A DNA stretch of 64,000 nucleotides from assembly GCA_020736575.1 (NCBI GenBank), contig JAGPYM010000045.1, positions 171,161 through 235,160 on the forward strand. Direction: 5' to 3'. Below the pieces are notes generated by a model. That model saw only the letters and a program-made list of their open reading frames with translations, searched no databases and was not told where the DNA came from. The stretch's first letter is position 1. Each line of letters begins with the position of its first letter. Below, piece by piece: positions 1 to 64,000 of the stretch. A program made the translations under genes and the position numbers. Origin of the DNA: Thelonectria olida. Taxonomy: Eukaryota; Ascomycota; Sordariomycetes; Hypocreales; Nectriaceae.

Positions 1-3000
1 ACCTCTATCTACGAGACTCGGGGGTTGATGGAGCCGAAGCCGACGATGTTCCTCTTGCAGAACGGCAGTCACGAATGTGGAAGATCGACCACTCGTTTGG
101 CAATTACAAGTATAAGTGTATAAGTCCCTGTCTCTATTTGCATTGTGATATCTTATCATACTTATTTTGTCTGGATTTGGGCTAACTGGCGATTGGTATG
201 GGTTTTGTTTAGGGGACGAACTTACAGCAAAGACGACCGCGCCCGAGTTTAGCGGGGCCGAAGCGATCAACATCCTCCAACGACCGTTCACGATGGACTA
301 CGGAAGCCGTAAGGCTGGGTCCCGGCCGGCTAGCGAAAAAGACGCATACTATCCGGTCTTCTACCTCGACTTTATCAGCGTGGTTGGACGCCCATTGCAA
401 CCTGTTACTCGACGTAGCGAACGATTCTTCGACAATGTTACTATTTCCTTCCGTCACTGGCAGGCGCCATATAGTGCCAAGCACGGTCACACAATGCCCT
501 TCGACCTCGCCAACCGCACATTTCGACTTGCGACTGGCGCCAGTCGGGAGATATGGTTCCTTATCATGCATCCCGTGCGGCCAGCGACGACCGGACGTCC
601 CCATCGAGACGCGTCTCAGCGTGGTACTGCTCTGGCCAAGCACCATGCGGAGTCGCTTGCGTCCTATATCAAGTCGGTGTTCTTAACAGGCGAGCTTCTC
701 GGTGAGGGCATCGAACCAGCCTGGACCTTGGGAGGACAGCAATCGCAAACGATCACATACAACAAGTGGACGGCCTTCCAGGAGATTTTCATGGAGGGTT
801 GGGCTGATTTTGTTGAACAATACTTGCACGAGCCCTTTTGGGCTGAGACCCAGCCAGCATTCCATGCATACGACTACGGCGCCAACATCGAGATTGATGT
901 GACTGAGCAAGTTCAAGCTCTTGAGCGGGAGGCGCGCATACGGCCAGACGAAGACGAGGATGAGGGCGATGAAGAAGACGATGAGGAGGCCGAGTACGAG
1001 ACCGATGACCCTGAAGATGAGCATAGCCACCATGGCAACGATGGCGAATTCAGAAGTGGACCAGCTCGCAGCGTTAGAACCGAAAGTCCTAGCCTATTTA
1101 TACAGGGCCAGGCAAGCATCGAGGGCAGCGGAGGGAACCAACCAACCTCATTCGACAGCGGCCCGGACCGTCAAAGAAGCACCACCCCAAGCCTGCCAGA
1201 GGCTCAGGAAGCACTATACAGCCCGGGATTGCGCGAGCTGCGCGCCGAGCTTGAGCAAAAGTACGACCTGGACCACCTGGAAAGTGTCTCTTACGCTCTT
1301 GCTGTTAATCTCCACTGTACTGCTGCTGGCTCCTCTAGCCAAGAGCCAGAGAAGACTGTCTGTCTTTTAGCGGATCGGAATTGTCTGGCTAAAGAGTATG
1401 CCACCTACCGAGACTACACGTTTTATCCCTTAGGCTTTCATCCAGCCTATGGAAACTTCTCGTCACCCGAACCGCCAGCCTTCCTGAAGAATATCTGCTC
1501 GCCATTATGAAAGACAACATGAGTTTCCAAAACGAAGGCGCCGATGTCCTTTCATTCGGCTTTTTCCAGGCATATTCCAACATCAAGAGATCGATCCGGC
1601 ATCGAGCCAGCGACCTTCTAGCTACTCAAGGTTCTGCGACGGCAGCCCTAACCGTCCCGGGCTCTGACGTAGAAGCTTTAGCTCGCGTGAAGGCGAAGCG
1701 ACAGAGGCTTCTATCGCGACTCCGTGGTCAGCTGACACCAGGGAACCCAGATGCCTCTACGCCATTCGCGCGAGAAAGACAGCGTATTGAGGCAGCAGTT
1801 GCTGAGGAAGAATTTTCATTCCGATTTGAGCAGGTCGTCTCTATTCATGTGCCTAGGCTAGTGCCCGCGCAACGAGACTTTCTGAACGTCCTTCGGCCCA
1901 TCTTCCAACTCATGAGATTCTTCCTCAAAGAGAAGCAACTGTATTCGTGGATCCTGCGACGATTCCCTCCAGAAGTATTTCCTGGGGTGCTTATTGCGTT
2001 TGCTAAGACGTTTGAGCTGGCCGTTGGTGAGATGGAGCGGCGGTTTACCGCAGACGGAGCACGAGGGCTAGGGTTAGCACTCTCGGAGGCAGTTGCGGCC
2101 TTAGACCGACTTGGCAACTTCTGCTTTACAGGAGATCCGCGAGTGCTTCCGACCACGGTGTTCAGGCCATTAGGGACGATGGAGAGCTTGCGAAGAGCGG
2201 GCTGGCCTTACATCGATCCAGCGATGCTAGACTTTCGCAGTATTGATGGGGTTATCAACCTTGGGCAGTGGCCGACATTGGCTGACGATCGCCCGGTCCT
2301 GATGCACGTAGCTGCACTGGCGTACCACTACGGACCGGTAGTGGCCGCGAATCGGCACAGCCAGCTCTGGTTTGCGGAGCTAGGAGGGCAGTCCATCCGT
2401 GGCATTTCGAGCGCAGGTCGTTTCCTTGAAAAGGTTTTTCGCGAATTATGGATTCCCCAGATGAGAACCTTCATCGGTCATCAGTTGCATCGAAGGCTAA
2501 ATAAGGGCCTGCGCAGTGGTCGCGGCGAACCGGCCATCCAGGCTGGCAGAGAGTTAAGAGCGTGGGAGGACTGCGAAGAACCATTTCGATGGAAGTATGT
2601 ATGAAAGCAAATGAGGAGTTTCGCAAGGGCTAATCGTAATACATATAGGAGGCTTGAGGCACTTCCCGCAGCATTAATCCGAGAGGACGGGGAGATGACT
2701 ACTGATGTAGAAGTACTCATTATGACGAGGCGAGACTTTGCTACAGAGATGTACAACGCCCTCACGAAACCGAAATTGTCTAAAGCCGCAAGTTTCGCAC
2801 CGTCACACTCAACATGGTTTGCTATAGTGTGTGCCGCTATCCAGCATACCAGCCTAGAATCCGTTACGAAGCTGCAGTGGATCGATGGGCTTGCGGCTGC
2901 GATGCACTCAACCGGCATCGAGCGGGTCCCAGGCCGGCACCGACAGAGGCTCACTCACCGTCGGATCGTGCGACTAGTAGGGCTGGCTATAGCAACGGAG

Positions 3001-3789
3001 GTGCTAGCAGCCCGACCAGGAAGCCTGAAGCGGGCGGCGCTAGAGGCTGCTTCTCAACAGCAGATGAGCGAGGGAGCGGTACAGAAGAGGGTAAAGAGGC
3101 AGAGGATCGACTTCCATTGCGATATCCCTTTTCAAAATATCCCGCGCCTGATTCTAGAGGGATTCGCAAAACTGGAGCGCTTATTTGGTAAGGGTGATCA
3201 TAAGGTTTTAGATCATTACCAGAAGGCACGGAACTGTCTACAACAGTGCCTTGGAGATCCTCTTTGTGACTTGATGCTGATGATAGTGCTCACGTTAAGC
3301 GCATCGTCGGTGACACCACATGTGGCCCCAAAGGAGCGCACCTTCAGCAGGGCGCCAAAGAACAAAGACTCTGCACTGCTAGCAGCAAACATGGTAACGC
3401 GGATGCTCTGGTTTCTTCGACCAAAGGAATTCCCCTGGGGGAATAAGGATGATGGTTCAATCTTACGAATCTCGGAGATGACGAAGAAGATTGGTATGCT
3501 CTGCTAATGGCAACATTTACCTTAAAAAGTGATACTGCTAAGACTGGAACTAGAACATAAAGGCGTCAGCAATCGAGTTCTACGGGAGCTTGGTTGGATT
3601 GAAGTGGAGGGTAATCGGGACAGCCCGCGAAATAGCGAGTCTATGCTTTCACCAGTTGATAAGCTCTCTTCGCTTCACAAGGAATTATTGCTCCTCAGGA
3701 AGGATCCAGACGGGTTTATCGGGCGGGTTTTTTGTAGTGACGACCGCATCTGGGTGGAACGATGTTCATCAATTATCCGAGAGAGCTAA
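1..3789 (+). pseudogene. Large unrecognised gene (5' end outside window), one frameshift
   Basis: The gene enters from the left edge in frame 1. I see intron 110-212 (donor GTATAAGT, branch GCTAAC, acceptor TTTAG), intron 2595-2648 (GTATGT, GGCTAATC, ATATAG) and a possible 36-bp intron 3494-3529 (GTATGC, GCTAATG, AAAAG). All three keep or restore one reading frame. Between about 1478 and 1507 the frame changes with no splice signal, so a one-base indel is likely. The product is over 1,150 aa with an Asp/Glu-rich tract around nt 940-1025, then a helical, basic-rich second half. I recognise no catalytic motif and no named family. It lies just upstream of the OrsD-RecQ gene on the same strand and shares a 3' motif with it, so both may belong to one element. 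Alternative: an ordinary host gene in decay. Confidence 0.6.
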
Positions 3790-5044
3790 CCACAGGCGGA
3801 GGTTCCTAAAATGCGCAGCTGTTATTATTTTACTATAGTAGAGTACTAAGTTATAGGGATCACTATATTACTTAGTAATTGAGAATATACTGCTGGTCCT
3901 TGTGTAAAGTAGTATTAACCACTTACCTAATATAGTATATAAACCGTAATATAAAGGAAGCTAACTCTTTTCTCCTTTAATATATTATGCTAAGGCTTTA
4001 TTTGCCACCAGCCCTCTTAAGACTGGTTCTATACGCTTTTAGAAAAGGAATGCAGCCAGTATTTATAAGATTTAAGGCTCAGCTGAACACTGATGGCTTG
4101 ACGATGTGGGACCCATTGTCTTAGTTTAAACCGCTCTTATGGCCTTGACTCTTCTATTGCAAAGGGTAGTAAATTACTTAATAGAGTAACCGGGTGCTGG
4201 GTGGGGCTGAGTACGAGCGGAGGCTCCATACTGAGACCAGTTGAATCGTCGTTTGGTAAACGACGATTAAAATTGTATGGAAAAAAAAAGACGCTTGCAG
4301 ACCATGGGGTAGCCGACAATTAAATCGCAAGGTAGCCGACGATTAGTAGTTTCCCGCCCTACAGAGCTATAATAAGTCTGAAAATTCGCAAGATATTAAT
4401 ACCCCATTCCGCGATATCGATTCTGGAAGTTTTTATTAGGAAAGACTGCTTATTATTGACTTATTCTCCATTTCATCGTAACTGGTGAATTTCTGGTGTT
4501 CCATTAACAACAGGGGATGCCTGTATCGTTCACGAATCAGATAGCATCGTCGTCAGCCACACGCAAAAGCAATTATATCCCACCATAAGAAGGTACAGCA
4601 TTCTCTATAGAGGATGTGAATCTAATATACAATATTAGACTTATATCACATATTGTGCAGAGAAGAAAAGAAAGTCTTTTTCTTACTATAAATTGAGAAT
4701 AAATTTCCTAAAGTCGTACGTGTATAAGAGAAAGCATTGAAGGTTACCACCACTCACCCACCGCCCACCACTCATCTCAAGGGGCAGCCGACAATTAAAA
4801 TCCTAGGTAGTCGACAATTAGTCCGACGTAGTGGCTTACACTACCACCAAAGCTGAGCAGATCATCAAGTCGTTGCCCCAGGTGAGGATGTGATATAATG
4901 TGATAACGGTACATACACGAAGCAGCGGACAAGAGAGATGCTAGTAAGGGGAAGATGGAATAGTATTTAGTAGATGGCCTGGACATTCAATAAGCAGAGG
5001 ATCCCGCAACACCTAGCCTTTTCCCTACGCGAAGATCATACGCA
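3790..5044. repeat. AT-rich spacer with paired direct repeats
   Basis: No gene seen. The stretch is AT-rich. Positions 4306-4349 and 4780-4826 are direct repeats about 475 bp apart, and each contains the word AGCCGACAATTA (or close) twice. A block at about 4165-4225 (AATTACTTAATAGAGTAA, then GGGGCTGAG and AGCGGAGG) recurs at 9961-10015 after the helicase gene. The spacer therefore looks like terminal or regulatory sequence of the flanking element rather than unique DNA. Confidence 0.45.
3792..3822 (+). repeat. 3' flank motif shared by both large genes, copy 1
   Basis: Three bases after the stop of the first large gene stands GCGGAGGTTCCTAAAATGCG. Copy 2 (GCGGAGGTTCCTAAAACGCG) lies at about 9998-10025, 170 bp after the helicase gene. 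Similarity continues into the following AT-rich DNA (TTATAG and ATTACxTAG words). This supports a common 3' end for the two genes. Confidence 0.5.
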
Positions 5045-8000
5045 ATGGAGTATTTTATGCACCTGCCTGATTTCCGACTCCTTGCCTGTCGGGAGTGTCA
5101 AACGGGCGTCATCCGCTGCCGGATCAAGTCCCATCTCCGCGTTGCACCCCACAATCTCACCAAGCAGGAGATTGAAAAGACACAACAGTGGGCAACTTCA
5201 CTTGACATTATCGACAACGAGACCGAACTGAAGCAGCTGGCGTTCCCGGCTGACGAAATAAAGCCTATTGGAGGACTGGGTGAGGCCAGAACGGGGGGAT
5301 TCCGTTGCACGGTGGAGACGCCGGAGTCGACATGTGCGTTTGTCGGATCTGAATTGCGAAGATATCGAGAACATCTCTGCTTGGCCCACAACGGGGGGAC
5401 GAAGCTTAAAGCTGGTCGGAGGTCGGCAGCTCAGGCGGAAGCCGAAAGGGCCAACCTACCATGCAGAAGCGGCGTCTATTACCAGCAGTTCTTCAAGAAA
5501 GGCCCTTGCAGTCAGCTTTTCGAGGTAGCAAGAGGCCTCGATCTCGTCGGGTCAATGGCCGAGCGACAAGAAGCAGAAGTGGAGGTCGAGGAAGCGATGC
5601 ATGCATTCCAGGCCAAAGCGAAGGATCTCCGAAAGAAAGAGATCGATGCCCTCGAGGAACAGGGTGATCTAGCAGCCCCGAATGCATGGCTGCGCCGACT
5701 GGGAGCAACTACCCACTTGAAGGACTTTAGCGACAAGAAACCCTTCCTGCGGAGTCTTATTTCGCTACACCATACTCTTACACCAGAGAATCCCGACGCC
5801 AAAGATGACGCCGCTCTGCAGCATATACATGCAGCTGTGAAGCGCCTCATTCGCAAAGCAGGAGCCGCCACTCGGCCGAGCGTCGTCTCGTGGAATGTGC
5901 TTTTTGAGGTTAATCGGAAGGAGCTTGACAAAGAACGCAGCACGCCGTTTCATTTCAGGTTCAAACGGCCGACCCGGAAAAAGTATATCGATATATGCCT
6001 GCATTTTTTTGCCTATATTGTCCGAGCCATGGCTTGCGAAGATCCGGCCGACCGACCACCATTCAAGCTCAGCGCACGGCAGACTGATGCTTTCGATACG
6101 ATGCTAGCTTATGCTAGAGAGCTAGTAACCATCTCGGAACCGTCCACAAGCGAGCCGGCCTTGTCACGCATCAATAAACTGCATACCCTTTTGGAAGATG
6201 CTGCCCTTGCGCTCTACATGTCTGTTCTAAACCATTTTACCAAGGCCACCGAGTACGATAGTGTACTTGTCAGCTTCTTGATGGTTCTCAGCATACGGCC
6301 AGATAACACATGGGAGAGCTACTCGAGTTTCACATCCAAGCTTTCTGGCGTTATGGCTATTTCACGTGTCTTGCTTGTCAAGTATACCGTCGATAAAAGG
6401 GCCGCATATATCCAGCGCAGAGTCGAAGGAGGACAGAGCAGGGAGCTGGCGGAAGAGAAGAGCCCAAGCCATTTCGAGATCATGGCTGATATGACCCGAC
6501 GATTATGGTAGGCGGTGCCAAGGGGTGGGACACTACGCCTACGCAGTTTATTATCCGGCTCCGCAATTACGGCATGGCTACCGATGCAAATATGGCCACG
6601 GTCGGGTCAGTGAGTTGGGACAAGGAGGATGCCATTTACAAGGGCATCCGCATTAATGTTCTTGGTGTGCAGTCCATGTTGCAAACTGCTCTGCGGCGGG
6701 CCGAGACAATGCTCTACAAACATCTGCTTTTCTGCGAGTAGTACAAGGATTAGTCACCTGCCGACCTTGGATTGCCCGAGATCCCATGGGACAAACTCAT
6801 TGATAACGCTGCAAATGCTACTATAGGCCATTCCTTTGTGAAGGATCTCTTCGAGCTACTTCCCGACAGCAGTGGTTGGGTCTTCCGAAAGATCTGGGCT
6901 GACCGTACGCTTCGGACGGCCTGGTCGAATTCAGATTCCGCGCCAAGCGTGGAACTACGCCGAAAAGCAGCGGTAAACTATGGGAAGTTCTTGGAAGAGT
7001 TCCTTGAGGTCCTTTTATTTCTGATCCATCTAAGTGGCGGGCAGGCCGCACGGTCCCTTGAGCTGCTTACCCTACGGCATCGGAACACCGCCAACGGAGG
7101 GGTACGAAATATCCTCATCCACGGTGGAATTATTATGCTTGTTGTCGGTTATCATAAGGGATTCTCTAGGACAGAACGACTCAAGATCATCCACCGCTTT
7201 CTGCCGCGCGAGATTAGCATTTTGGTCGTCTACTACTTATGGCTTGCGCTGCCGTTTTGGGAGGATGTGCAGGCGAATGTGTGGGATACGACTGAGCTAA
7301 GCGCCAATCTCTGGGCTACAGAGGAGACCCTCGATGACTTGAACGATGATGATGGCAAGAGCGGGTATGGGTCTGACGTGGGTGAAGATGAGGGGGGTGA
7401 AGATGAGGGAGAGGGTGGTCGACCGAGACAGCCCAACGCTCAGACGCTCAGGTTGGGACCCGGGGCACATTGGACGTCTGCACGCATGACTCGCATCTTG
7501 AAGAGGATAAGTCGGACTGGTTGCCAGAAAGGCTTTACTATCAGCAGCTGGAGGCATTTGTCTATCGCTTTCACACGTCACTACTTCCGAAACGGAACAA
7601 CAGCTCACTCGACCCTCGTTGGAGAGGTAGACGAGGGGTATGGTAGTAATAGCGAGAACGAGGATGAGGGCAACGAAGATAGCATCTGGGACATTCAGGC
7701 CTGCCATAGCTCCTTAACAGCTGGCCTGGTTTATGGAAGGCTCATCACCGAGGGTTGTTTCGAGACCAACGAGCGGCGGGTCAATTTTCGATTCATCAGT
7801 GAGGAATGGCATCGGCTTCTCGGTTTTCCATCAGCTGTGGCTGGGTTTGGAGAGGTTCTCCGACCAGGCCGCAAGCGAAAGAATCCATCGCTGCACTACG
7901 AAGCGATGAGAGAACTTCAGCTAGCGCGGTGGAAGACGTTGCGGCGTATCAACATGGACCAGGAATTACGCAGGCTCTATGGTGACCATATCTGTTTCCG

Positions 8001-9824
8001 AGGCAAGCAACGAGAGGCAGTTGACGCCATCATGCTGAACAAGAGCCCTGTGGTGGTAGTGATGGGAACCGGAAGCGGCAAGAGCCTTTGTTTCATGCTC
8101 CCTGCCGCCAGCTGCCCCGGTGGACTGACGGTGGTTATCGTACCGCTAGTCTCTCTATTGGGAGATATGGTGGATCGATGTCAAAAGCTCAACATACCTT
8201 GCGCCCAGTGGAGGAGCGACCGGACCCCAGGAGATGTGTCGATTGTTTTCGTCACACCAGAGTCAGCCATGACCAAGAGGTTCCAGGACTTTCTTGAGTC
8301 GCGAAGGATTGTGGCCAAGCTTGACCGCGTCGTCATCGACGAGTGCCACACAATTCTTGAGGGGGCTCCATTATTTCGACCGAAACTACGAGAGCTGGGT
8401 ACTCTAGCACTAGTGGGCGTGCAGATGGTCTATCTTACGGCAACACTCCCGCCAACACAGGAGGATACCTTCTTCAGCGCAGTTAACACGCGACGTGAGG
8501 ACGTTACCATGATTCGGTCCAAGACGACACGTCCCAATGTAGCCTACAGCGTCAGGTCTTTCGTCGCGTCCACCGCCGAAGAAGCTACTGCTCGGGTCGT
8601 CGAAGAGACCAAGGAGGTGATTGACCAAAAGCTCGAGGAATACCCATGGCCGGCGAAGATTATTGTGTATTGCCAGCGGGTCGAGGCAACGGAAGACCTG
8701 GCAGAGAAGCTCGGATGCGATGCCTACCATCGTGAAGTTGATACACGGGATGGCAAAGCAGAGAGACTCCGGTTCTGGATGGGCGGCACCAAGCGTGATC
8801 AGTACGGCGACGGAAGGGTGATCGTGGCTACCAACGCGCTCGGCCTCGGCATTGATGTGCCTGATGTTCGTGTGGTAATCCATGTGGAGATGCCAAGGAC
8901 CATGGCAGACTATTCGCAACAGAGTGGGCGTGCCGGGCGAGACGGGCAACCAAGCGAGGCCATGATCATCCGCCTCAGTGCCTACGGGTCCGGCTCGAGA
9001 AGGCGACGACCTCTCGTTGCCGAAGAAGCAGCTGCAGAGGATTACATTAGCGGCCACGATGCCGGCGGGTGGTTCTAGACTCCGTCATGGATGGACGGAA
9101 GGACCGCAGCACCTGCGAGGAAGGAGAGGAGCCATGTGATGTTTGTCTGAGCCAGCCGGAGGGCAGCAATGATGAGAGTGAGGTTGGCATTTTAGAGGAT
9201 CAGGAGGAAGCTGACATACGATGGCGGGAATTGGAGGTGGGGGCTGCTCGGGGCCGAGTCGTCGAGCTTGCTGTTCAACAGCACCAAGAGTTCCAGGACT
9301 ATCGGCAGAGGCTTGAGGAACAAGCTCTCAATGGGTGTGTGTTTTGCTTCTTGGAGAGTATCGAGGACCGAGCACACCCCGGCACCAAATGTGAGAGAGC
9401 TCCAGGAATGGGAGACGAGGTGGCGAGAGCGTATCAGCTTGCGCTATGGATGGAGCGATTTATAGGGGGAAATCGAGTAGCCGAAAAGTTCAGCTGTTGT
9501 TTGGGATGCTTTGTGCCGCAGGAACTATGTAATGCGTGGGAAGAACATGCAGAAGGGGGCTGGGAAAAAAAGGCAAATGGCAAGTGCCAGTATGATGGAC
9601 GGATGGTTTCTGTTATTGCTTGGGTTTGGGCTCAGCTGCCAGAAGAGTGCATGCAGTTGTACAGGCGATTGGGGTTTACAGACCAAGAAGAATGGACGAA
9701 CAAAGAAAGGCAAGAACAGGTATGCAGATGGATGGGAAAGAGCATACAATGGGCGGATGTCCAGGCGTTACGATTATGTCTAGTGTTTTCTCATATAGCT
9801 GCACCACCAGAGGAAAGTAAATAA
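5045..9824 (+). pseudogene. OrsD-type zinc-finger / RecQ-family DNA helicase, damaged
   Basis: The protein is read in pieces at 5045-6511, 6505-6741, 6772-9078 and 9069-9824 (about 1,590 aa). The N-terminus has the OrsD (DUF3505) pattern: two Cys2/His2-like fingers (CRECQ...HLRVAPH; FRC...C...HLCLAH). The helicase core has GTGSGKS (Walker A, nt about 8063-8085), DECH (about 8338), TATLP, and QQSGRAGRDG (motif VI, about 8917-8946). The RecQ zinc motif (CRR...C...CDVC) continues in the next frame. Lesions: frame change near 6497-6505, two TAG stops at 6739 and 6751 (each one C-to-T step from CAG), and a frame change near 9055. Two acidic linkers are present. Known relatives are the multicopy, often subtelomeric RecQ helicases of fungi. 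A DNA-unwinding role is inferred for the intact ancestor only. Confidence 0.85.
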
Positions 9825-10314
9825 CTGCAAATCTAGATCTAAAAGAGGGTTTAGGGTTGGTAAGTAAGGAGTTTTATAGGTAAATAGGCCCACATTTTTA
9901 TATCTCCTTATATAACTTTAGAAAAGGATACTAATAGTAAGTAAGGGTGGGAAGGTTTGGAAATTACCTAATAGAGTAAATAGGTAGGGTGTGGCTGAGC
10001 ACAAGCGGAGGTTCCTAAAACGCGCAAGCCGTCACAAATAATACTAATATAATTACATAGTTATAGCTTTATAAAATTTCCTAAATTGCGCAAGCTGTAA
10101 GATTGTTTTAGAAAGTATAATTTATTAAAATACTAAAAGGGACTATATTTTGAAGATAATATATATAATAAGTATTAAAAGTAGTACTTATAAAGAAATA
10201 TATTTAGTAGTTATAGCTAAAAGGATTTTATTTATTTCTATTTAAATATTCTATAGTAAAGACTATAGCAGCGCCGCGCACCAGTTGTTAAAATACCGCC
10301 TAAGGCTCCTATTC
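9825..10314. other. AT-rich spacer after helicase gene
   Basis: No gene seen. It holds the second copy of the shared 3' motif (about 9961-10025) and then AT-rich DNA (10030-10260) without open frames. The AT content fits RIP-altered repeat remains. Confidence 0.4.
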
Positions 10315-11017
10315 CTACTGCCACTCCCACTGCTGAGTTGTATAGTTATAATGCTTATATCTCTGGTATTGGTCGTCCCATTCCCACTCGGAGTAAGCCG
10401 AGGAAGATGTCCAATCACTTTCTGCCACCGTAGTAGATGTTGATCCTGCTGACGTATATGCCGTCGAAGTCGCCCCCGCGCTTGCTGTACTTGTTGCCAT
10501 TGTTGATCCTGCCAAGTCCCAGTCTCCTGTACATAGGCTCGTGTCAACACCGTAGCTCTTACCCGCCTTGGCGAATACACATTCTCCCTTCACGGATATA
10601 TTATCATATTTCGTCCACCCCTCCCCATGCCCCTCGAGGTAGATATGGCATCTTCTTTTTCCCGGACCTCCGCTTGACTCAACAGTAATATGATCCTGGT
10701 CGGCGACTCCCAACCCAGACCTACTATCCGTACTGAACTCATGTGGTCCGGCCCTAAGTAAATATATATAAGAATCATTTAGTGTTAGGTATGGGTAAGG
10801 GTATAGATATCTACCTTATCATAACCTGGGTGTTCTGTAGTCGGTATGCCAGAAGGTAGCTAAAGTGCTCACTTAGCGCTTTGAGTGTCTCGAGTGGTAC
10901 TTGAAGAATTCCGGCATCATCGGCAAGCTTCCCGATTGCAGCGTTTTGCCATCGAACTCGAATACCATTAATATCACCGTCATAGACGCCAGGCGATAGA
11001 CAGTATGGGTATGACAT
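10315..11017 (-). CDS. Hypothetical protein, 2 exons, possibly secreted
   Basis: Exon 1 is 10815-11017 and exon 2 is 10315-10753. The intron 10754-10814 has donor GTAGAT, branch CCTAACAC and acceptor TTTACTTAG, and splicing keeps the frame (213 aa from the Met at 11017). The frame stays open upstream of that Met into a hydrophobic stretch (ILLYAILLSGLTT), so a signal peptide may start earlier at an unclear codon. Four Cys are visible (PYCLS, RRCHI, GECVF, SLCTG). The tail is rich in Ser/Thr/Ala and ends in Trp/Tyr-rich residues. I do not recognise the family. It could be a secreted protein or the 3' part of a truncated gene. Confidence 0.5.
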
Positions 11018-11629
11018 GACGGTAGTTAATCCAGATAGAAGTATTGCATATAATAGTATAATAGTCTGATATAATATGGTCTCTTTCTGAAGGAAAAGTA
11101 ATAAAGGTATGATAGAGAGGTAGGGCTTCTAGTGTAATGTAGACGAAGGCTGTGTGTTGGAGTAGGGTTTTCAAGAGCAGTATGTCTAGATCCCCTAGAT
11201 GGTTGGCCTCTACTTTATATCGACGAGGAGCGATACGAGCTGCCCCAGTCCAAGCATCGCCCGCTCTCTCCTCATTTCCATGGGACAGCATCAGCTGAAA
11301 GCGCCAGCGCTCCATTCCCAGAAACCTAGCCGCTCGGCTAAGCGAGCGCTACGTAGGATTTGGCAACACGTATAGAGCGCCCCTTGTTCTGAGACAATAA
11401 TAGAATCAGCCCCCCGATGTATATGTTGGCGGTTACGTGAGTCCACACTGCCACACACGTGCCCACACCCTCTCGCGTGGGGCAGGCAGGCCAACAGCCC
11501 TTAACTGACCTGACCTGGACCGCGACCATACCTGCGACCACAAGGGGACAGGCTTCCAGGGACTGGCCTGCCTTACCTAATAAAAATTACAGGCTAGCTT
11601 TATAAGACTAATAAAAATTAAATACTATA
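11018..11629. other. Intergenic, no supported gene
   Basis: Short overlapping minus-strand frames occur (10980-11541), but none has a start, splice sites and a recognisable domain together. The stretch gives way to an AT-rich block and the MITE. Confidence 0.35.
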
Positions 11630-12063
11630 ACGTATGTGATAGGCATGCGCCGCATCCAAGTATGCGCCGCACTCTGATTTTCACCTTAAATCGCGATTTT
11701 AAAAAAGTTCTTAAAAATTCAAATTAAGCTAAAATTAGCTATAACCTTAAAACTAAATTTATAGAGTATATAATAATAAGTTTACATTTTCTTAAATTAT
11801 TAGGAAATTTTTATAAAAAGTTATTTAGAAAAATCTTATTCGCACTGTTCTTTTTCTTATTTCTATTTTTAAAACGTTAAATAAATTAATTAAAAAGTTA
11901 AGAAAAATGTTGTCTTATGACTTTTTTAGTTAAATATATTAAATTAACTTTATAGAAATTTGGGGCTATATAGCCCGTTTTAGAAAATTGAAAATTTACA
12001 CTTTTAGCTGTACAGTATAAGTGCGGCGCAGACTTGGATGCGGCGCATGCTTATCATATACGT
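11630..12063. mobile_element. MITE E1 of the doubled-word pogo-like family, 434 bp
   Basis: Flanked by TA on both sides (11628-11629 and 12064-12065). Inverted termini read ACGTATGTGAT / ACGTATATGAT, followed by the word CATGCGCCGCA and a second near copy (TATGCGCCGCA or TCTGCGCCGCA) after a short spacer; both ends carry it. The interior is AT-rich, non-coding and shares AATCGCGATTTT, CTTATTCGCACTGT and TAGCTGTACAGTATAAG with the copies at 41363, 50373, 50506 and 61839. TA target duplication and size fit a Tc1/mariner-pogo MITE. Confidence 0.85.
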
Positions 12064-12409
12064 TATTATATACTTATATAAAGCTATACTTAAATAATAA
12101 TCTAATTACTAATCCATTTTAAAATATATTTTATTTTATAATTATTAAAATTAAATTTTATTCCTTTTTTTTTTTAAAAAAAAACCCAAAAAAAAAAAAA
12201 ATTTAATTCTAAAAATAAGGCAGGCCGAGCGGCAATTATTTTTCCGGATTCCACTACTAAATATAATATGGGCATTTTCTTCACTACTCCTTAGCATTTA
12301 CATTTCTACCTCCTCCCCATCTTTTTTCTAGACCTCTTGCTATCGGTCTCTTTATATCCTTATTCTTACTTCCCGCACTCAATCAACTCAAGCGCTACTC
12401 TGGACTATT
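12064..12409. other. AT-rich DNA and kinase 5' region
   Basis: 12080-12230 is AT-rich with a T11/A9/A14 homopolymer cluster near 12165-12205. 12240-12409 is pyrimidine-rich, as is common upstream of fungal starts, and is the likely kinase promoter. No other gene seen. Confidence 0.35.
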
Positions 12410-13698
12410 ATGACTATGGCTACTGGAGATACTGGCCTGAGCGATGTTACTACCTGCGCTTCTACCTGGGGCGACTTCGTAGACTCGGATGATGAGGCTG
12501 AAGTCGAAGATGCGTCCGAACCGACGAGCCGATATGAGCAGGGAATCTACTATCCTGTCTGCATCGGGGAAGTGCTTGCAGACAGGTATCGCATTGAACA
12601 TAAGCTGGGCCACGGTGGTTTCTCAACTGTCTGGATGGTGCATGACATGCTCAACGATAAGGACGTTGCCCTTAAAATCATGACAGCCGAAGATTCCGGT
12701 GAGCGAGAGCACGCCATGCAGAAAGAAATCATCAGTGCCGTGCAAGATACTTCCCACCTCTTGACATACCAGGAGACATTTCTGCTGCCCGGCGCCGCCT
12801 ACAGACACCACAGAGTCCTCACCTTTCCCCTGCAGGGCCCCAACCTGCAAACGTACGCCCGGTCAACACCTACTGCTGCCCGGAGGTCAGCTGCTAAACA
12901 ACTGCTGCAAGCTATCAAGGCGCTACACGATGGCGGATTTGTACATCGAGGTGCGTTGCGTCTGGTTAGATCGTGCCATGAAACTCTCTCTCCCGTGGAA
13001 GCTGACGATGTACTGCAGATCTCAATAGCGCCAACGTGATGTATGGTCTTTCTCCTTTCAAGAGCGGCAGCACTATAACCGAAAAGTACCAATATCTCGG
13101 GCGTCCCCGGAAAATGCCCTTGCCCGTATCCCGACCGATCTGGAAAGACGGTCAGCTCGTTATGCCGATGACCCCCCACGACAGCCTCGTAGAGGAGACT
13201 ATAACTCTTGGCGACTTTGGTCTGACCATCCGGTCCGGCACTTCAGTGGAGTGTAAGGTGCAGTCGCCTGCTATCTACTGCGCCCCAGAGCGTGTCCACA
13301 ATATTGACCCGAGCTTCGCCTCTGACATGTGGAGCTATATGTGTATCTTTGCCGAGCTTTACCTGGGCTTTCCCCTCTTTTGTGGTGCAGCACACTCGTC
13401 AGTGGTCGACCTTATGGTCAGAACGTTGGGGCCTCTTCCTTCATCCTGGAAGGGCTCTTATGAGGGTGGCGGGAAACACGACAAGTCGTGGTATGATCGG
13501 AGCAGAGGGCCGGAACTCAGGCTAGCCTTGGAAGCGAAGGTCACCTATACACGGGACGACATTGGCCCTGCCGAGCAACAGCTCGTGCTCTCTATACTGC
13601 AGAGGGGCTTATCGTACTCGCCCGAGCACCGCTTGAGTGCAGGGCAGCTTCTGGAAGATGCGTCCTTTAAGGAGCTAATGGGAATATATGGTCTTTAG
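12410..13698 (+). CDS. SRPK-like Ser/Thr protein kinase
   Basis: Two exons, 12410-12950 and 13019-13698. The 68-bp intron (GTGCGT...CTGCAG) joins FVHR to DLNSANV, so the catalytic HRD loop spans the splice site. The predicted product is 406 aa. Visible kinase parts: Gly-rich loop GHGGFSTVW (residues 67-75), VALK Lys about 89, HRDLNSAN about 179-186, GDFG before the activation segment, CAPERV, and SDMWSYMCI. All key residues are present. The N-terminal 45 aa are acidic. Layout and the CAPERV/SDMWS motifs fit the SR-protein-kinase-like group that is expanded in Fusarium-type accessory regions. Substrate unknown. Start chosen at the first Met; a second Met is two codons on. Confidence 0.85.
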
Positions 13699-15778
13699 GA
13701 CTGTATGGCGGCTATCGGATAATGACGCGCAGCACGAAGATGGGTAATCAAGAGGCAACAAAATAGGTTTTCGATATACACTATATAAACGCTATACTTT
13801 CCCTTCTGTCATCTACCACTATGCGTTCAGGCCCGTCATATAAGTACTAGAGCGATTTTATAATCACGCAACCCTTTCCAGCGCAGGAAGCCCGTGAAGT
13901 AGTCTTGAGGTCTGAGGGTAAGCATACAGCCAGAATGCCCCAGCACGCGAGAAGCCAGAAGTGAGCTTGAATTCTGCCTAAGAGCGGTGGGGGGGCCTGG
14001 TCAGAGCTGAGCGACTTCGCCTTGCATGCCTTGCACTGTTGGTTATCATTCGGATGTTGGATGTTAGCTCGGCAGACCCGAGGCAGGTTGCTGTTCTCAC
14101 GCATTCGTAGGTAGGCATTAGGCCAATAAGGGTGCTCTTCCGAAGACCGGACCCACCGCGCATTCGAACCAACAACCTTCAGCAACCGCCCGGCTAGCCC
14201 TATCAACCTCGTCTAGGCGGACAGGCAGGTCAGGGTAAAAGTGAGTACAGAACTAACAACCAAAAAGGGGGCACCCGCTAAAAAAAAAACAAAAAAAAAA
14301 AGAACCAACAGAGTTTCAAGACAGTCACGGCCAACAAAGACTAAAAGCCAATACAATGCTATGCTTCTGTGGATAAGATGTTCAATGACCCCGCTTCCGG
14401 ACGTTGGAAGACATACCTGGTGGCTTGTTAGCCCTGCCTCTCTACTATTCACCCTGGCCTACCCGGCCGCATTACCGCAGCGTCAGGTGGATGCCATCCA
14501 ATTGGACGGTTCTTCCGTATACCGGTCCACCACATCGAACGAGCCAACGGCGTTGGGCAACCGCCTGGTTAGCCCATGAGCAAGGCTTAGGTCGGAGTGC
14601 TGGGGTGAACTTGACATCGAGCCAACGACACGACGAAGTTACCCCTTTCCAGCCAGCGTCAATTCGCAGGGGGCTAAACGTTTCAAGTAGATGGAGCTTG
14701 AAGACGGAGTATGAGCTAGAGAGAAGCCGGAGCATGAGCTAGAGAGAAGCTGGAGCATGGTGGACATAAGCCTAAGCGCTCAAAAGAGCCCATCTCGTGA
14801 TAGGTTGATATTAATATAGGATGCAAACACACACTTCCGGTCGCACCAACCTAAAGAGATCTGGGTGAGGCGGCGACATAATCGCGCGGCTATATGTGGT
14901 TGTAACGATGTTAAGCGCTCTCAATCAGAAGACACTCCGTTATCTCTGGCACCATACATGATGGAGCGAGCTAGCTTGTGTGATCGGGTCAACCCAAGTC
15001 CAAGCTTGGTTATTTTTAGACTCAAGGCAAGTGCGCAATCATCATATTATCTTTAGGATAAAACCAAGTTAGAGCCAACAGCTCGAAATGATCTAGACAT
15101 CTACGTATTAGCTAACGCAAATGGAAAGTTCCTAATAGAACCCCAATTGTTAAGCGCTTGTATTCTTAATATAGTAGCACATCTGCGCCTATTATCTAAT
15201 AATATAACAGCAAGCGCCCTTAGCCAGCAAGCCCTCAGGCTATTCGAATCATGGTTTAACTATAGCCTGTAGGGAAAGGCCAGGCTCAGCGTCTAGTTGT
15301 TTCAAAGCGGGTAGGCATAAATGATGTCATTATCTAAAGTGCCTGAGAGACTTAGTATTTATATGGATAAGGGGTTCCTATTATTTTAATAATAAAATAT
15401 TATACTCCCTGGTCTTTTATTTTATTTACTATAAGAATATTCCAAGCTTTTTATCTATTTATAAGTAGTATTAATATTCTTATTTTATTTAATAATTACT
15501 TTACTACTTACTACTTTATTTCTTTACACGGTCTACTATTATTCAGCATATAATAGCCAAAATGCGTAAGTTTATATACCCAGGAGCTAGAGAAGGTTAA
15601 CTAATATAAGTATAATAGAATTTAGGATTATTGAACTCCTAGTAGTCTCTGTCTTCCCAGTTGCAAGCTTGGGGTTTTATAGTAAGCTTCTTTTTTGCTT
15701 GGAGAACCCAACCTTATACAACCTCAAGTGAAACTAATAAGTAGTAGCATTATCCTTAACTGGATGTGTGTCTAATAG
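13699..15778. other. Intergenic, no supported gene
   Basis: Small frames at 13847-14742 overlap on both strands without domains or splice logic. 15100-15560 is AT-rich. A short tandem repeat sits at 14701-14757. Confidence 0.35.
14701..14757. repeat. Short tandem repeat, unit about 24 bp
   Basis: GAGCTAGAGAGAAG followed by C/TGGAGCAT repeats at least twice, with a partial third unit upstream. Minisatellite-like and non-coding. Confidence 0.6.
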
Positions 15779-16689
15779 TCCCGGGTTACCCAATGTCTTC
15801 CTTGTGGCTATGAACAGCTCTAGTGTGGCAGAGCTTCGAGTTGGGTATTTTGGTAATGCCCTCACTGCTCCTATAAGACGGTTAGCATGAGAATGACATA
15901 TTGCTAACCGCTGCTGTATGATCTAATGCTGATAGTCTCTATACAGGTGTGTGCTTGCATCGAAATGGAAGTCAGACCTGCGTTGCTACTCCCTATTCGG
16001 TTTCTCCTCAGTCGCTAAAATCAACCCTCTCTGTTCGCCTGAGCCAGAATGATATAAACTCTGAGCTTTCCACTGCCATATTTTCGACTGCGCTGCAGCT
16101 ACAGAGGAGTATCTGTTTCTGCTTACAGACGTTTGCTGGGGTATTATTTATATCTAGCCTTTTGCTATTCCTTACTAGGATCTATATCCATATGAGTAAA
16201 TGGAAAAGGCAACAGTGGCGGCTTATTGAGCAGAAGTGGCCAGAGAAGGTGCTTATAAGTTCAGTGGCCATCTCCCTTATTAATGCAGCTTCTATTACAC
16301 AAACTGGAAACGCTCTTCAATTCGCCACCGGCAAACTGGGCAACACTTCGCTTAGTATTAGAGCTGGATATACGCTGCAAGTCCTCGAGTGGCTCGGATT
16401 TGCATTCTCTGCGACTTTCTACGCGGTCGTAACTAAACGGTCTACCAGGCAGAGTGGCAATGGCCTATCTAGTAGTGAGAAGCTCGATAGCTTCCCACCG
16501 GCGCCGCCACCACGACCACCACCCCCGGGGGGCAAGGTCCCCCGCCTCCGCCTCCGCCTCCGCCTCCGCCTCCACCTCCAGCTCCACCTCGACGGTAATC
16601 ATATAGAGTTAGAGTTACCATATAGCTATTATAATTATATTATATTTCTAGTTTGTTTAGTGAAAAAAATAATAAAGAAAATAGATTAA
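15779..16689 (+). pseudogene. FIG1-like membrane protein, N-terminus missing, C-terminal frame slip
   Basis: Exon 15779-15852 (encodes PNVFLVAMNSSS...VGYFG) joins exon 15947-16689 (VCLHRNGSQTC) across a 94-bp intron with donor GTAATG, branch GCTAACC and acceptor ATACAG. The YFGxC...C pattern, followed by three hydrophobic spans (about nt 16120-16185, 16250-16310, 16370-16440), matches the fungal FIG1 family of low-affinity calcium-influx/membrane-fusion proteins. I found no first exon with the N-terminal membrane span. After the last span the frame reads an Arg-Leu repeat through a CCGCCT microsatellite; another frame reads poly-Pro and stops at about 16599, so a slip in the C5G6 tract at about 16525-16535 is likely. 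Confidence 0.6.
16543..16590 (+). repeat. (CCGCCT)n microsatellite
   Basis: About six to seven CCGCCT/CCACCT units in the 3' part of the FIG1-like gene. Such tracts slip easily, which fits the frame change seen there. Confidence 0.85.
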
Positions 16690-16746
16690 CTAGATATTTA
16701 ATACAAGGCCATCCTTTGTTGCATAGAACCCAGATCCAGCCCCTTA

Positions 16747-17126
16747 TGTCACGGCCCATGACAGCCAGCAGTCACGTGTCAAACTGCCCTCTCAAATTTC
16801 TAAACCAATTACAATAAGGACGTCTGGGAACACTCTGGATCACTTTGTGAACCAGAGTGAACCACCAGACAAGATCACCGTGGGTCACTTCGTAAACCCC
16901 CGTGAACCCCTCAGACCCGTCCAGTATATAAACACATTCGTTTAGCACATTAGATAGGGCACAGCTCTCCAGCTTTCAATACAACTTGGTTACACTCATC
17001 TACTTTGAGCACATCACCAGACGTAACAACCCACTACATTGCTCAGACCTTAACGCCTTGATCTCTTTGCTAACATAAACCTAGAACCCTCTAGTCTAAT
17101 TGTTAGGAATTGACTAGATCGTTACA
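16747..17126 (+). mobile_element. Solo LTR, 380 bp, with 5-bp target duplication CCTTA
   Basis: Starts TGTCACGG and ends CGTTACA (TG...CA). CCTTA stands directly before (16742-16746) and after (17127-17131). It matches the LTR at 63451-63838 along its length, for example AGTATATAAACACATTC and CTAGAACCCTCTAGTC. No internal retrotransposon sequence follows, so the element was removed by LTR-LTR recombination. Confidence 0.9.
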
Positions 17127-17355
17127 CCTTACACTAGTCTATTAAATAGTAATAATAAAGGTGGAAAATCGTCAAGTTATTATTATTTAAATTAAATGTA
17201 TTATTAGTTAACTATACTGACTCATATCTGCAAAGAACGCGTATAATGCAATACTATAAAATAGATAATAAATAAGACTCTCAGAGTCCCAACTCACAAG
17301 CAAAGATAGTCAATTATTAGCCGAATTCTGTCCAACATCAAAACCATTGGACGGG

Positions 17356-17735
17356 ATGAATATGATGCTCTTCCCTACATTGCTAGCGACAAGGTAAGTA
17401 CTGCAACACGTTGTAGCGAAGCACCACGCCCTCTGCCCGTCTGTAATAATTACTCCGACAATTAGTAACAAAGGAAAAGATATGATAACTCTTGCTATGG
17501 TGACCAGCCTTTCGTGGGCGAAGACATGGCCTGGGGCTGTGGCTCCGACTCCAACGTCAACCCGCTTACCTTTTTGGATGCGGACGCGGCCAAGGGCATC
17601 CAAAACTCCAAGGAAACGTTCTCGTACTCCAATTGTCTGATGCGTGGCAAGAACCGCAAGAAGGGCAAGATCTGCTGCGGTTGCGCTAACATGGACCTTA
17701 GCTATGGCTACAGTGATACCTATTCCCATGTGTAG
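17356..17735 (+). CDS. Small Cys-rich protein, putative secreted effector
   Basis: Exons 17356-17393 and 17474-17735 give 99 aa. The donor GTAAGT is strong; the acceptor (AACAAAG) was chosen because it is the one that opens the long frame. Codons in exon 2 are strongly C/G-ending, unlike the flanks, which supports coding on this strand. The N-terminus is hydrophobic (MNMMLFPTLLA) and is followed at once by a Lys-Arg pair that could be a Kex2-type site. Six Cys occur (SCYG, WGCGS, SNCLM, ICCGC). The frame is also open for 12 codons upstream of the Met, so the true start may be earlier. No family recognised. Confidence 0.5.
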
Positions 17736-18228
17736 GAAGTGCGCCGTCGAAGTTGAAACGGAAGGCCCTACAGATTCAATTCGGGCTGCTGATCTCGACC
17801 AAAACATTCCTCTCGGCCTTCTATACATTTCTATCTCGGACTTATACCCTATACCTGAGCTTGGATCTTGGCGATGGTAGGCTGGACTGGCCACCCAGCT
17901 GCAAATTGAACACGAGGGACGATGAGCAGATGGTGTGGAGGCTAACTAGTACAGGGCATCTTTCTCCAATCCAGCATTGACCAAGTTCACACTCACTGCC
18001 TACGCGGTAGAGGACCGGCGGCACCTCAATGAGCCCTGGGACAGGAGGAAGGGCGTGCGAGAAAACGGGATGGTCTGCGGGGATTGTGGTGGCGGACCAA
18101 AGCCGAGATTTGATTTTCTCGACCTCGTCTTTAAGGTGATATAATATTCTAGTTCCTAGCAACATATACATGCATTCTATATGTCTCCTCTGTGCACACT
18201 GAGTACCTTGATAGAGTCGACCCATCCT

Positions 18229-20277
18229 TCAAAGCTGATGCACGCTGCTGTCCTTGCTCCAACGGCGAAATGTCTTTCCATAAAAGTAGAATACGACACC
18301 AAACAGGCACCAGAGGAAGACCAAGCTTCCATTTGTCATAATAGGTGGGATGAAACTGAATTAATATTAGTACGATTGAATTAGCACGTTGATGGATCAC
18401 TTACCCTGCTTCTATGCTCCAAGGAGTGATGAATTTGCTAAATCCGTAGCCCCAGAGGTTCTTGTTGACTGTGATGCTCACGAACAGGCTGCCAGCAACT
18501 GGCTTATAGCTGTCGACGGCATATGTACTCGAAATGCTAGGGAGGGCCGCGACTTGGATACCTGCGCAAGTATATCCAATAAGAACGATTACCTCCCATG
18601 GCCAAGAGTTCTCATATCCAACTGAGACGACAATATTTCCGAGGTACATAATAAAAACATATGGGATCATGGCGAGCAAGCGCATCTCTGGCTCGCGAAT
18701 ACCGTTATTTCTGGCGGTGAGTTTCGCAGCCACCCAGTCAGACAGAGGACCACCCGTCGCCAAACCAATGAGAGCTCCGACAAAAATCGCAAAATTGGTA
18801 AATCCAATCGCCTGGCTAGAGAAGCTATAAGGCGGCGCGGCAAATGCTTGGCTTTGGGTCAGATTAATTGTTAAGAAACAAGAGCAGCTCCAAGAGACAA
18901 CAAAGCTGGCAAATTGAACGATGGGGAATGCAAATAGCTTCCAGGGGGTCCACAAGTCCAGAAGAATGGTCTTGAAGGGATGGGAATTTGGCTGGAAGAG
19001 CCTAAATTGCCGTTTGGAGGGCCTGCCCTTACCAAGGAAAGGGTCTCTTCGAGCCGTCTCGGTCGCTGTCAAAGCATCAAGCCTATCGGTGGACATCTTG
19101 ATGGCGGGATCTGCTGTGCCCTGGTTGTCTTCCTTCGAAACCTCGGCGTGTTTAGCATCGGGCGAACTGCCATTCTTATCGGTGTCGAGTCTGGCTTCCT
19201 CAGTGATTTCGTGAGGGTGGAGGCGATGCCACCTGGTTATCGTTAGCGAGGCGTTTCAGTGATCAAGCAATGAGAATGACGAACTTAGTCTCTGGAAATA
19301 GGAAGACGACATAGAGCAGCACAAACGCGGCCAGGGCCACGTTGAGCCACCAGAAGGTACGCCACCCAACATTCAGGGCCATAGCTCCACTGACGATCGG
19401 ACCGACCATCAATGAACCCATGTATGTGACCCAATACAGAGTATTCCATTTACCCCGGTCGTGCAAAAAGAAGATATCTAGGATGACTGTTAGATCTGAA
19501 TCGAGGAATATTCATGTTTCAGTAACGGTTTAAGATGTTGACTTACCAGCGATGACCTCAGGTTGGATCGATTCTGCAGGACCAGCGCCAATACCGTTGA
19601 GCCTGCTTCGCGGTTCAATAAATGCTTCGAGAACGATGCGTGGCTATCAATACATACACACAGGCGCCCATGAAACTCCCATACGTCGTCGCACGCGCTC
19701 TCCATATCATAGAGGCGAGGCAGATCAAGTTGGAGAAGATGTATACAGGCCGTCTGCCGAATGAACTGCTTATCGGAACCCTATCACACGGCGGTTAATG
19801 ACCTTGTTCAACTCGAGCCGGCCTCTTCCGCCGCAACACAGATGCAGAACTTGCCATATAAAGTTGCTAAATCCCAAAACCAATATGCACACTCCAGTAA
19901 ACTGGATAGCGTCTGCCAGGGTACATTGAAACTCTTCAATGTAGTCTGGGAACATGGGCGCGAGTGATAGTGGCCCAAAGCCCTGGAAGAAGCTGACCAA
20001 ACTGGCCCCAACGATTGCTAGCATCTTCCATGTAAATGACCAATTGAGAGGATCGGCAGGATCATCCGAAGGCTGCGGAACGAGGACACGGCTGGAACCT
20101 GAGCTATCCTTCACAAAATGGTGCGATCTAACATCTCGCATGATCTCTGTGCCGGGTAAGATTTCTGTGTGGAGCTCCTCCCTGATGGCTTGGAGCTCCT
20201 GAGATTACAATGAGGATCTTTCCTCCAAAGTGGCATGCGATAAATGGACATACCTGACCGCTATAGTTCATCTCCAT
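18229..20277 (-). CDS. MFS transporter, HOL1/DHA1-like, 7 exons, intact
   Basis: Exons on the minus strand: 20254-20277, 19855-20198, 19658-19780, 19547-19602, 19285-19477, 18405-19232, 18229-18355. All phases fit and total 564 aa. Family marks: DPADPLNWSFTWK before the first span, FGRRPVY, the GIGAGPAE segment, HDRGKWNTLYW, WRTFWWLN and FPETKWHRL before the central loop, then six more hydrophobic spans. This is the layout of fungal plasma-membrane drug:H+ antiporter-like carriers; the substrate cannot be read. Intron 2 (19781-19854) uses a GC donor (GCAAGT) with a TAG acceptor. No premature stop. Confidence 0.9.
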
Positions 20278-21506
20278 GGTGATCTGTGAATCTCCTTCGT
20301 CAGAATGCCCCTATTGTGCTGGTATAAAACGAGAGGAGGAAGGTTTAGGTAGATAAGCGAGGACTAGGTAACGGTGTAAGTCAGTCACTGGGGAGAGAGG
20401 GGTTGTCAAACAGCCCACAGAGATTAAAGGCAGCCATTTTATAAAAGTTCAGAGACTTGAGTAAACCTAGTCTATGAAACTCTCCAAGCAAGGTCGCCAA
20501 ATACCGATGTTGTTACCGAAGCCTTGGGCTGCTCGAAGCGTAGGGCTACCCCGCACATACTAACTCCAACTTCACCACTAACTAGTATCTTCGGTCTCAC
20601 TATGCTGGACAACACCTCAAAGCATGTGGCAAACCTGGTCCATGACACTTCCGAGATGGAAGCCAATACCGACTTTGATGCCGAAAAGCTTGGGCCACTC
20701 CAAAGCCCGGGGGTGCTCCGCACTTCCCCCGTGGGGATGCGGGGGCGCTATTCAATACCGCAGCGGCAGGAGACACATTAGCAAGCATGGCTCAAGGAGA
20801 TTGGAAACTCTCACACGTTTCAGCCCATCGTGTAGAAGCCAGGAAGGTGGGACACCGAAATGAGACCGAGGAAGGGCAGGGTATCAGGCCGCCCTAGTGT
20901 CTTGTACTGAAAACAAAAGGACTAGCATGCACATACGAAGTACACGCCTCAGAGTCTAGAACACATGGATCAGGACAGGTTATGTATGTGCCAAAGAGGA
21001 CCGTTGGATGGGATGGATAAGGGATGGTCTCATTGTGCCACTTAGCCCCGACCGGCACACGAGGCAGATGACGCATGATTTTTCGCGTAGGCGAATTTTC
21101 ACATTGAAGGCAATATCACCTGATGACAGCCCACTAACAAACTACTAGCGGCCTTTATCAATACCTGGGTACTGCAACAATCATAAGGAGAGGCGTTAGA
21201 GAAAGCTGCAGAACCATCGTAGCCGCAGTGGAAGAAAAAAAAAAGGAGGGGGGGGGATTAAATGGGTAATATGCAGAGGTTAGCCGATAGAGTCTCACTC
21301 TTCTCATCAGTTCAACTTCTGCAAACCCACCACAACTGACAGAGTGTCTCACATTCATGGTATCTCGACTCTTTCCTATCCCTTATTCCACATATGATTC
21401 TCCATGCAGCTCCATGTAACTCTGATAATATGATTCACTAAAGACCAACCTCGCATCATTGCTTTACAAGAGAACGCGGAGACACTCTCCATAAACCTGA
21501 TAGAGC
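20278..21506. other. MFS 5' region and spacer
   Basis: No gene supported. Upstream of the transporter, 20550-20750 contains three sites fitting the CreA-type consensus SYGGRG (CCCCGC at 20551, GTGGGG and GCGGGG near 20731-20745), so carbon control is possible but unproven. An A10/G9 purine run lies at 21234-21258. Confidence 0.3.
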
Positions 21507-21639
21507 GTGGCGCGTCCGATACCGCTGGACTCTGGCAGTCAGGTCTTCCTGCTTGCTGGACATCGCAGTCCCAATACTCTGCAACTACGGCTTGGTGCAG
21601 GACTGCCGCTGCCAATGGCTGGAGCTGCCGCCCGCGAGC

Positions 21640-21830
21640 CTTCCAATTCAACCGTCCATGATCTGATCAGGCGCCTTCATTCGCCCGGGGATGTGACGAA
21701 ACACTTTAGTCGACGAGATTTGAACAACATCAAAGATGGCGATGAATTGTATTGTGATTTATGTGGAATGCGGTTAGATGATAAGAAGCTCTGCAATACC
21801 ATGTAGAGACTAGACATGGGATTGTGCCCT
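21640..21830 (+). pseudogene. Relic of a FluG-domain-type C2H2 zinc-finger protein (C-terminal end)
   Basis: The frame encodes HDLIRRLHSPGDVTKHF, then ELYCDLCGMRLD: a Cys-x2-Cys finger whose His half (HVETRHG) is read only after a one-base frame change near 21798-21803. The combination of a basic 'KHF.R..L..I..GD' block and a terminal C2H2 finger resembles the C-terminus of the many fungal FluG-domain/zinc-finger proteins associated with mobile DNA. Only this tail remains. Confidence 0.4.
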
Positions 21831-21989
21831 ATAGGAGAATAAGTACACTCACTTAAGGATATAATATAGTGACTTGTTTAGAAGAGACAGTTGTTAACGC
21901 GATTGGAAGTGATGCTTGTGAGGAACCGAGTGGCTCTTGAGGAGGCCATACGAAAAACTTGAGACCTTTTTTTTGCGTAGGCCGTCCTT

Positions 21990-22400
21990 CAAGTGACTTA
22001 TATCATGGTCCCAGATTGGCGCCGGCGATTAACATAGGCCTTGATGTTGCATCTCGAAAAAAAAAAAGAAAAAAAAAAGGGGGGGGATGTAACTCACGAG
22101 AGCCTCCTTGACTAATGAGTAGCAATGTGATTCTAAGTTAGCCAGCTAGGTAACCTCGCGTTCTAGAGGCAAAAGTTACGTGCTAGTGCTTATTGGAGAA
22201 TCATCCCGCCCTAGATAAACCCTGGGTTATGCGGCCATTTCGGGCTTCTCGTATTGAAGCTTCTCAGCATAGCCCAGGGACGATCCTTCGATAGGCACTA
22301 GTACGAGATTCTCGATTGTCGGCATAACCCGGGGGCTATCCCGCGCGGGATGATCCTTCAATAGGCACTAGCATGCGACCCTTGCTTCGTTAAAATGGAC
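21990..22400 (+). repeat. Dispersed repeat R, copy 1, with internal inverted repeat
   Basis: Contains CATGGTCCCAGATTGGCGCC, a long A11-G-A10 + G8 run (22059-22087), and a palindromic part (about 22170-22385) whose arms share CGTGCTAGTGC, TATTG, ATCATCCCGC and GGGTTATGC. Copies lie at 28720-29010 (minus) and 45140-45350 (plus). Non-coding; probably a MITE or part of a larger transposon. Confidence 0.75.
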
Positions 22401-22708
22401 CTCCGTGCAGTCACGAGAAATGCCCACTGCTCCGATCGATCCGCATTTATAATATGGAATTTTAGAGCATAAAGTACCAGGATTAAGTAAAGCTGACACA
22501 ATGATGAGCTAAGAAATAGCACTTGTTTAATAATATAGAATGAAAATTCAGGAACAATGCCTGCAACGGGGAGTTGAGCCTTGGCACCCTTCAATACAAT
22601 TAATATTCTATATATTAAGGCCCTGAATCTCTTATTATATCTTCCATGTTCTAGTAATATATCCTTAAGGAACTAATTGTAAAGTTTTCATTCAGGCTCT
22701 ACCCAAAG

Positions 22709-24761
22709 ATGATTCAACAGCTATTCTATGCCGCTATTGCTATAGCTTTAATAGGGCAAACGGCACTTGCTTGTTCTCCCCTCAACAATACCCAAGGTCT
22801 GACTCCTGGAAACGCCACGGCTCTAATAAATGACTCGCTCGAGGCACTTGGTGGCAGAGAGGCCATAGCATCCTTGCGCGGCATTACCTATGAATCCAAG
22901 TCAGTGTTGGAAAGTCCCCTATTTAAATCACGCTGAGCTGACAAGGGTGACTGTCCAAGTCTTTTCCGCGTCAGCACCTTAATGGAAAACTACAAGCTTC
23001 TCACAACCGATCGATATATTGTCAACGAGGGCACTCAGAATGTCTCCTTCTCGTTCGAGGACAACTTCTTCTCTCAGAGAATAGACAGAGAATTCAAGCG
23101 CTCAGGTAGGAAATTCTTGGCCACGACAACAGCCGACGTAGGAGCTAACGCAATCACAGACTTCTTCTTTTTTGCTAGCCCTGATCTTCTGCCGGGATCC
23201 TTCTCTCTCGTCCTCAAGAGCGGCCCAGAAGGATATGCATGCTACACTGAAGGGAACAACAATGCCTTCATACCAGCCGATCAGACGGCAGGATTTGCAG
23301 ACTGTAAACCCCAACTTCAACAGATGATGCTTCAGTAGGCCATACTAACATCTTTTAGCCGCTCTAACGGAATATCTTTTATTCCACGCTCTCAAGCTTT
23401 CACCCAAACTACTTTTAGAGGTTGGTGCCATTGGATCTACCACACCCTTGGCTAATTGCTGATAATCTCTCAGATCGAGAAACATAACCACACGGCACTG
23501 GTGGTTAGCGTCAATGGGGTAGAGCACCCTGCAGTCCGAGATGAGGAGCTGAATGTACTAGTCATCTTCGACGCCAATACATATCTTCCGCATATCGTTC
23601 GGTCATTCGAGGACCATGCGATATTTGGTATCACAACGAATGACCTTCAGCTTTCCGATTACATCACGGTAGCTGGTATTCAGTTTCCCCAGCACCGAAT
23701 GGCTATCTACAATGGGAATGCTATCCTCGAAGATACTACCGTTGCTGCCATTAGAGCTGATCCCAGCTTCCCAGAGGACTTCTTCTCGGGTCTTGATGCA
23801 AGTGAAACGGAGACCACGCCGGCTCCCCCGGCCAAAATCGAGGGCTACTCGCACGCGGAAATTGGTGAATATTGGTACAATACATTCTGGGGCGGAGAAT
23901 ATACCGGGACGTACGAGAACGTTTCCGTTACTCAGCCTGTGGGGGAACTCCCTGGAGTTCACTGGTTTCTTGTTAGAGACAGCCCCAATCTTCAGCAGCT
24001 TGTGCTAGAGTTTGAGGATTCCATTATCGTTTTCGAAGCGCCTCCGCATCAGACAGATCTCGTCATACGCTGGGTCAACGAAACACTTGGAAAACCTATT
24101 ACACATCTCTGGGTGAGTGTGAAGCTAACCCGCGAAAGGAGCGAGCTAATCCTTCTGAGATAGCCTTCCCATCACCATCATGATCATGCCTATGACGTTA
24201 GGAAATATGTCGAACTTGGGGCCAAAATCATCGTGCCGGAGGTTTCTCTTCCACTGTGGAAGCAGATTCCAGATGCTCAACTGATAACATTTACGTAAGT
24301 CATTCAAAGATAATCCGTACGATATGAAACCAATGCAAATTATCTCAGGGACACGGAGCCATACATTCATTCAGACAGCCAGATGCAGGCCCGCTTCCTC
24401 TGGCGTCCGGAAGCTACGCATGCTATCGACTGGACGTACTCGATTATCACGACGCGTTGTCCGCAAAAAAACGATACTATTATGGCTTATGTGGCAGATG
24501 CATGGTCGACATCATTCGCCTACGACAATGCTTTTGCACGGTATTGGCTAGACCAGGCTAGTGCAGATGGCATGAGCCGAAACGCACTGTAGGTAATCCC
24601 ATTGTTGGAGAAATAGTACCACTGAACTAACAAATTTTAGGGTTGTGCCGGCCCATGGTGAACCCACTCCCCTACAGGTGCTCATCGATGCGCTCGGTTT
24701 CGACTATCCCGCCCACCAACCCTCCGATTTCTTGAATGGCGGAAATATCTGCCTGAGGTAG
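22709..24761 (+). CDS. Secreted metallo-beta-lactamase-fold hydrolase, 7 exons
   Basis: Exons 22709-22899, 22975-23303, 23359-23420, 23474-24112, 24164-24294, 24349-24588, 24641-24761 join in frame to 570 aa. Introns are 48-75 bp with clear signals (GTGAGT, GTAAGT, ACTAAC, CTCTCAG). The protein starts with a typical signal peptide (hydrophobic core to about residue 21, ending ALA-C). At residues 410-415 the HHHHDH string fits the HxHxDH zinc motif of the metallo-beta-lactamase superfamily; the upstream domain (residues about 30-330) is long for the family. Substrate is unknown. Several NxT/NxS sites fit secretion. No lesion found, which stands out in this region. Confidence 0.8.
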
Positions 24762-25540
24762 TGTTATATTCCCCGTACGTTCGTGAGGAAATCTTCGTCG
24801 AATATGCGGTATGCATGGAAGCTATGGTCTATTGGCCGCCTAGACTCCGGATATTCTAGGATTGGGCATGGATTAGTTAGCGTCGTCAATATAGCCTTTC
24901 CATTTAGTTGCTCTAGAAAACATGCAATCGTAGTTGACTGGAATGCCAAATTTAGTAAAGAGTTAGGGGTTCGTTGTTCCAGCTGCCTGCGCTGTAGTTC
25001 ATGTTCGACGTCGCCGTGGCCGTAGGGTCAGGGTTGGAGTGGTGCCCCGTCAAGCCTGAAATGCAAAACAAGATCAAATAGCACCATAAAAGTTAGCGAT
25101 AAATTAATCATACGGATGCATGCAATAAAACTTTGATCAATGATAGCGAAAGGTGATATTCAACCTATCATCTAAGCACATGCCTTTTTTACGACATGAT
25201 TTGGACGATTGCTGTGAAGGGCGGACCGGACCTTTGGGGGCAGCGCTGCAACCACACCGACAACACCCATCACAACCACATCAAACAATTATTTATTCGA
25301 CTATTCCCCTTATACCGTGTACGGTAGAAGGCGCGAGAGAGAGAGGAGCGGGGCGGACTGGAGCAGACGCGAGATTCAGAGCGCAAGAGGACGATTGGTG
25401 GTGGCTGAATGTGGGCTGTACAGACACGACTCTAGAGCTGCAAAGGATGATGCCCTATTTTAAATGGTTCATGCCTTTCATTTCGGTTAATCATGTTCTT
25501 GACTACTTATGGTGCTCTTCTCTAATTACTCGTTAGCAAC
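24762..25540. other. Intergenic, no supported gene
   Basis: Only short overlapping frames; no domain or repeat recognised. Confidence 0.3.
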
Positions 25541-25576
25541 GCCGCGGACACCCACACCATCCGATATCAACTCGCC

Positions 25577-25900
25577 ATGTACACGAAACCTGGCTTGAGA
25601 AATGTCGCTGACGAAGTCTACTCCAGAACATCGACCAAGCTTATTGGCACTACACTCTGGAAGCAGGTGGACGGGGGTGGCGGCCGGGTCCGGTATGAGT
25701 GTCGTCGGCAGCGCGTGGAGGAGGTTCTGGCGCAGCTCCGGCAGTTCATATTGAGTGGGCTGCCCAGTCGCGACCCGGAAGTGCCAACGCTCAAGCATTG
25801 TGATACTGGGCAGCTTCCCAAGAACATCCTCGTCTTTTACGGGCAGGTTATGCTAATTGCAGACCGCGATAAGAGCAAGGGCTGCCGCGGCTTGACGTAA
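25577..25900 (+). CDS. Orphan exon-like ORF, 107 aa
   Basis: The frame has G/C-rich third positions and reads like ordinary protein (basic, with a helical HVEEVL-like segment), unlike its surroundings. The frame is also open upstream to a possible acceptor (CTCGTTAG, 25530-25537), so it may be the last exon of a lost gene. No family recognised. Confidence 0.3.
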
Positions 25901-27292
25901 GAGTTTTGTTGAGCCTTGCAAGGATACAGTCAAGGTACGTTTACGTGAAAATCATGCCTCGAAGAGGCCTCCCAACCTCAGCTGCGACTACGTAGGATTG
26001 AGGTATTTTTGGAGAGGCGTTTCCATGTGTACCCGTATTGATCTAAGATCCAAGGATGAGGGGCTAATCTGGCTGATTGGAATTCTCTAGGCCTAGCCGC
26101 TATTCGAAGTGAATGGATGAAGAAAGTATTGTAATAAAATTTAGGTAAAATTAATGTAATGGAGTGCTCTTGGGGCAGGGGCAAATTCTGAAGCGGATGT
26201 GGTATAAGGCGGGTGAGATGCTGAGGTGGTCATTTAACGATCCTATGCACTTACGGACTTGATCTGTGGCCGGAAATTTGATTGAAGGTAAGGCAGCTGC
26301 AGCGTATAATACCTCATAATAAAGGGGCAATGGCATGGGACAAATTCCCAGACAAGCGAGTGGCCTACGTAACCGCAACCTCAAGTCAACATTCCTTCCA
26401 AAATCCACCTCTGGTTCTCCAATAAGCGCCAGACAACCTTATAAGAGGGGCGCCATCTGGAATCCAGGGCGATGATGTGAGGGAAAGCAAACACATAGCA
26501 AATTGGCATGGCTGGCGCGCTGGAGAAGGTTCGTGATGTAGGCCGGCACTTCCTGACTTATCGTCACCACTCTTGGGAAGTGACATGCTAGTAGTAGGCC
26601 TGATTTGAAGTCTTTGCACCCTTGAATTAAATTCAAAAGGACCAAAACCCGCTTAGTCCTGCTAGATAGGCAAATCCATACAACTTTGGCTCCCCTGACG
26701 GTGGAACCTGTTTCAAATCTTCGAACCCCCCTCCCCCCTTCTCCCCCGGCTACATTGGCCGATAGATCAATGCTTCCTGACCTACTCCGTTACCCACCCT
26801 CACGCTTGTCTAGGCCGGAAGTGTGATGGAAATGTCGTTTTCATCCTGGCATAAACAGCTTGTGTCCCTGATGGGCGGGCCCGTTGAGGAAGAATGCTTG
26901 GGGAGATAACAGTACATACCTGGACAGAAAAGCAGCAGGAATGATCAGAGGCCACTGATTCACCCGCTTATTCTTGCTGATGGTATATTTGCTCATCCAC
27001 GCATTTCATGACTAAGGACTGTGCTTGCTTGTCATGCTGACCTTCGGCGTTTTAACGTGCCGAATGCCATAAGCGCAATTTGACGGTCTCTCGTTGTGTC
27101 TGCAAGACTACATGGCCACCCAGGTGCAAGACGAGATGTGTTTTGAAGTGGATACACGGCTCGGAAGAACGGCACCTGCATTTTCGTAGCTTCTTGGCTG
27201 CGTAGTATTGCCTCGTAGTATGATGGAATACGTGGTCATACATTGCCTCGTCTAGCAAAGCAAGACAGAACTCATGATGGTTCCTTGACACA
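25901..27292. other. Intergenic, no supported gene
   Basis: Short frames on the minus strand at 26386-26645 and 27052-27300 lack starts, splice signals or known motifs. Confidence 0.3.
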
Positions 27293-28480
27293 CTAGACAC
27301 ATGGAGCCGAGGACCCCGGGTTGGGCAGCAGGGAAGACACGGACTTTCTGAGTGAGCGCACAGACATAGACCCTATGTAGGATTTAGAAGCAGGTCGCTG
27401 GTCCTCGAAGTAACCGGAACCATTAGCAGCTGTCTCCCGGCGGATTCGGATAGAGGTACCTCGGTCGGCAGCACTGGAGAAGCCTGTTAGCATCTGGATA
27501 TGTCGTAGGAAGGGGCGAGCTTACCCGTCGGTGAACTTGTCAATGGAGCCAGTCTCGTGTCGATCAGTGAGTCTCAGTTCGTTAGCTTCGCCGTGCTCCT
27601 TGATGCAGTCGACGTGGTGAGGCTCAAGGTTCTTAATAACAGCCTCAATGTGCTTCATGCCACTCTCCTCTCGAATGGCCTTGGTGAAGAAGCTCGAGTG
27701 AAGACCTGGGTGTCAAATTAGTATTTCAACGACAGATGACTTCAGGGCGTCGCATCTGCCCCATTCCAATCACCCTTCATAGGCTTAGGATGGACAGACA
27801 CCTTGGCGCCGAAAGCTTCAGCAATTCGAGCCAAGAAGAAGCGTGCAACCCAAAGGTGGTCACCCACTATGATGGTGTGAGTGATATTCAGCGAAGTGGA
27901 GCGAATTGGACTTGCTCTCAATGCCCTCGCACGGGCCAATCTGGTACACTCACTGGGTAGGCATAACCTCAGCGTTGGTGCCGGAAATTTTGATACCAGC
28001 GTCCATAAGCCATCGTCAGCATGTGTGATCCAATAGAAGCGCCACGCCGAGATTAAGCAATCATCCCGTTAAAAGTCATGGTCATTAGGCCATGAATAAC
28101 GGATGAGACATAGGATTGGGCACAACTTACACAGGCAGGCCCTGTAGTGGGCCTCAACGATATCACGCTGGACTACCTTGCCAGTACTAACACCCCAGTA
28201 GTACTCGCCCTGACTTTGTGGGAATGAGCTTTGATTCAACTAGATTTGAGTTCATCGACTTACGGAGCGGGGAATCCGCCAAAGGGCAAGCCGTAGGGGC
28301 GGTCATCGAGGTCGAGGAGGGTATACTCCGGCTCGAGACCGAACCAAGGCTTCTATTCAGTGTACATCTCCATCTCGCGCTCGTCTGCCCTAGTGCATCC
28401 TTTTGTTCTTCCCCCATCGCCCTCAGTAAAAATATTTTTTACCACTTGTCCCACCGCGTCTCATCATACCGCTCGAATCC
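27293..28480 (-). pseudogene. Glutamine synthetase (eukaryotic GSII-type) pseudogene
   Basis: Minus-strand pieces in native order: [12 protein letters not shown] and [13 protein letters not shown] (about 28260-28350), [10 protein letters not shown] and [12 protein letters not shown] (about 28130-28210), [12 protein letters not shown] and [13 protein letters not shown] (about 27900-27990), [19 protein letters not shown] and GDWNGA (about 27750-27870), [20 protein letters not shown] (about 27650-27705), [14 protein letters not shown], then RGTSIRIRR and YFEDQRPAS (27390-27460). Lesions: TAG at 28353-28355 just before KPWF, TGA replacing the Trp codon at 27950-27952, a disrupted GDWNGAGCHTN motif, and a frame change near 27367. 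The N-terminal part is missing. The enzyme would form Gln from Glu and ammonia, but this copy cannot. Confidence 0.85.
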
Positions 28481-28719
28481 TGAGTCCGCCACGTGCCAGG
28501 GCTCAACTCCTCGTTTGCTCGTTGAGAACTTGCTGTAGAAGGGCAAAGATGCGTTCTAAGCGTAACGTTACACGAATATGTCACGGGTAACCCTCATACA
28601 AAAGTATCTAACTCTTCCGTAGAGTAGGGATCCTTGTCTGGAAAGGCAATAATATAACACCATGCAAGTGGTGCTATCTCTCCCACCCTTGGCAATCTGC
28701 CAAAATGTAAATAGCTCTG

Positions 28720-29010
28720 TTCGTACTCGGGTTGCCCATTCTAATTTTGGCCAGCCATTCTGGTTCTTGTATTAAAGCTTCTCGGCACAACCAGGGTTTA
28801 TCGCGGGCGGGATGATCCTTCGATAGGCATTAGCAAGCGACTCCAGCTTCTGGAACGCGAGGTGGCATATCTGACGTGGAACATTTGGAATCACATCTCT
28901 AATCTTTAGTCAATGAGGCTCGCGTGAGTCGCGTGCCCCTTTTTTTCAAATAAATCAAGGCTTATATTAATCGCCGACGCCAATCTGGGACCACGATAAG
29001 AAGTCGTTCG
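28720..29010 (-). repeat. Dispersed repeat R, copy 2 (inverted), next to the GMC gene
   Basis: Reverse complement of copy 1: GGCGTCGGCGATTAATATAAGCC, a short A7G4 run and GGATCATCCCGCCCGCGATA-type arms are recognisable. It ends about 140 bp before the GMC oxidoreductase start codon and so occupies its promoter region. Confidence 0.7.
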
Positions 29011-29152
29011 AAGGATGACCGATAGAAAAACAATTTTCCCCTTTTTGTTTTGCAGGGGACCTCCTCAAGAGTCAATCATTTCCTCACAACTTCCAATCGC
29101 GCCAACAGCTGTCTCTTCTAACAAGTCGTTCCTCGAGCGATCAACAGACATC

Positions 29153-31051
29153 ATGGGTTCTATTGCCAATCCAGAAAGCTATGACTACATCATCGTAGGA
29201 GGTGGCACCGCCGGTCTGACCGTCGCAGACCGCCTGACGGAGGATGCAGATATCACGGTGCTGGTAGTCGAAGCGGGGGAAGACCGGACCAGCGATCCGG
29301 TGGTCCTCACTCCTGGCTTGGTCGCAGGCATGTACGGTAAAGCGGAATACGATTGGAACTTCACCTCCGTGCCACAGGTGAGAGAGCATCTACCCTAGGT
29401 TGTCTCATCCGCAAGCTAACGAGATTCCTGCTGTTAAATGTAATAGCCAGAGCTCAACAATCGCAAGCTTAACCAAGCTCGAGGGAAGCAACTAGGCGGG
29501 TCATCTGCCTTGAATTTCATGATGCTTGCGTACCCTTCTCGCTATAGTCTCGATGCATGGGGTGCCCTGGGCAATGATGGCTGGAACTACGACTCCATGG
29601 CGCCGTATTTCCGCAAGTTCGGTACCGTTCACGCTCCTCCCCAAGCAGCCAAGGATGTCGTCGGCCTGGCATACCACGACGACTCTCTTATTGGCAATGG
29701 ACCTATCCAGGTCTCTTTCAGCGAAGGCTACAACATAACGAACGCGGCGTGGATGGAGACCTTCTCCCAACTCGGGCTGGCCATGACGGCGGATATGAGA
29801 AGCGGAGCCGCATTGGGGGCGTTCCAGCCGCCAGGCAGCATTGACCCCGTCACCAAGACGCGGAGCTTTGCCGCGACGGCTCATTATACGCCCGAGATAT
29901 CAAGCAGACCGAATCTAACCCTCATGGCTGAGACGGTCGTCAAGAGAATCATCTTCGACACTAGCAGGCCCGAACCGGTAGCCACAGGCGTGCTCACCCA
30001 GTCCAGAAATGGTACTAAGAGAATCGTCAACGCTGGGGAGGTCATTCTCGCAGCAGGCTCCCTTATGACGCCGCAGATCCTCGAACTATCCGGCGTCGGC
30101 TCGAAGACGCTCCTCGACAGCCTGGACCTACCCGTCGTCATCGACAACCCCTGGGTGGGCGAAAACCTCCAGGACCACCTCCTCGCTTGCCAATCCTTCG
30201 AGGTCAACCCAGACGTCCCGTCCAGCGACGTGCTACGGGATCCCAATGTCCTCAACGTGCTCATCGGGCAGTACCACGCCAGCCGCGCGGGGCCAATGGG
30301 CCAGTCCAACACCAGCGTCGCGTACGCGCCCTTCGCCGACGCTTCAGGCGTATGCTCCGCCGAGGACAAGAAGGCGCTGTTCGCCGCGCACGAGGAGCAC
30401 ACGCAGACACCCGAGGGCCAGGTCCTGCGCAGCATCCTCGAGGCCACGGACGGCGAGCCGACGGCCCAGTACATGCTCTTCCCGGGGCAGTTCAACACGG
30501 CGCTTCCAGAGCCGTCCAGCATGGCGGACTACCTTATGCCGGCGCGGCCGGAGAACTACATCACCGTCGTGACGGTGCTGAACCACCCGTTCTCACGGGG
30601 CAGCGTGCACATCTCCAGCGTGGACATCCATGCACTGCCGACGTGGGATCCAAGGTTCAATACGAACCCGCTGGACCTCGAGGTCGCGGCGCGGCATCTG
30701 CAGTTCGTGGAGGAGCGCATCGCGAGCACGCCTCCCTTTTCGGAGCTGCTGAAGCCAGGGGGCGCGCGCATACCGGAAATCAGGGTCGATAGTCTGGAGA
30801 GCGCGAAGGAGGTCGTCCGTCAGACGCAGGTGAGCAGTTACCATCCCGTGGGGAGCTGTGCGATGAAGCCGAGGGAGAAGGGGGGCGTGGTGGACACCAG
30901 GTTGAGGGTATATGGCGCCAAGCGGTTGAGGATCGTCGATGCGAGCGTCTTCCCACTCGAACCGGTTGGCAACATCCAGAGCGTTGTATATGCCGTGGCG
31001 GAAAGGGCGGCCGATTTGATCAAGGAGGATCGGAACCTCTCTCTGGCTTAG
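29153..31051 (+). CDS. GMC-family FAD oxidoreductase (AA3-like), intact
   Basis: Exons 29153-29377 and 29447-31051 (intron GTGAGA...TAATAG, branch GCTAAC) give 609 aa, normal for the glucose-methanol-choline family. The FAD-binding VGGGTAGL lies at residues 15-22, GKQLGGSSALN gives the second family signature region, and AAGSLMTPQILELSG gives GMC signature 2. The catalytic pair is His541 (YHPVGSCAM) and Asn584 (EPVGNIQS). No signal peptide is seen at the chosen Met (good context ATCATGG). The frame extends upstream to 29015, but that part reads as low-quality coding and overlaps the repeat edge. Substrate unknown: aryl-alcohol, glucose or a secondary metabolite are all possible. Confidence 0.9.
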
Positions 31052-31547
31052 CTTTGCAGGTGTAAGTGAGCCACGATGTTCGGACGTGTTTAGAATTTCG
31101 TACCCAAATCCATCGCGTTCGTTTATCGGAACAATATTTTAACGGCGAAGACGTCCACTAAGCCTAGGGGATGTAACGGGCCAGGCTGTGCGCGCCAGAG
31201 ACGAGAAATCCTTGCACAATTCAGGGGCACTTAGGAACTTCTTCTTTCTTCTTCATCTTTGACGTAAATAGCATCCTGGACTAGATAGCTGGAATACACT
31301 TATTAGAGGCAAGCCATGTAATCAAATACGGCCTCCTGACGAAGAAAGGGACGGGGACTGCTTCTAGACCTTGGCCCAATACCTGGTCCAAACCCTATTC
31401 CGGGGAGCCCTGGCCGTGACGGCTCTTCAACTTGGCGTCGCAAGTGGAGCGTCCCGACTTCCCCGCCGAGATTCACTGACGGCCCCCGGGGACCATCAAC
31501 CCGTCTGCGTCTTCTCATTCGTCCTCAGCAAGCGGACCTCCGAGTCA
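31052..31547. other. Intergenic, no supported gene
   Basis: No convincing frame; the stretch ends at the retrotransposon fragment. Confidence 0.3.
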
Positions 31548-31860
31548 AGCTAAAGAAATGCGAATTCTTCACCAACCAAGTAACCTTCCTTGGATATGTA
31601 CTTACCTCCGAAGGAATCTCCTCCGACCCCGAAAGGGTCAAAGCAATCCTTGAAAGGCCTGAACCCAGAACCAAACCGATAGACGAGGGTTTCTGGCGTT
31701 AGTCTAATACTACTAACCATTCTACCCCGCCTTCTGTAACGTGGCCGGCCCACTCTGGGGCTCAGATCTCCCCACCCACGCAGGACCCACATCCGACACC
31801 ACCAAGGAAGCGAAATGCATATTGACAGAGGAACATGTCCCAGTAGCTGCACTAAAGACG
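31548..31860 (+). mobile_element. Ty3/gypsy polymerase fragment (RT end and connection)
   Basis: Encodes KKCEFF, TFLGYVLTSEGIS and DPERVKAIL, the conserved end of gypsy reverse transcriptase, then degenerate sequence with a PLWG/DTTKEAKC-like part. Broken by frame changes. It lies upstream of the RT core fragment, the reverse of native order. Confidence 0.75.
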
Positions 31861-31929
31861 CCGGATTTGGATAACAATGCCATACCCAGTCGGGAAACGA
31901 GACAAGGAAGTAGGAGACAGAGCTATTAA

Positions 31930-32440
31930 AGAACTACTGTAGCTACAACGAATAGAACCTGGGCAATCACTCACCGCCGCCGCCTCCTTTTTCGTCAACA
32001 AAGCATGTGAAATTTGCCACCAACTTCGATGCCCATGCAGGCAACATAAGCACAACAGAAGATGTGTCGTTGACTACAGAGCCCTCAACGACCTCACACC
32101 ACAAGACGCCTACGCACTCTCCTTAAAGCCCCCGGACACAAGTACTACATCAAGTTCGACATCGATTCTGCCTTCTTTCTAGTACCAGTCGTCCCCGCCC
32201 ATAAACACAAGGCTCGCGTTCATATGCTCACAAGGATTCTTTATATGGAACGTCATGCCAATGGGAGCCAAAAACGCCCCTGCCACGTTCTAGAGAATGA
32301 TTGACGCTATTCTCCTACCTGCACCACGCTTTTGCCGAGCATACATGGACGACGGACTACTATGGGCCGACACCAAGGAAGAAATCACGAAAAGATTCAT
32401 CCAAGTACTACAGCCAGAGGGCCAAATGGTCATCTTTCCC
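31930..32440 (+). mobile_element. Ty3/gypsy reverse transcriptase core fragment
   Basis: Encodes VDYRALNDLTPQDAYALSL, GHKYYIKFDIDSAFFLVPV, MPMGAKNAPATF (followed by a TAG where Gln is usual) and FCRAYMDDGLLWADT with the YMDD catalytic motif. Several frame changes. No LTR seen beside it. Confidence 0.8.
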
Positions 32441-32744
32441 ATGGTTGGTCCTATCAGGGCTGATGTTCCAGGGTTGCGAGTCCAGCCACCGTTGAAAGAC
32501 TCGCGCCTCTGCATTGTAAGGGGGACCCTATGGCTTATTGACGTAGCCCGTCTCTTTGTTCCATACTGTTCCCTGCCGGACTGCCAGACCTATGGAAGGA
32601 GAGAAAATGCTGGCTAGTACATATGGTGTTGGACGACTTGTATTAGATTTTACCTACGCCACACGCCACAAAAATGAGGGTCTCGACTTAGAGCAATGCA
32701 TTAGTGGTTTATATGTGACGCACCCTCTCAGCTGAATGACTTTG

Positions 32745-32830
32745 GGCACTCTAGCTGCCCAATAAGCTAGGGCTCGAACCTAGAACCTAAAGTGTGAGTG
32801 ACCCTTTGTCAGACATGTTGACATATGCTA
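32745..32830 (-). other. tRNA-like B-box segment, possible SINE relic
   Basis: On the minus strand GGTTCGAGCCC, flanked by TAGG and CTAG, fits an RNA polymerase III B box / T-arm, and TGTCTGACAAAGGGTCAC lies about 30 nt upstream in the place of an A box. It cannot be folded into a complete tRNA by eye, so a tRNA-derived repeat or chance are both possible. Confidence 0.25.
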
Positions 32831-33175
32831 ATCGTACGTTTTAATTGTGGCTGTGTGTACGTCATTCGGCTTAAAGCCTAAGAAACCCTAAACGGAGCCA
32901 TGAGTCCGTGGTCGATCAGCCGTCGGGAGAGACCCTGCAACACCGAATGGAGGAGGCCAAGCCTCTCCACTACTACGACGAGTGTGAATTCGTACATATT
33001 ATCCTAAGGCGACCCCATCTTTATATTCCTTGTTGGAGATCACCTACACCTTGCTTTTTCTCTCCCAAGCTGCATCTTTTGTTCTGCAGGTCCTTCGATC
33101 TGGGGTAGTCCTTCATTCAAGTTTCAACTTCAAGGCATATTCAGCCACTTTACATTCCCTCCCTCTCCCGCCACC

Positions 33176-34312
33176 ATGACAGCCCCGGGAAGCTTCGGGT
33201 CGGGGACCGAGGGATTCTCCCAGGCGTCGCGGGACATCATCATCGTCTTCCTGTCCATCGCCATGTACAATGCCCTCGAGCTGACATTCATCATCTGGTT
33301 CACCTTCAAGCGGCACTCAGGCTTGTACTTCTGGTCCTTCGTGGGAGCGACATGGGGAATTCCATTCAACTGTACCGGCTTCCTCATCAGGTACTTTGGT
33401 TCCCCGTCACTCGGCTATCTGGCCGGGACGCTGGTTTCCGTCGGCTGGATATTCATGGTGACGGGACAGTCGTTAGTGTTGTGGTCTCGACTTCACTTGG
33501 TGTTGCGGAACCGAAAGACCCTGAAGATGATTCTGTGGATGATTTGCATCGACGCTGTCATCTGTCACGGAGCCACTGCACCGTTGATCATCGGCTCGTT
33601 TTCTAGCAACCCCAAATGGAAGCAGGCTTATAAAATCGTGGAGAAGATCCAGGTGACCGTCTTCTTCCTTCAAGAGGTCATCATTTCCTGCTTCTATATC
33701 TTCGAAACTGCCAAGCTTATAAAACTCGAACTGAGCATGGGCAACAAGCGAGGAAGCCGCCGCCTGATGAACCACCTCATCTTTGTCAACACTGTCATTA
33801 TCATCCTCGACATGACCACGCTAGGACTCGAGTACGCCGGCCAGAACCAGTACCAGACTTCATACAAGGCCTTTGTGTACAGCACCAAGCTGAAGCTGGA
33901 GTTCACCATCCTGAACCGCCTGGTGGAGATGACGACTGGAGACAAGGACGCCAGCTCGGGCCCGCGAAGCCGAACCAACCAGACCAACATCAGGGCGAAC
34001 ATTGAGCTCCAGACCTACATCAGCGACGCGGGAGCCAAGCCCGTCAGCGACGTTTCATACCAGGCGCATGACATGGGCGGCGAGGAGGGCATGGGCGGAG
34101 ATAGGACAAACCACGGAAAGCGGCCCAAGGGTGACACGGGCGCCATAATGGCTACGGGGATTGTCGTGCACCGAGAGAACCGCAACGACGACGAGAGCAG
34201 GGAGGGCAGGAAGTCGATGAGCGATTCAACAAACCGGCCGACCAAAATGTTTGACGGATCGAATTTATCCAAGTCGTCGTCCGAGGTTCATCTGGTGACC
34301 CGGGGTTTCTAG
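33176..34312 (+). CDS. DUF7703-type integral membrane protein
   Basis: Single exon, 378 aa. Hydrophobic spans at about residues 20-44, 50-72, 80-103, 117-140, 157-178 and 199-220, then a hydrophilic tail of about 150 aa rich in Gly, Asp, Arg and Ser. The N-terminal YNALELTFIIWFTFKRHSGL region and six- to seven-span layout match fungal DUF7703 membrane proteins of unknown function. Start context CACCATGAC is strong, behind a pyrimidine-rich leader. No lesion. Confidence 0.8.
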   Translation: MTAPGSFGSGTEGFSQASRDIIIVFLSIAMYNALELTFIIWFTFKRHSGLYFWSFVGATWGIPFNCTGFLIRYFGSPSLGYLAGTLVSVGWIFMVTGQSLVLWSRLHLVLRNRKTLKMILWMICIDAVICHGATAPLIIGSFSSNPKWKQAYKIVEKIQVTVFFLQEVIISCFYIFETAKLIKLELSMGNKRGSRRLMNHLIFVNTVIIILDMTTLGLEYAGQNQYQTSYKAFVYSTKLKLEFTILNRLVEMTTGDKDASSGPRSRTNQTNIRANIELQTYISDAGAKPVSDVSYQAHDMGGEEGMGGDRTNHGKRPKGDTGAIMATGIVVHRENRNDDESREGRKSMSDSTNRPTKMFDGSNLSKSSSEVHLVTRGF

Positions 34313-35096
34313 ACTGACCAATTGTTATAGATTTATTAGGGATACGAATATGAAAAATTTGTTTATATAATCTTCTAGACGGATACCCCCTATGAGCAAA
34401 GCTGCAAAGGCAGTTACTTGCTAGTTTACAGCTATTGCCTTACAGCATATAATCAGATGAATCTAATACAAGTATATTTCTCATAGATATAGGACGGATA
34501 ATAGCATTTCGATGACGATTCATCATTCATGGCGTTGTGTGAAGTGGTGACATTGCCTCGGCCGAGATGCGTCAGTAGACAAGTGATCAGTCCTAGCGTC
34601 TTCAAAGACTCATAAAAAAACATACGTAAGTAACGGTCAACAAGCAAGAGGGAGACCATCAGGAATAAGGTTTGAGACTAAAATGACCGCAACTGATGAA
34701 CCCGTATGTCGGGTTGATGTTGTCGATCCATCAGGGGTTCTCGGTTACATGGCTCCAAGACGATGATCCACCACCAGGAGCGCTAATCGACCGAACTTAC
34801 CACGAGGTGGTAAAGGGCACCCGTGCCAGTCTCACAGTGGCATCAGTGTCGTCAGGTCGTTCGGCCATGGCTCCCATGAGAACATTCAAAATGAGTTACT
34901 AACCCCTACCACCTCAAGCACCATCGAGATCTCTTCGAAGCAGTCTTCTCCGCCTCACAGATGTAATCAACCCAAGTGACCAACACAACAGCGCAACGTG
35001 GAACAAGAAGCAAGGTTCTCATCTTTGATATCTAGATGAAGGCTTGTCTACTTCGCGGATACCGTTCGATACTTCGAATAGACCCGACGTCCCTAG
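34313..35096. other. Intergenic, no supported gene
   Basis: Contains the 3' region of the membrane protein gene and short frames only. Confidence 0.3.
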
Positions 35097-35754
35097 TTAC
35101 CAGTGCCTCTCCGAAATGTCCACCTCGTTCACATCAACACCATCCTTGAACCATCTCTCCTCTTCGCTAATCTTGACGTCGTTACCACTCATCTGACGCT
35201 TCCTCATCAGTCCGTTGTCCGCAAAGGTCCAGTCTTCAAGGCCATACGTGCGCCACCACTGCCCCGACTCGTCATGCCACTCGTACCAGAATTGCACGGC
35301 GATCTGTTCAGGAACGCGTTAGCAATCTTGTACGAAGAAAAAGGTCTTTGAGTACATCCTGGCAAAAGGATAGAGAGAGGGAGACCAGGGAGACTAGAGA
35401 TTATGAACAGGGATCAGGTTGGGGTGGTTACCTTATGGCCTGTAAATGCGAATAGTTCCTTTCGAAGACGATACCCGTCCTCCTTTTTCCACTTCGCTGT
35501 TAGGAACTCCTTGATAGCATCTCTACCTTGGAGAAACTGGTCACGGTTGCGCCAGATGGAATCCTCGGTATATGCCATCTTGACAAAGTCGGGGTTCCTA
35601 GCAATCAATTCATTAATCACCGTTGGCAGCTCTCTATGTGGGAGAGCTTAATGGAGTACCTAGTGTTCCATGCATTTTGCGCAGCTTTGACCTTCTGCTG
35701 GGCTGTTTCTTCGTTGAAAGGCGGGTATGGCGGTTTCCCTTCGTGGCTTGCCAT
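35097..35754 (-). CDS. DUF1348 (SnoaL/NTF2-like) family protein, intact
   Basis: Exons 35660-35754, 35432-35597, 35097-35303; introns GTACTC...GCTAG and GTAACC...GAACAG. The product is 155 aa with the DUF1348 marks: PPFNEETAQQKVKAAQNAWNTR, SIWRNRDQFLQGRDAI, FLTAKW, WYEWHDESGQWWR, YGLEDWTF, and the ending GVDVNEVDISERHW. This is a small NTF2-fold protein of unclear function. A second copy at 53203 shares the 166-bp middle exon length but loses this ending. Confidence 0.88.
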
Positions 35755-36776
35755 GATGTATGCTTTGTAATCTTGGTGGGGCTGTGGGCTGGGATGAAAT
35801 GTCTGGCTAGGGTTGCTAATTGGAGAATGCGATAGATAGAAGATGTTGTATGGGGAGATGTGTGGGTTGGACAGCTACTCTATGTACCCAAGCTGCGGGG
35901 CGCTCGGCAGAAGAAAGTGTAAGCACGCCCTTCCTGACAAAGCCACTTACATTGGCTTGCTTACGGAGAGCACAAGCTCAAATGCACAGTGGTGTGTTAC
36001 ATGTTCACCTCCTCATCCTATAGTAACACAAGCCCGTGAGAGCTCAGCTTGGCGTGCATAGAGTATTCCAACAAGTCACGCTTAATGGCGTTGCAAAATC
36101 AATTTGCGTACAAAGCCATTCGCCCTACGACTGCATCGCTGGAAAGCATAATACCTCGAGCGATAGTACAAGTTTCCAATGCCACAATCAAAAGTCCCCA
36201 AAACGAATCAACCTACCCTCAATTACCATCAAATGTCGGCTTACCACAGTATCCCGATATAATTCTGCCGCGTCATCGATGCAAGGTTTGTGGAACGCTG
36301 CGGGAAGTGCGGCATTCCCCTTCCTCGCAGTCATCTTGCGGCCCGCTGCGGCATCCTCAACATCACCTTAATGCCGATGGCCTAGTAACCTCCAGCATCC
36401 TTGGCCAAATTCCACAACGCTGCGTGACATTCTCCTAAGGAGGTAATTTTATTTTAGCGCCAAAAACCCGACCCCGGGCCCTGCTAGTCTTTTTGGTGCT
36501 CATAGCCCCAGGTGTTGGCCTGGGGGGTCGTTGGCTGCCTCTTTAGACGGCGCCAAGCACTCACTTTGCTTGATGATCAGCTTATCTCGACTTCCAATCC
36601 AAAATCATTAGACGAGATCAGTCCCCAGAGCGACAAAAAAAAAAAAAAGAGAAAAAAGCCTTATGTTCTCGGATGGCTGTGAGAGTCCCACGGGCTGGAG
36701 GGATATTACATGTGGCCGTCAACAGCCGATTGTTAGACTATGATCAAGGAAATTAGATGGAAGATCTTGATGGTAC
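35755..36776. other. Intergenic, no supported gene
   Basis: Overlapping short frames at 35820-36440, no domain. An A14 run lies near 36636-36650. Confidence 0.3.
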
Positions 36777-37115
36777 AGTGGGTGGCATTTAGTTTGCAAC
36801 TTTTTTCAGGTACCCACTAAAAGATCCGCTCACTTGATAAGGAAGGAATTTCCTGCTGCTTTATAATATATAAAGAGAAATAAGATAGATTACCTATTTA
36901 AAAAGTGACTTAAAAATAAAAATTATATAACTAATTATATTTAATACTTATTATTGTCATACAGTACGTGTATTCGGTCCATTGATCCAAATCAGTGTAT
37001 TCATGTTGTGTGTTCTCGTTAAGTGTTTGCCCCTGAAAGATCTGCTGTTCATCATAAGACCCTAGACGCGCACGTGACACCCCAGTATATGCCTTCTGTT
37101 CAACAATTATCATTA

Positions 37116-37337
37116 ACGTACTCCACAAGGGAGTCGGTCACCCAAGTGAGTCGGTCAAAAATCCGTCAACCTCCCCTCTTTGTATCTAATCATCTATTTC
37201 TCAACCACAAAACATGTCACAATCAAATAACGAGTCAAATATCATTCTTGCCCTTCAAGCCTACCAAAATGACCCAAAACTAAGTCTCCGACGCGCCGCA
37301 AGGATCTATGAAGCCCATTATAGTACTCTTGTTATAT
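37116..37337 (+). mobile_element. Fot/pogo-like transposon 5' end with truncated transposase (E7)
   Basis: Preceded by TA (37114-37115). The terminus has the family layout (ACGTACTCCACAAG, then GGAGTCGGTCA and TGAGTCGGTCA as the doubled word). About 98 nt in, an ATG (37214) begins MSQSNNESNIILALQAYQND, then LSLRRAARIYEAHYSTL: the helix-turn-helix (psq/CENP-B type) start of Fot/pogo transposases. The frame runs into AT-rich DNA after about 40 residues, so no catalytic domain is left. Confidence 0.75.
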
Positions 37338-37396
37338 GTATTTTTTCTTTTTTATTTTATCTTTTTATTTATATAGTTTTATTTAATAAAGTACTC

Positions 37397-37420
37397 TTAG
37401 GGTTAGGCTTAGGGTAGGGG
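37397..37420 (+). repeat. Short interstitial telomere-like repeat
   Basis: TTAGGGTTAGGCTTAGGGTA is three near-perfect TTAGGG units, next to the truncated pogo fragment. Too short to be a telomere; it may be a fill-in at a repaired break or chance. Confidence 0.5.
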
Positions 37421-37744
37421 TTATCTTAAAGCAGCATTCGCTTTAGTCTCTATTAGGCTAGACCTTTCGAGCCGGAACGTGAAAAAAGTCGCAAACTAAA
37501 TGCCACCCACAGTAGATGGATAGATGATAAATCGACCGTGACACGGCCAGTGGCAGAGCATAGAAAGTAACTTCATTTGGGTAGGCGGCCAGGGAGAGAA
37601 GGATGAGATTCCAAAAGAACAGACTCCATCTTTGTGAGGAGGAGGACAAGCGTGGTTCCCAAACGGTCTTTTCGCTTTTTCGCCAATCTCTCGCTACGTT
37701 ATGGCCCGTGCCTGAAAGCAGGGGGCGCCAAGGATCTGGGTCGG

Positions 37745-37958
37745 GAGAGGGGTCAAATTGCCTGCTCCTTAGCTTCCCCAGGTCTGCCAAGGCTTTCGAC
37801 GTGACCCGATCCCGGTCAATTATGGTTCGGGGCCTGCGTAAAAGTGGATATATCCCAAGGGCAAATCGGCAATTGACACTTTCCTTCCTAATCAGGACCT
37901 GCCAAGCTCTTCAGGGCTTTGTTCCTTAGCCATGCCGCTGAACACCGACCAGAGCTAA
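37745..37958 (-). repeat. Dispersed repeat S, partial copy 1 (inverted)
   Basis: The reverse strand starts TTAGC, then GGCAATTGACA-type words and the CAGACC(T/G)GGGGAAGC block shared with copies at 40475 and 52439. Similarity ends near 37745. Confidence 0.6.
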
Positions 37959-38689
37959 TTCGGGCATCAACCATTTAACTCTTGAAGAGACAAGGCACTT
38001 TGCCGGCATTTATCACTGGTGAATTACGGAGTACCTTGGTAACCATTCTCGTGGACGCTTGGCTAAGACCGGCGATTCATGAATCATGACGGCATGCGGT
38101 CGTTCAAGGCTGAAGGCACCGAGGTCCGCCGCCTCTTCTCGGCGCGCCTATTCGTTGTGGCGAATTTTCGGCGGTTCTCGACGATGGGATGGATGACCCA
38201 TCAGGCGAGAGGGTTGGATTTCGTGTTTTGCACGTTGGGAGGCCTTGGACAGCACACAACATGTGGCGTACGATAGGGGACTGGTGTTAGAACTTGACGC
38301 GTCATACTACGTATCCATGGCCTAATAACACCATCTCCAACATGTAGGACAACGGCCAAGTCGGCTCGTAGGGGTCCACTCATGGGCGATCTAGGGCAGA
38401 TCTCAGGAACCTAGCGTCAAGGGAGCAACACTGTTCAACAACATGCTTCAAGACAAATTATTCTCAAGCTACGTCTCAACAATTGACCTCCATTCTTATA
38501 ATAATATTATCTAAAAATCTCAACCCGCGATAGGTAACTCTCGTTCTAGACAGTCACTGTACAATGCCTTTCGCGTCTACATCTCTACGGCTGGCTGTCT
38601 CGGACACCAGGGCGATCTGCAGCTCTCGGCAATGTGTCTGACGCTCACACACAAAGTTCCTGCCCACACGCCTCCCATCCCCCAAGTTT

Positions 38690-38890
38690 TCACATCATTA
38701 TACAGGGGGATGACCAATGATTCTCTCCAACTGGATCTCACCGCCGTTTGAACATGTAATATCTTAACCTCTTTCCCGGACCAGCTCCAGAGGGGCCCGG
38801 CGCACACAGGGATCCCTGGCAACGAAGGGGCAGCCAAAGAAGGTCTTGAAGTCGCGACTTGGCCATCGTTCGGATCAGTCTTCATAGTGG
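38690..38890 (+). mobile_element. LINE (Tad1-like) RNase H end fragment
   Basis: Encodes GPAHTGIPGNEGAAKEGL, close to the GHxGIxGNExAD end of RNase H domains in fungal LINEs. The preceding 110 bp (from GGGGGATGACCAATGATTC) recurs at 52337-52438. The fragment is short and broken. Confidence 0.55.
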
Positions 38891-39377
38891 TCTGATTCTC
38901 CCTCTCGCCACAATTTTGAGGGATATCGCCGAATTAGGGTTGGCCTAGAAGGGGGTAGCTCGGCAGCCAACTTCCGCTACGAAGCCTTGGACGCCAACGA
39001 GAATATTCGAAGAGAAAGAGAACAGGATTGAGGAACTACCTCATCGCCGGCTGATACCCCCACCACCGAGGAGTCAGATATCTCCATGTGCCCACAGAAC
39101 CCCGCTCTGTTCACGCACGGATCATGGGGAATCAAACGATCCAAATCCTTCAGCGTCATCCGAGTCTCCGGAATATCCCCGAATGCAATTCTCATACAGT
39201 ATTTGTGCACCCATGACGCGTCATGGAGCATTACCCGCGAGCTGAACGGGAAAGGCAACATCTCCGCCATGATTTAAAAGACCGCCCCGAGGCTCTCTCC
39301 GTCGGAACCTCCCTTCTCGCTTAACCGAGAACGACAGCAACTCTCTCAAGCCACCAATAACACTCCCTGCATCAACC

Positions 39378-39971
39378 ATGGTAAACGAAGGACGCACCGC
39401 AACCCTGGATGTGAGAAGATCCGTGAACCCCGTGATGTCCGAGTTTGTGCTCATCCCAACCAGTCAACGGTTGCCGACAGGCTTCCGGCCTACTCCGAGA
39501 TGCTCTTCGACGGCAAGGTCGCCAAGGGCCTGAGCTTCGAGACCATCGCTAAGCACCTCGACCGGAGTGAAGTCGCATGCGCGGCCTTGTTCTACGGACA
39601 AGCCACAGCCTCAGCTGAGGACATTGACCGCCTCTCGGAGCTGCTCGACCTGCCCAAGGAGACGTTGGCTGCGCAGATGACGGGATTTCCCAACCGTGGC
39701 CAGGCTGGCCCTATGCCTCCGGTTGAGCCTCTCATCTACCGTCTTTATGAGATCGTTCAGAACTACGGTTATGCTTACAAGACGATTCTGAATGAGAAGT
39801 TTGGTGACGGTATCATGAGTGGGGTTTGTTTCTCAACAACAGTGGATAAGGAGGTGGACGAGGCCGGAGCTCCGTGGGCGGTGATCACACTGAAGGGCAA
39901 ATGGTACGTCTCCTACCCCTCAATTAGAAGCTCGCACTGACCTGTCAAGGCTTCCATTCAGTCGATTCTAA
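39378..39971 (+). CDS. cyn1: Cyanate hydratase (cyanase), 3 exons, intact
   Basis: Exons 39378-39410, 39464-39903 and 39950-39971 (introns GTGAGA...ACCAG and GTACGT...TCAAG) give 164 aa, the usual fungal length. Exon 1 encodes the ATLD start. The body has [17 protein letters not shown] (helix-turn-helix-like N-domain), [25 protein letters not shown] with the catalytic Arg and Glu, EKFGDGIMS with the catalytic Ser, [10 protein letters not shown], and the classical end LPFSRF. It converts cyanate plus bicarbonate to ammonia and CO2. A beta-carbonic anhydrase on the same strand 6.1 kb downstream could recycle the CO2 to bicarbonate. Upstream DNA is LINE debris, so its promoter may be new. Confidence 0.92.
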
Positions 39972-40474
39972 ACAAAGAGTTCTGTTGGCAAGCCCCGGTC
40001 TTACCAGCGCGGTTGTTTTTGAACCCACTCACCCCTCGTGTCATGTCATCCCTCATGGTCATCGCTTCCAGTGAAGTCTTTCAATAAAAGCGGACGGAAT
40101 TAAGCTATCTGGAGGGGGTGCGAGAATCCGAGCCCAAGAAGGTTGTGACTAGCACATAAAGAACAATATGAAGAGAACAATATTAAGCGTCTACAAAGAA
40201 AACCCCGGCCTCGTATCCGTAAATGCTTTGCCTCTTTAACAGTTGAATAGTTGAGATGAAGAAACTATCGATACTCCCCTCAGTTATCTTTTCCGGCTTT
40301 AGGACTCTGTATATATTAGGCAAAGCAAAATAGGAGATCTTCTTGGGATAATAAAGAAGAGCTACGTAATCCCATGGGAGAGGAAGGAGTCAGAGTGGGG
40401 AGAATATAAATAGACTGGGCGAAAGCAAGACAGAAGAGCGAGCGCTGGAATGGTCAGAGAAGATGATGTCCAAA

Positions 40475-40985
40475 TTAGCCGCGTTCGGTGCTCAGCGGTG
40501 CGGCTGAACCAAAGTGCCGAAAAGCTTTGCCAGGTCCCTGATTAGGAAGGAGTCAGTGTCAATTGCCGCTCTGCCGAGACAACTCCACTCTTAGCAGGCC
40601 TCAAGGGAACGAACCATAATTGACTGGGGTCGGGCCGAGTCAAAAACCTGGGCAGACCGGGGGAAGCGAGGGGACAGGTCTAAACACAAGGAGCTGGCGC
40701 GAAACAAAAGGCGGCCGAACGAGTCATCCTGATTTAATCTGAAAATCCAGGAGAAAATATCAGAAGATATTGTTTCTATCGAACTTCCGGAGTACTAAAA
40801 TTTCGGATTCCTCTTTTTGTTCTGGTGACGTGTTTCGATCAGGCGAGGCTGCTGTTGCTATATCCTCCACTTTTTGTGGTTCGCGGTATCTTCCTTGTTT
40901 TCCCCCGTATTATTGAGCTGAAGTATGCTCGGATTGTACCGACTCCAATTATGCGTTTCAAGATTGCCTAGTGAGATTGTGGCCA
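40475..40985 (+). repeat. Dispersed repeat S, copy 2
   Basis: Starts TTAGCCGCGTTCGGTGCTCA with a short hairpin (AGCGGTGCGGCT) and ends near TAGTGAGATTGTGG. It is about 75-80% similar by eye to 52439-52950. No lasting open frame. It may be a solo LTR, SINE or MITE; type unresolved. Confidence 0.7.
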
Positions 40986-41362
40986 TGTTGGTATTCAAAT
41001 GTATTCTTTCATTAGGGGAGCTCGCTCCACAACAGTAACTCCCTTGTTATGTTGGATGTTGTGCAAAATTTTGACTTCACGATAGATCTTGGCAATTCAA
41101 GATAGGTTGCGGCCAAGGTGGTCCCTCTTAATGAGGATGACGTTTGGGCTGGTGGTCAGGTAGCACACCCAGGCAATTCCAGCTTTCCCTGTGGCGCTAT
41201 GCGCATATGAATCGTCGCACTTACGTAAGAGGTATAAAACATAATATAAGATATCTTCATGTAAAAGTGCTTTTAGTGCAATTGAAGGATCTAATGGATC
41301 TCCAAGTGGCGGTTGCGCAGGCTACATGGGCATCATTTACAGCTAATTCTAACACTCAAATA

Positions 41363-41805
41363 AGGTATGTGATAAGCGAGTGTCCCAAACAAGCGAGTGT
41401 CCCAAAGCAGTTTTATAGCTTAAAACGCGATTTTTAAAAAAAATCTTTAAAATCTTAAACTAATCTTAAAACAGCTATAATTTAAAATATAAATCTATTA
41501 AATTACTTATTATAAAAATTAATTTTCTTAGATTTTGTAAAAAAAATCCTTTATAAAGTTATTTAAAAAAAGCTTATTCGCACTGTCTTTTTCTTATTTT
41601 TATTTTTAAAAAGCTAAAATAAATTTTTAAAAATTTTGAAAAAATAATATCTTATGACTTTTTTAATTAAATATTTAAAATTTAATCCCTAAAATTCTTA
41701 GAATTATATAGTTAACTAATTTTAGAAAATTAAAAATTATAACTTTTAGCTGTACATTATAAGTGGGACACTCGCTTGTTTGGGACACTCGCTTATCACA
41801 TACGT
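41363..41805. mobile_element. MITE E2 of the doubled-word pogo-like family, 443 bp
   Basis: TA on both sides (41361-41362, 41806-41807). Termini AGGTATGTGATAAG / ACGTATGTGATAAG. The doubled word CGAGTGTCCCA is identical in all four places (twice per end). The interior has the same AT-rich, non-coding blocks as E1 (AACGCGATTTTTAAAAAA, CTTATTCGCACTGTC, AACTTTTAGCTGTAC). Confidence 0.88.
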
Positions 41806-43043
41806 TAACTGTCTTCATCGGAATCAGGGATGGAAAGAGGGGAAGTTGTGACTTGATTTACAGTCCGGGGCGAAGCTCCCGTTTCTTGGTCGAGGATGCA
41901 GGGATCTAAAGTGGGTCGGCGAATCTCACCACATGGCTGATTCGAATCATCCTAGGCCTTATTAACCGGCTAAAGGTAAATATTGGTAAGGTCTTTCAAT
42001 AGGCTATTCTAATTGTTTAAAGTTAGAGCGCTCAGGATAGAAGGTGCTTAGATGAGCCGCTTTATATTAGTTCGAGTATAAATGTTTCTCTACTTCAGGT
42101 CGATTCTCAAAATGATTTGGATTTAAGATAATCTTTGCCTGATGATTGTGAAAGATCTCCGCACCACTGACTTGGATTTGGAGGGAATTTAATATTGGCT
42201 GCTGTGGCTACCCTTTGATATCGTCCTAAACGCACGAGGTGTTAGGGGGTGTCAAGTGCAAACCAAAGGATTGGGGTGGCACTACAGGCTAAAACCATTG
42301 GATGGCAAAAGCAATTCCGTAGGACCACTTAGTTGGGTTGTTGTTAGATTTTGAGGATCCCCACTTCAAGCCATGCAGCAGTGGTTTATATCTGACAACT
42401 TGTGGAGCCGCGTGTTGGACGGCGTCGGCATGTACTGCTGTTGTTGCAGTTGCTGCTGTTGATGGACCCCCGGTATCATGGGCATTTGTTGGCCGAAGCG
42501 GCCCCCTCCTTGCAGGGGATCTATATATAAACGCCACTCCCTGCACCCAGGAGCAGGTGGCAGTCTGAGGGGACGATGCCTGGCGCTGGTGACATCGGGA
42601 GGTGTCACGTCACACAACTTGGGTGCACATGGCTCGTGATGGCATCAGTTCATTGATGCGAATTATCTGAGAAATAAAGGAAATTGAATATCCATGTGTT
42701 CAGGGGCAGCCATTTCAGCCCACGCCGCGAGGATGGAAACCCTGGCTGCGTCAGACCTGATGTGGAATCAGATATATAACCCCATGATAAGAGCCACATT
42801 TCGCCACAGCTAGGCAGAGCATGGTGGGAACAGGTGATGATATTTCGACAGGAGACGATGTTGGCAGGGCCACTTTCTATACCTAGTTACAGTCTGCGTC
42901 CCTTGCCCTTGCCTGCTCAATAGCCCCTGAGACTACCTGGTGTCCCAAAAAAGTCTTTGACTAATATGTACATTCTCCTACTCCGCGTTCATTCTCCAAA
43001 GTGGACGTCGAGTGCCCTATGCCCGAGCCTAGCTCTCTTGTAC
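41806..43043. other. Intergenic with a Gln-codon-rich relic
   Basis: At 42430-42465 the minus strand reads a CAG/CAA run (HQQQQLQQQQ) in a short frame (42366-42617) without start or domain. Nothing else recognised. Confidence 0.3.
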
Positions 43044-43220
43044 TCAACAAACCGAAACGTTGCTCCCAGTCGGAAAACACCTGAAAGTTCCGGAACTGCA
43101 CGTAAGGCACGTGAAATCGTCACGGGGCGCTAAGTTGTTGTTCTCGATGGGAACGGGGCTGGCGGCCGCAAAGGCGGAGAGAGCGGCCATAACGGTGGCT
43201 AAAGTCGACTTGAAGAGCAT
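43044..43220 (-). CDS. 58-aa secreted Cys-rich protein, effector candidate
   Basis: A complete frame from ATG at 43220 to TGA at 43044, below usual ORF cut-offs. The N-terminus MLFKSTLATVMAALSAFAAA is a textbook signal peptide (Lys, then Ala/Leu-rich core, then a small-residue AAASP cleavage region). A short Asn/Pro segment follows, then a mature part with four Cys spaced C-x2-C-x6-C-x9-C ending at the last residue. Third positions are C/G-rich, unlike the flanks. Size and Cys fit fungal small secreted effectors, which are typical for such compartments; no homologue is recalled. Overlapping frames on both strands are shadows. Confidence 0.65.
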   Translation of the reverse strand: MLFKSTLATVMAALSAFAAASPVPIENNNLAPRDDFTCLTCSSGTFRCFPTGSNVSVC

Positions 43221-44379
43221 CGAACGTGCTTCGTAGATAGATTGACGGTGGCTTGTGAGATATTGTCGGTGAAAGACCTTTCAGAAAATAACTTGTCTTA
43301 GCTTGAGTTGGGAGTTGAGTACGGGTTGCACTACAAAAGAATTCATGCCCGGGTAAGCTTGGTCTATATATGTGAAATCGGAAAGGATTCCTCACGACAA
43401 GGACTGCGAGCTGCGACAATCGGGCACAGAGGTAACAGCGCACGACGAAAGTGTGTACGACGCACTTCGAAACCGTGGGCCCTCTGGACTCATGTCGAAT
43501 TGTGGCCAAAGGAAGCCACTAGTAGTGTCTCAGGGGTCAACTAGCTATAACACTGGTCAAACTGCGGGTCAGACTGTTGTTATTTCGTCGAGTGACGAAG
43601 GGAACAAAACCCAACTCTACCCGAACACGGAAAGTTGAGGGAGCCTGAAGCGTGGCGCGACATGACATGGGGAAGGGCAGGGAAACAGCCGCACCTCTCA
43701 ATGGGGTGGGTCGCGGTATGAACGCTGTGGTAAGAAATAAATGAGAAGATTGTTCTGTGGATATCGTAAAGAAAGGATAGTAATTTAAGGGAAACAAAGT
43801 TAATTAGATAGATGATAGGAAGCACTTGTAGAAAGGGGCGCTCATGTAAAAATAACCCCTCAGCTGAATTACGCCCAACAGACGCCCTCCTGGTCGAAGA
43901 GTCTTGTGTACGGAGGGCCAGCTGGGGGAGGGAGCCCACGAACTGGCAATACTGGGTTTGTTGATGGAGGTCGTCGTTGTGGTGTTCTCGAGTCTCATAA
44001 AATAAAATGAATCGTCAAAATAAAAAGCATATAACTTATTTGTTTCTTTCAAAGCAAATATTTTTTGACTAATTGCTTCAACACCGCTGCACCCGTGAAG
44101 GAAGCCGAGCTGGAGTGGTGTTCAGGGTCAACTGGATTCCCACTCTCGATGGTACTGACACAGTTCCTGAGCTTTCGTCTTCAACGAAGACGAAGCTTGG
44201 TTCTCTTGGAAGTGTCCCCGGTCAATTGATGAATTCGCATTTGACAACCACTAGCGGGTCCTGACCTGCATCAGAATAACGTTTCACCCAGATCCTTTAA
44301 AGTTCCGGTCTAGAGGGAAATAGTGCTGTGTTTTACTCCGTAGTATCCATTCAATTGCATTGTTGGACACGTGACACAC
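43221..44379. other. Effector 5' region and spacer
   Basis: Probable promoter of the minus-strand secreted-protein gene; no other gene supported. Confidence 0.3.
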
Positions 44380-44720
44380 TGCGCAGTGATCTCGTCTCTG
44401 CACCGATCAAGAAGCAGCCTTCCCATTGTGAGGATTCACTGCCACTACGTTACTTCTTCATCCGTAATGTTGATTTCATCCCCTCACCGGTCAAGAAGCA
44501 ACGCCATCACTTCCATGCCATTCCACCGCTTCGATGCCGCAGCCTTCACCACCTCTATAATCATGATCTGGTCTGATCGTTGGCTAAGAAGCAACGCCTC
44601 ACTTCCTTGCCATTCCCCTGATTGCTGCCGCAGCTTTCACCACCCCCTCCGTGATGGTGATCCCATCTCCTCGCCGATTAAGAAGTAGCGCCATTACTTC
44701 TTCCCATTCCGTGCCGTACT
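44380..44720 (+). repeat. Degenerate tandem repeat, unit about 92-100 bp
   Basis: The block CCGxTxAAGAAGCAxCGCC...CACTTC...CCATTCC recurs at about 44402, 44490, 44585 and 44676, with GCCGCAGC(C/T)TTCACCACC shared by units 2 and 3. About 3.5 units, diverged. No coding role evident. Confidence 0.65.
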
Positions 44721-45139
44721 GATCGTTTGAGTGAGAGATATAGTCTGCTAAAGCTGGAATCCCCCGCCGTGTAGCTCTATGTAATATGGAGAATTGCTGC
44801 GGAATGCTTCCAGGAAACCTACCAAGGCGACGATATGATCTCAACAACCAGTATTCCCGACATGGAGAACCAAAATTTGAAAAGCTCCGCTTGTGAAGCC
44901 TTCACCTCGAATCTTGGCCGCGACATGCACTAATGGTTTGCCCAGTCTTGAGTTGCATATTCCCAGAAGTGGATGTTTGTTTGCTCCTATGGGCAAGGTG
45001 AGCATGTGCTTCGAGCTCGTTGATGAAATGACCAGTCTCAGCCCCCTCTAAAAAGTCCCTCACCGATTGATGCAGTTAGAGCACCTTTGCATCTTGACCA
45101 TTACGCCGCAGGTGTGTATTGAAGATGGGGAAAACCCCC

Positions 45140-45350
45140 TCAGTGTCGGTTGAGTCACAAACGAGTGGAGATGTGGTTCTAAGTTAGCTTTGCAACCTCG
45201 CGTTCTAGGAGAAAAGCAAAAGTCGCGTGCTAGTGCTTATTGAAGGATCATCCCGCCCAGGATAAACCCTGGGTTATGCGGTCATTTCGCGTTCTCGTAC
45301 TGAGGCTTCTCAGCATAGCCCGGGGACGATCCTTCGAGAGGCACTAGATT
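45140..45350 (+). repeat. Dispersed repeat R, copy 3 (partial)
   Basis: Matches copy 1 from GTGATTCTAAGTTAGC-like sequence through CGTGCTAGTGCTTATTGAAGG, GGATAAACCCTGGGTTATGC and the inverted arm CTTCTCAGCATAGCCC; it stops after GGCACTAGA. Confidence 0.7.
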
Positions 45351-46066
45351 GAGAGATGGCCACTGGTACTCTCAACCCCTCGCTTGTTTTAAACGTTTAT
45401 CCACCTTTCCAAAGTGCATCAGCATGCTTGAATTCGTATGATCCAGGGCGTCGTCTCTACGAGCTGCGAAGAGATATCCCAATAACTTGATGCTGCATAC
45501 CAACAATTTCCGCTTCAGCTCTTGTGAAAAAATCGTATTCGCCCACCCTATATCTCTACTGACCAATATCCAGGCTTGCCCCCCGCCCCCCGCCTCCCGC
45601 CCCCCCCGGGAAATGGTTTGTAAAATGCTAGTGACGTCTTAGGTGGCAGGGATAAGTCTGGGGATGGACAAAGAGTGGGTATGAGGACCTTTGTTTTGCC
45701 CTGTCAGCCTGCACCTGCCCTGACACCTCCAACCGCCACCAAACAGCACCTTCCTTTTTGCAAGCCCGGCTCCAGCCTCCCTCCCCTGCTCCTTCCATCC
45801 TACCGCTGCCGCATGAGGCAGCTGTAACCCTCAACAAATTGCGTGCAAACCGTGCAACCAACTCGCCCACACATTCCCAGCGGCTGCTATCGCGGAGTTC
45901 CCGTTTCAACGGCCCAACCAACTCAAGGAACTCCTCTGGCAATCAGACTAAAGCCATTCTTGTTACTCACATCTCCGGCCCCGACTCCGGTTCTCCCCCA
46001 AACTCGTGCAACGTCGCAACGCGTCTTTCTGCGGTGTAACTGCACAACTCCACCTTTTGGAGCCTC

Positions 46067-46942
46067 ATGATCTTTACTCGAATTTCTTCCGTTTCCTCGT
46101 CTTCCTCCTTTTCTCTCCCTTCTTCTTCGTCTGTTTCTTCTTATTACCCTCGCGCTTTCGCAGCCCTCGCGTCAGCCCCTGTCAGACGTTCTCGTCTATC
46201 ATCAATACCATCATCTCCTCGTTTTAGCCCGTCCTTTTCAAAACCCAACCCACCAGCGCCTCCCGACTTCAGCAACATGGCGGAAAAGGACATCAAGAAG
46301 TATCTCGAACAGAGCCACGACCGACTCTTCGAGAACAACCGTCAATGGGCTGCCCAGAAGAAGGAGAAGAACCCTGACTTCTTCGCCCACCTCTCAGCTG
46401 GCCAGAACCCAGAGTATCTGTGGATCGGATGCGCCGACTCGCGTATCCCCGCTGAGCAAATCACTGGCCTGGAGCCCGGCGAGGCATTTATCCATCGCAA
46501 CATTGCCAACCTCGTCTGCAACACCGACCTTAATGTTATGAGCGTTATCAACTATGCCGTCAACCACCTCGGCGTCAAGCACATCATCATCTGCGGCCAC
46601 TACGGTTGCGGCGGTGTCAAGGCTGCCATGACGCCCAAGGATCTCGGCCTACTGAACCCGTGGCTGCGAAACATCCGTGACGTCTATCGGCTGCACGAGA
46701 AGGAGCTCGACGCTATTACCGACCAGGATGCCCGTTATGAACGGCTGGTCGAGCTGAACGTGATTGAGCAGTGCCGCAACATCATCAAGTCGGCCGACGT
46801 GCAGCAGTCGTACAGCAAGAACAAGTTTCCTATTGTGCACGGTTGGGTGTTTGGCTTCAACGATGGCCTGTTGAAGGACCTCAAGATTGACTTTGAGGCG
46901 GTGCTGCATGACATTCGGAAGATTTACAACTTGACGGACTGA
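46067..46942 (+). CDS. Beta-carbonic anhydrase, probably mitochondrial
   Basis: Single exon, 291 aa. Zinc ligands Cys122 (GCADSR), His178 and Cys181 (GHYGCGG), with the Asp124/Arg126 dyad; FIHRNIANLV and the C-terminal GWVFGFNDG are typical. The first 70 aa are Ser/Arg-rich and without acidic residues, as in a mitochondrial presequence; Met71 in ACATGG context could start a cytosolic form. It interconverts CO2 and bicarbonate. It lies 6.1 kb downstream of cyanase on the same strand, recalling the cynT-cynS pairing of bacteria, though here they are separate genes with a MITE and an effector gene between. Confidence 0.93.
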   Translation: MIFTRISSVSSSSSFSLPSSSSVSSYYPRAFAALASAPVRRSRLSSIPSSPRFSPSFSKPNPPAPPDFSNMAEKDIKKYLEQSHDRLFENNRQWAAQKKEKNPDFFAHLSAGQNPEYLWIGCADSRIPAEQITGLEPGEAFIHRNIANLVCNTDLNVMSVINYAVNHLGVKHIIICGHYGCGGVKAAMTPKDLGLLNPWLRNIRDVYRLHEKELDAITDQDARYERLVELNVIEQCRNIIKSADVQQSYSKNKFPIVHGWVFGFNDGLLKDLKIDFEAVLHDIRKIYNLTD

Positions 46943-47085
46943 GGAGCCACGGGGTTAGATATCAGGAATAAAAGTGTTTCTCTCAGGAACGATACTTGGC
47001 TGTGTCCCAAGATGTGAATGTGACATTGACAGTGCAGCATCTACTTCGCATATGCCAGATCAGATCCCAGCTTTCTGGTCGCATC

Positions 47086-47781
47086 TCAGGATGGCATTCC
47101 TGGTCCTCCTGTACGTCGGCATTGAGGTGCCTGGACCCTGGGATGCAGGGACTGCACCTTGACAAGGACCACCACGTATTGGGCCACTTGACTTGCAACC
47201 ATGACCCTCCTCCGACGATTTCGCACAATATCGCCAAGAGACAATGGTGGTTGTAGATTGCACTTTTGCACCCAACAAACTTGCACCCAACAAACGCATG
47301 AACAGAGATGGCATGCTTCGCCAGAGAACCCCTCGTTATCCGATGACTCCCCTACCTGAATATTCTGCTGATATCTTTCCCATTCATCCGTCTTGAAGCT
47401 ATTTGTCCAACCTGCATGTGCCGTTGTCCGAGATTTTGGCAATGGTCTCAGCTCAACGCCGTCTCCACCCTCCACATCCAAATCGCAAAATCGTACAAGA
47501 TCTGGGGCCAGTCCCTGTTGCGCCAGTCGACCTCGAAGCCATCTCCTTGTGTTGAAGTGAGAAGATTCAGATTGTTTAATTCATGCTAAATGTGCAGTTG
47601 GGGAACCACTGTTTACGTACAGGTACGATCTTTTGTAGAACGTTCCACCTTCTTCCACAATTGCCACTGACTTGGCCGCCTCACACTTGTGATCTCCAAC
47701 AACATTCAAGTCCGCACTAATTGCGAATTGTCTCAGCCACGCTATTCCTAATTGAGACCAAGAGTGCCAGGGCCAAGGCAT
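47086..47781 (-). CDS. Hypothetical protein, 2 exons
   Basis: Exon 1 is 47621-47781 and exon 2 is 47086-47545 (donor GTACGT, acceptor ACACAAG), in frame for 206 aa. It reads RWLRGRLAQQGLAPDLVRF, then GGDGVELRPLPKSRTTAHAG. The last 80 codons include a direct 15-bp duplication (TTTGTTGGGTGCAAG twice, 47264-47293) and look less coding-like, so the native 3' end may have been lost. Family not recognised. Confidence 0.45.
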
Positions 47782-48155
47782 AGTCAGGCATGATGCGTCT
47801 TTGAAATATTTGGGGCTGTCCGAACAGAACTGCCGATCATGATCTATGCCGTCGGGTCATTCACTTATATGTAGGGATTACTCCGAGTTATAGTGTCATT
47901 GATGACGCCCTTTAGGGGACTAGGGCCAATGTACTAGGATGTATATCGTGCTGGGATATGTTTTGTGCAGTAACGGGTTGAATCTTTCCACGATATAAAA
48001 GAGCGTATATATTCTTAAAGTTGAGTTACTACAATATGCAAAAGTAAAATGAGTCGTCCCCTATAAGTTGCCCGCGTCCTAAGGTTACATGATGGAGCTG
48101 TACCACCACATGAGATACCAGGAGGCTTGCTGTACTGGAAAGCCTTGCCTTTGTC

Positions 48156-48984
48156 TTAGTATACGATGAGATTTTGAGGGGAAGCATCAGTGAAGCCGGG
48201 TACGGGGCTGGGGTAAGACTGCATGTCGCACGTAGCCGCGCAGCCGAGTCTGGTGAGGTTGGTCGGTGTAGTAACAGAGGTATCCCAACTCCAAACAGTC
48301 TGATCGCCCTTGCCATCGTTAAAGTTGCAGCGCCGTCGAATATAGCCGTTATATTTTACGACAACATCGCTGAGCCAAAGGGAATGGCACTGACCATCAT
48401 TCCATTGGCATTGGAACGTAACGTCGACGGTAGTGCAAGTAGATTGACCATTAGCAATCCACGCTTGATAGCCTCCTCCGACGGCAGCTTCAACCTCCCC
48501 GACAAATGGGGCAGCGAACTTGGCCGTCGCACCTGCATTGAATGCAGGCACATTGGTAAAGCTCGAGGTATCGCACTTCTGCGTGGTTCCTAGTTGCGGA
48601 GAGATACACACACTCGTCGATGTGCAATCGGCCTCCGGGGCCTGGCGGACCCAGTCCTCCACATCAATCTCATTGTTTACAGAGAACTGCGGATACACTT
48701 ATTTAGAAAATAGGATAGTAATGGGGCGTGTTTCCGAAGTCATTGCCTACCACATCTGTCCAGCACTTGACCCCTGAAGCATAATAGTGCACATCATCGG
48801 TCTCGATATAATTTCCCTCCCCATCACTATGCTGGGAGGTAAAGCCCGTATGATCGCCCCATGTGTCTGTGGCTCCTCTTTCCTCGAGAAGCACGATCTC
48901 TGTTGGCGCTGTCGCTCCGAGCTGAGAGAGACCGGCGATGGTGATGGTCACCCAAGAGACGAATAGACCGTGCATGATAGCCAT
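48156..48984 (-). CDS. Secreted hypothetical protein, 2 exons
   Basis: Exons 48751-48984 and 48156-48686; intron GTAGGC...CCGCAG joins CWTDV to FSVNNEIDVEDW in frame, giving 254 aa. The signal peptide core is LFVSWVTITIAGLSQLGATA. The mature protein has about 10 Cys, with Gly/Ala-rich middle and a WSWDTSVTTP segment. The upstream DNA (48990-49160) contains a TATA-like ATATTTATACG. No known domain recognised; a secreted fungal protein of unknown role. Confidence 0.7.
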
Positions 48985-49280
48985 AATAGCAGAAAGTGTA
49001 GATAGAAACGAAGCTTGCCGAGGATATTCCCCTAGATTGTGTAAACACGGTACTTGTAAGTTGGAGGTGATTGAAGCAACCGATGCTTTGATAATCCGAG
49101 ATATAGATATCTTCTGCAGGAGGAGCAGCGATATTTATACGCCAGCATCGCACACCCAATCGAGCAGAGAGGGCTACTCATCCTAAAGATGATCTACGGG
49201 ATCGGTACCAGAGAATGTTTCTAAAATTATCTTGAGAGTAGCACACGACGACTGTGATATTATTTTGCGGCAAAAATGGT

Positions 49281-49688
49281 CTAAATAGATAGTATGTGGA
49301 TACGCTGGAGGTCGAATGCGTGCGTAAGGATCCTGGTTCTGAAGGGATGACAGGTCAAGCAGCGCAGGGATGAGCAGGCAGCAGCGATACCTAGAGCTAG
49401 AGTTGGAGATGGGGCTCCAGCCGCCGCCGAGGCCGCAAAGGCCGCAGAGGCCGCAAAGGCCGCAGGCATACCCAGAGCTGCCGGAGCCTCTTGATAGCTG
49501 GGACGGGCTTGCCGGGCTGTAGTGGCGCCGGCGGCGTCATCTCGGGCGCTGGCTGCAGCCGGTGCGACGGTGAGGCTGCCCCGTGATGAAGTGGAGATAG
49601 CTCTGCTGTGGAGATAAATACGTTGACAAACAGCAAAAGGGCAGTCTATTCTTAGGTGCAGTGAGCAACAGGATGAGGTATTTGTCAA
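49281..49688 (-). other. Low-complexity frame with GGCCGCARA microsatellite
   Basis: A 135-codon frame rich in Ala, caused partly by the tandem GGCCGCAAA/GGCCGCAGA units at about 49425-49475. No domain, no clear start. More likely repeat-driven than a gene. Confidence 0.3.
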
Positions 49689-50131
49689 TGCGGTTGCCTC
49701 TGTCCCTCGCTATCCAGGCGATGTGTTCTTATTGCATTAAACCACAGCGGCTGTTAATATCCACGATGCAAAACGATGATCCAGGGATTGGTAGCCAGGA
49801 CCGGGGTGCATCCTCCATGTCGAGCTTGGGATTATTGGTGTCTAGAAGCGATCAAGAGAGGCAGAATAGCGCGTGCTCTGAGACCACGCTTGTGAAGTCA
49901 AGAAAATGCCGAGGTATCTTAGAGTCCATGCAATCCACTAAACCCCCGACCCGTTGCTTTTATTAAAAGAGTCCGGTGTGCACTTGCTCTTACTTAGGAT
50001 TATAATAAGAAGCATTTTCCATAAAGCTAATAGATATAAGATATTACTATTTTTAAGCCTGCGGCCTTAATAAGAATAGTTAATATTAGCAAATTCTAAT
50101 TAGAATATTTAAATATTAGTAGGTTCCAACT

Positions 50132-50285
50132 TGTCAGATATTAGGGTAAATTGTGTTGTTCATGTTGTCTGACCTGTAGCTTGCTACTTGAGGTTTTAGA
50201 GCAAGCTTTATATGCCTTTCTGTGCTATGTGGAATCAACTGGAAGCTGTTTGCTAATCCTGTGGCAATAGGTGGCAACTGTCATC
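50132..50285 (+). repeat. LTR-like repeat T, copy 1
   Basis: Begins TGTCAGATATT and shares with 59680-59840 the words GCTACTTGAGGTTT, GAGCAAGCT, TTCTGTGCTATGTGGAATCA and ACTGGAAGCTG. The TGT start fits an LTR, but no TG...CA ends with target duplication were confirmed. Confidence 0.6.
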
Positions 50286-50372
50286 TTTAATGACAATATT
50301 TATCAGCCTTTCAAGCTATTTCCATGAGCTTCTTTTTGCCACTATTCAACGCAACTAGTTTAGATAAATATA

Positions 50373-51033
50373 ACGTACTTCATAAGCGAAATGGTCATAC
50401 AAGCGAAATGGTCAGTAAGATTTACACCTTAAATCGCGATTTTCAAAGAATTTTAAACATTCAAATTAAGCTTAAAATGGCTAACTAATACTTTTAATAT
50501 AATGTAGTTATATGATAAGCTTGTGCACCAAACAAGTATATGCACCACTTATACTGTACAGCTAAAAGTACAAATGTCAATTTTTTAAAACTAGCTACAT
50601 AATTAATAAAATAAAAAGTAAAAATTTTAGCCTTTTTAAGAAAAGAGTCATAATATTGTATTTTCTTTAAATTTTTAATTTTTTATTAAGCCTGTTATAT
50701 ATAAAATTCCAAAAACACACACAGTGCGAATAAGATTTCTTAATAACTCTATAAAAAAGAACAAATAGAATTTAGGAAAATTCTTCTATATAAGATCTTA
50801 TTTAATTAACCCAATTGTAAACTTTTAGCTATTTAAGGCTTAGTTTAATTTTTAATAATTTTTTTAAAATCGCGATGTACAGTGTAAAATGCGATTTTGC
50901 ACATACTTGTTTAGTGCACAAGCTTATCACATACGTTAGTTAGCTAGTTTTAGAAAATCTAATACTTTTGCTTCTAGCTGTACAGTATAAGTGTTGCATT
51001 CGCTTGTCTGTGGCACTCGCTTATCAAGTACGT
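50373..51033. mobile_element. MITE E3 (outer), interrupted by E5
   Basis: TA on both sides (50371-50372, 51034-51035). Left terminus ACGTACTTCATAAG with word CGAAATGGTCA twice; right terminus ACGTACTTGATAAG with CGAGTGCCACA / CGAATGCAACA. The two ends share the ACGTACTT core but not the word, unlike the other copies. Subtracting E5 leaves about 230 bp, so about 200 bp of interior is gone. Confidence 0.75.
50506..50936. mobile_element. MITE E5 nested inside E3, inverted, 431 bp
   Basis: Termini AGTTATATGATAAG / ACGTATGTGATAAG. The word is CTTGTGCACCA then TATATGCACCA on the left, with near copies on the right. The side bearing CTTATACTGTACAGCTAAAAG faces left, opposite to E3. TA is seen on the right; the left flank has decayed. 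Confidence 0.75.
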
Positions 51034-51035
51034 TA

Positions 51036-52324
51036 CTGAATCTAATTATATGTGGCAATAATCACCAAGGTATTGGGGTTCGCAACCGGTAGTTATTAAC
51101 GCCACACGCAAGTCGCAACTAAGCACAAATCGCAACAACGTCTTACGGACCCCGACGCCTATTTCTGAATACAGACAAGACTAGGGGCGCAATAGACACG
51201 CTAAGCCGGAACACGAAGCCCCAAAGTACCGTTACCAAATTGCCGCTAGATCGTGTCTCTGAGCTTGAGAGGAGGACGTGCTCAGTGAAACTTTGCTGGT
51301 ATGCGAGATCATAAATCGTCTTTCGATCACATAGAAGGCTCTAGAAAAGGTATATAAATATAGATTCCCAAGGGAGAGTCTTTTATATCATTAGTATCTC
51401 ATATCGATGATGCTCTGCCAGAGGCCCAGAGTCAAAGTAGACTGAGTTTACAGGATGCCTCTCATCTGCCATCCACCAAACGAATGTGTGACTCATGCAT
51501 ATATTGACTTGTGAAGGATTCAATCTAAGGCCTCGTATATGCAAGGGATTCTTTAGAAAGGTATTAGGTTAGGGGCTATGAATCCTACTCGCATGACATC
51601 TGGGCCTCTAGGGGTAGAACTTCTTAGTTCAAGTCATAAATCTGGCGTTATTCTCTGTTTGACTCTTCCAATCAGGCCAATCTGAGGCATTTATGTGATT
51701 TGCTCAAGGAATAACACCCATGAAAGTGGCGATGGGTTCGTCATCTGAGATCGAGGTCACGAGGATGACGCTGAGTTGTACGCTCGGTCTTGAGGAGGAT
51801 CTTACGACATTTTCACAGCTAGGAATGTGTCTTTGCTTTAAGGCAGTATTTCTGACGCAATCAATCAGCCACTTTTTAGGCATTTCATCCTTGTGGTTTC
51901 GAGTTTATTGACATGAGCTCCAATTGGTCTTGTGTCTAGACTGCTCCTACCTCACCTCGGTTTCTTTTCCACACTAACGGCTAAATCGGCAATTGCTCAA
52001 TGTAGTGATAACTAACGGAATATCTGTAGGAGAGGCCACCCCATGCTTCTTACAAGCTTTTGATTTATAATAGCGTACGTCCGCTTATGCCGAAGGGAGC
52101 TATTCTGGCGGAAATTACATTTACAACTAAGCCTCCTTCACGCGTCATCGTTTGAACTACCTCGAGCAGTTGAAGGACAACACATTCATACTCTCCAGGG
52201 TTTCTTGGCTTACTCCTTGTGCCATCCTGTTGATTAGAAATACAACAGCCACGACATTAAGGCCGCTCTCTCCAAGGAAGACGCACAAGAATGAGCTCCA
52301 TTTCTAATCAAATCGGTTTCGATT
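51036..52324. other. Intergenic, no supported gene
   Basis: No coherent frame, domain or repeat recognised. Confidence 0.3.
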
Positions 52325-52336
52325 TCGTAACTGAGG

Positions 52337-52438
52337 GGGATGACCAATGATTCTCTCTAACTGGATCTAACCGCCGTTTGAACATGTAATATCTTAGCCT
52401 CTTTCCCGGACCAGCTCCAGAGGGGCCGGGCGCACACG
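52337..52438 (+). mobile_element. LINE RNase H fragment, second copy, cut by repeat S
   Basis: Almost identical to 38706-38806 (GGGGGATGACCAATGATTCT, then CTGGATCT and CCGGACCAGCTCCAGAGG) and stops at GGCGCACAC, exactly where repeat S begins. Confidence 0.65.
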
Positions 52439-52950
52439 TTAGCCGCGTTCGGTGCTCAGCGGTGCGGCTGAGCGAAAGTGCCGAAAAGCTTTGGCAGGTC
52501 CCTGATTAGGAAGGAGCAAGTCAACTGCCGTTCTGCAGAGATAACTCCACTTTTACGCAGACCGCAAGGGAACGAACCAGGGGTTCGGGTCACATCAAAG
52601 GCCTTGGCAAACCGGGGGAAGCGAGGAGGGAGGTCTAAGCAAGGGTTTGGGGGGTGGGGGGTTGCGAAACAAAGGCGACCGAACGAGCCATCCCGATTTA
52701 GGCTGAGAAATCCAGAAGAAATATCAGAAGACATTGTTCTATCGAACTTCGTTAGTACTGAACTTTCGGATTCGTATTCTTGCTCTGGTGATATGTTCCG
52801 ATCAAAGGCCAGGCTGACGTTGGTATGTCCTCCACTTTGGCGCTTCGCGGTGTCTTCCTTGGTTTTCTCTCGCATTGTTGAGCTGAAGCATGCTCGGATC
52901 GTGCCGACTCCGATTACGGTTTTCGAGGTTGCGTAGTGAGATTGCGACAT
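52439..52950 (+). repeat. Dispersed repeat S, copy 3
   Basis: Starts (G)TTAGCCGCGTTCGGTGCTCA inside LINE debris and ends near GCGTAGTGAGATTGCGAC. Frames of up to 172 codons on the minus strand appear in this repeat but are not conserved in copy 2. Confidence 0.7.
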
Positions 52951-53202
52951 CGTATCCTCACAAGTACGTGGCAATTCGCTGGGATGCTTGGCGCGGGGTA
53001 GGACGCTCGATCACTTCCAGAGCGCACCATTGCCGTCCCGGTCATGCCGAGGGCGGAATTCCGAAGCTTTTGAATTGTGCTGAACGTCTATTTAAACGTC
53101 AGTCCACCTGGCTTATGCTCACCCTTGGCTTGAACGAGAACTGAAGCAACTCAAATCATCCCAGCCACTCACCACGCGTGGACAGCACTCAGTTGATTCG
53201 CA

Positions 53203-54447
53203 ATGGCCCAGCCAAAACCGCCCTCCCCCCCTTTCACCCGGGAGACCGCCCAGATCAAGGTCAAGGCTGCCCAAGACGCGTGGAACACGAGGCGAGCATT
53301 ACCTTCCCTTTGGAGTCAGAACGAAGGCGATAAATGATCTGGGCTGTGCCAGCGCATGCACATGCGCTTATGATGCGGCGGTTGGGCTGACCTTTTGGCG
53401 CACCAGGGACCCCTCAAAAGTCAAGATGAGCTACACTGCCGATTCCCTCTGTCGCAACCGCGATCGCTTCATCAAGGGTCGCGACGAGATCGCGGAGTTC
53501 CTGACTGACAAGTGGAACCGTGAGCACCAATACAAGCTGCGGAAGGAGCTCTTTGCCTTCAACGGCAACGCGGTATGTTTTTCTAAGCTTCAAGTTTTTC
53601 TGCCTCCTTAGGTGTTTGCGTATGCGACTTTGCATGCGCACAACCTACCTCCCTCTCTGCCTTTCAGTTCAATAGGGGAATCCCCGTTCTCTAACCAAGG
53701 TGCCCGCTGGGCCAACAGATTGCCGTTGAGTTCTGGTATGAGTTCCACGATGACGACAGCCAGTGGTGGCGGTGCTACGGCCTCGAGGACTGGACCTTTG
53801 ACGAGGACGGCCTCATGAAGAAGAAGAGGCAGATGAGCAGCATCAATGTCAAGATCAAGGAGGAGGAGCGGTGGTTCAAGGATGGCGTCGACGTCAACGC
53901 GGTGCAAATTGGACCGCAAAGGGCAGATTCTATAATGCCATTATTGGCTAACATCATTTCTGATTTGTCTCCAGACCCATGGACATTGTACGATTTTACA
54001 GTCTATCTTTCAAGCAACGATTGCCTAGAAACCCTACAATTCTTCCAAGACGCATCGAGATACCGATATTGTTACGCGGAAATAGTCGGAGGTAATCGAA
54101 CCCCATGGGTATCTGTAAGGTGCGATTACGATTACCTGCGGGCACTATGGGAAGATCTTCTGGAGAATTACATCCTTCCTAACGGACAACGCGAGGTCAA
54201 CCTTCCCTCTGAAGTTAGGGATCGACTTCTTGGATTCTGTTCCTCTGACTTGCTTCCACATCCTTCGGAATTGGACGATGCTGTCAAAATTGTCCGTGAA
54301 CTCATCGAGGACTCGATCCTACCTGGGTTCCTGAACTCTCATATGTCGGCGAAGCAACCGAGCAATGGAGTGCGTGGTGCCTTGAAGAGAATTGGCAGCA
54401 GCCTTCGACGGAAGATCTTAACGTCGCTTTCGGAATGGGACCCTTAG
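53203..54447 (+). CDS. Chimeric gene: DUF1348 domain fused to an RGS domain
   Basis: Exons 53203-53291, 53407-53572 and 53719-54447 give 327 aa in one frame. Residues 1-155 are DUF1348-like (AWNTR/DPSKVKMSYTADSL, WYEFHDDDSQWWRCYGLEDW, WFKDGVDVN). After VNAVQ the DUF1348 ending is replaced by about 170 aa with an RGS core (DPWTLYDFTVYLSSNDCLETLQF, FQDASRYRY). Intron 1 has a GC donor in poor context (GCGAGC) and is longer (115 bp) than in the intact paralogue at 35097. RGS proteins speed GTP hydrolysis by G-alpha; whether this chimera is expressed or folds is unknown. It may equally be a recombination scar. Confidence 0.65.
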
Positions 54448-54449
54448 AG

Positions 54450-54761
54450 GAAATTTCGAGTGAGGGGCATTTGTTGTACACGCCGCCGCTCGGAAGTAGG
54501 TGCCTCACCATTACCTCGTGGCCACTTGCTGTGGCGCGCGATGGAGCTGTTCGTGATGAAGCAGAAGGTTATAGGCTGTTGCAGCACGTCGGATACTTAG
54601 TTTCGGGCCATTTTGAAGGGCTTAAAGGGCAAGAGTTTTAGCCTCGGTATTTGGTTGTGACATCTTAAACGGTTGAGAAATAGACGATTATATGAAAGGT
54701 TGGGAGTTTGAGGGATTTTTGCGGCGCATACTTGGATGCGGCGCATGCTTATCACATACGT
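54450..54761 (-). mobile_element. Fot/pogo-like transposon 5' end with transposase relic (E6)
   Basis: Read on the minus strand: TA, ACGTATGTGATAAG, then CATGCGCCGCA and TATGCGCCGCA (the same word as MITE E1), then AAAATCCCTCAAACTCCC and an ATG (about 54663) starting MSQPNTE, with LSIRRAATAYN further on. It matches the E7 fragment after the terminus (AAAATCC, TCTATTTCTCAACC, MSQ). A TAA in the second transposase line and a later frame change show decay. The catalytic part is missing. Confidence 0.7.
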
Positions 54762-54789
54762 TAGCGTATAATTATATAGCAGAACTCTC

Positions 54790-56040
54790 ATCAAACAAGC
54801 CACGCATGGACTCGTCGTCTATATAGCCATGTCGGCATTAAGACCTCTAAGGCTAGTCATGCACCTCGTGTTGCTGCTACGCAAAATGCCGATATGGCTG
54901 GCGTTCCGGAGGCACAAGTAGGTAACCTCCTCTGACTCTGGTAACACTATTAACTTATTATTAGATTAGACGTGCTGGCAGATGGAATATGGGAGACTCA
55001 ATGATAGGCTGTTATCTCACATCGCCACCCTACGCGTTCACGAGAGCCTCTGCCGACTTCTCGCCAGAATGGGCTGGCAGTTACTTCATTCCACGCTCCA
55101 CGGTTTTGCCCTCGGCTTGGCTACGTTCTCAAATTTGGCCTCAGGCTGACTTTTGCTTCCAAGTCATCAAAGACTCTAGTCACGAGATGGCTGAAGTCTT
55201 TGAGAATAAAGCTACTGGTGCTTTTATTGAGCTATTAGGATGGTTACGAGTAGTCTTGTTGCAAGATGCTCCTTTTCTCGCACGCGATTTCCCTAACCAT
55301 CCTATATTCAAAGATCCCATCTTCAAGCCCGATGAGTACAAAGACTTTACTGCAAGCGTCTTACGCGCCTCTGAAGAGTCTCGTGAGGATAGCCAGGCCG
55401 AGTTAATTCAGAAGGCAATACGTGCAATTGCAGAGAAAGTCCGTGGATTTGAGGCTGGAATCTATAATTTAAAGAAGACTGTAGAGACGGAGGTTTTATC
55501 TCTCAAAGCAGAAGTGACGAGGCTGAAGGACGAGATCAAGAACGCAACAAGGCTGAGATCACTATAGTCACAACTATCAGCCCTTTCGGCAGAACACATC
55601 GTCAGACTGTTCCATACGAACAACAAGAAGGTATTCCAACGTCCTCACAACGAAGGCAGTCTTCATCCCTAGAGACCAGAGCCCCGGCAGCTACCAGAGC
55701 CCCAACGGCCATCACGACAACGACAGAGTTAACTCCACAGATCGGATTCCCACGTACTATTCGTACAGTCAGAGATCTCGTGAGGCTCTGGAGATATGGT
55801 CTGGCAGGCTATATGGACTCGGTTGAGGCGTTAGAGAAGCGATGGGGCTCACAGTGGCGGCTACGTAATGAGAGGCAACTCTTTTCTACTCGCAAACGGA
55901 TCGTCGATGAGGTGGTCTCTCGGTCACAGGCAAACGGCTGGTCAGAAGATGAGTCGGCGAGACAGCTGGACGAGGAGAGAGGGCAACGTTCATTAGATTG
56001 GCTTTTTAAGCAACTTAAAAGACCGTACAGGCCAAAATAA
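54790..56040 (+). mobile_element. Crypton element C1, 5'-truncated
   Basis: Encodes SHAPRVAATQNADMAGVPEAQ, then after a 47-bp intron (54918-54964) IRRAGRWNMGDSMIGCYLTS: the His, Arg and Tyr of a Crypton tyrosine recombinase. A coiled-coil segment follows to 55567. 55735-56040 encodes RTIRTVRDLVRLW, LEKRWGSQWR: the GCR1_C-type DNA-binding end. The N-terminal part with the first catalytic Arg is lost, and the frame is broken near 55570-55740. Same order and strand as C2 just downstream. Confidence 0.8.
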
Positions 56041-56611
56041 ATAGCTGCTGGATCAGATCACCCGAGCCTCTATGGCCTACGTTACCCCTGAGCAATCTAA
56101 GCAGATTTAACCATCTAATCGTGACCAAACAGATGTCATCTTGTTCGCCTCGTTCTTGCGAGTAAAATGATGGTGTCATTGTGTTCGTAATGTAAAAGAA
56201 TTAAGCCCACAATGAGTCTGTATTGATAGCGTTCCCAGAGGCTGGTACAGTAACTAGAAGAATTGGAAATAGTCGACTGTTTTAGTGGAGTTTTAGTGGA
56301 GATGTGGCAGCAGTGTGCTGAAAGACACACTGAAGACCGCCTAAGAATCCGATCCATAGAAACTCGCGTATATCCACAAGAGCTTGCTGATCGGCCCCTA
56401 AAACTCCAGGGAGCTGCAGGGGCCTCCAGCGCTATCCAACGCCTCCGGGTCCCGATCCTGCTGATCTGGCGCTAGCGCTCCCCTACCCTCCCTAAATCAA
56501 TGATATATTCCTGCAGACCCCAGGCCTGTCTCTGGCCCTTCTTTTAGACCTCATTTCTTTTTAAAAATTGGCTTTTTTTCCCTTCTAAAGATATATATTT
56601 AACTATTAGTC
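56041..56611. other. Spacer between Cryptons
   Basis: No gene; 56540-56611 is the pyrimidine/AT-rich leader of C2. Confidence 0.35.
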
Positions 56612-58831
56612 ATGGGAAGACAAGCTGGGAAGAAGAAAAAGACAACTGTGGCGGCTGTGGCTGACTCTATTACGGTCAGGACCAGCGCAGCAGCCGGCGC
56701 TGGCAACTATCGTCACCACAGTCGCATCGGGCTCAACGCGCGCAACAACGCCGAGCTCCGCGCCAACGCACAGAATATCCTCTCGATGATCCAGGAAGCC
56801 AGACCGAAGAATGCGCTAGCTGCGTACGAACCAAAGCAGAGGGAGTTTAGGGACTTCTGCGAGCGCAAGCAGTATCAGGATGCGGATACCGTCACAGAAG
56901 ACAAGCTTCTCCTCTTCCTTACTGAGGAGGTCGCGGACCGGCCGCTGAGGGCCAAGAGCCTCAAGGCGGCTGAGGATACTCCACTGCAAGCTACGCGGCT
57001 TGCCTGGCGATCAGTCCGCAGCTATACGACTGCCATTACGGACCTATATCGTACCCAGAAAGCGCTTGGGATGAATGCCCACCCCTCGCCACGCGAAGAC
57101 AACGTCCGGGAGTATCTCAAGTCCCTCCAGCGCCGGGATGCTCAGCAAGACAAGGCTAGCTATGCCGACAAGGGCCGTGATACCCTCCTCGATGGGTACA
57201 CGGAGCAGGAATTTGAACGCGTCTGCCACGAGCTGTGGGCCCATAGCAGCAAGGCTCCCGAGTGCCACCTGCGGACTCTCGTGGATCTGCTGCTCGGGCA
57301 CTATATGCTGACCCGGGGGGGGGCCACCGCCGCGCGGCCGAGATCTCGGACCTCTTTACCTTCGAGTTCGAAGGGGAGGGCCCGACCCGCTGCATGCCCG
57401 TGATCTTTACAACACGGGCAGGGAAGCAGAACCAGCATGGCCGCCTTGAGACAGCCGGGGCCCTCCGGAATAAGAACCCGCTTATCTGTATGCTGGGAAG
57501 CCTTGCGTTCTACCTCCTCTACCGGTGGGATATAGCCGCCGACGAGCCATTTCCAGACCTCAGCCGGAGGTCTGCGTGGTACGATACGCGGCTGATCAGA
57601 GGGAGCAGGAGCGGGCGCGACCATACGGCAGCCCTCTCGTACAACTCGCAGCGGGACTGGGTCGTTAAGGCGTTTACGTATGCAAGCATCGCCTCGAGGA
57701 AGAAGACGCACGTTGGCCGGAGCTCGGGGGCCAAGACAGCCGAGCTAAAGGGGATCAGCGAGGACCAGATCCGCCGGGCAGCCCGCTGGAACCAGGAGCA
57801 GATGATCGGCTGCTACCTGAACTCCCTGCCTCGCAAGTTCATGCGCACCACGGCAGGGCATCTGCCGCAGAAGGGGTGCTTCGAGATACGCCGTGCCAGC
57901 ATCATGCCGCCGGAGACGCTTCTCTCTCTAATCTGGCCAGACCTCGACCGTTGGAAGGGCCGATTCGGCCCTGCCCCTGATCAGATCAACGACCTTGCGG
58001 CAATGGGGCTTACGAACCTGCTCTCGTACCTCCGCGAGGTCATCCTGCAAGCGTCAGTCTTCCTGATCAAGCAGTTCCCAGATAGCTCGGTTTGGAACCA
58101 CCCGGTCTTTCAGCACGAGGTCTACACGCAGTTCGCACAAGAGCTATCAGCCCTTGTGCAAGAAGCGGGCGAGAAGCCGAGCCAGCTGGCGCTCCTAGCC
58201 CAGGCCGTCCCAGCTCTCGCGGACTACCTTCAGTCCGTAGATGCCCGTAACGACACGAGGATCACCAACCTCAGGGCCGACCTACAAGCCGAGCTTCGGG
58301 GCATCAGGGAGCAGTCCTCGCAGCTCCAGTCGCTCTTCTCAACCGGCCTCACCTTTCAGCTCAAGACAGCCGCCACGCCTGGTCTCCTACAGCTACAACC
58401 AGCACCAAGCGGCGGCGCTGGCGGAAGACACATCAGCTTGCTCAAGCAGTAGCAGCAACGGCCGCTCGGTGACCCCAGGGCTAGAAATGCCGCCACGGCA
58501 TCGGATGTGCCGGGAGGTTAGGACAGTCAGGGACTTGTGGAGAGAGTGGACGGTTGGGCTCCGAGGCCAACTGGCTATTGCTACCCTTGATAGCCGCTGG
58601 GGAAGCCGGTGGCGGGCGGGCCGGCAGAGCGAGGTGCAGTGGTACTCCCTACGGCTTGAGATTGTCAAGGAGATTCGGCGTATGGCACAGGCGCGGCGTA
58701 TAAGCGAGGAGGCTGCGATGCACGCTGTAAACCTGCAGCAGCAGCAAATGGGTTACTCACTTGATCAGCTCTGCAAGCTCCTCAGAGCGAATAGAAAGGC
58801 CCGTCTAACTGCACAGAAGAGGAAGAAGTGA
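56612..58831 (+). mobile_element. Crypton element C2, tyrosine recombinase with two frame slips
   Basis: From ATG 56612 the frame gives a Lys-rich start, a core-binding-like domain (ALAAYEPKQREFRDFCERKQ), and HYMLTRGG, the first catalytic Arg. At the G9 run (57315-57323) the frame shifts; it resumes at RRAAEISDL. Then KKTHVGRSSGAKTAELKGIS, IRRAARWNQEQMIGCYLNSL supply the His-Arg-Tyr set. The GCR1_C end (VRTVRDLWREW, LDSRWGSRWR) is in another frame after about 58400. All four catalytic residues R-H-R-Y are present. Without the two slips it would be about 730 aa. G/C-rich codons and few stops suggest it is much younger than the RIP-like elements nearby. Confidence 0.88.
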
Positions 58832-59679
58832 AGAGGTATCGGCGGTATCTGTAGGGTTCTTAATCAATTCATCCATCATCTACCATCTCCATCCTCCTCG
58901 TGAGCTGTGAATACCGCCTCTAGCCGGGCCAGCAGTTCGCGGCCAGGGCTCCTCTCGCAAACTGACGGGCCCGGGGGTCTGGTCTCGATGGCTTTAAGCA
59001 GGTTCCAGGTCATTTTGTAAGTTGGAGACGCTCAATTGCGTAGGAATTGCAGCAGGTCGATCATGCCAGATGGCCGTGGATATCCTATTGATATTACGGA
59101 GTACTGTATACCCAGATAAGCAGCATCTCTTTCTATCTTGGAGGAAAGTCACCATCTGATGGCCAAAAATGGACGACAAAATTGGAGGCTGTGCGAGCAA
59201 CTATCCGGTTTGCATTGGCCACAGGCTGTTGCATATGCCTCTACCCAGATTGTCACACGAGTGCACTAAGAGAGTCAGAGCGGTGTTAGAGATCTGTTGT
59301 AGGTTCGGCAGGTCTAGTATCATAGCCTCGCCTCGTCAAATACAATGAGGACGAGGAAGGAAAAAGACTACGAGACAGAGAGAAATCAATCAATCATCTG
59401 TTCTCCATCTTGAGGTTATCACTCATCTTGACTTACCACCCTCGTATCCGACACAGGCCGCCTTGATGCAAACTAACCGGGGAGACAAACTTGGACGTAC
59501 ACACCCTCACTAACCCACTATTTCCAGCCAAACTCGACCCTCACCCCGTGCCAAAATAGCGAACACCGCTTCAGCCGCCGTAGATTGGACACTGAACACT
59601 TGAAGAATAGGCTTCAAGCTAGTTCGCTACTAACCCATGAGAATCTGCAGAGGAAGAGAGAGATAACAGGTAAGGGAAG
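58832..59679. other. Intergenic, no supported gene
   Basis: No domain or repeat recognised until repeat T at 59680. Confidence 0.3.
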
Positions 59680-59840
59680 TGTCAGATATTGGGGGTGAAT
59701 TGTACGTTGTTCATCTTGTTCTGCCTGCTGTTTGCTACTTGAGGTTTCGGAGCAAGCTCTATATACCTTTTCTGTGCTATGTGGAATCAACTGGAAGCTG
59801 CTTGCTAAGCCTGTGGCAATATGGGCTGAAGGAGATCAGG
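59680..59840 (+). repeat. LTR-like repeat T, copy 2
   Basis: Begins TGTCAGATATTGGGGGTGAA; matches 50132-50285 as described there. Includes a TATA-like CTCTATATACC, as expected of a promoter within an LTR. Confidence 0.6.
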
Positions 59841-60628
59841 ACACAATTTGGGCAATGTAGGCTATATTAATAATTAGTGCCCTTTCGGCTCAAGCGCGTT
59901 TGGAAGCAATAGGCAATTTCCATGCTTAGAGAGGGTAGGGTTCTCACAATGGACGATTATCAGAGACTTGTCGTGGCTCAATTCTTCGAGCCACTGCCAG
60001 GCCTCTCCCAGATATCCTGCCGCCAGTTCGTCTTGCGCCATGTTGCCCCGATCCTTCTTCCCAACACTGCCGACAAGGTAGATGTTCAACCCAGCCCTTT
60101 CCAGGGAAGCATGAGCTATACAACTATATTAAATGCTCACTCCGCGCACGCCGGTCATCGCATTGCCGTCCAGTTCCGAAGCGACAAGCAAGATCTCTTA
60201 GGGGTCACCGAACCAGCCGCATTCATGGGCCTGTTATGCCCTTGGTAACATACTGGGGTATGTACGAGGGCTGTTTGTGTATACATCGCCTTTTGCAGAA
60301 GGCGTACCGTATATCAGTGTCTTGATGTCTTCTCGAGACTTTAAAATACCGCTCCAGAAGAAGATGACGACTCACATGGACCTTGCAGACATCATTACTC
60401 TGGGAGCCAGAGCGAATACCACTATATCCGATCTCACTCTACTCTTGGTGAAATCCGTCATACGATCAATAACTACACTTTCCAAAACACAACTCTTAGA
60501 AGCAGCATCGCTACCTGCATCAGCAGACTCCTGCCACAGCCACGTGATCTCGCTACCCTTCCCGTCACCCTTACCCACCAGGATCTCGCTCCTTTTAATT
60601 ACCTTATCGACGACTCCACGGGCCGGGT

Positions 60629-60960
60629 TCAAGCTGTACTAGACTGGGATGGTGCTCTATACCTCCTCGTGTCCATGTCGCTGCCTGAATCCTCAGGGTC
60701 AGAGTCCCTAGAGCATGTGGATCCCACTGCGTCAATGTCCTCTAACAAGACGACACATCTATCTGGAAGCCCAGCAAATAGGCCCTTCAGCATTTGATCA
60801 TCCGTGCTGGGGATGCTGATGACGTAGATATCCATATCCAATTCACCGGCAATTGACAAGCTGGAGCTGGTTTTTCCGGTTCCAGGAGGGCCATATAAGA
60901 GATATCCTCGTTTGTAGGGGATTGAATGTTCAGAATACCGGCGTCTGGTTTGAGGGTCAA
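60629..60960 (-). pseudogene. BCS1-like AAA ATPase fragment
   Basis: The minus strand encodes SIPYKRGYLLYGPPGTGKTSS (Walker A), then LDMDIYVISIPSTDDQMLKGLF and DRCVVLLEDIDAVGS (Walker B), close to fungal BCS1-type ATPases. A TAG lies just upstream in frame (about 60966), and downstream (below 60660) the frame leaves the family within a Ser/Asp-rich linker. The N-terminal BCS1 domain and the second half of the AAA module are not found within 1 kb. It is a relic or a transduplicated piece. Confidence 0.7.
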
Positions 60961-61149
60961 TTGACTAAGTTTGTTTGGTGAAGATCTGGAAGCTTGTCCT
61001 TCTGCAATCTGCGCGCCTTTTGATGGCTTGATGAGTACTGTGGGAAGGGATGGGAGCGGCTCAGCCTCTTTGGATGACGTGCGAAAGGTACGACGACGAC
61101 GAGAAGATAGGATACGTCGTAAAGTAAGAGTCGGAGCGAGTCAGAGCGA

Positions 61150-61838
61150 GTAATAGGGGTATTGTCACTCTCTGCTTAGCGCGAATTATGAGGGTCAAGT
61201 GTGAGTAAGATATGCGAAGCTTTCGACACAACGAAGCCTAGTACATATATAGAGTAATACGATGCCAGCTAATTCTTTAGCTCGTTCGAGACGCGTCTTT
61301 TTTTTTATTAGGAAGTCCCGGTTTCAAGAGGGTCTCCTATGTAGCTTTGACTTGTCGAGAGTGGGGAAGGAGCCGGTTGGGTGGGGGTGTTAGAAGGATC
61401 TAGGCCCGGGCAGAGCGTCGGTCTTGGCAGATGGCGGTGCACTAGCGAGAGGCCAATGGGCAATAGGTAACTTTCCGTGGCCACAAAGTTGTGACGCGGT
61501 GGAGCCATCGGTACGGGAGGCCATTCGGGGCTCCGCACTAAGTCAGTGGAAAGGCAGGGGGATGATCGCATGGTGTCAGACAATTGGCTCCACAGGGATC
61601 ATTGATGGCACCTGTTAGATTGGATCATGTACAGTGCATAGGACCGGGGGTGGTCACGTGGTGACGCCCGGGGCCGCGTCAGGGCCTGGGAATGGCCTGA
61701 TGTATATAGGGGAAGATGAACACTCGATCGATCAGGGAGGAGACCTCCCAGAGAGATAACACATACACAATACGCACGATCAAGTCATCCAAGTGCCACG
61801 CTAGCTTTCCGACAGCACCAGCCAATTGATAAGAATTA
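61150..61838. other. Intergenic, no supported gene
   Basis: Nothing recognised before the MITE. Confidence 0.3.
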
Positions 61839-62272
61839 ACGTACATGATAAGCGAGCGACGCAGACAAGCGAGCGACGCACTTATACTGTAGAGCTAAAA
61901 GTATAAATTTTAGATTTGCTAAAACGGGCTATATAGCCCTAGGATTTTTAGAAAATTAATTTTAAATATTTAATTAAAAAAGTCATAAAATATTATTTTT
62001 CTTAGATTTTTAATTAATTTATTTAATATTTGAAAAAAAAAAAAAGAAAAAAAAAAGTGTAAATAAGACTTTTTTAAATAACTCTATAAGAAACTTTTCT
62101 AATAGTCTAGAAAAATATGTACTTATAATTATATACTTAATAGATCTATTTCTGAAATTATAGCTATTTTTAGCTTAGTTTGAACTTTTTAGAATTTTTT
62201 AAAAATCACGATTTAAGGTGAAAATCAGAGTGCGTCGCTCGCTTGTCTGCGTCGCTCGCTTATTATGTACGT
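61839..62272. mobile_element. MITE E4 of the doubled-word pogo-like family, 434 bp
   Basis: TA on both sides (61837-61838, 62273-62274). Termini ACGTACATGATAAG / ACGTACATAATAAG. The doubled word CGAGCGACGCA is identical in all four places. Same length as E1 (434 bp) but in the opposite orientation (CTTATACTGTA side on the left). A11-G-A7-type run inside (62034-62056). Confidence 0.9.
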
Positions 62273-62443
62273 TATCTACGGAGGAAGGTCCCAAAAGTCC
62301 TTGCCTGCTAAGGTACTAAAAAACGCCACAAAATGAATAACAGTCTAACCCCTTACAATTTGTATGCCTTTATTTCCGTACCAATTTTCTCTCAATTTTT
62401 TCCCCTTTAATTTTCCCCACTCACTTCCCCCTCCTCAAGCAAA

Positions 62444-63450
62444 ATGTTATACGATATTGCAACCCGGGCTCTTGTAATTACTTTGAAAGCCCCTGCTGGA
62501 GAGGGCAAGACTACAACTGAGGTCCAGGCTATGACCGGAATTCCTATCCGTACGATCAATTCTATCTATCGTCGAGCTATCCAACGAGGCTTCAATCCAA
62601 CCTAACAACCCCTCCGCCTTTGAGATGAACACGTCCAAGATGCCCCTCGCTCCGGCAGGCCTTCTAAGCAGACCCCAGAGGCCCAGCAGCTAGTCCTCTC
62701 AAAAGTCCGTAAGGATCAGTACGAAAGGGAAAAATCAGCTGCTGATATTGCTGGCAAGCTTAGCTCGAAAGGGCTTAAGGTCTCGAAGATGACTATTATC
62801 CAAATTCTCAAAGCAGCCGGCTTCCGTAAGACCAAGCCAACAAGGAAGCCCGGGCTAACGAAAAACATGAGGGAAGAACGCCTTGCCTAGTGTGAGGCTC
62901 ATAAGAACTAGACTATCGAGGATTGGAAGGATGTTATTTGGTCTGACGAGACCTCGATTATCTTGCTCCATCGCCGCGGCAGCTACCGAATCTAGAGACG
63001 GGCTGACGAACGGTTCCTTCGTAGCTGTATTCACGAGAGATAGAAAGGAGCTAGTAAATTTATGTTCTAGGGTGCCTTTTTGTATAAGAAAAAGGGCCCT
63101 TGCTACTATTGGAGCCTCGAGACTGCAAAGGAACGGAAGGATGCTGAGAAAGTAATAGAAAAATTAAATAAAGAGCTAGAGCTGGAGAAGCGAGAGGAAT
63201 GGGAGCTCTCAACCGGGCTTCAAAGGCTAGCCCTTTGTAACCTTCCTGGCGCAAAGCCTCAATAGAAGTGGCAGGCATCGACGGGAAAGCTCTCGCGAGG
63301 TAAGAGTAAAGAGATTGACTGGTAGCGATATCAGCAGACGATTTTAATCCCTTTGATGTTTCCTTTTGCTAAGGAATGCCTTCTAACCCGACCTAAGACC
63401 CTTGTTTAAGAAGATAAGGCTCCTGCTTACAATTATCATTTTCAGCAACA
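62444..63450 (+). mobile_element. Tc1/mariner-like transposase, RIP-like nonsense mutations, cut by an LTR element
   Basis: From ATG 62444 one frame can be followed: an HTH (GEGKTTTEVQAMTGIPIRTI), SGRPSKQTPEAQ, then DVIWSDETS (first catalytic Asp), FMFxGAF and EDKAPAYNYHF (second-Asp region), where TGTCACGG of an LTR begins. About ten stops interrupt it: TAA at 62603, TGA near 62625, and TAG/TAA in GCC-TAG-TGT, AAC-TAG-ACT, ATC-TAG-AGA, AGA-TAG-AAA, TTC-TAG-GGT and others. Most are one C-to-T or G-to-A step from CAG, CAA or TGG in CpA/TpG context. The last catalytic residue is beyond the insertion. Confidence 0.85.
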
Positions 63451-63838
63451 TGTCACGGTCCGTAACGAACACCCCATCACGTGCCAGAAATCAGCCCCAA
63501 CTTGCCCCACTTTTACCACCCAATCATCGGAGGATCACCTTCCAGAGCGTGATCCAAACAACTGGATCACCCTCTCAATCGTGATCCAAGGGAAGGCTCA
63601 CGATCTCAACCGTGATCCAAGGAAAACACCCTTAGTATATAAACACATTCATTTAGCACACTAGATAGATACAGCTACTTCAGCTTTCAATACAACTTGG
63701 TTACACTCATCTACTTTGAGCACATTACCAGACGTAACAACCCACTACATTGCTCAGACCTTAACGCCCTGATCTCTCTGCCAACATAAACCTAGAACCC
63801 TCTAGTCTTATCCGTTGGGAATTGACCAGATCGTTACA
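63451..63838 (+). mobile_element. 5' LTR of an LTR retrotransposon that leaves the window
   Basis: 388 bp, TGTCACGGTC...CGTTACA, matching the solo LTR at 16747-17126. It is inserted in the Tc1-like element; the 5 bp before it are CAACA (target duplication partner lies outside the window). A TATA-like AGTATATAAACACATTC lies at 63634-63650. Confidence 0.88.
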
Positions 63839-63901
63839 CGTTGAAAGCTCTTGTTCAGAAGGTTACCGCGTTACCCTGAGCAATACCGTACTACCGCAAC
63901 C

Positions 63902-64000
63902 ATGTCCGGAAGTCGACCTACCAACACTCCCAACCCTGCGTTGAACAACTCACCCCCGGCTTACAACACTCCACCTAGCAATGCGGAGGTTGCCACTGAA
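63902..64000 (+). CDS. Start of retrotransposon gag-like ORF (truncated by window)
   Basis: ATG 63902, 63 bp after the LTR, opens a frame rich in Asn, Pro and Ser (MSGSRPTNTPNP...) without stops to the window end. Position directly after the LTR leader fits gag. Class (Ty1/copia or Ty3/gypsy) cannot be told from this piece. Confidence 0.6.
   Translation, partial: MSGSRPTNTPNPALNNSPPAYNTPPSNAEVATE

Follow-up and report, generated by a model that had tools for sequence, protein, structure and literature searches.

Elements of the window

The window analysed here, a 64,000-nucleotide stretch of the Thelonectria olida genome (contig JAGPYM010000045.1), contains seven members (E1 to E7) of a transposon family that carries repeated words of 11 bases at its ends. 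E1, E2, and E4 are complete miniature elements (MITEs) spanning 434-443 bp, with a common interior and different words; none of the miniature elements E1 to E5 is assigned to a strand. E1 (11630..12063, 434 bp), which is flanked by TA, possesses CATGCGCCGCA at 11644-11654 and TATGCGCCGCA at 11661-11671 on the plus strand, and CATGCGCCGCA at 12039-12049 and TCTGCGCCGCA at 12022-12032 on the minus strand; TCTGCGCCGCA occurs once in E1, the other words being CATGCGCCGCA/TATGCGCCGCA. E2 (41363..41805, 443 bp) has CGAGTGTCCCA in four identical copies (41377-41387, 41394-41404, 41781-41791, and 41764-41774), and E4 (61839..62272, 434 bp) has CGAGCGACGCA in four identical copies (61853-61863, 61870-61880, 62248-62258, and 62231-62241). 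E3 (50373..51033) is a miniature element with mismatched ends, CGAAATGGTCA being present twice on the left and CGAGTGCCACA/CGAATGCAACA on the right (51033, minus strand); these ends appear to belong to one element, interrupted by E5 (50506..50936), a decayed miniature element nested within it that carries CTTGTGCACCA/TATATGCACCA and CTTGTGCACTA/TATGTGCAAAA.

The remaining two elements are single-ended 5' fragments of autonomous elements. E7 (37116..37330, plus strand) consists of an end with GGAGTCGGTCA/TGAGTCGGTCA and a match to residues 1-39 of the transposase (tblastn 37214-37330, E 1.5e-07), after which it is truncated. The autonomous element e22 on C110 has a very similar word and DNA-binding domain. 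E6 (54600..54761, the inner limit being approximate, minus strand) comprises an end that carries CATGCGCCGCA/TATGCGCCGCA and, next to it, a degraded transposase gene start, an assignment made by direct reading of the sequence, with no tblastn match reported for E6.

A first-pass annotation of the window, made from its sequence alone, had placed seven termini at these coordinates with these words, and all seven were found there; the four identical word copies that it attributed to E2 and to E4 were likewise borne out. Its general statement that words match within an element holds for E2 and E4 but not for E3, whose ends are mismatched; E5 is decayed, and within E1, E6, and E7 the first base of the word varies between copies. 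What lies outside the words, described as shared across the family, is indeed common to the miniature elements E1, E2, E4, and E5, but not to E6 and E7.

Three other features of the window may be mentioned. A large open reading frame at 6772-9078 is a candidate RecQ-type helicase by its appearance, and overlapping open reading frames at 56612-58831 are a candidate Crypton-type tyrosine recombinase. The protein encoded at 33176-34309 has its best match, apart from itself, in Thelonectria olida (80%).

Layout and distribution of the ends

Read inward, an end of this family consists of TA, ACGTA, two variable bases, a TGATAAG-like motif, the word, three nucleotides, AAG, and the word again. The repeat unit of 17 bp comprises AYAAG and the 11-base word, is usually present twice per end, and most commonly takes the form AYAAG-CNNG-NNNNNCA. 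The three variable bases after ACGTA proposed in the first-pass annotation must be corrected to the two that separate ACGTA from TGATAAG; the pattern with three has two matches in the window, both at chance level, and is absent from the genome as a whole.

When up to two mismatches are allowed, ACGTA-NN-TGATAAG-N9-CA-NNN-AAG was found at 207 places in the 52.5 Mb of the genome (165 contigs) and the reversed-pattern control at 10, which argues that the end pattern is not due to chance. Among the 43 elements with two ends, TA precedes 83 of the 86 ends; the exceptions are both ends of L031 and one end of L058.

Miniature elements

The interior of E4, used as a query that is blind to the words, has 21 matches in the genome, including E4 itself and a weak inverted match inside E4. 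These matches have the interior in common and carry many different words. In 16 miniature elements with two readable ends (those without two readable ends being left out, as were L031 and L049, with median interior identity ≤0.60), word identity across the two ends of an element averages 0.963, compared with 0.618 between elements, and their interiors are 0.732 identical. Shuffling of the ends gave a mean of 0.639 and a maximum of 0.847 in 10,000 permutations (p 1e-4). The preamble is likewise alike across the ends of miniature elements (0.946).

In all nine pairs of miniature elements with interiors 0.81-0.85 alike, the words are only 0.50-0.68 alike, and the new word is present at both ends; in the eight pairs with interiors at least 0.86 alike, the words are 0.73-1.00 alike. 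Seven of the 16 miniature elements carry a word equal to that of one of the 26 autonomous elements used, and nine have no such equal.

A mechanical parse of the two-ended elements retrieved, miniature and autonomous, found words at least 0.8 alike across the ends in 42 of 43, after subtraction by hand of one false pair of 44 (the left end of E5 with the right end of E3). E3, with its mismatched ends, lies outside the length range of this parse, which left one end unread in seven of 20 paired-locus elements. Word identity is higher within than between the 16 miniature elements (0.963 versus 0.618), and the two ends of an element are more alike than random pairs, for which the permuted means are 0.639 in miniature and 0.620 in autonomous elements.

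Autonomous elements and their transposase

The autonomous elements are approximately 1.86 kb long and encode a transposase of 551 residues. The transposase P0001 matches the Pfam families DDE_1 (E 1.9e-31) and HTH_Tnp_Tc5 (CENPB-type, residues 62-120, E 7.1e-07). The D-D35-D triad (D163, D276, and D312 of P0001) is invariant or nearly so in an alignment of homologues, and a C-terminal Cx2Cx4Hx4C motif (C525, C528, H533, and C538) is invariant in 56 aligned sequences. No match of P0001 to HTH_psq was found in Pfam at 1e-3; PF05225 is listed for many of the homologues, and a structural model of the transposase predicts three helices in residues 3-43. The autonomous elements and their miniature derivatives are pogo/Fot-type (Tc1/mariner) DNA transposons.

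A search of the genome with the transposase gave at least 80 matches, a lower bound with 79 of 315 candidates scored. Sixteen copies, including the query's own place, are identical over the whole protein and carry the word CGAGTCGGAAA; they represent a recent burst. Of these 80 matches, only some of the additional CGAGTCGGAAA copies, the RIP-mutated copies, and the copies with no readable binding domain were fetched. Among 37 autonomous elements parsed, 26 distinct ones were used and 11 were left out as redundant, RIP-mutated, or lacking a word. Manual entry was used for the binding domain of e04 and for the words of a few elements, among them e10, e18, and e27; the first 5' unit of e18 has one extra base and was entered in its 11-base form. 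RIP-like transposase copies with many TAG/TAA stops are located at C14:21628-23274, C133:2025434-2027080, C33:2257-3894, and elsewhere. In e29 (L105), which carries the word CGAGCGCGCAA, the transposase alignment has a gap of seven residues in the region of the recognition helix.

Across the ends of 26 autonomous elements (a set that overlaps with, but differs from, the 26 used to correlate distances), word identity is 0.978, compared with a permuted mean of 0.620 and maximum of 0.733. Only e18 falls below 0.8; it carries CGAGCTGATCA at the 5' end but CGAGTCGGACA, preceded by a different preamble, at the 3' end, and it looks like a recombinant.

Identity among nine full-length elements is 0.66 in the 5' terminal inverted repeat (TIR), 0.63 in the 5'UTR, 0.71 in approximately the first 64 codons, 0.82-0.88 beyond these, 0.68 in the 3'UTR, and 0.67 in the 3' TIR. 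Elements with cores (residues 201-350) at least 70% identical to that of e01 carry 20 distinct words. Core identity, as read from windowed identities, is patchy: at 1101-1300, e01 is closer to e02 (0.93) than to e08 (0.78), and at 1301-1500 the relationship is reversed (0.82 and 0.92, respectively). Between e01 and e05, whose cores are the closest, the synonymous difference rises from 0.15 in the core to 0.47 in the DNA-binding domain. When every pair is considered, the synonymous excess in the domain is small (0.43 versus 0.39 in the core, the domain being higher in 83 of 136 pairs). The contact residues of this comparison were picked for variability.

Covariation of the word with the transposase

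Comparison of transposases with their words showed that, among elements with similar cores, word distance tracks the N-terminal DNA-binding domain. For 20 such elements, the Mantel correlation of word distance with domain distance is 0.538 (p 0.0002), whereas with the catalytic core (residues 201-350) it is 0.008 (p 0.45). When all 26 elements are included, domain and word show no significant plain correlation (r 0.089, p 0.18), but a correction for core distance yields r 0.41 (p 0.0002, n=24). In a column-by-column comparison with shuffles, mutual information with the word reaches a z of 8.0 in the domain (n=21), whereas the core (n=20) gives 0.4. The sets of 20 and 21 elements used in these analyses differ by e30 and e31. 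Nearest neighbours by domain differ at 2.4 of 11 word bases, compared with 4.9 for nearest neighbours by core and 4.8 for random pairs (n=20).

Linkage alone does not account for this relationship, because synonymous change in the domain does not track the words (r 0.06, n=20) and the correlation of the 5'UTR with the words (r 0.33) is lost given the domain (0.11, p 0.16), whereas the domain keeps its correlation with the words (r 0.46, p 0.0002, n=20) when synonymous change and the UTR are both controlled for. The contact set of this control was partly picked from the mutual-information result and is circular. Free of such circularity are the twelve hypervariable residues chosen solely from 56 database homologues, which correlate with the words at r 0.60; given these twelve, the remaining domain residues correlate at r 0.14 (p 0.11).

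Three pairs of residue and word position passed family-wise correction: 41/6, 26/10, and 29/10. Among the 26 elements, wherever the residue is readable, R at residue 41 accompanies G6 in 17 of 17 cases and any other residue in one of eight, D at this position accompanying C6 in five of five. Y at residue 26 accompanies A10 in four of four cases and other residues in none of 21. W or Y at residue 52 accompanies T3 in a unit in six of six cases and other residues in none of 20, a rule that emerged only after unit 2 was counted too. K or R at residue 44 accompanies T5 in eight of nine cases and other residues in three of 16. In a divergent subfamily outside the mutual-information set, R at residue 41 again accompanies G6 (three of three), but A at residue 41 accompanies G6 in one element, unlike the main family. 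The sister pairs e05/e08, e06/e13, and e09/e17, each with 7 to 15 differences in the domain, have W at residue 52 in one member and T in the other, and the arm and the quartet change together.

The transposase model places residue 26 close to the beginning of helix 2 (25-31); the predicted recognition helix is formed by residues 36-43, and residues 44-60 form a loop with low confidence at 51-55. This arrangement suits a reading in which the helix would read one half of the word and the arm would read CNNG. For the domain model, CENP-B bound to its box was the top fold match; with the whole transposase model, CENP-B ranked 36 in Foldseek and was absent from the 50 VIA matches listed. No solved structure was found to be related to the binding domain by sequence, and searches of viral and genome contig collections found no relatives of the family.

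The rules for 41/6, 26/10, and 52 with T3 look like contacts. Given the covariation with the domain and these contact-like rules, the words are very probably transposase-binding boxes that define specificity groups. The first-pass annotation had interpreted them in this way, and its interpretation gains support from the match of words within elements and, among elements with similar cores, their covariation with recognition residues rather than with the core. The results suggest that the words track the domain closely enough for a simple recognition code.

Change in the number and sequence of units

Of 52 scored ends, 45 have two units, five have one, one has three, and one has five; the spacing of units at two-unit ends is 17 bp. 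Other loci possess four or five units, identical or nearly so. Such changes by whole units look like slippage. The first and last units differ in 23 elements, of which 17 show the same difference at their opposite end; several of the 17 are related copies (one false pair having been removed). Such mirroring would fit either a copying process that transfers an entire end or requirements of the enzyme that depend on unit position. Together, unit counts from one to five and mirrored differences suggest slippage plus copying from end to end, and gene conversion between ends, which the first-pass annotation had offered as the cause of concerted change, is a plausible candidate mechanism, though less certain than the role of the words as binding boxes.

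Several loci have unusual arrangements of units. The ends of L006 (C12:21142, minus strand) and L079 (C47:9716, plus strand) have five and three full CGAGTGCACAA units, respectively, then a partial further unit and sequence that is absent from other elements. At L071:495-700, a CGAGTGTCCCA element with five 5' units is nested in another end (CGAGTCGGACA/TGAGCCGGACA), at a distance of approximately 150 bp from it. L070:380-533, immediately upstream of an element, holds a 17-bp tandem array of approximately nine units (AAG + AACATACAATA + TTA), which have the unit length of the TIR boxes and a different sequence.

A proposed specificity cassette and alternative explanations

The matched ends, the covariation of word and domain, the patchy core identity, and the variable unit number of these pogo/Fot-type elements are probably best explained by a specificity cassette, in which the TIR and the DNA-binding domain are inherited together around a shared core. 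The transposase would bind the boxes physically, each tandem 17-bp box probably being occupied by one N-terminus. The last seven bases of the word may be read by the first helix-turn-helix, the CNNG part by a flexible linker, and the invariant AYAAG probably by the second, conserved helix-turn-helix. Every box of an element would have to match its own enzyme, which would make TIR and DNA-binding domain a unit of inheritance, and the catalytic core inside the cassette appears to recombine. Words may be homogenised by slippage of units within an end and by block copying between ends, with selection for a working pair of enzyme and ends acting as a filter on the homogenised words.

The identity of TIRs among the nine autonomous elements (0.66-0.67) is approximately that of UTRs (0.63-0.68), so the words need not outpace neutral change. 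This agrees with ordinary subfamily divergence, in which word classes would be old lineages and TIRs would be co-inherited under purifying selection, so that copying among units or ends would not be required. Agreement of the preamble at the two ends (0.946) points the same way, and the closest miniature pairs (interiors ≥0.86) have words 0.73-1.00 alike, as gradual descent predicts. However, words just 0.50-0.68 alike, and new at both ends, in nine of nine miniature pairs with interiors 0.81-0.85 alike are hard to reconcile with such divergence, as are variation of unit number in whole 17-bp steps with near-identical units and the mirroring of first/last unit differences by 17 of the 23 elements that have them, a count that includes several related copies; this explanation appears rather doubtful. 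Another candidate, which comes near to an even likelihood but stays below it, is that the interior moves and not the TIR: gene conversion would spread a common miniature interior or catalytic core among elements that keep their own ends. The patchy core identity of e01 relative to e02 and e08 is consistent with this, as is the lower synonymous difference of e01 and e05 in the core (0.15) than in the DNA-binding domain (0.47), with a small excess over all pairs. In its main claim this explanation coincides with the specificity cassette, from which it differs in the direction of transfer, but nine of 16 miniature words are absent from the 26 autonomous elements used, which implies that many words have no visible donor lineage.

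Two further explanations carry little weight. The many TAG/TAA stops of some copies look like the work of RIP, and a few words show C-to-T changes (CGAGTGGCTCA/CGAGTGGCTTA), as would be expected if words differed through RIP or random decay; but transversions, and not transitions alone, separate the word classes (CGACGCA, TGTCCCA, TGCAACA, CCGGTCA), and the words match at both ends and follow the protein, so that a mutational artefact is extremely improbable. RIP was rejected as the cause of the main word classes on the basis of transversions and covariation, and words that differ only by RIP-type transitions, the outcome that the first-pass annotation had regarded as fatal to its interpretation, were not what was found. 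It is also very unlikely that a host protein binds the boxes and that the elements follow host binding sites, given that words covary with the DNA-binding residues of the transposase and not with its core.

Beyond the specificity cassette, a running radiation of mutually exclusive transposase-end pairs within one genome may be envisaged, tentatively and with more doubt than confidence. The core would be shared by recombination, and the recognition cassette (recognition helix, linker arm, and boxes) would switch repeatedly, perhaps escaping miniature parasites and cross-mobilisation; the parasites would follow by replacing their ends, and the box would be predictable from approximately a dozen residues.

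Joint change of a transposase and its ends requires every site to change together, and inferences about it usually draw on a small number of distant pairs. Here, one genome possesses 20 words on similar cores, along with sister pairs in which a difference in one portion of the site is accompanied by a difference in the corresponding portion of the protein. This allows direct tests of transposon specificity, of how miniature elements are cross-mobilised, and of concerted change in repeats. The family may also offer a natural set of transposase-end pairs that do not interfere with each other.

Comparison with known transposon families

The layout of the ends is already known from fungi, contrary to the first-pass annotation, which knew of no described fungal family of this kind: according to the available text of PMC2836289, the TIRs of Trem in Paracoccidioides consist of two 17-bp direct repeats, as do those of Aft1 and Tan1 in Aspergillus. 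The same text describes further similarities to the T. olida family, namely lengths of approximately 1.85-1.89 kb, transposases of 544-559 amino acids in TremA, B, and D, TA targets, TIRs of 42-49 bp with 17-bp internal direct repeats, a psq-like helix-turn-helix together with a CENPB-type domain and D-D35-D, and, in three of those elements, a C-terminal Cx2Cx4Hx4C motif. Its authors already raised the possibility of a functional link between TIRs and DNA-binding domains (PMC2836289). Their elements diverge widely, however, with helix-turn-helix identity of 53-58% for named pairs and below 40% for others in the portion available (PMC2836289), whereas the T. olida family combines 20 words on similar cores with rules at the level of single residues, a changing number of units, and miniature elements that switch words.

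In Fusarium oxysporum, Fot5 and mFot5 are likewise pogo-type autonomous elements and a MITE of less than 500 bp with common TIRs (PMC3599309), and a homologue 73% identical to the T. olida transposase bears the source-given name Fot5 transposase; word classes or covariation are not described in the accessible parts of that report (PMC3599309). Nor does the accessible text on the Tc1-Mariner families of Sclerotinia sclerotiorum describe concerted change or a recognition code (PMC4188875). The titles and abstract openings listed by literature searches, most subscription papers lying outside their reach, contained no residue-level code relating transposase to TIR and no word-switching miniature elements in this family. 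As far as could be searched, what is new is the occurrence in one genome of 20 words on near-common cores, with residue-level rules and word-switching miniature elements. CENP-B resembles the family in its 17-bp box (PMC4446444, available text) and may resemble it in the predicted fold of its N-terminal DNA-binding domain, for which structure 1hlv is a fold match, but CENP-B reads one box (PMC4446444), whereas the boxes of T. olida have diversified together with the protein.
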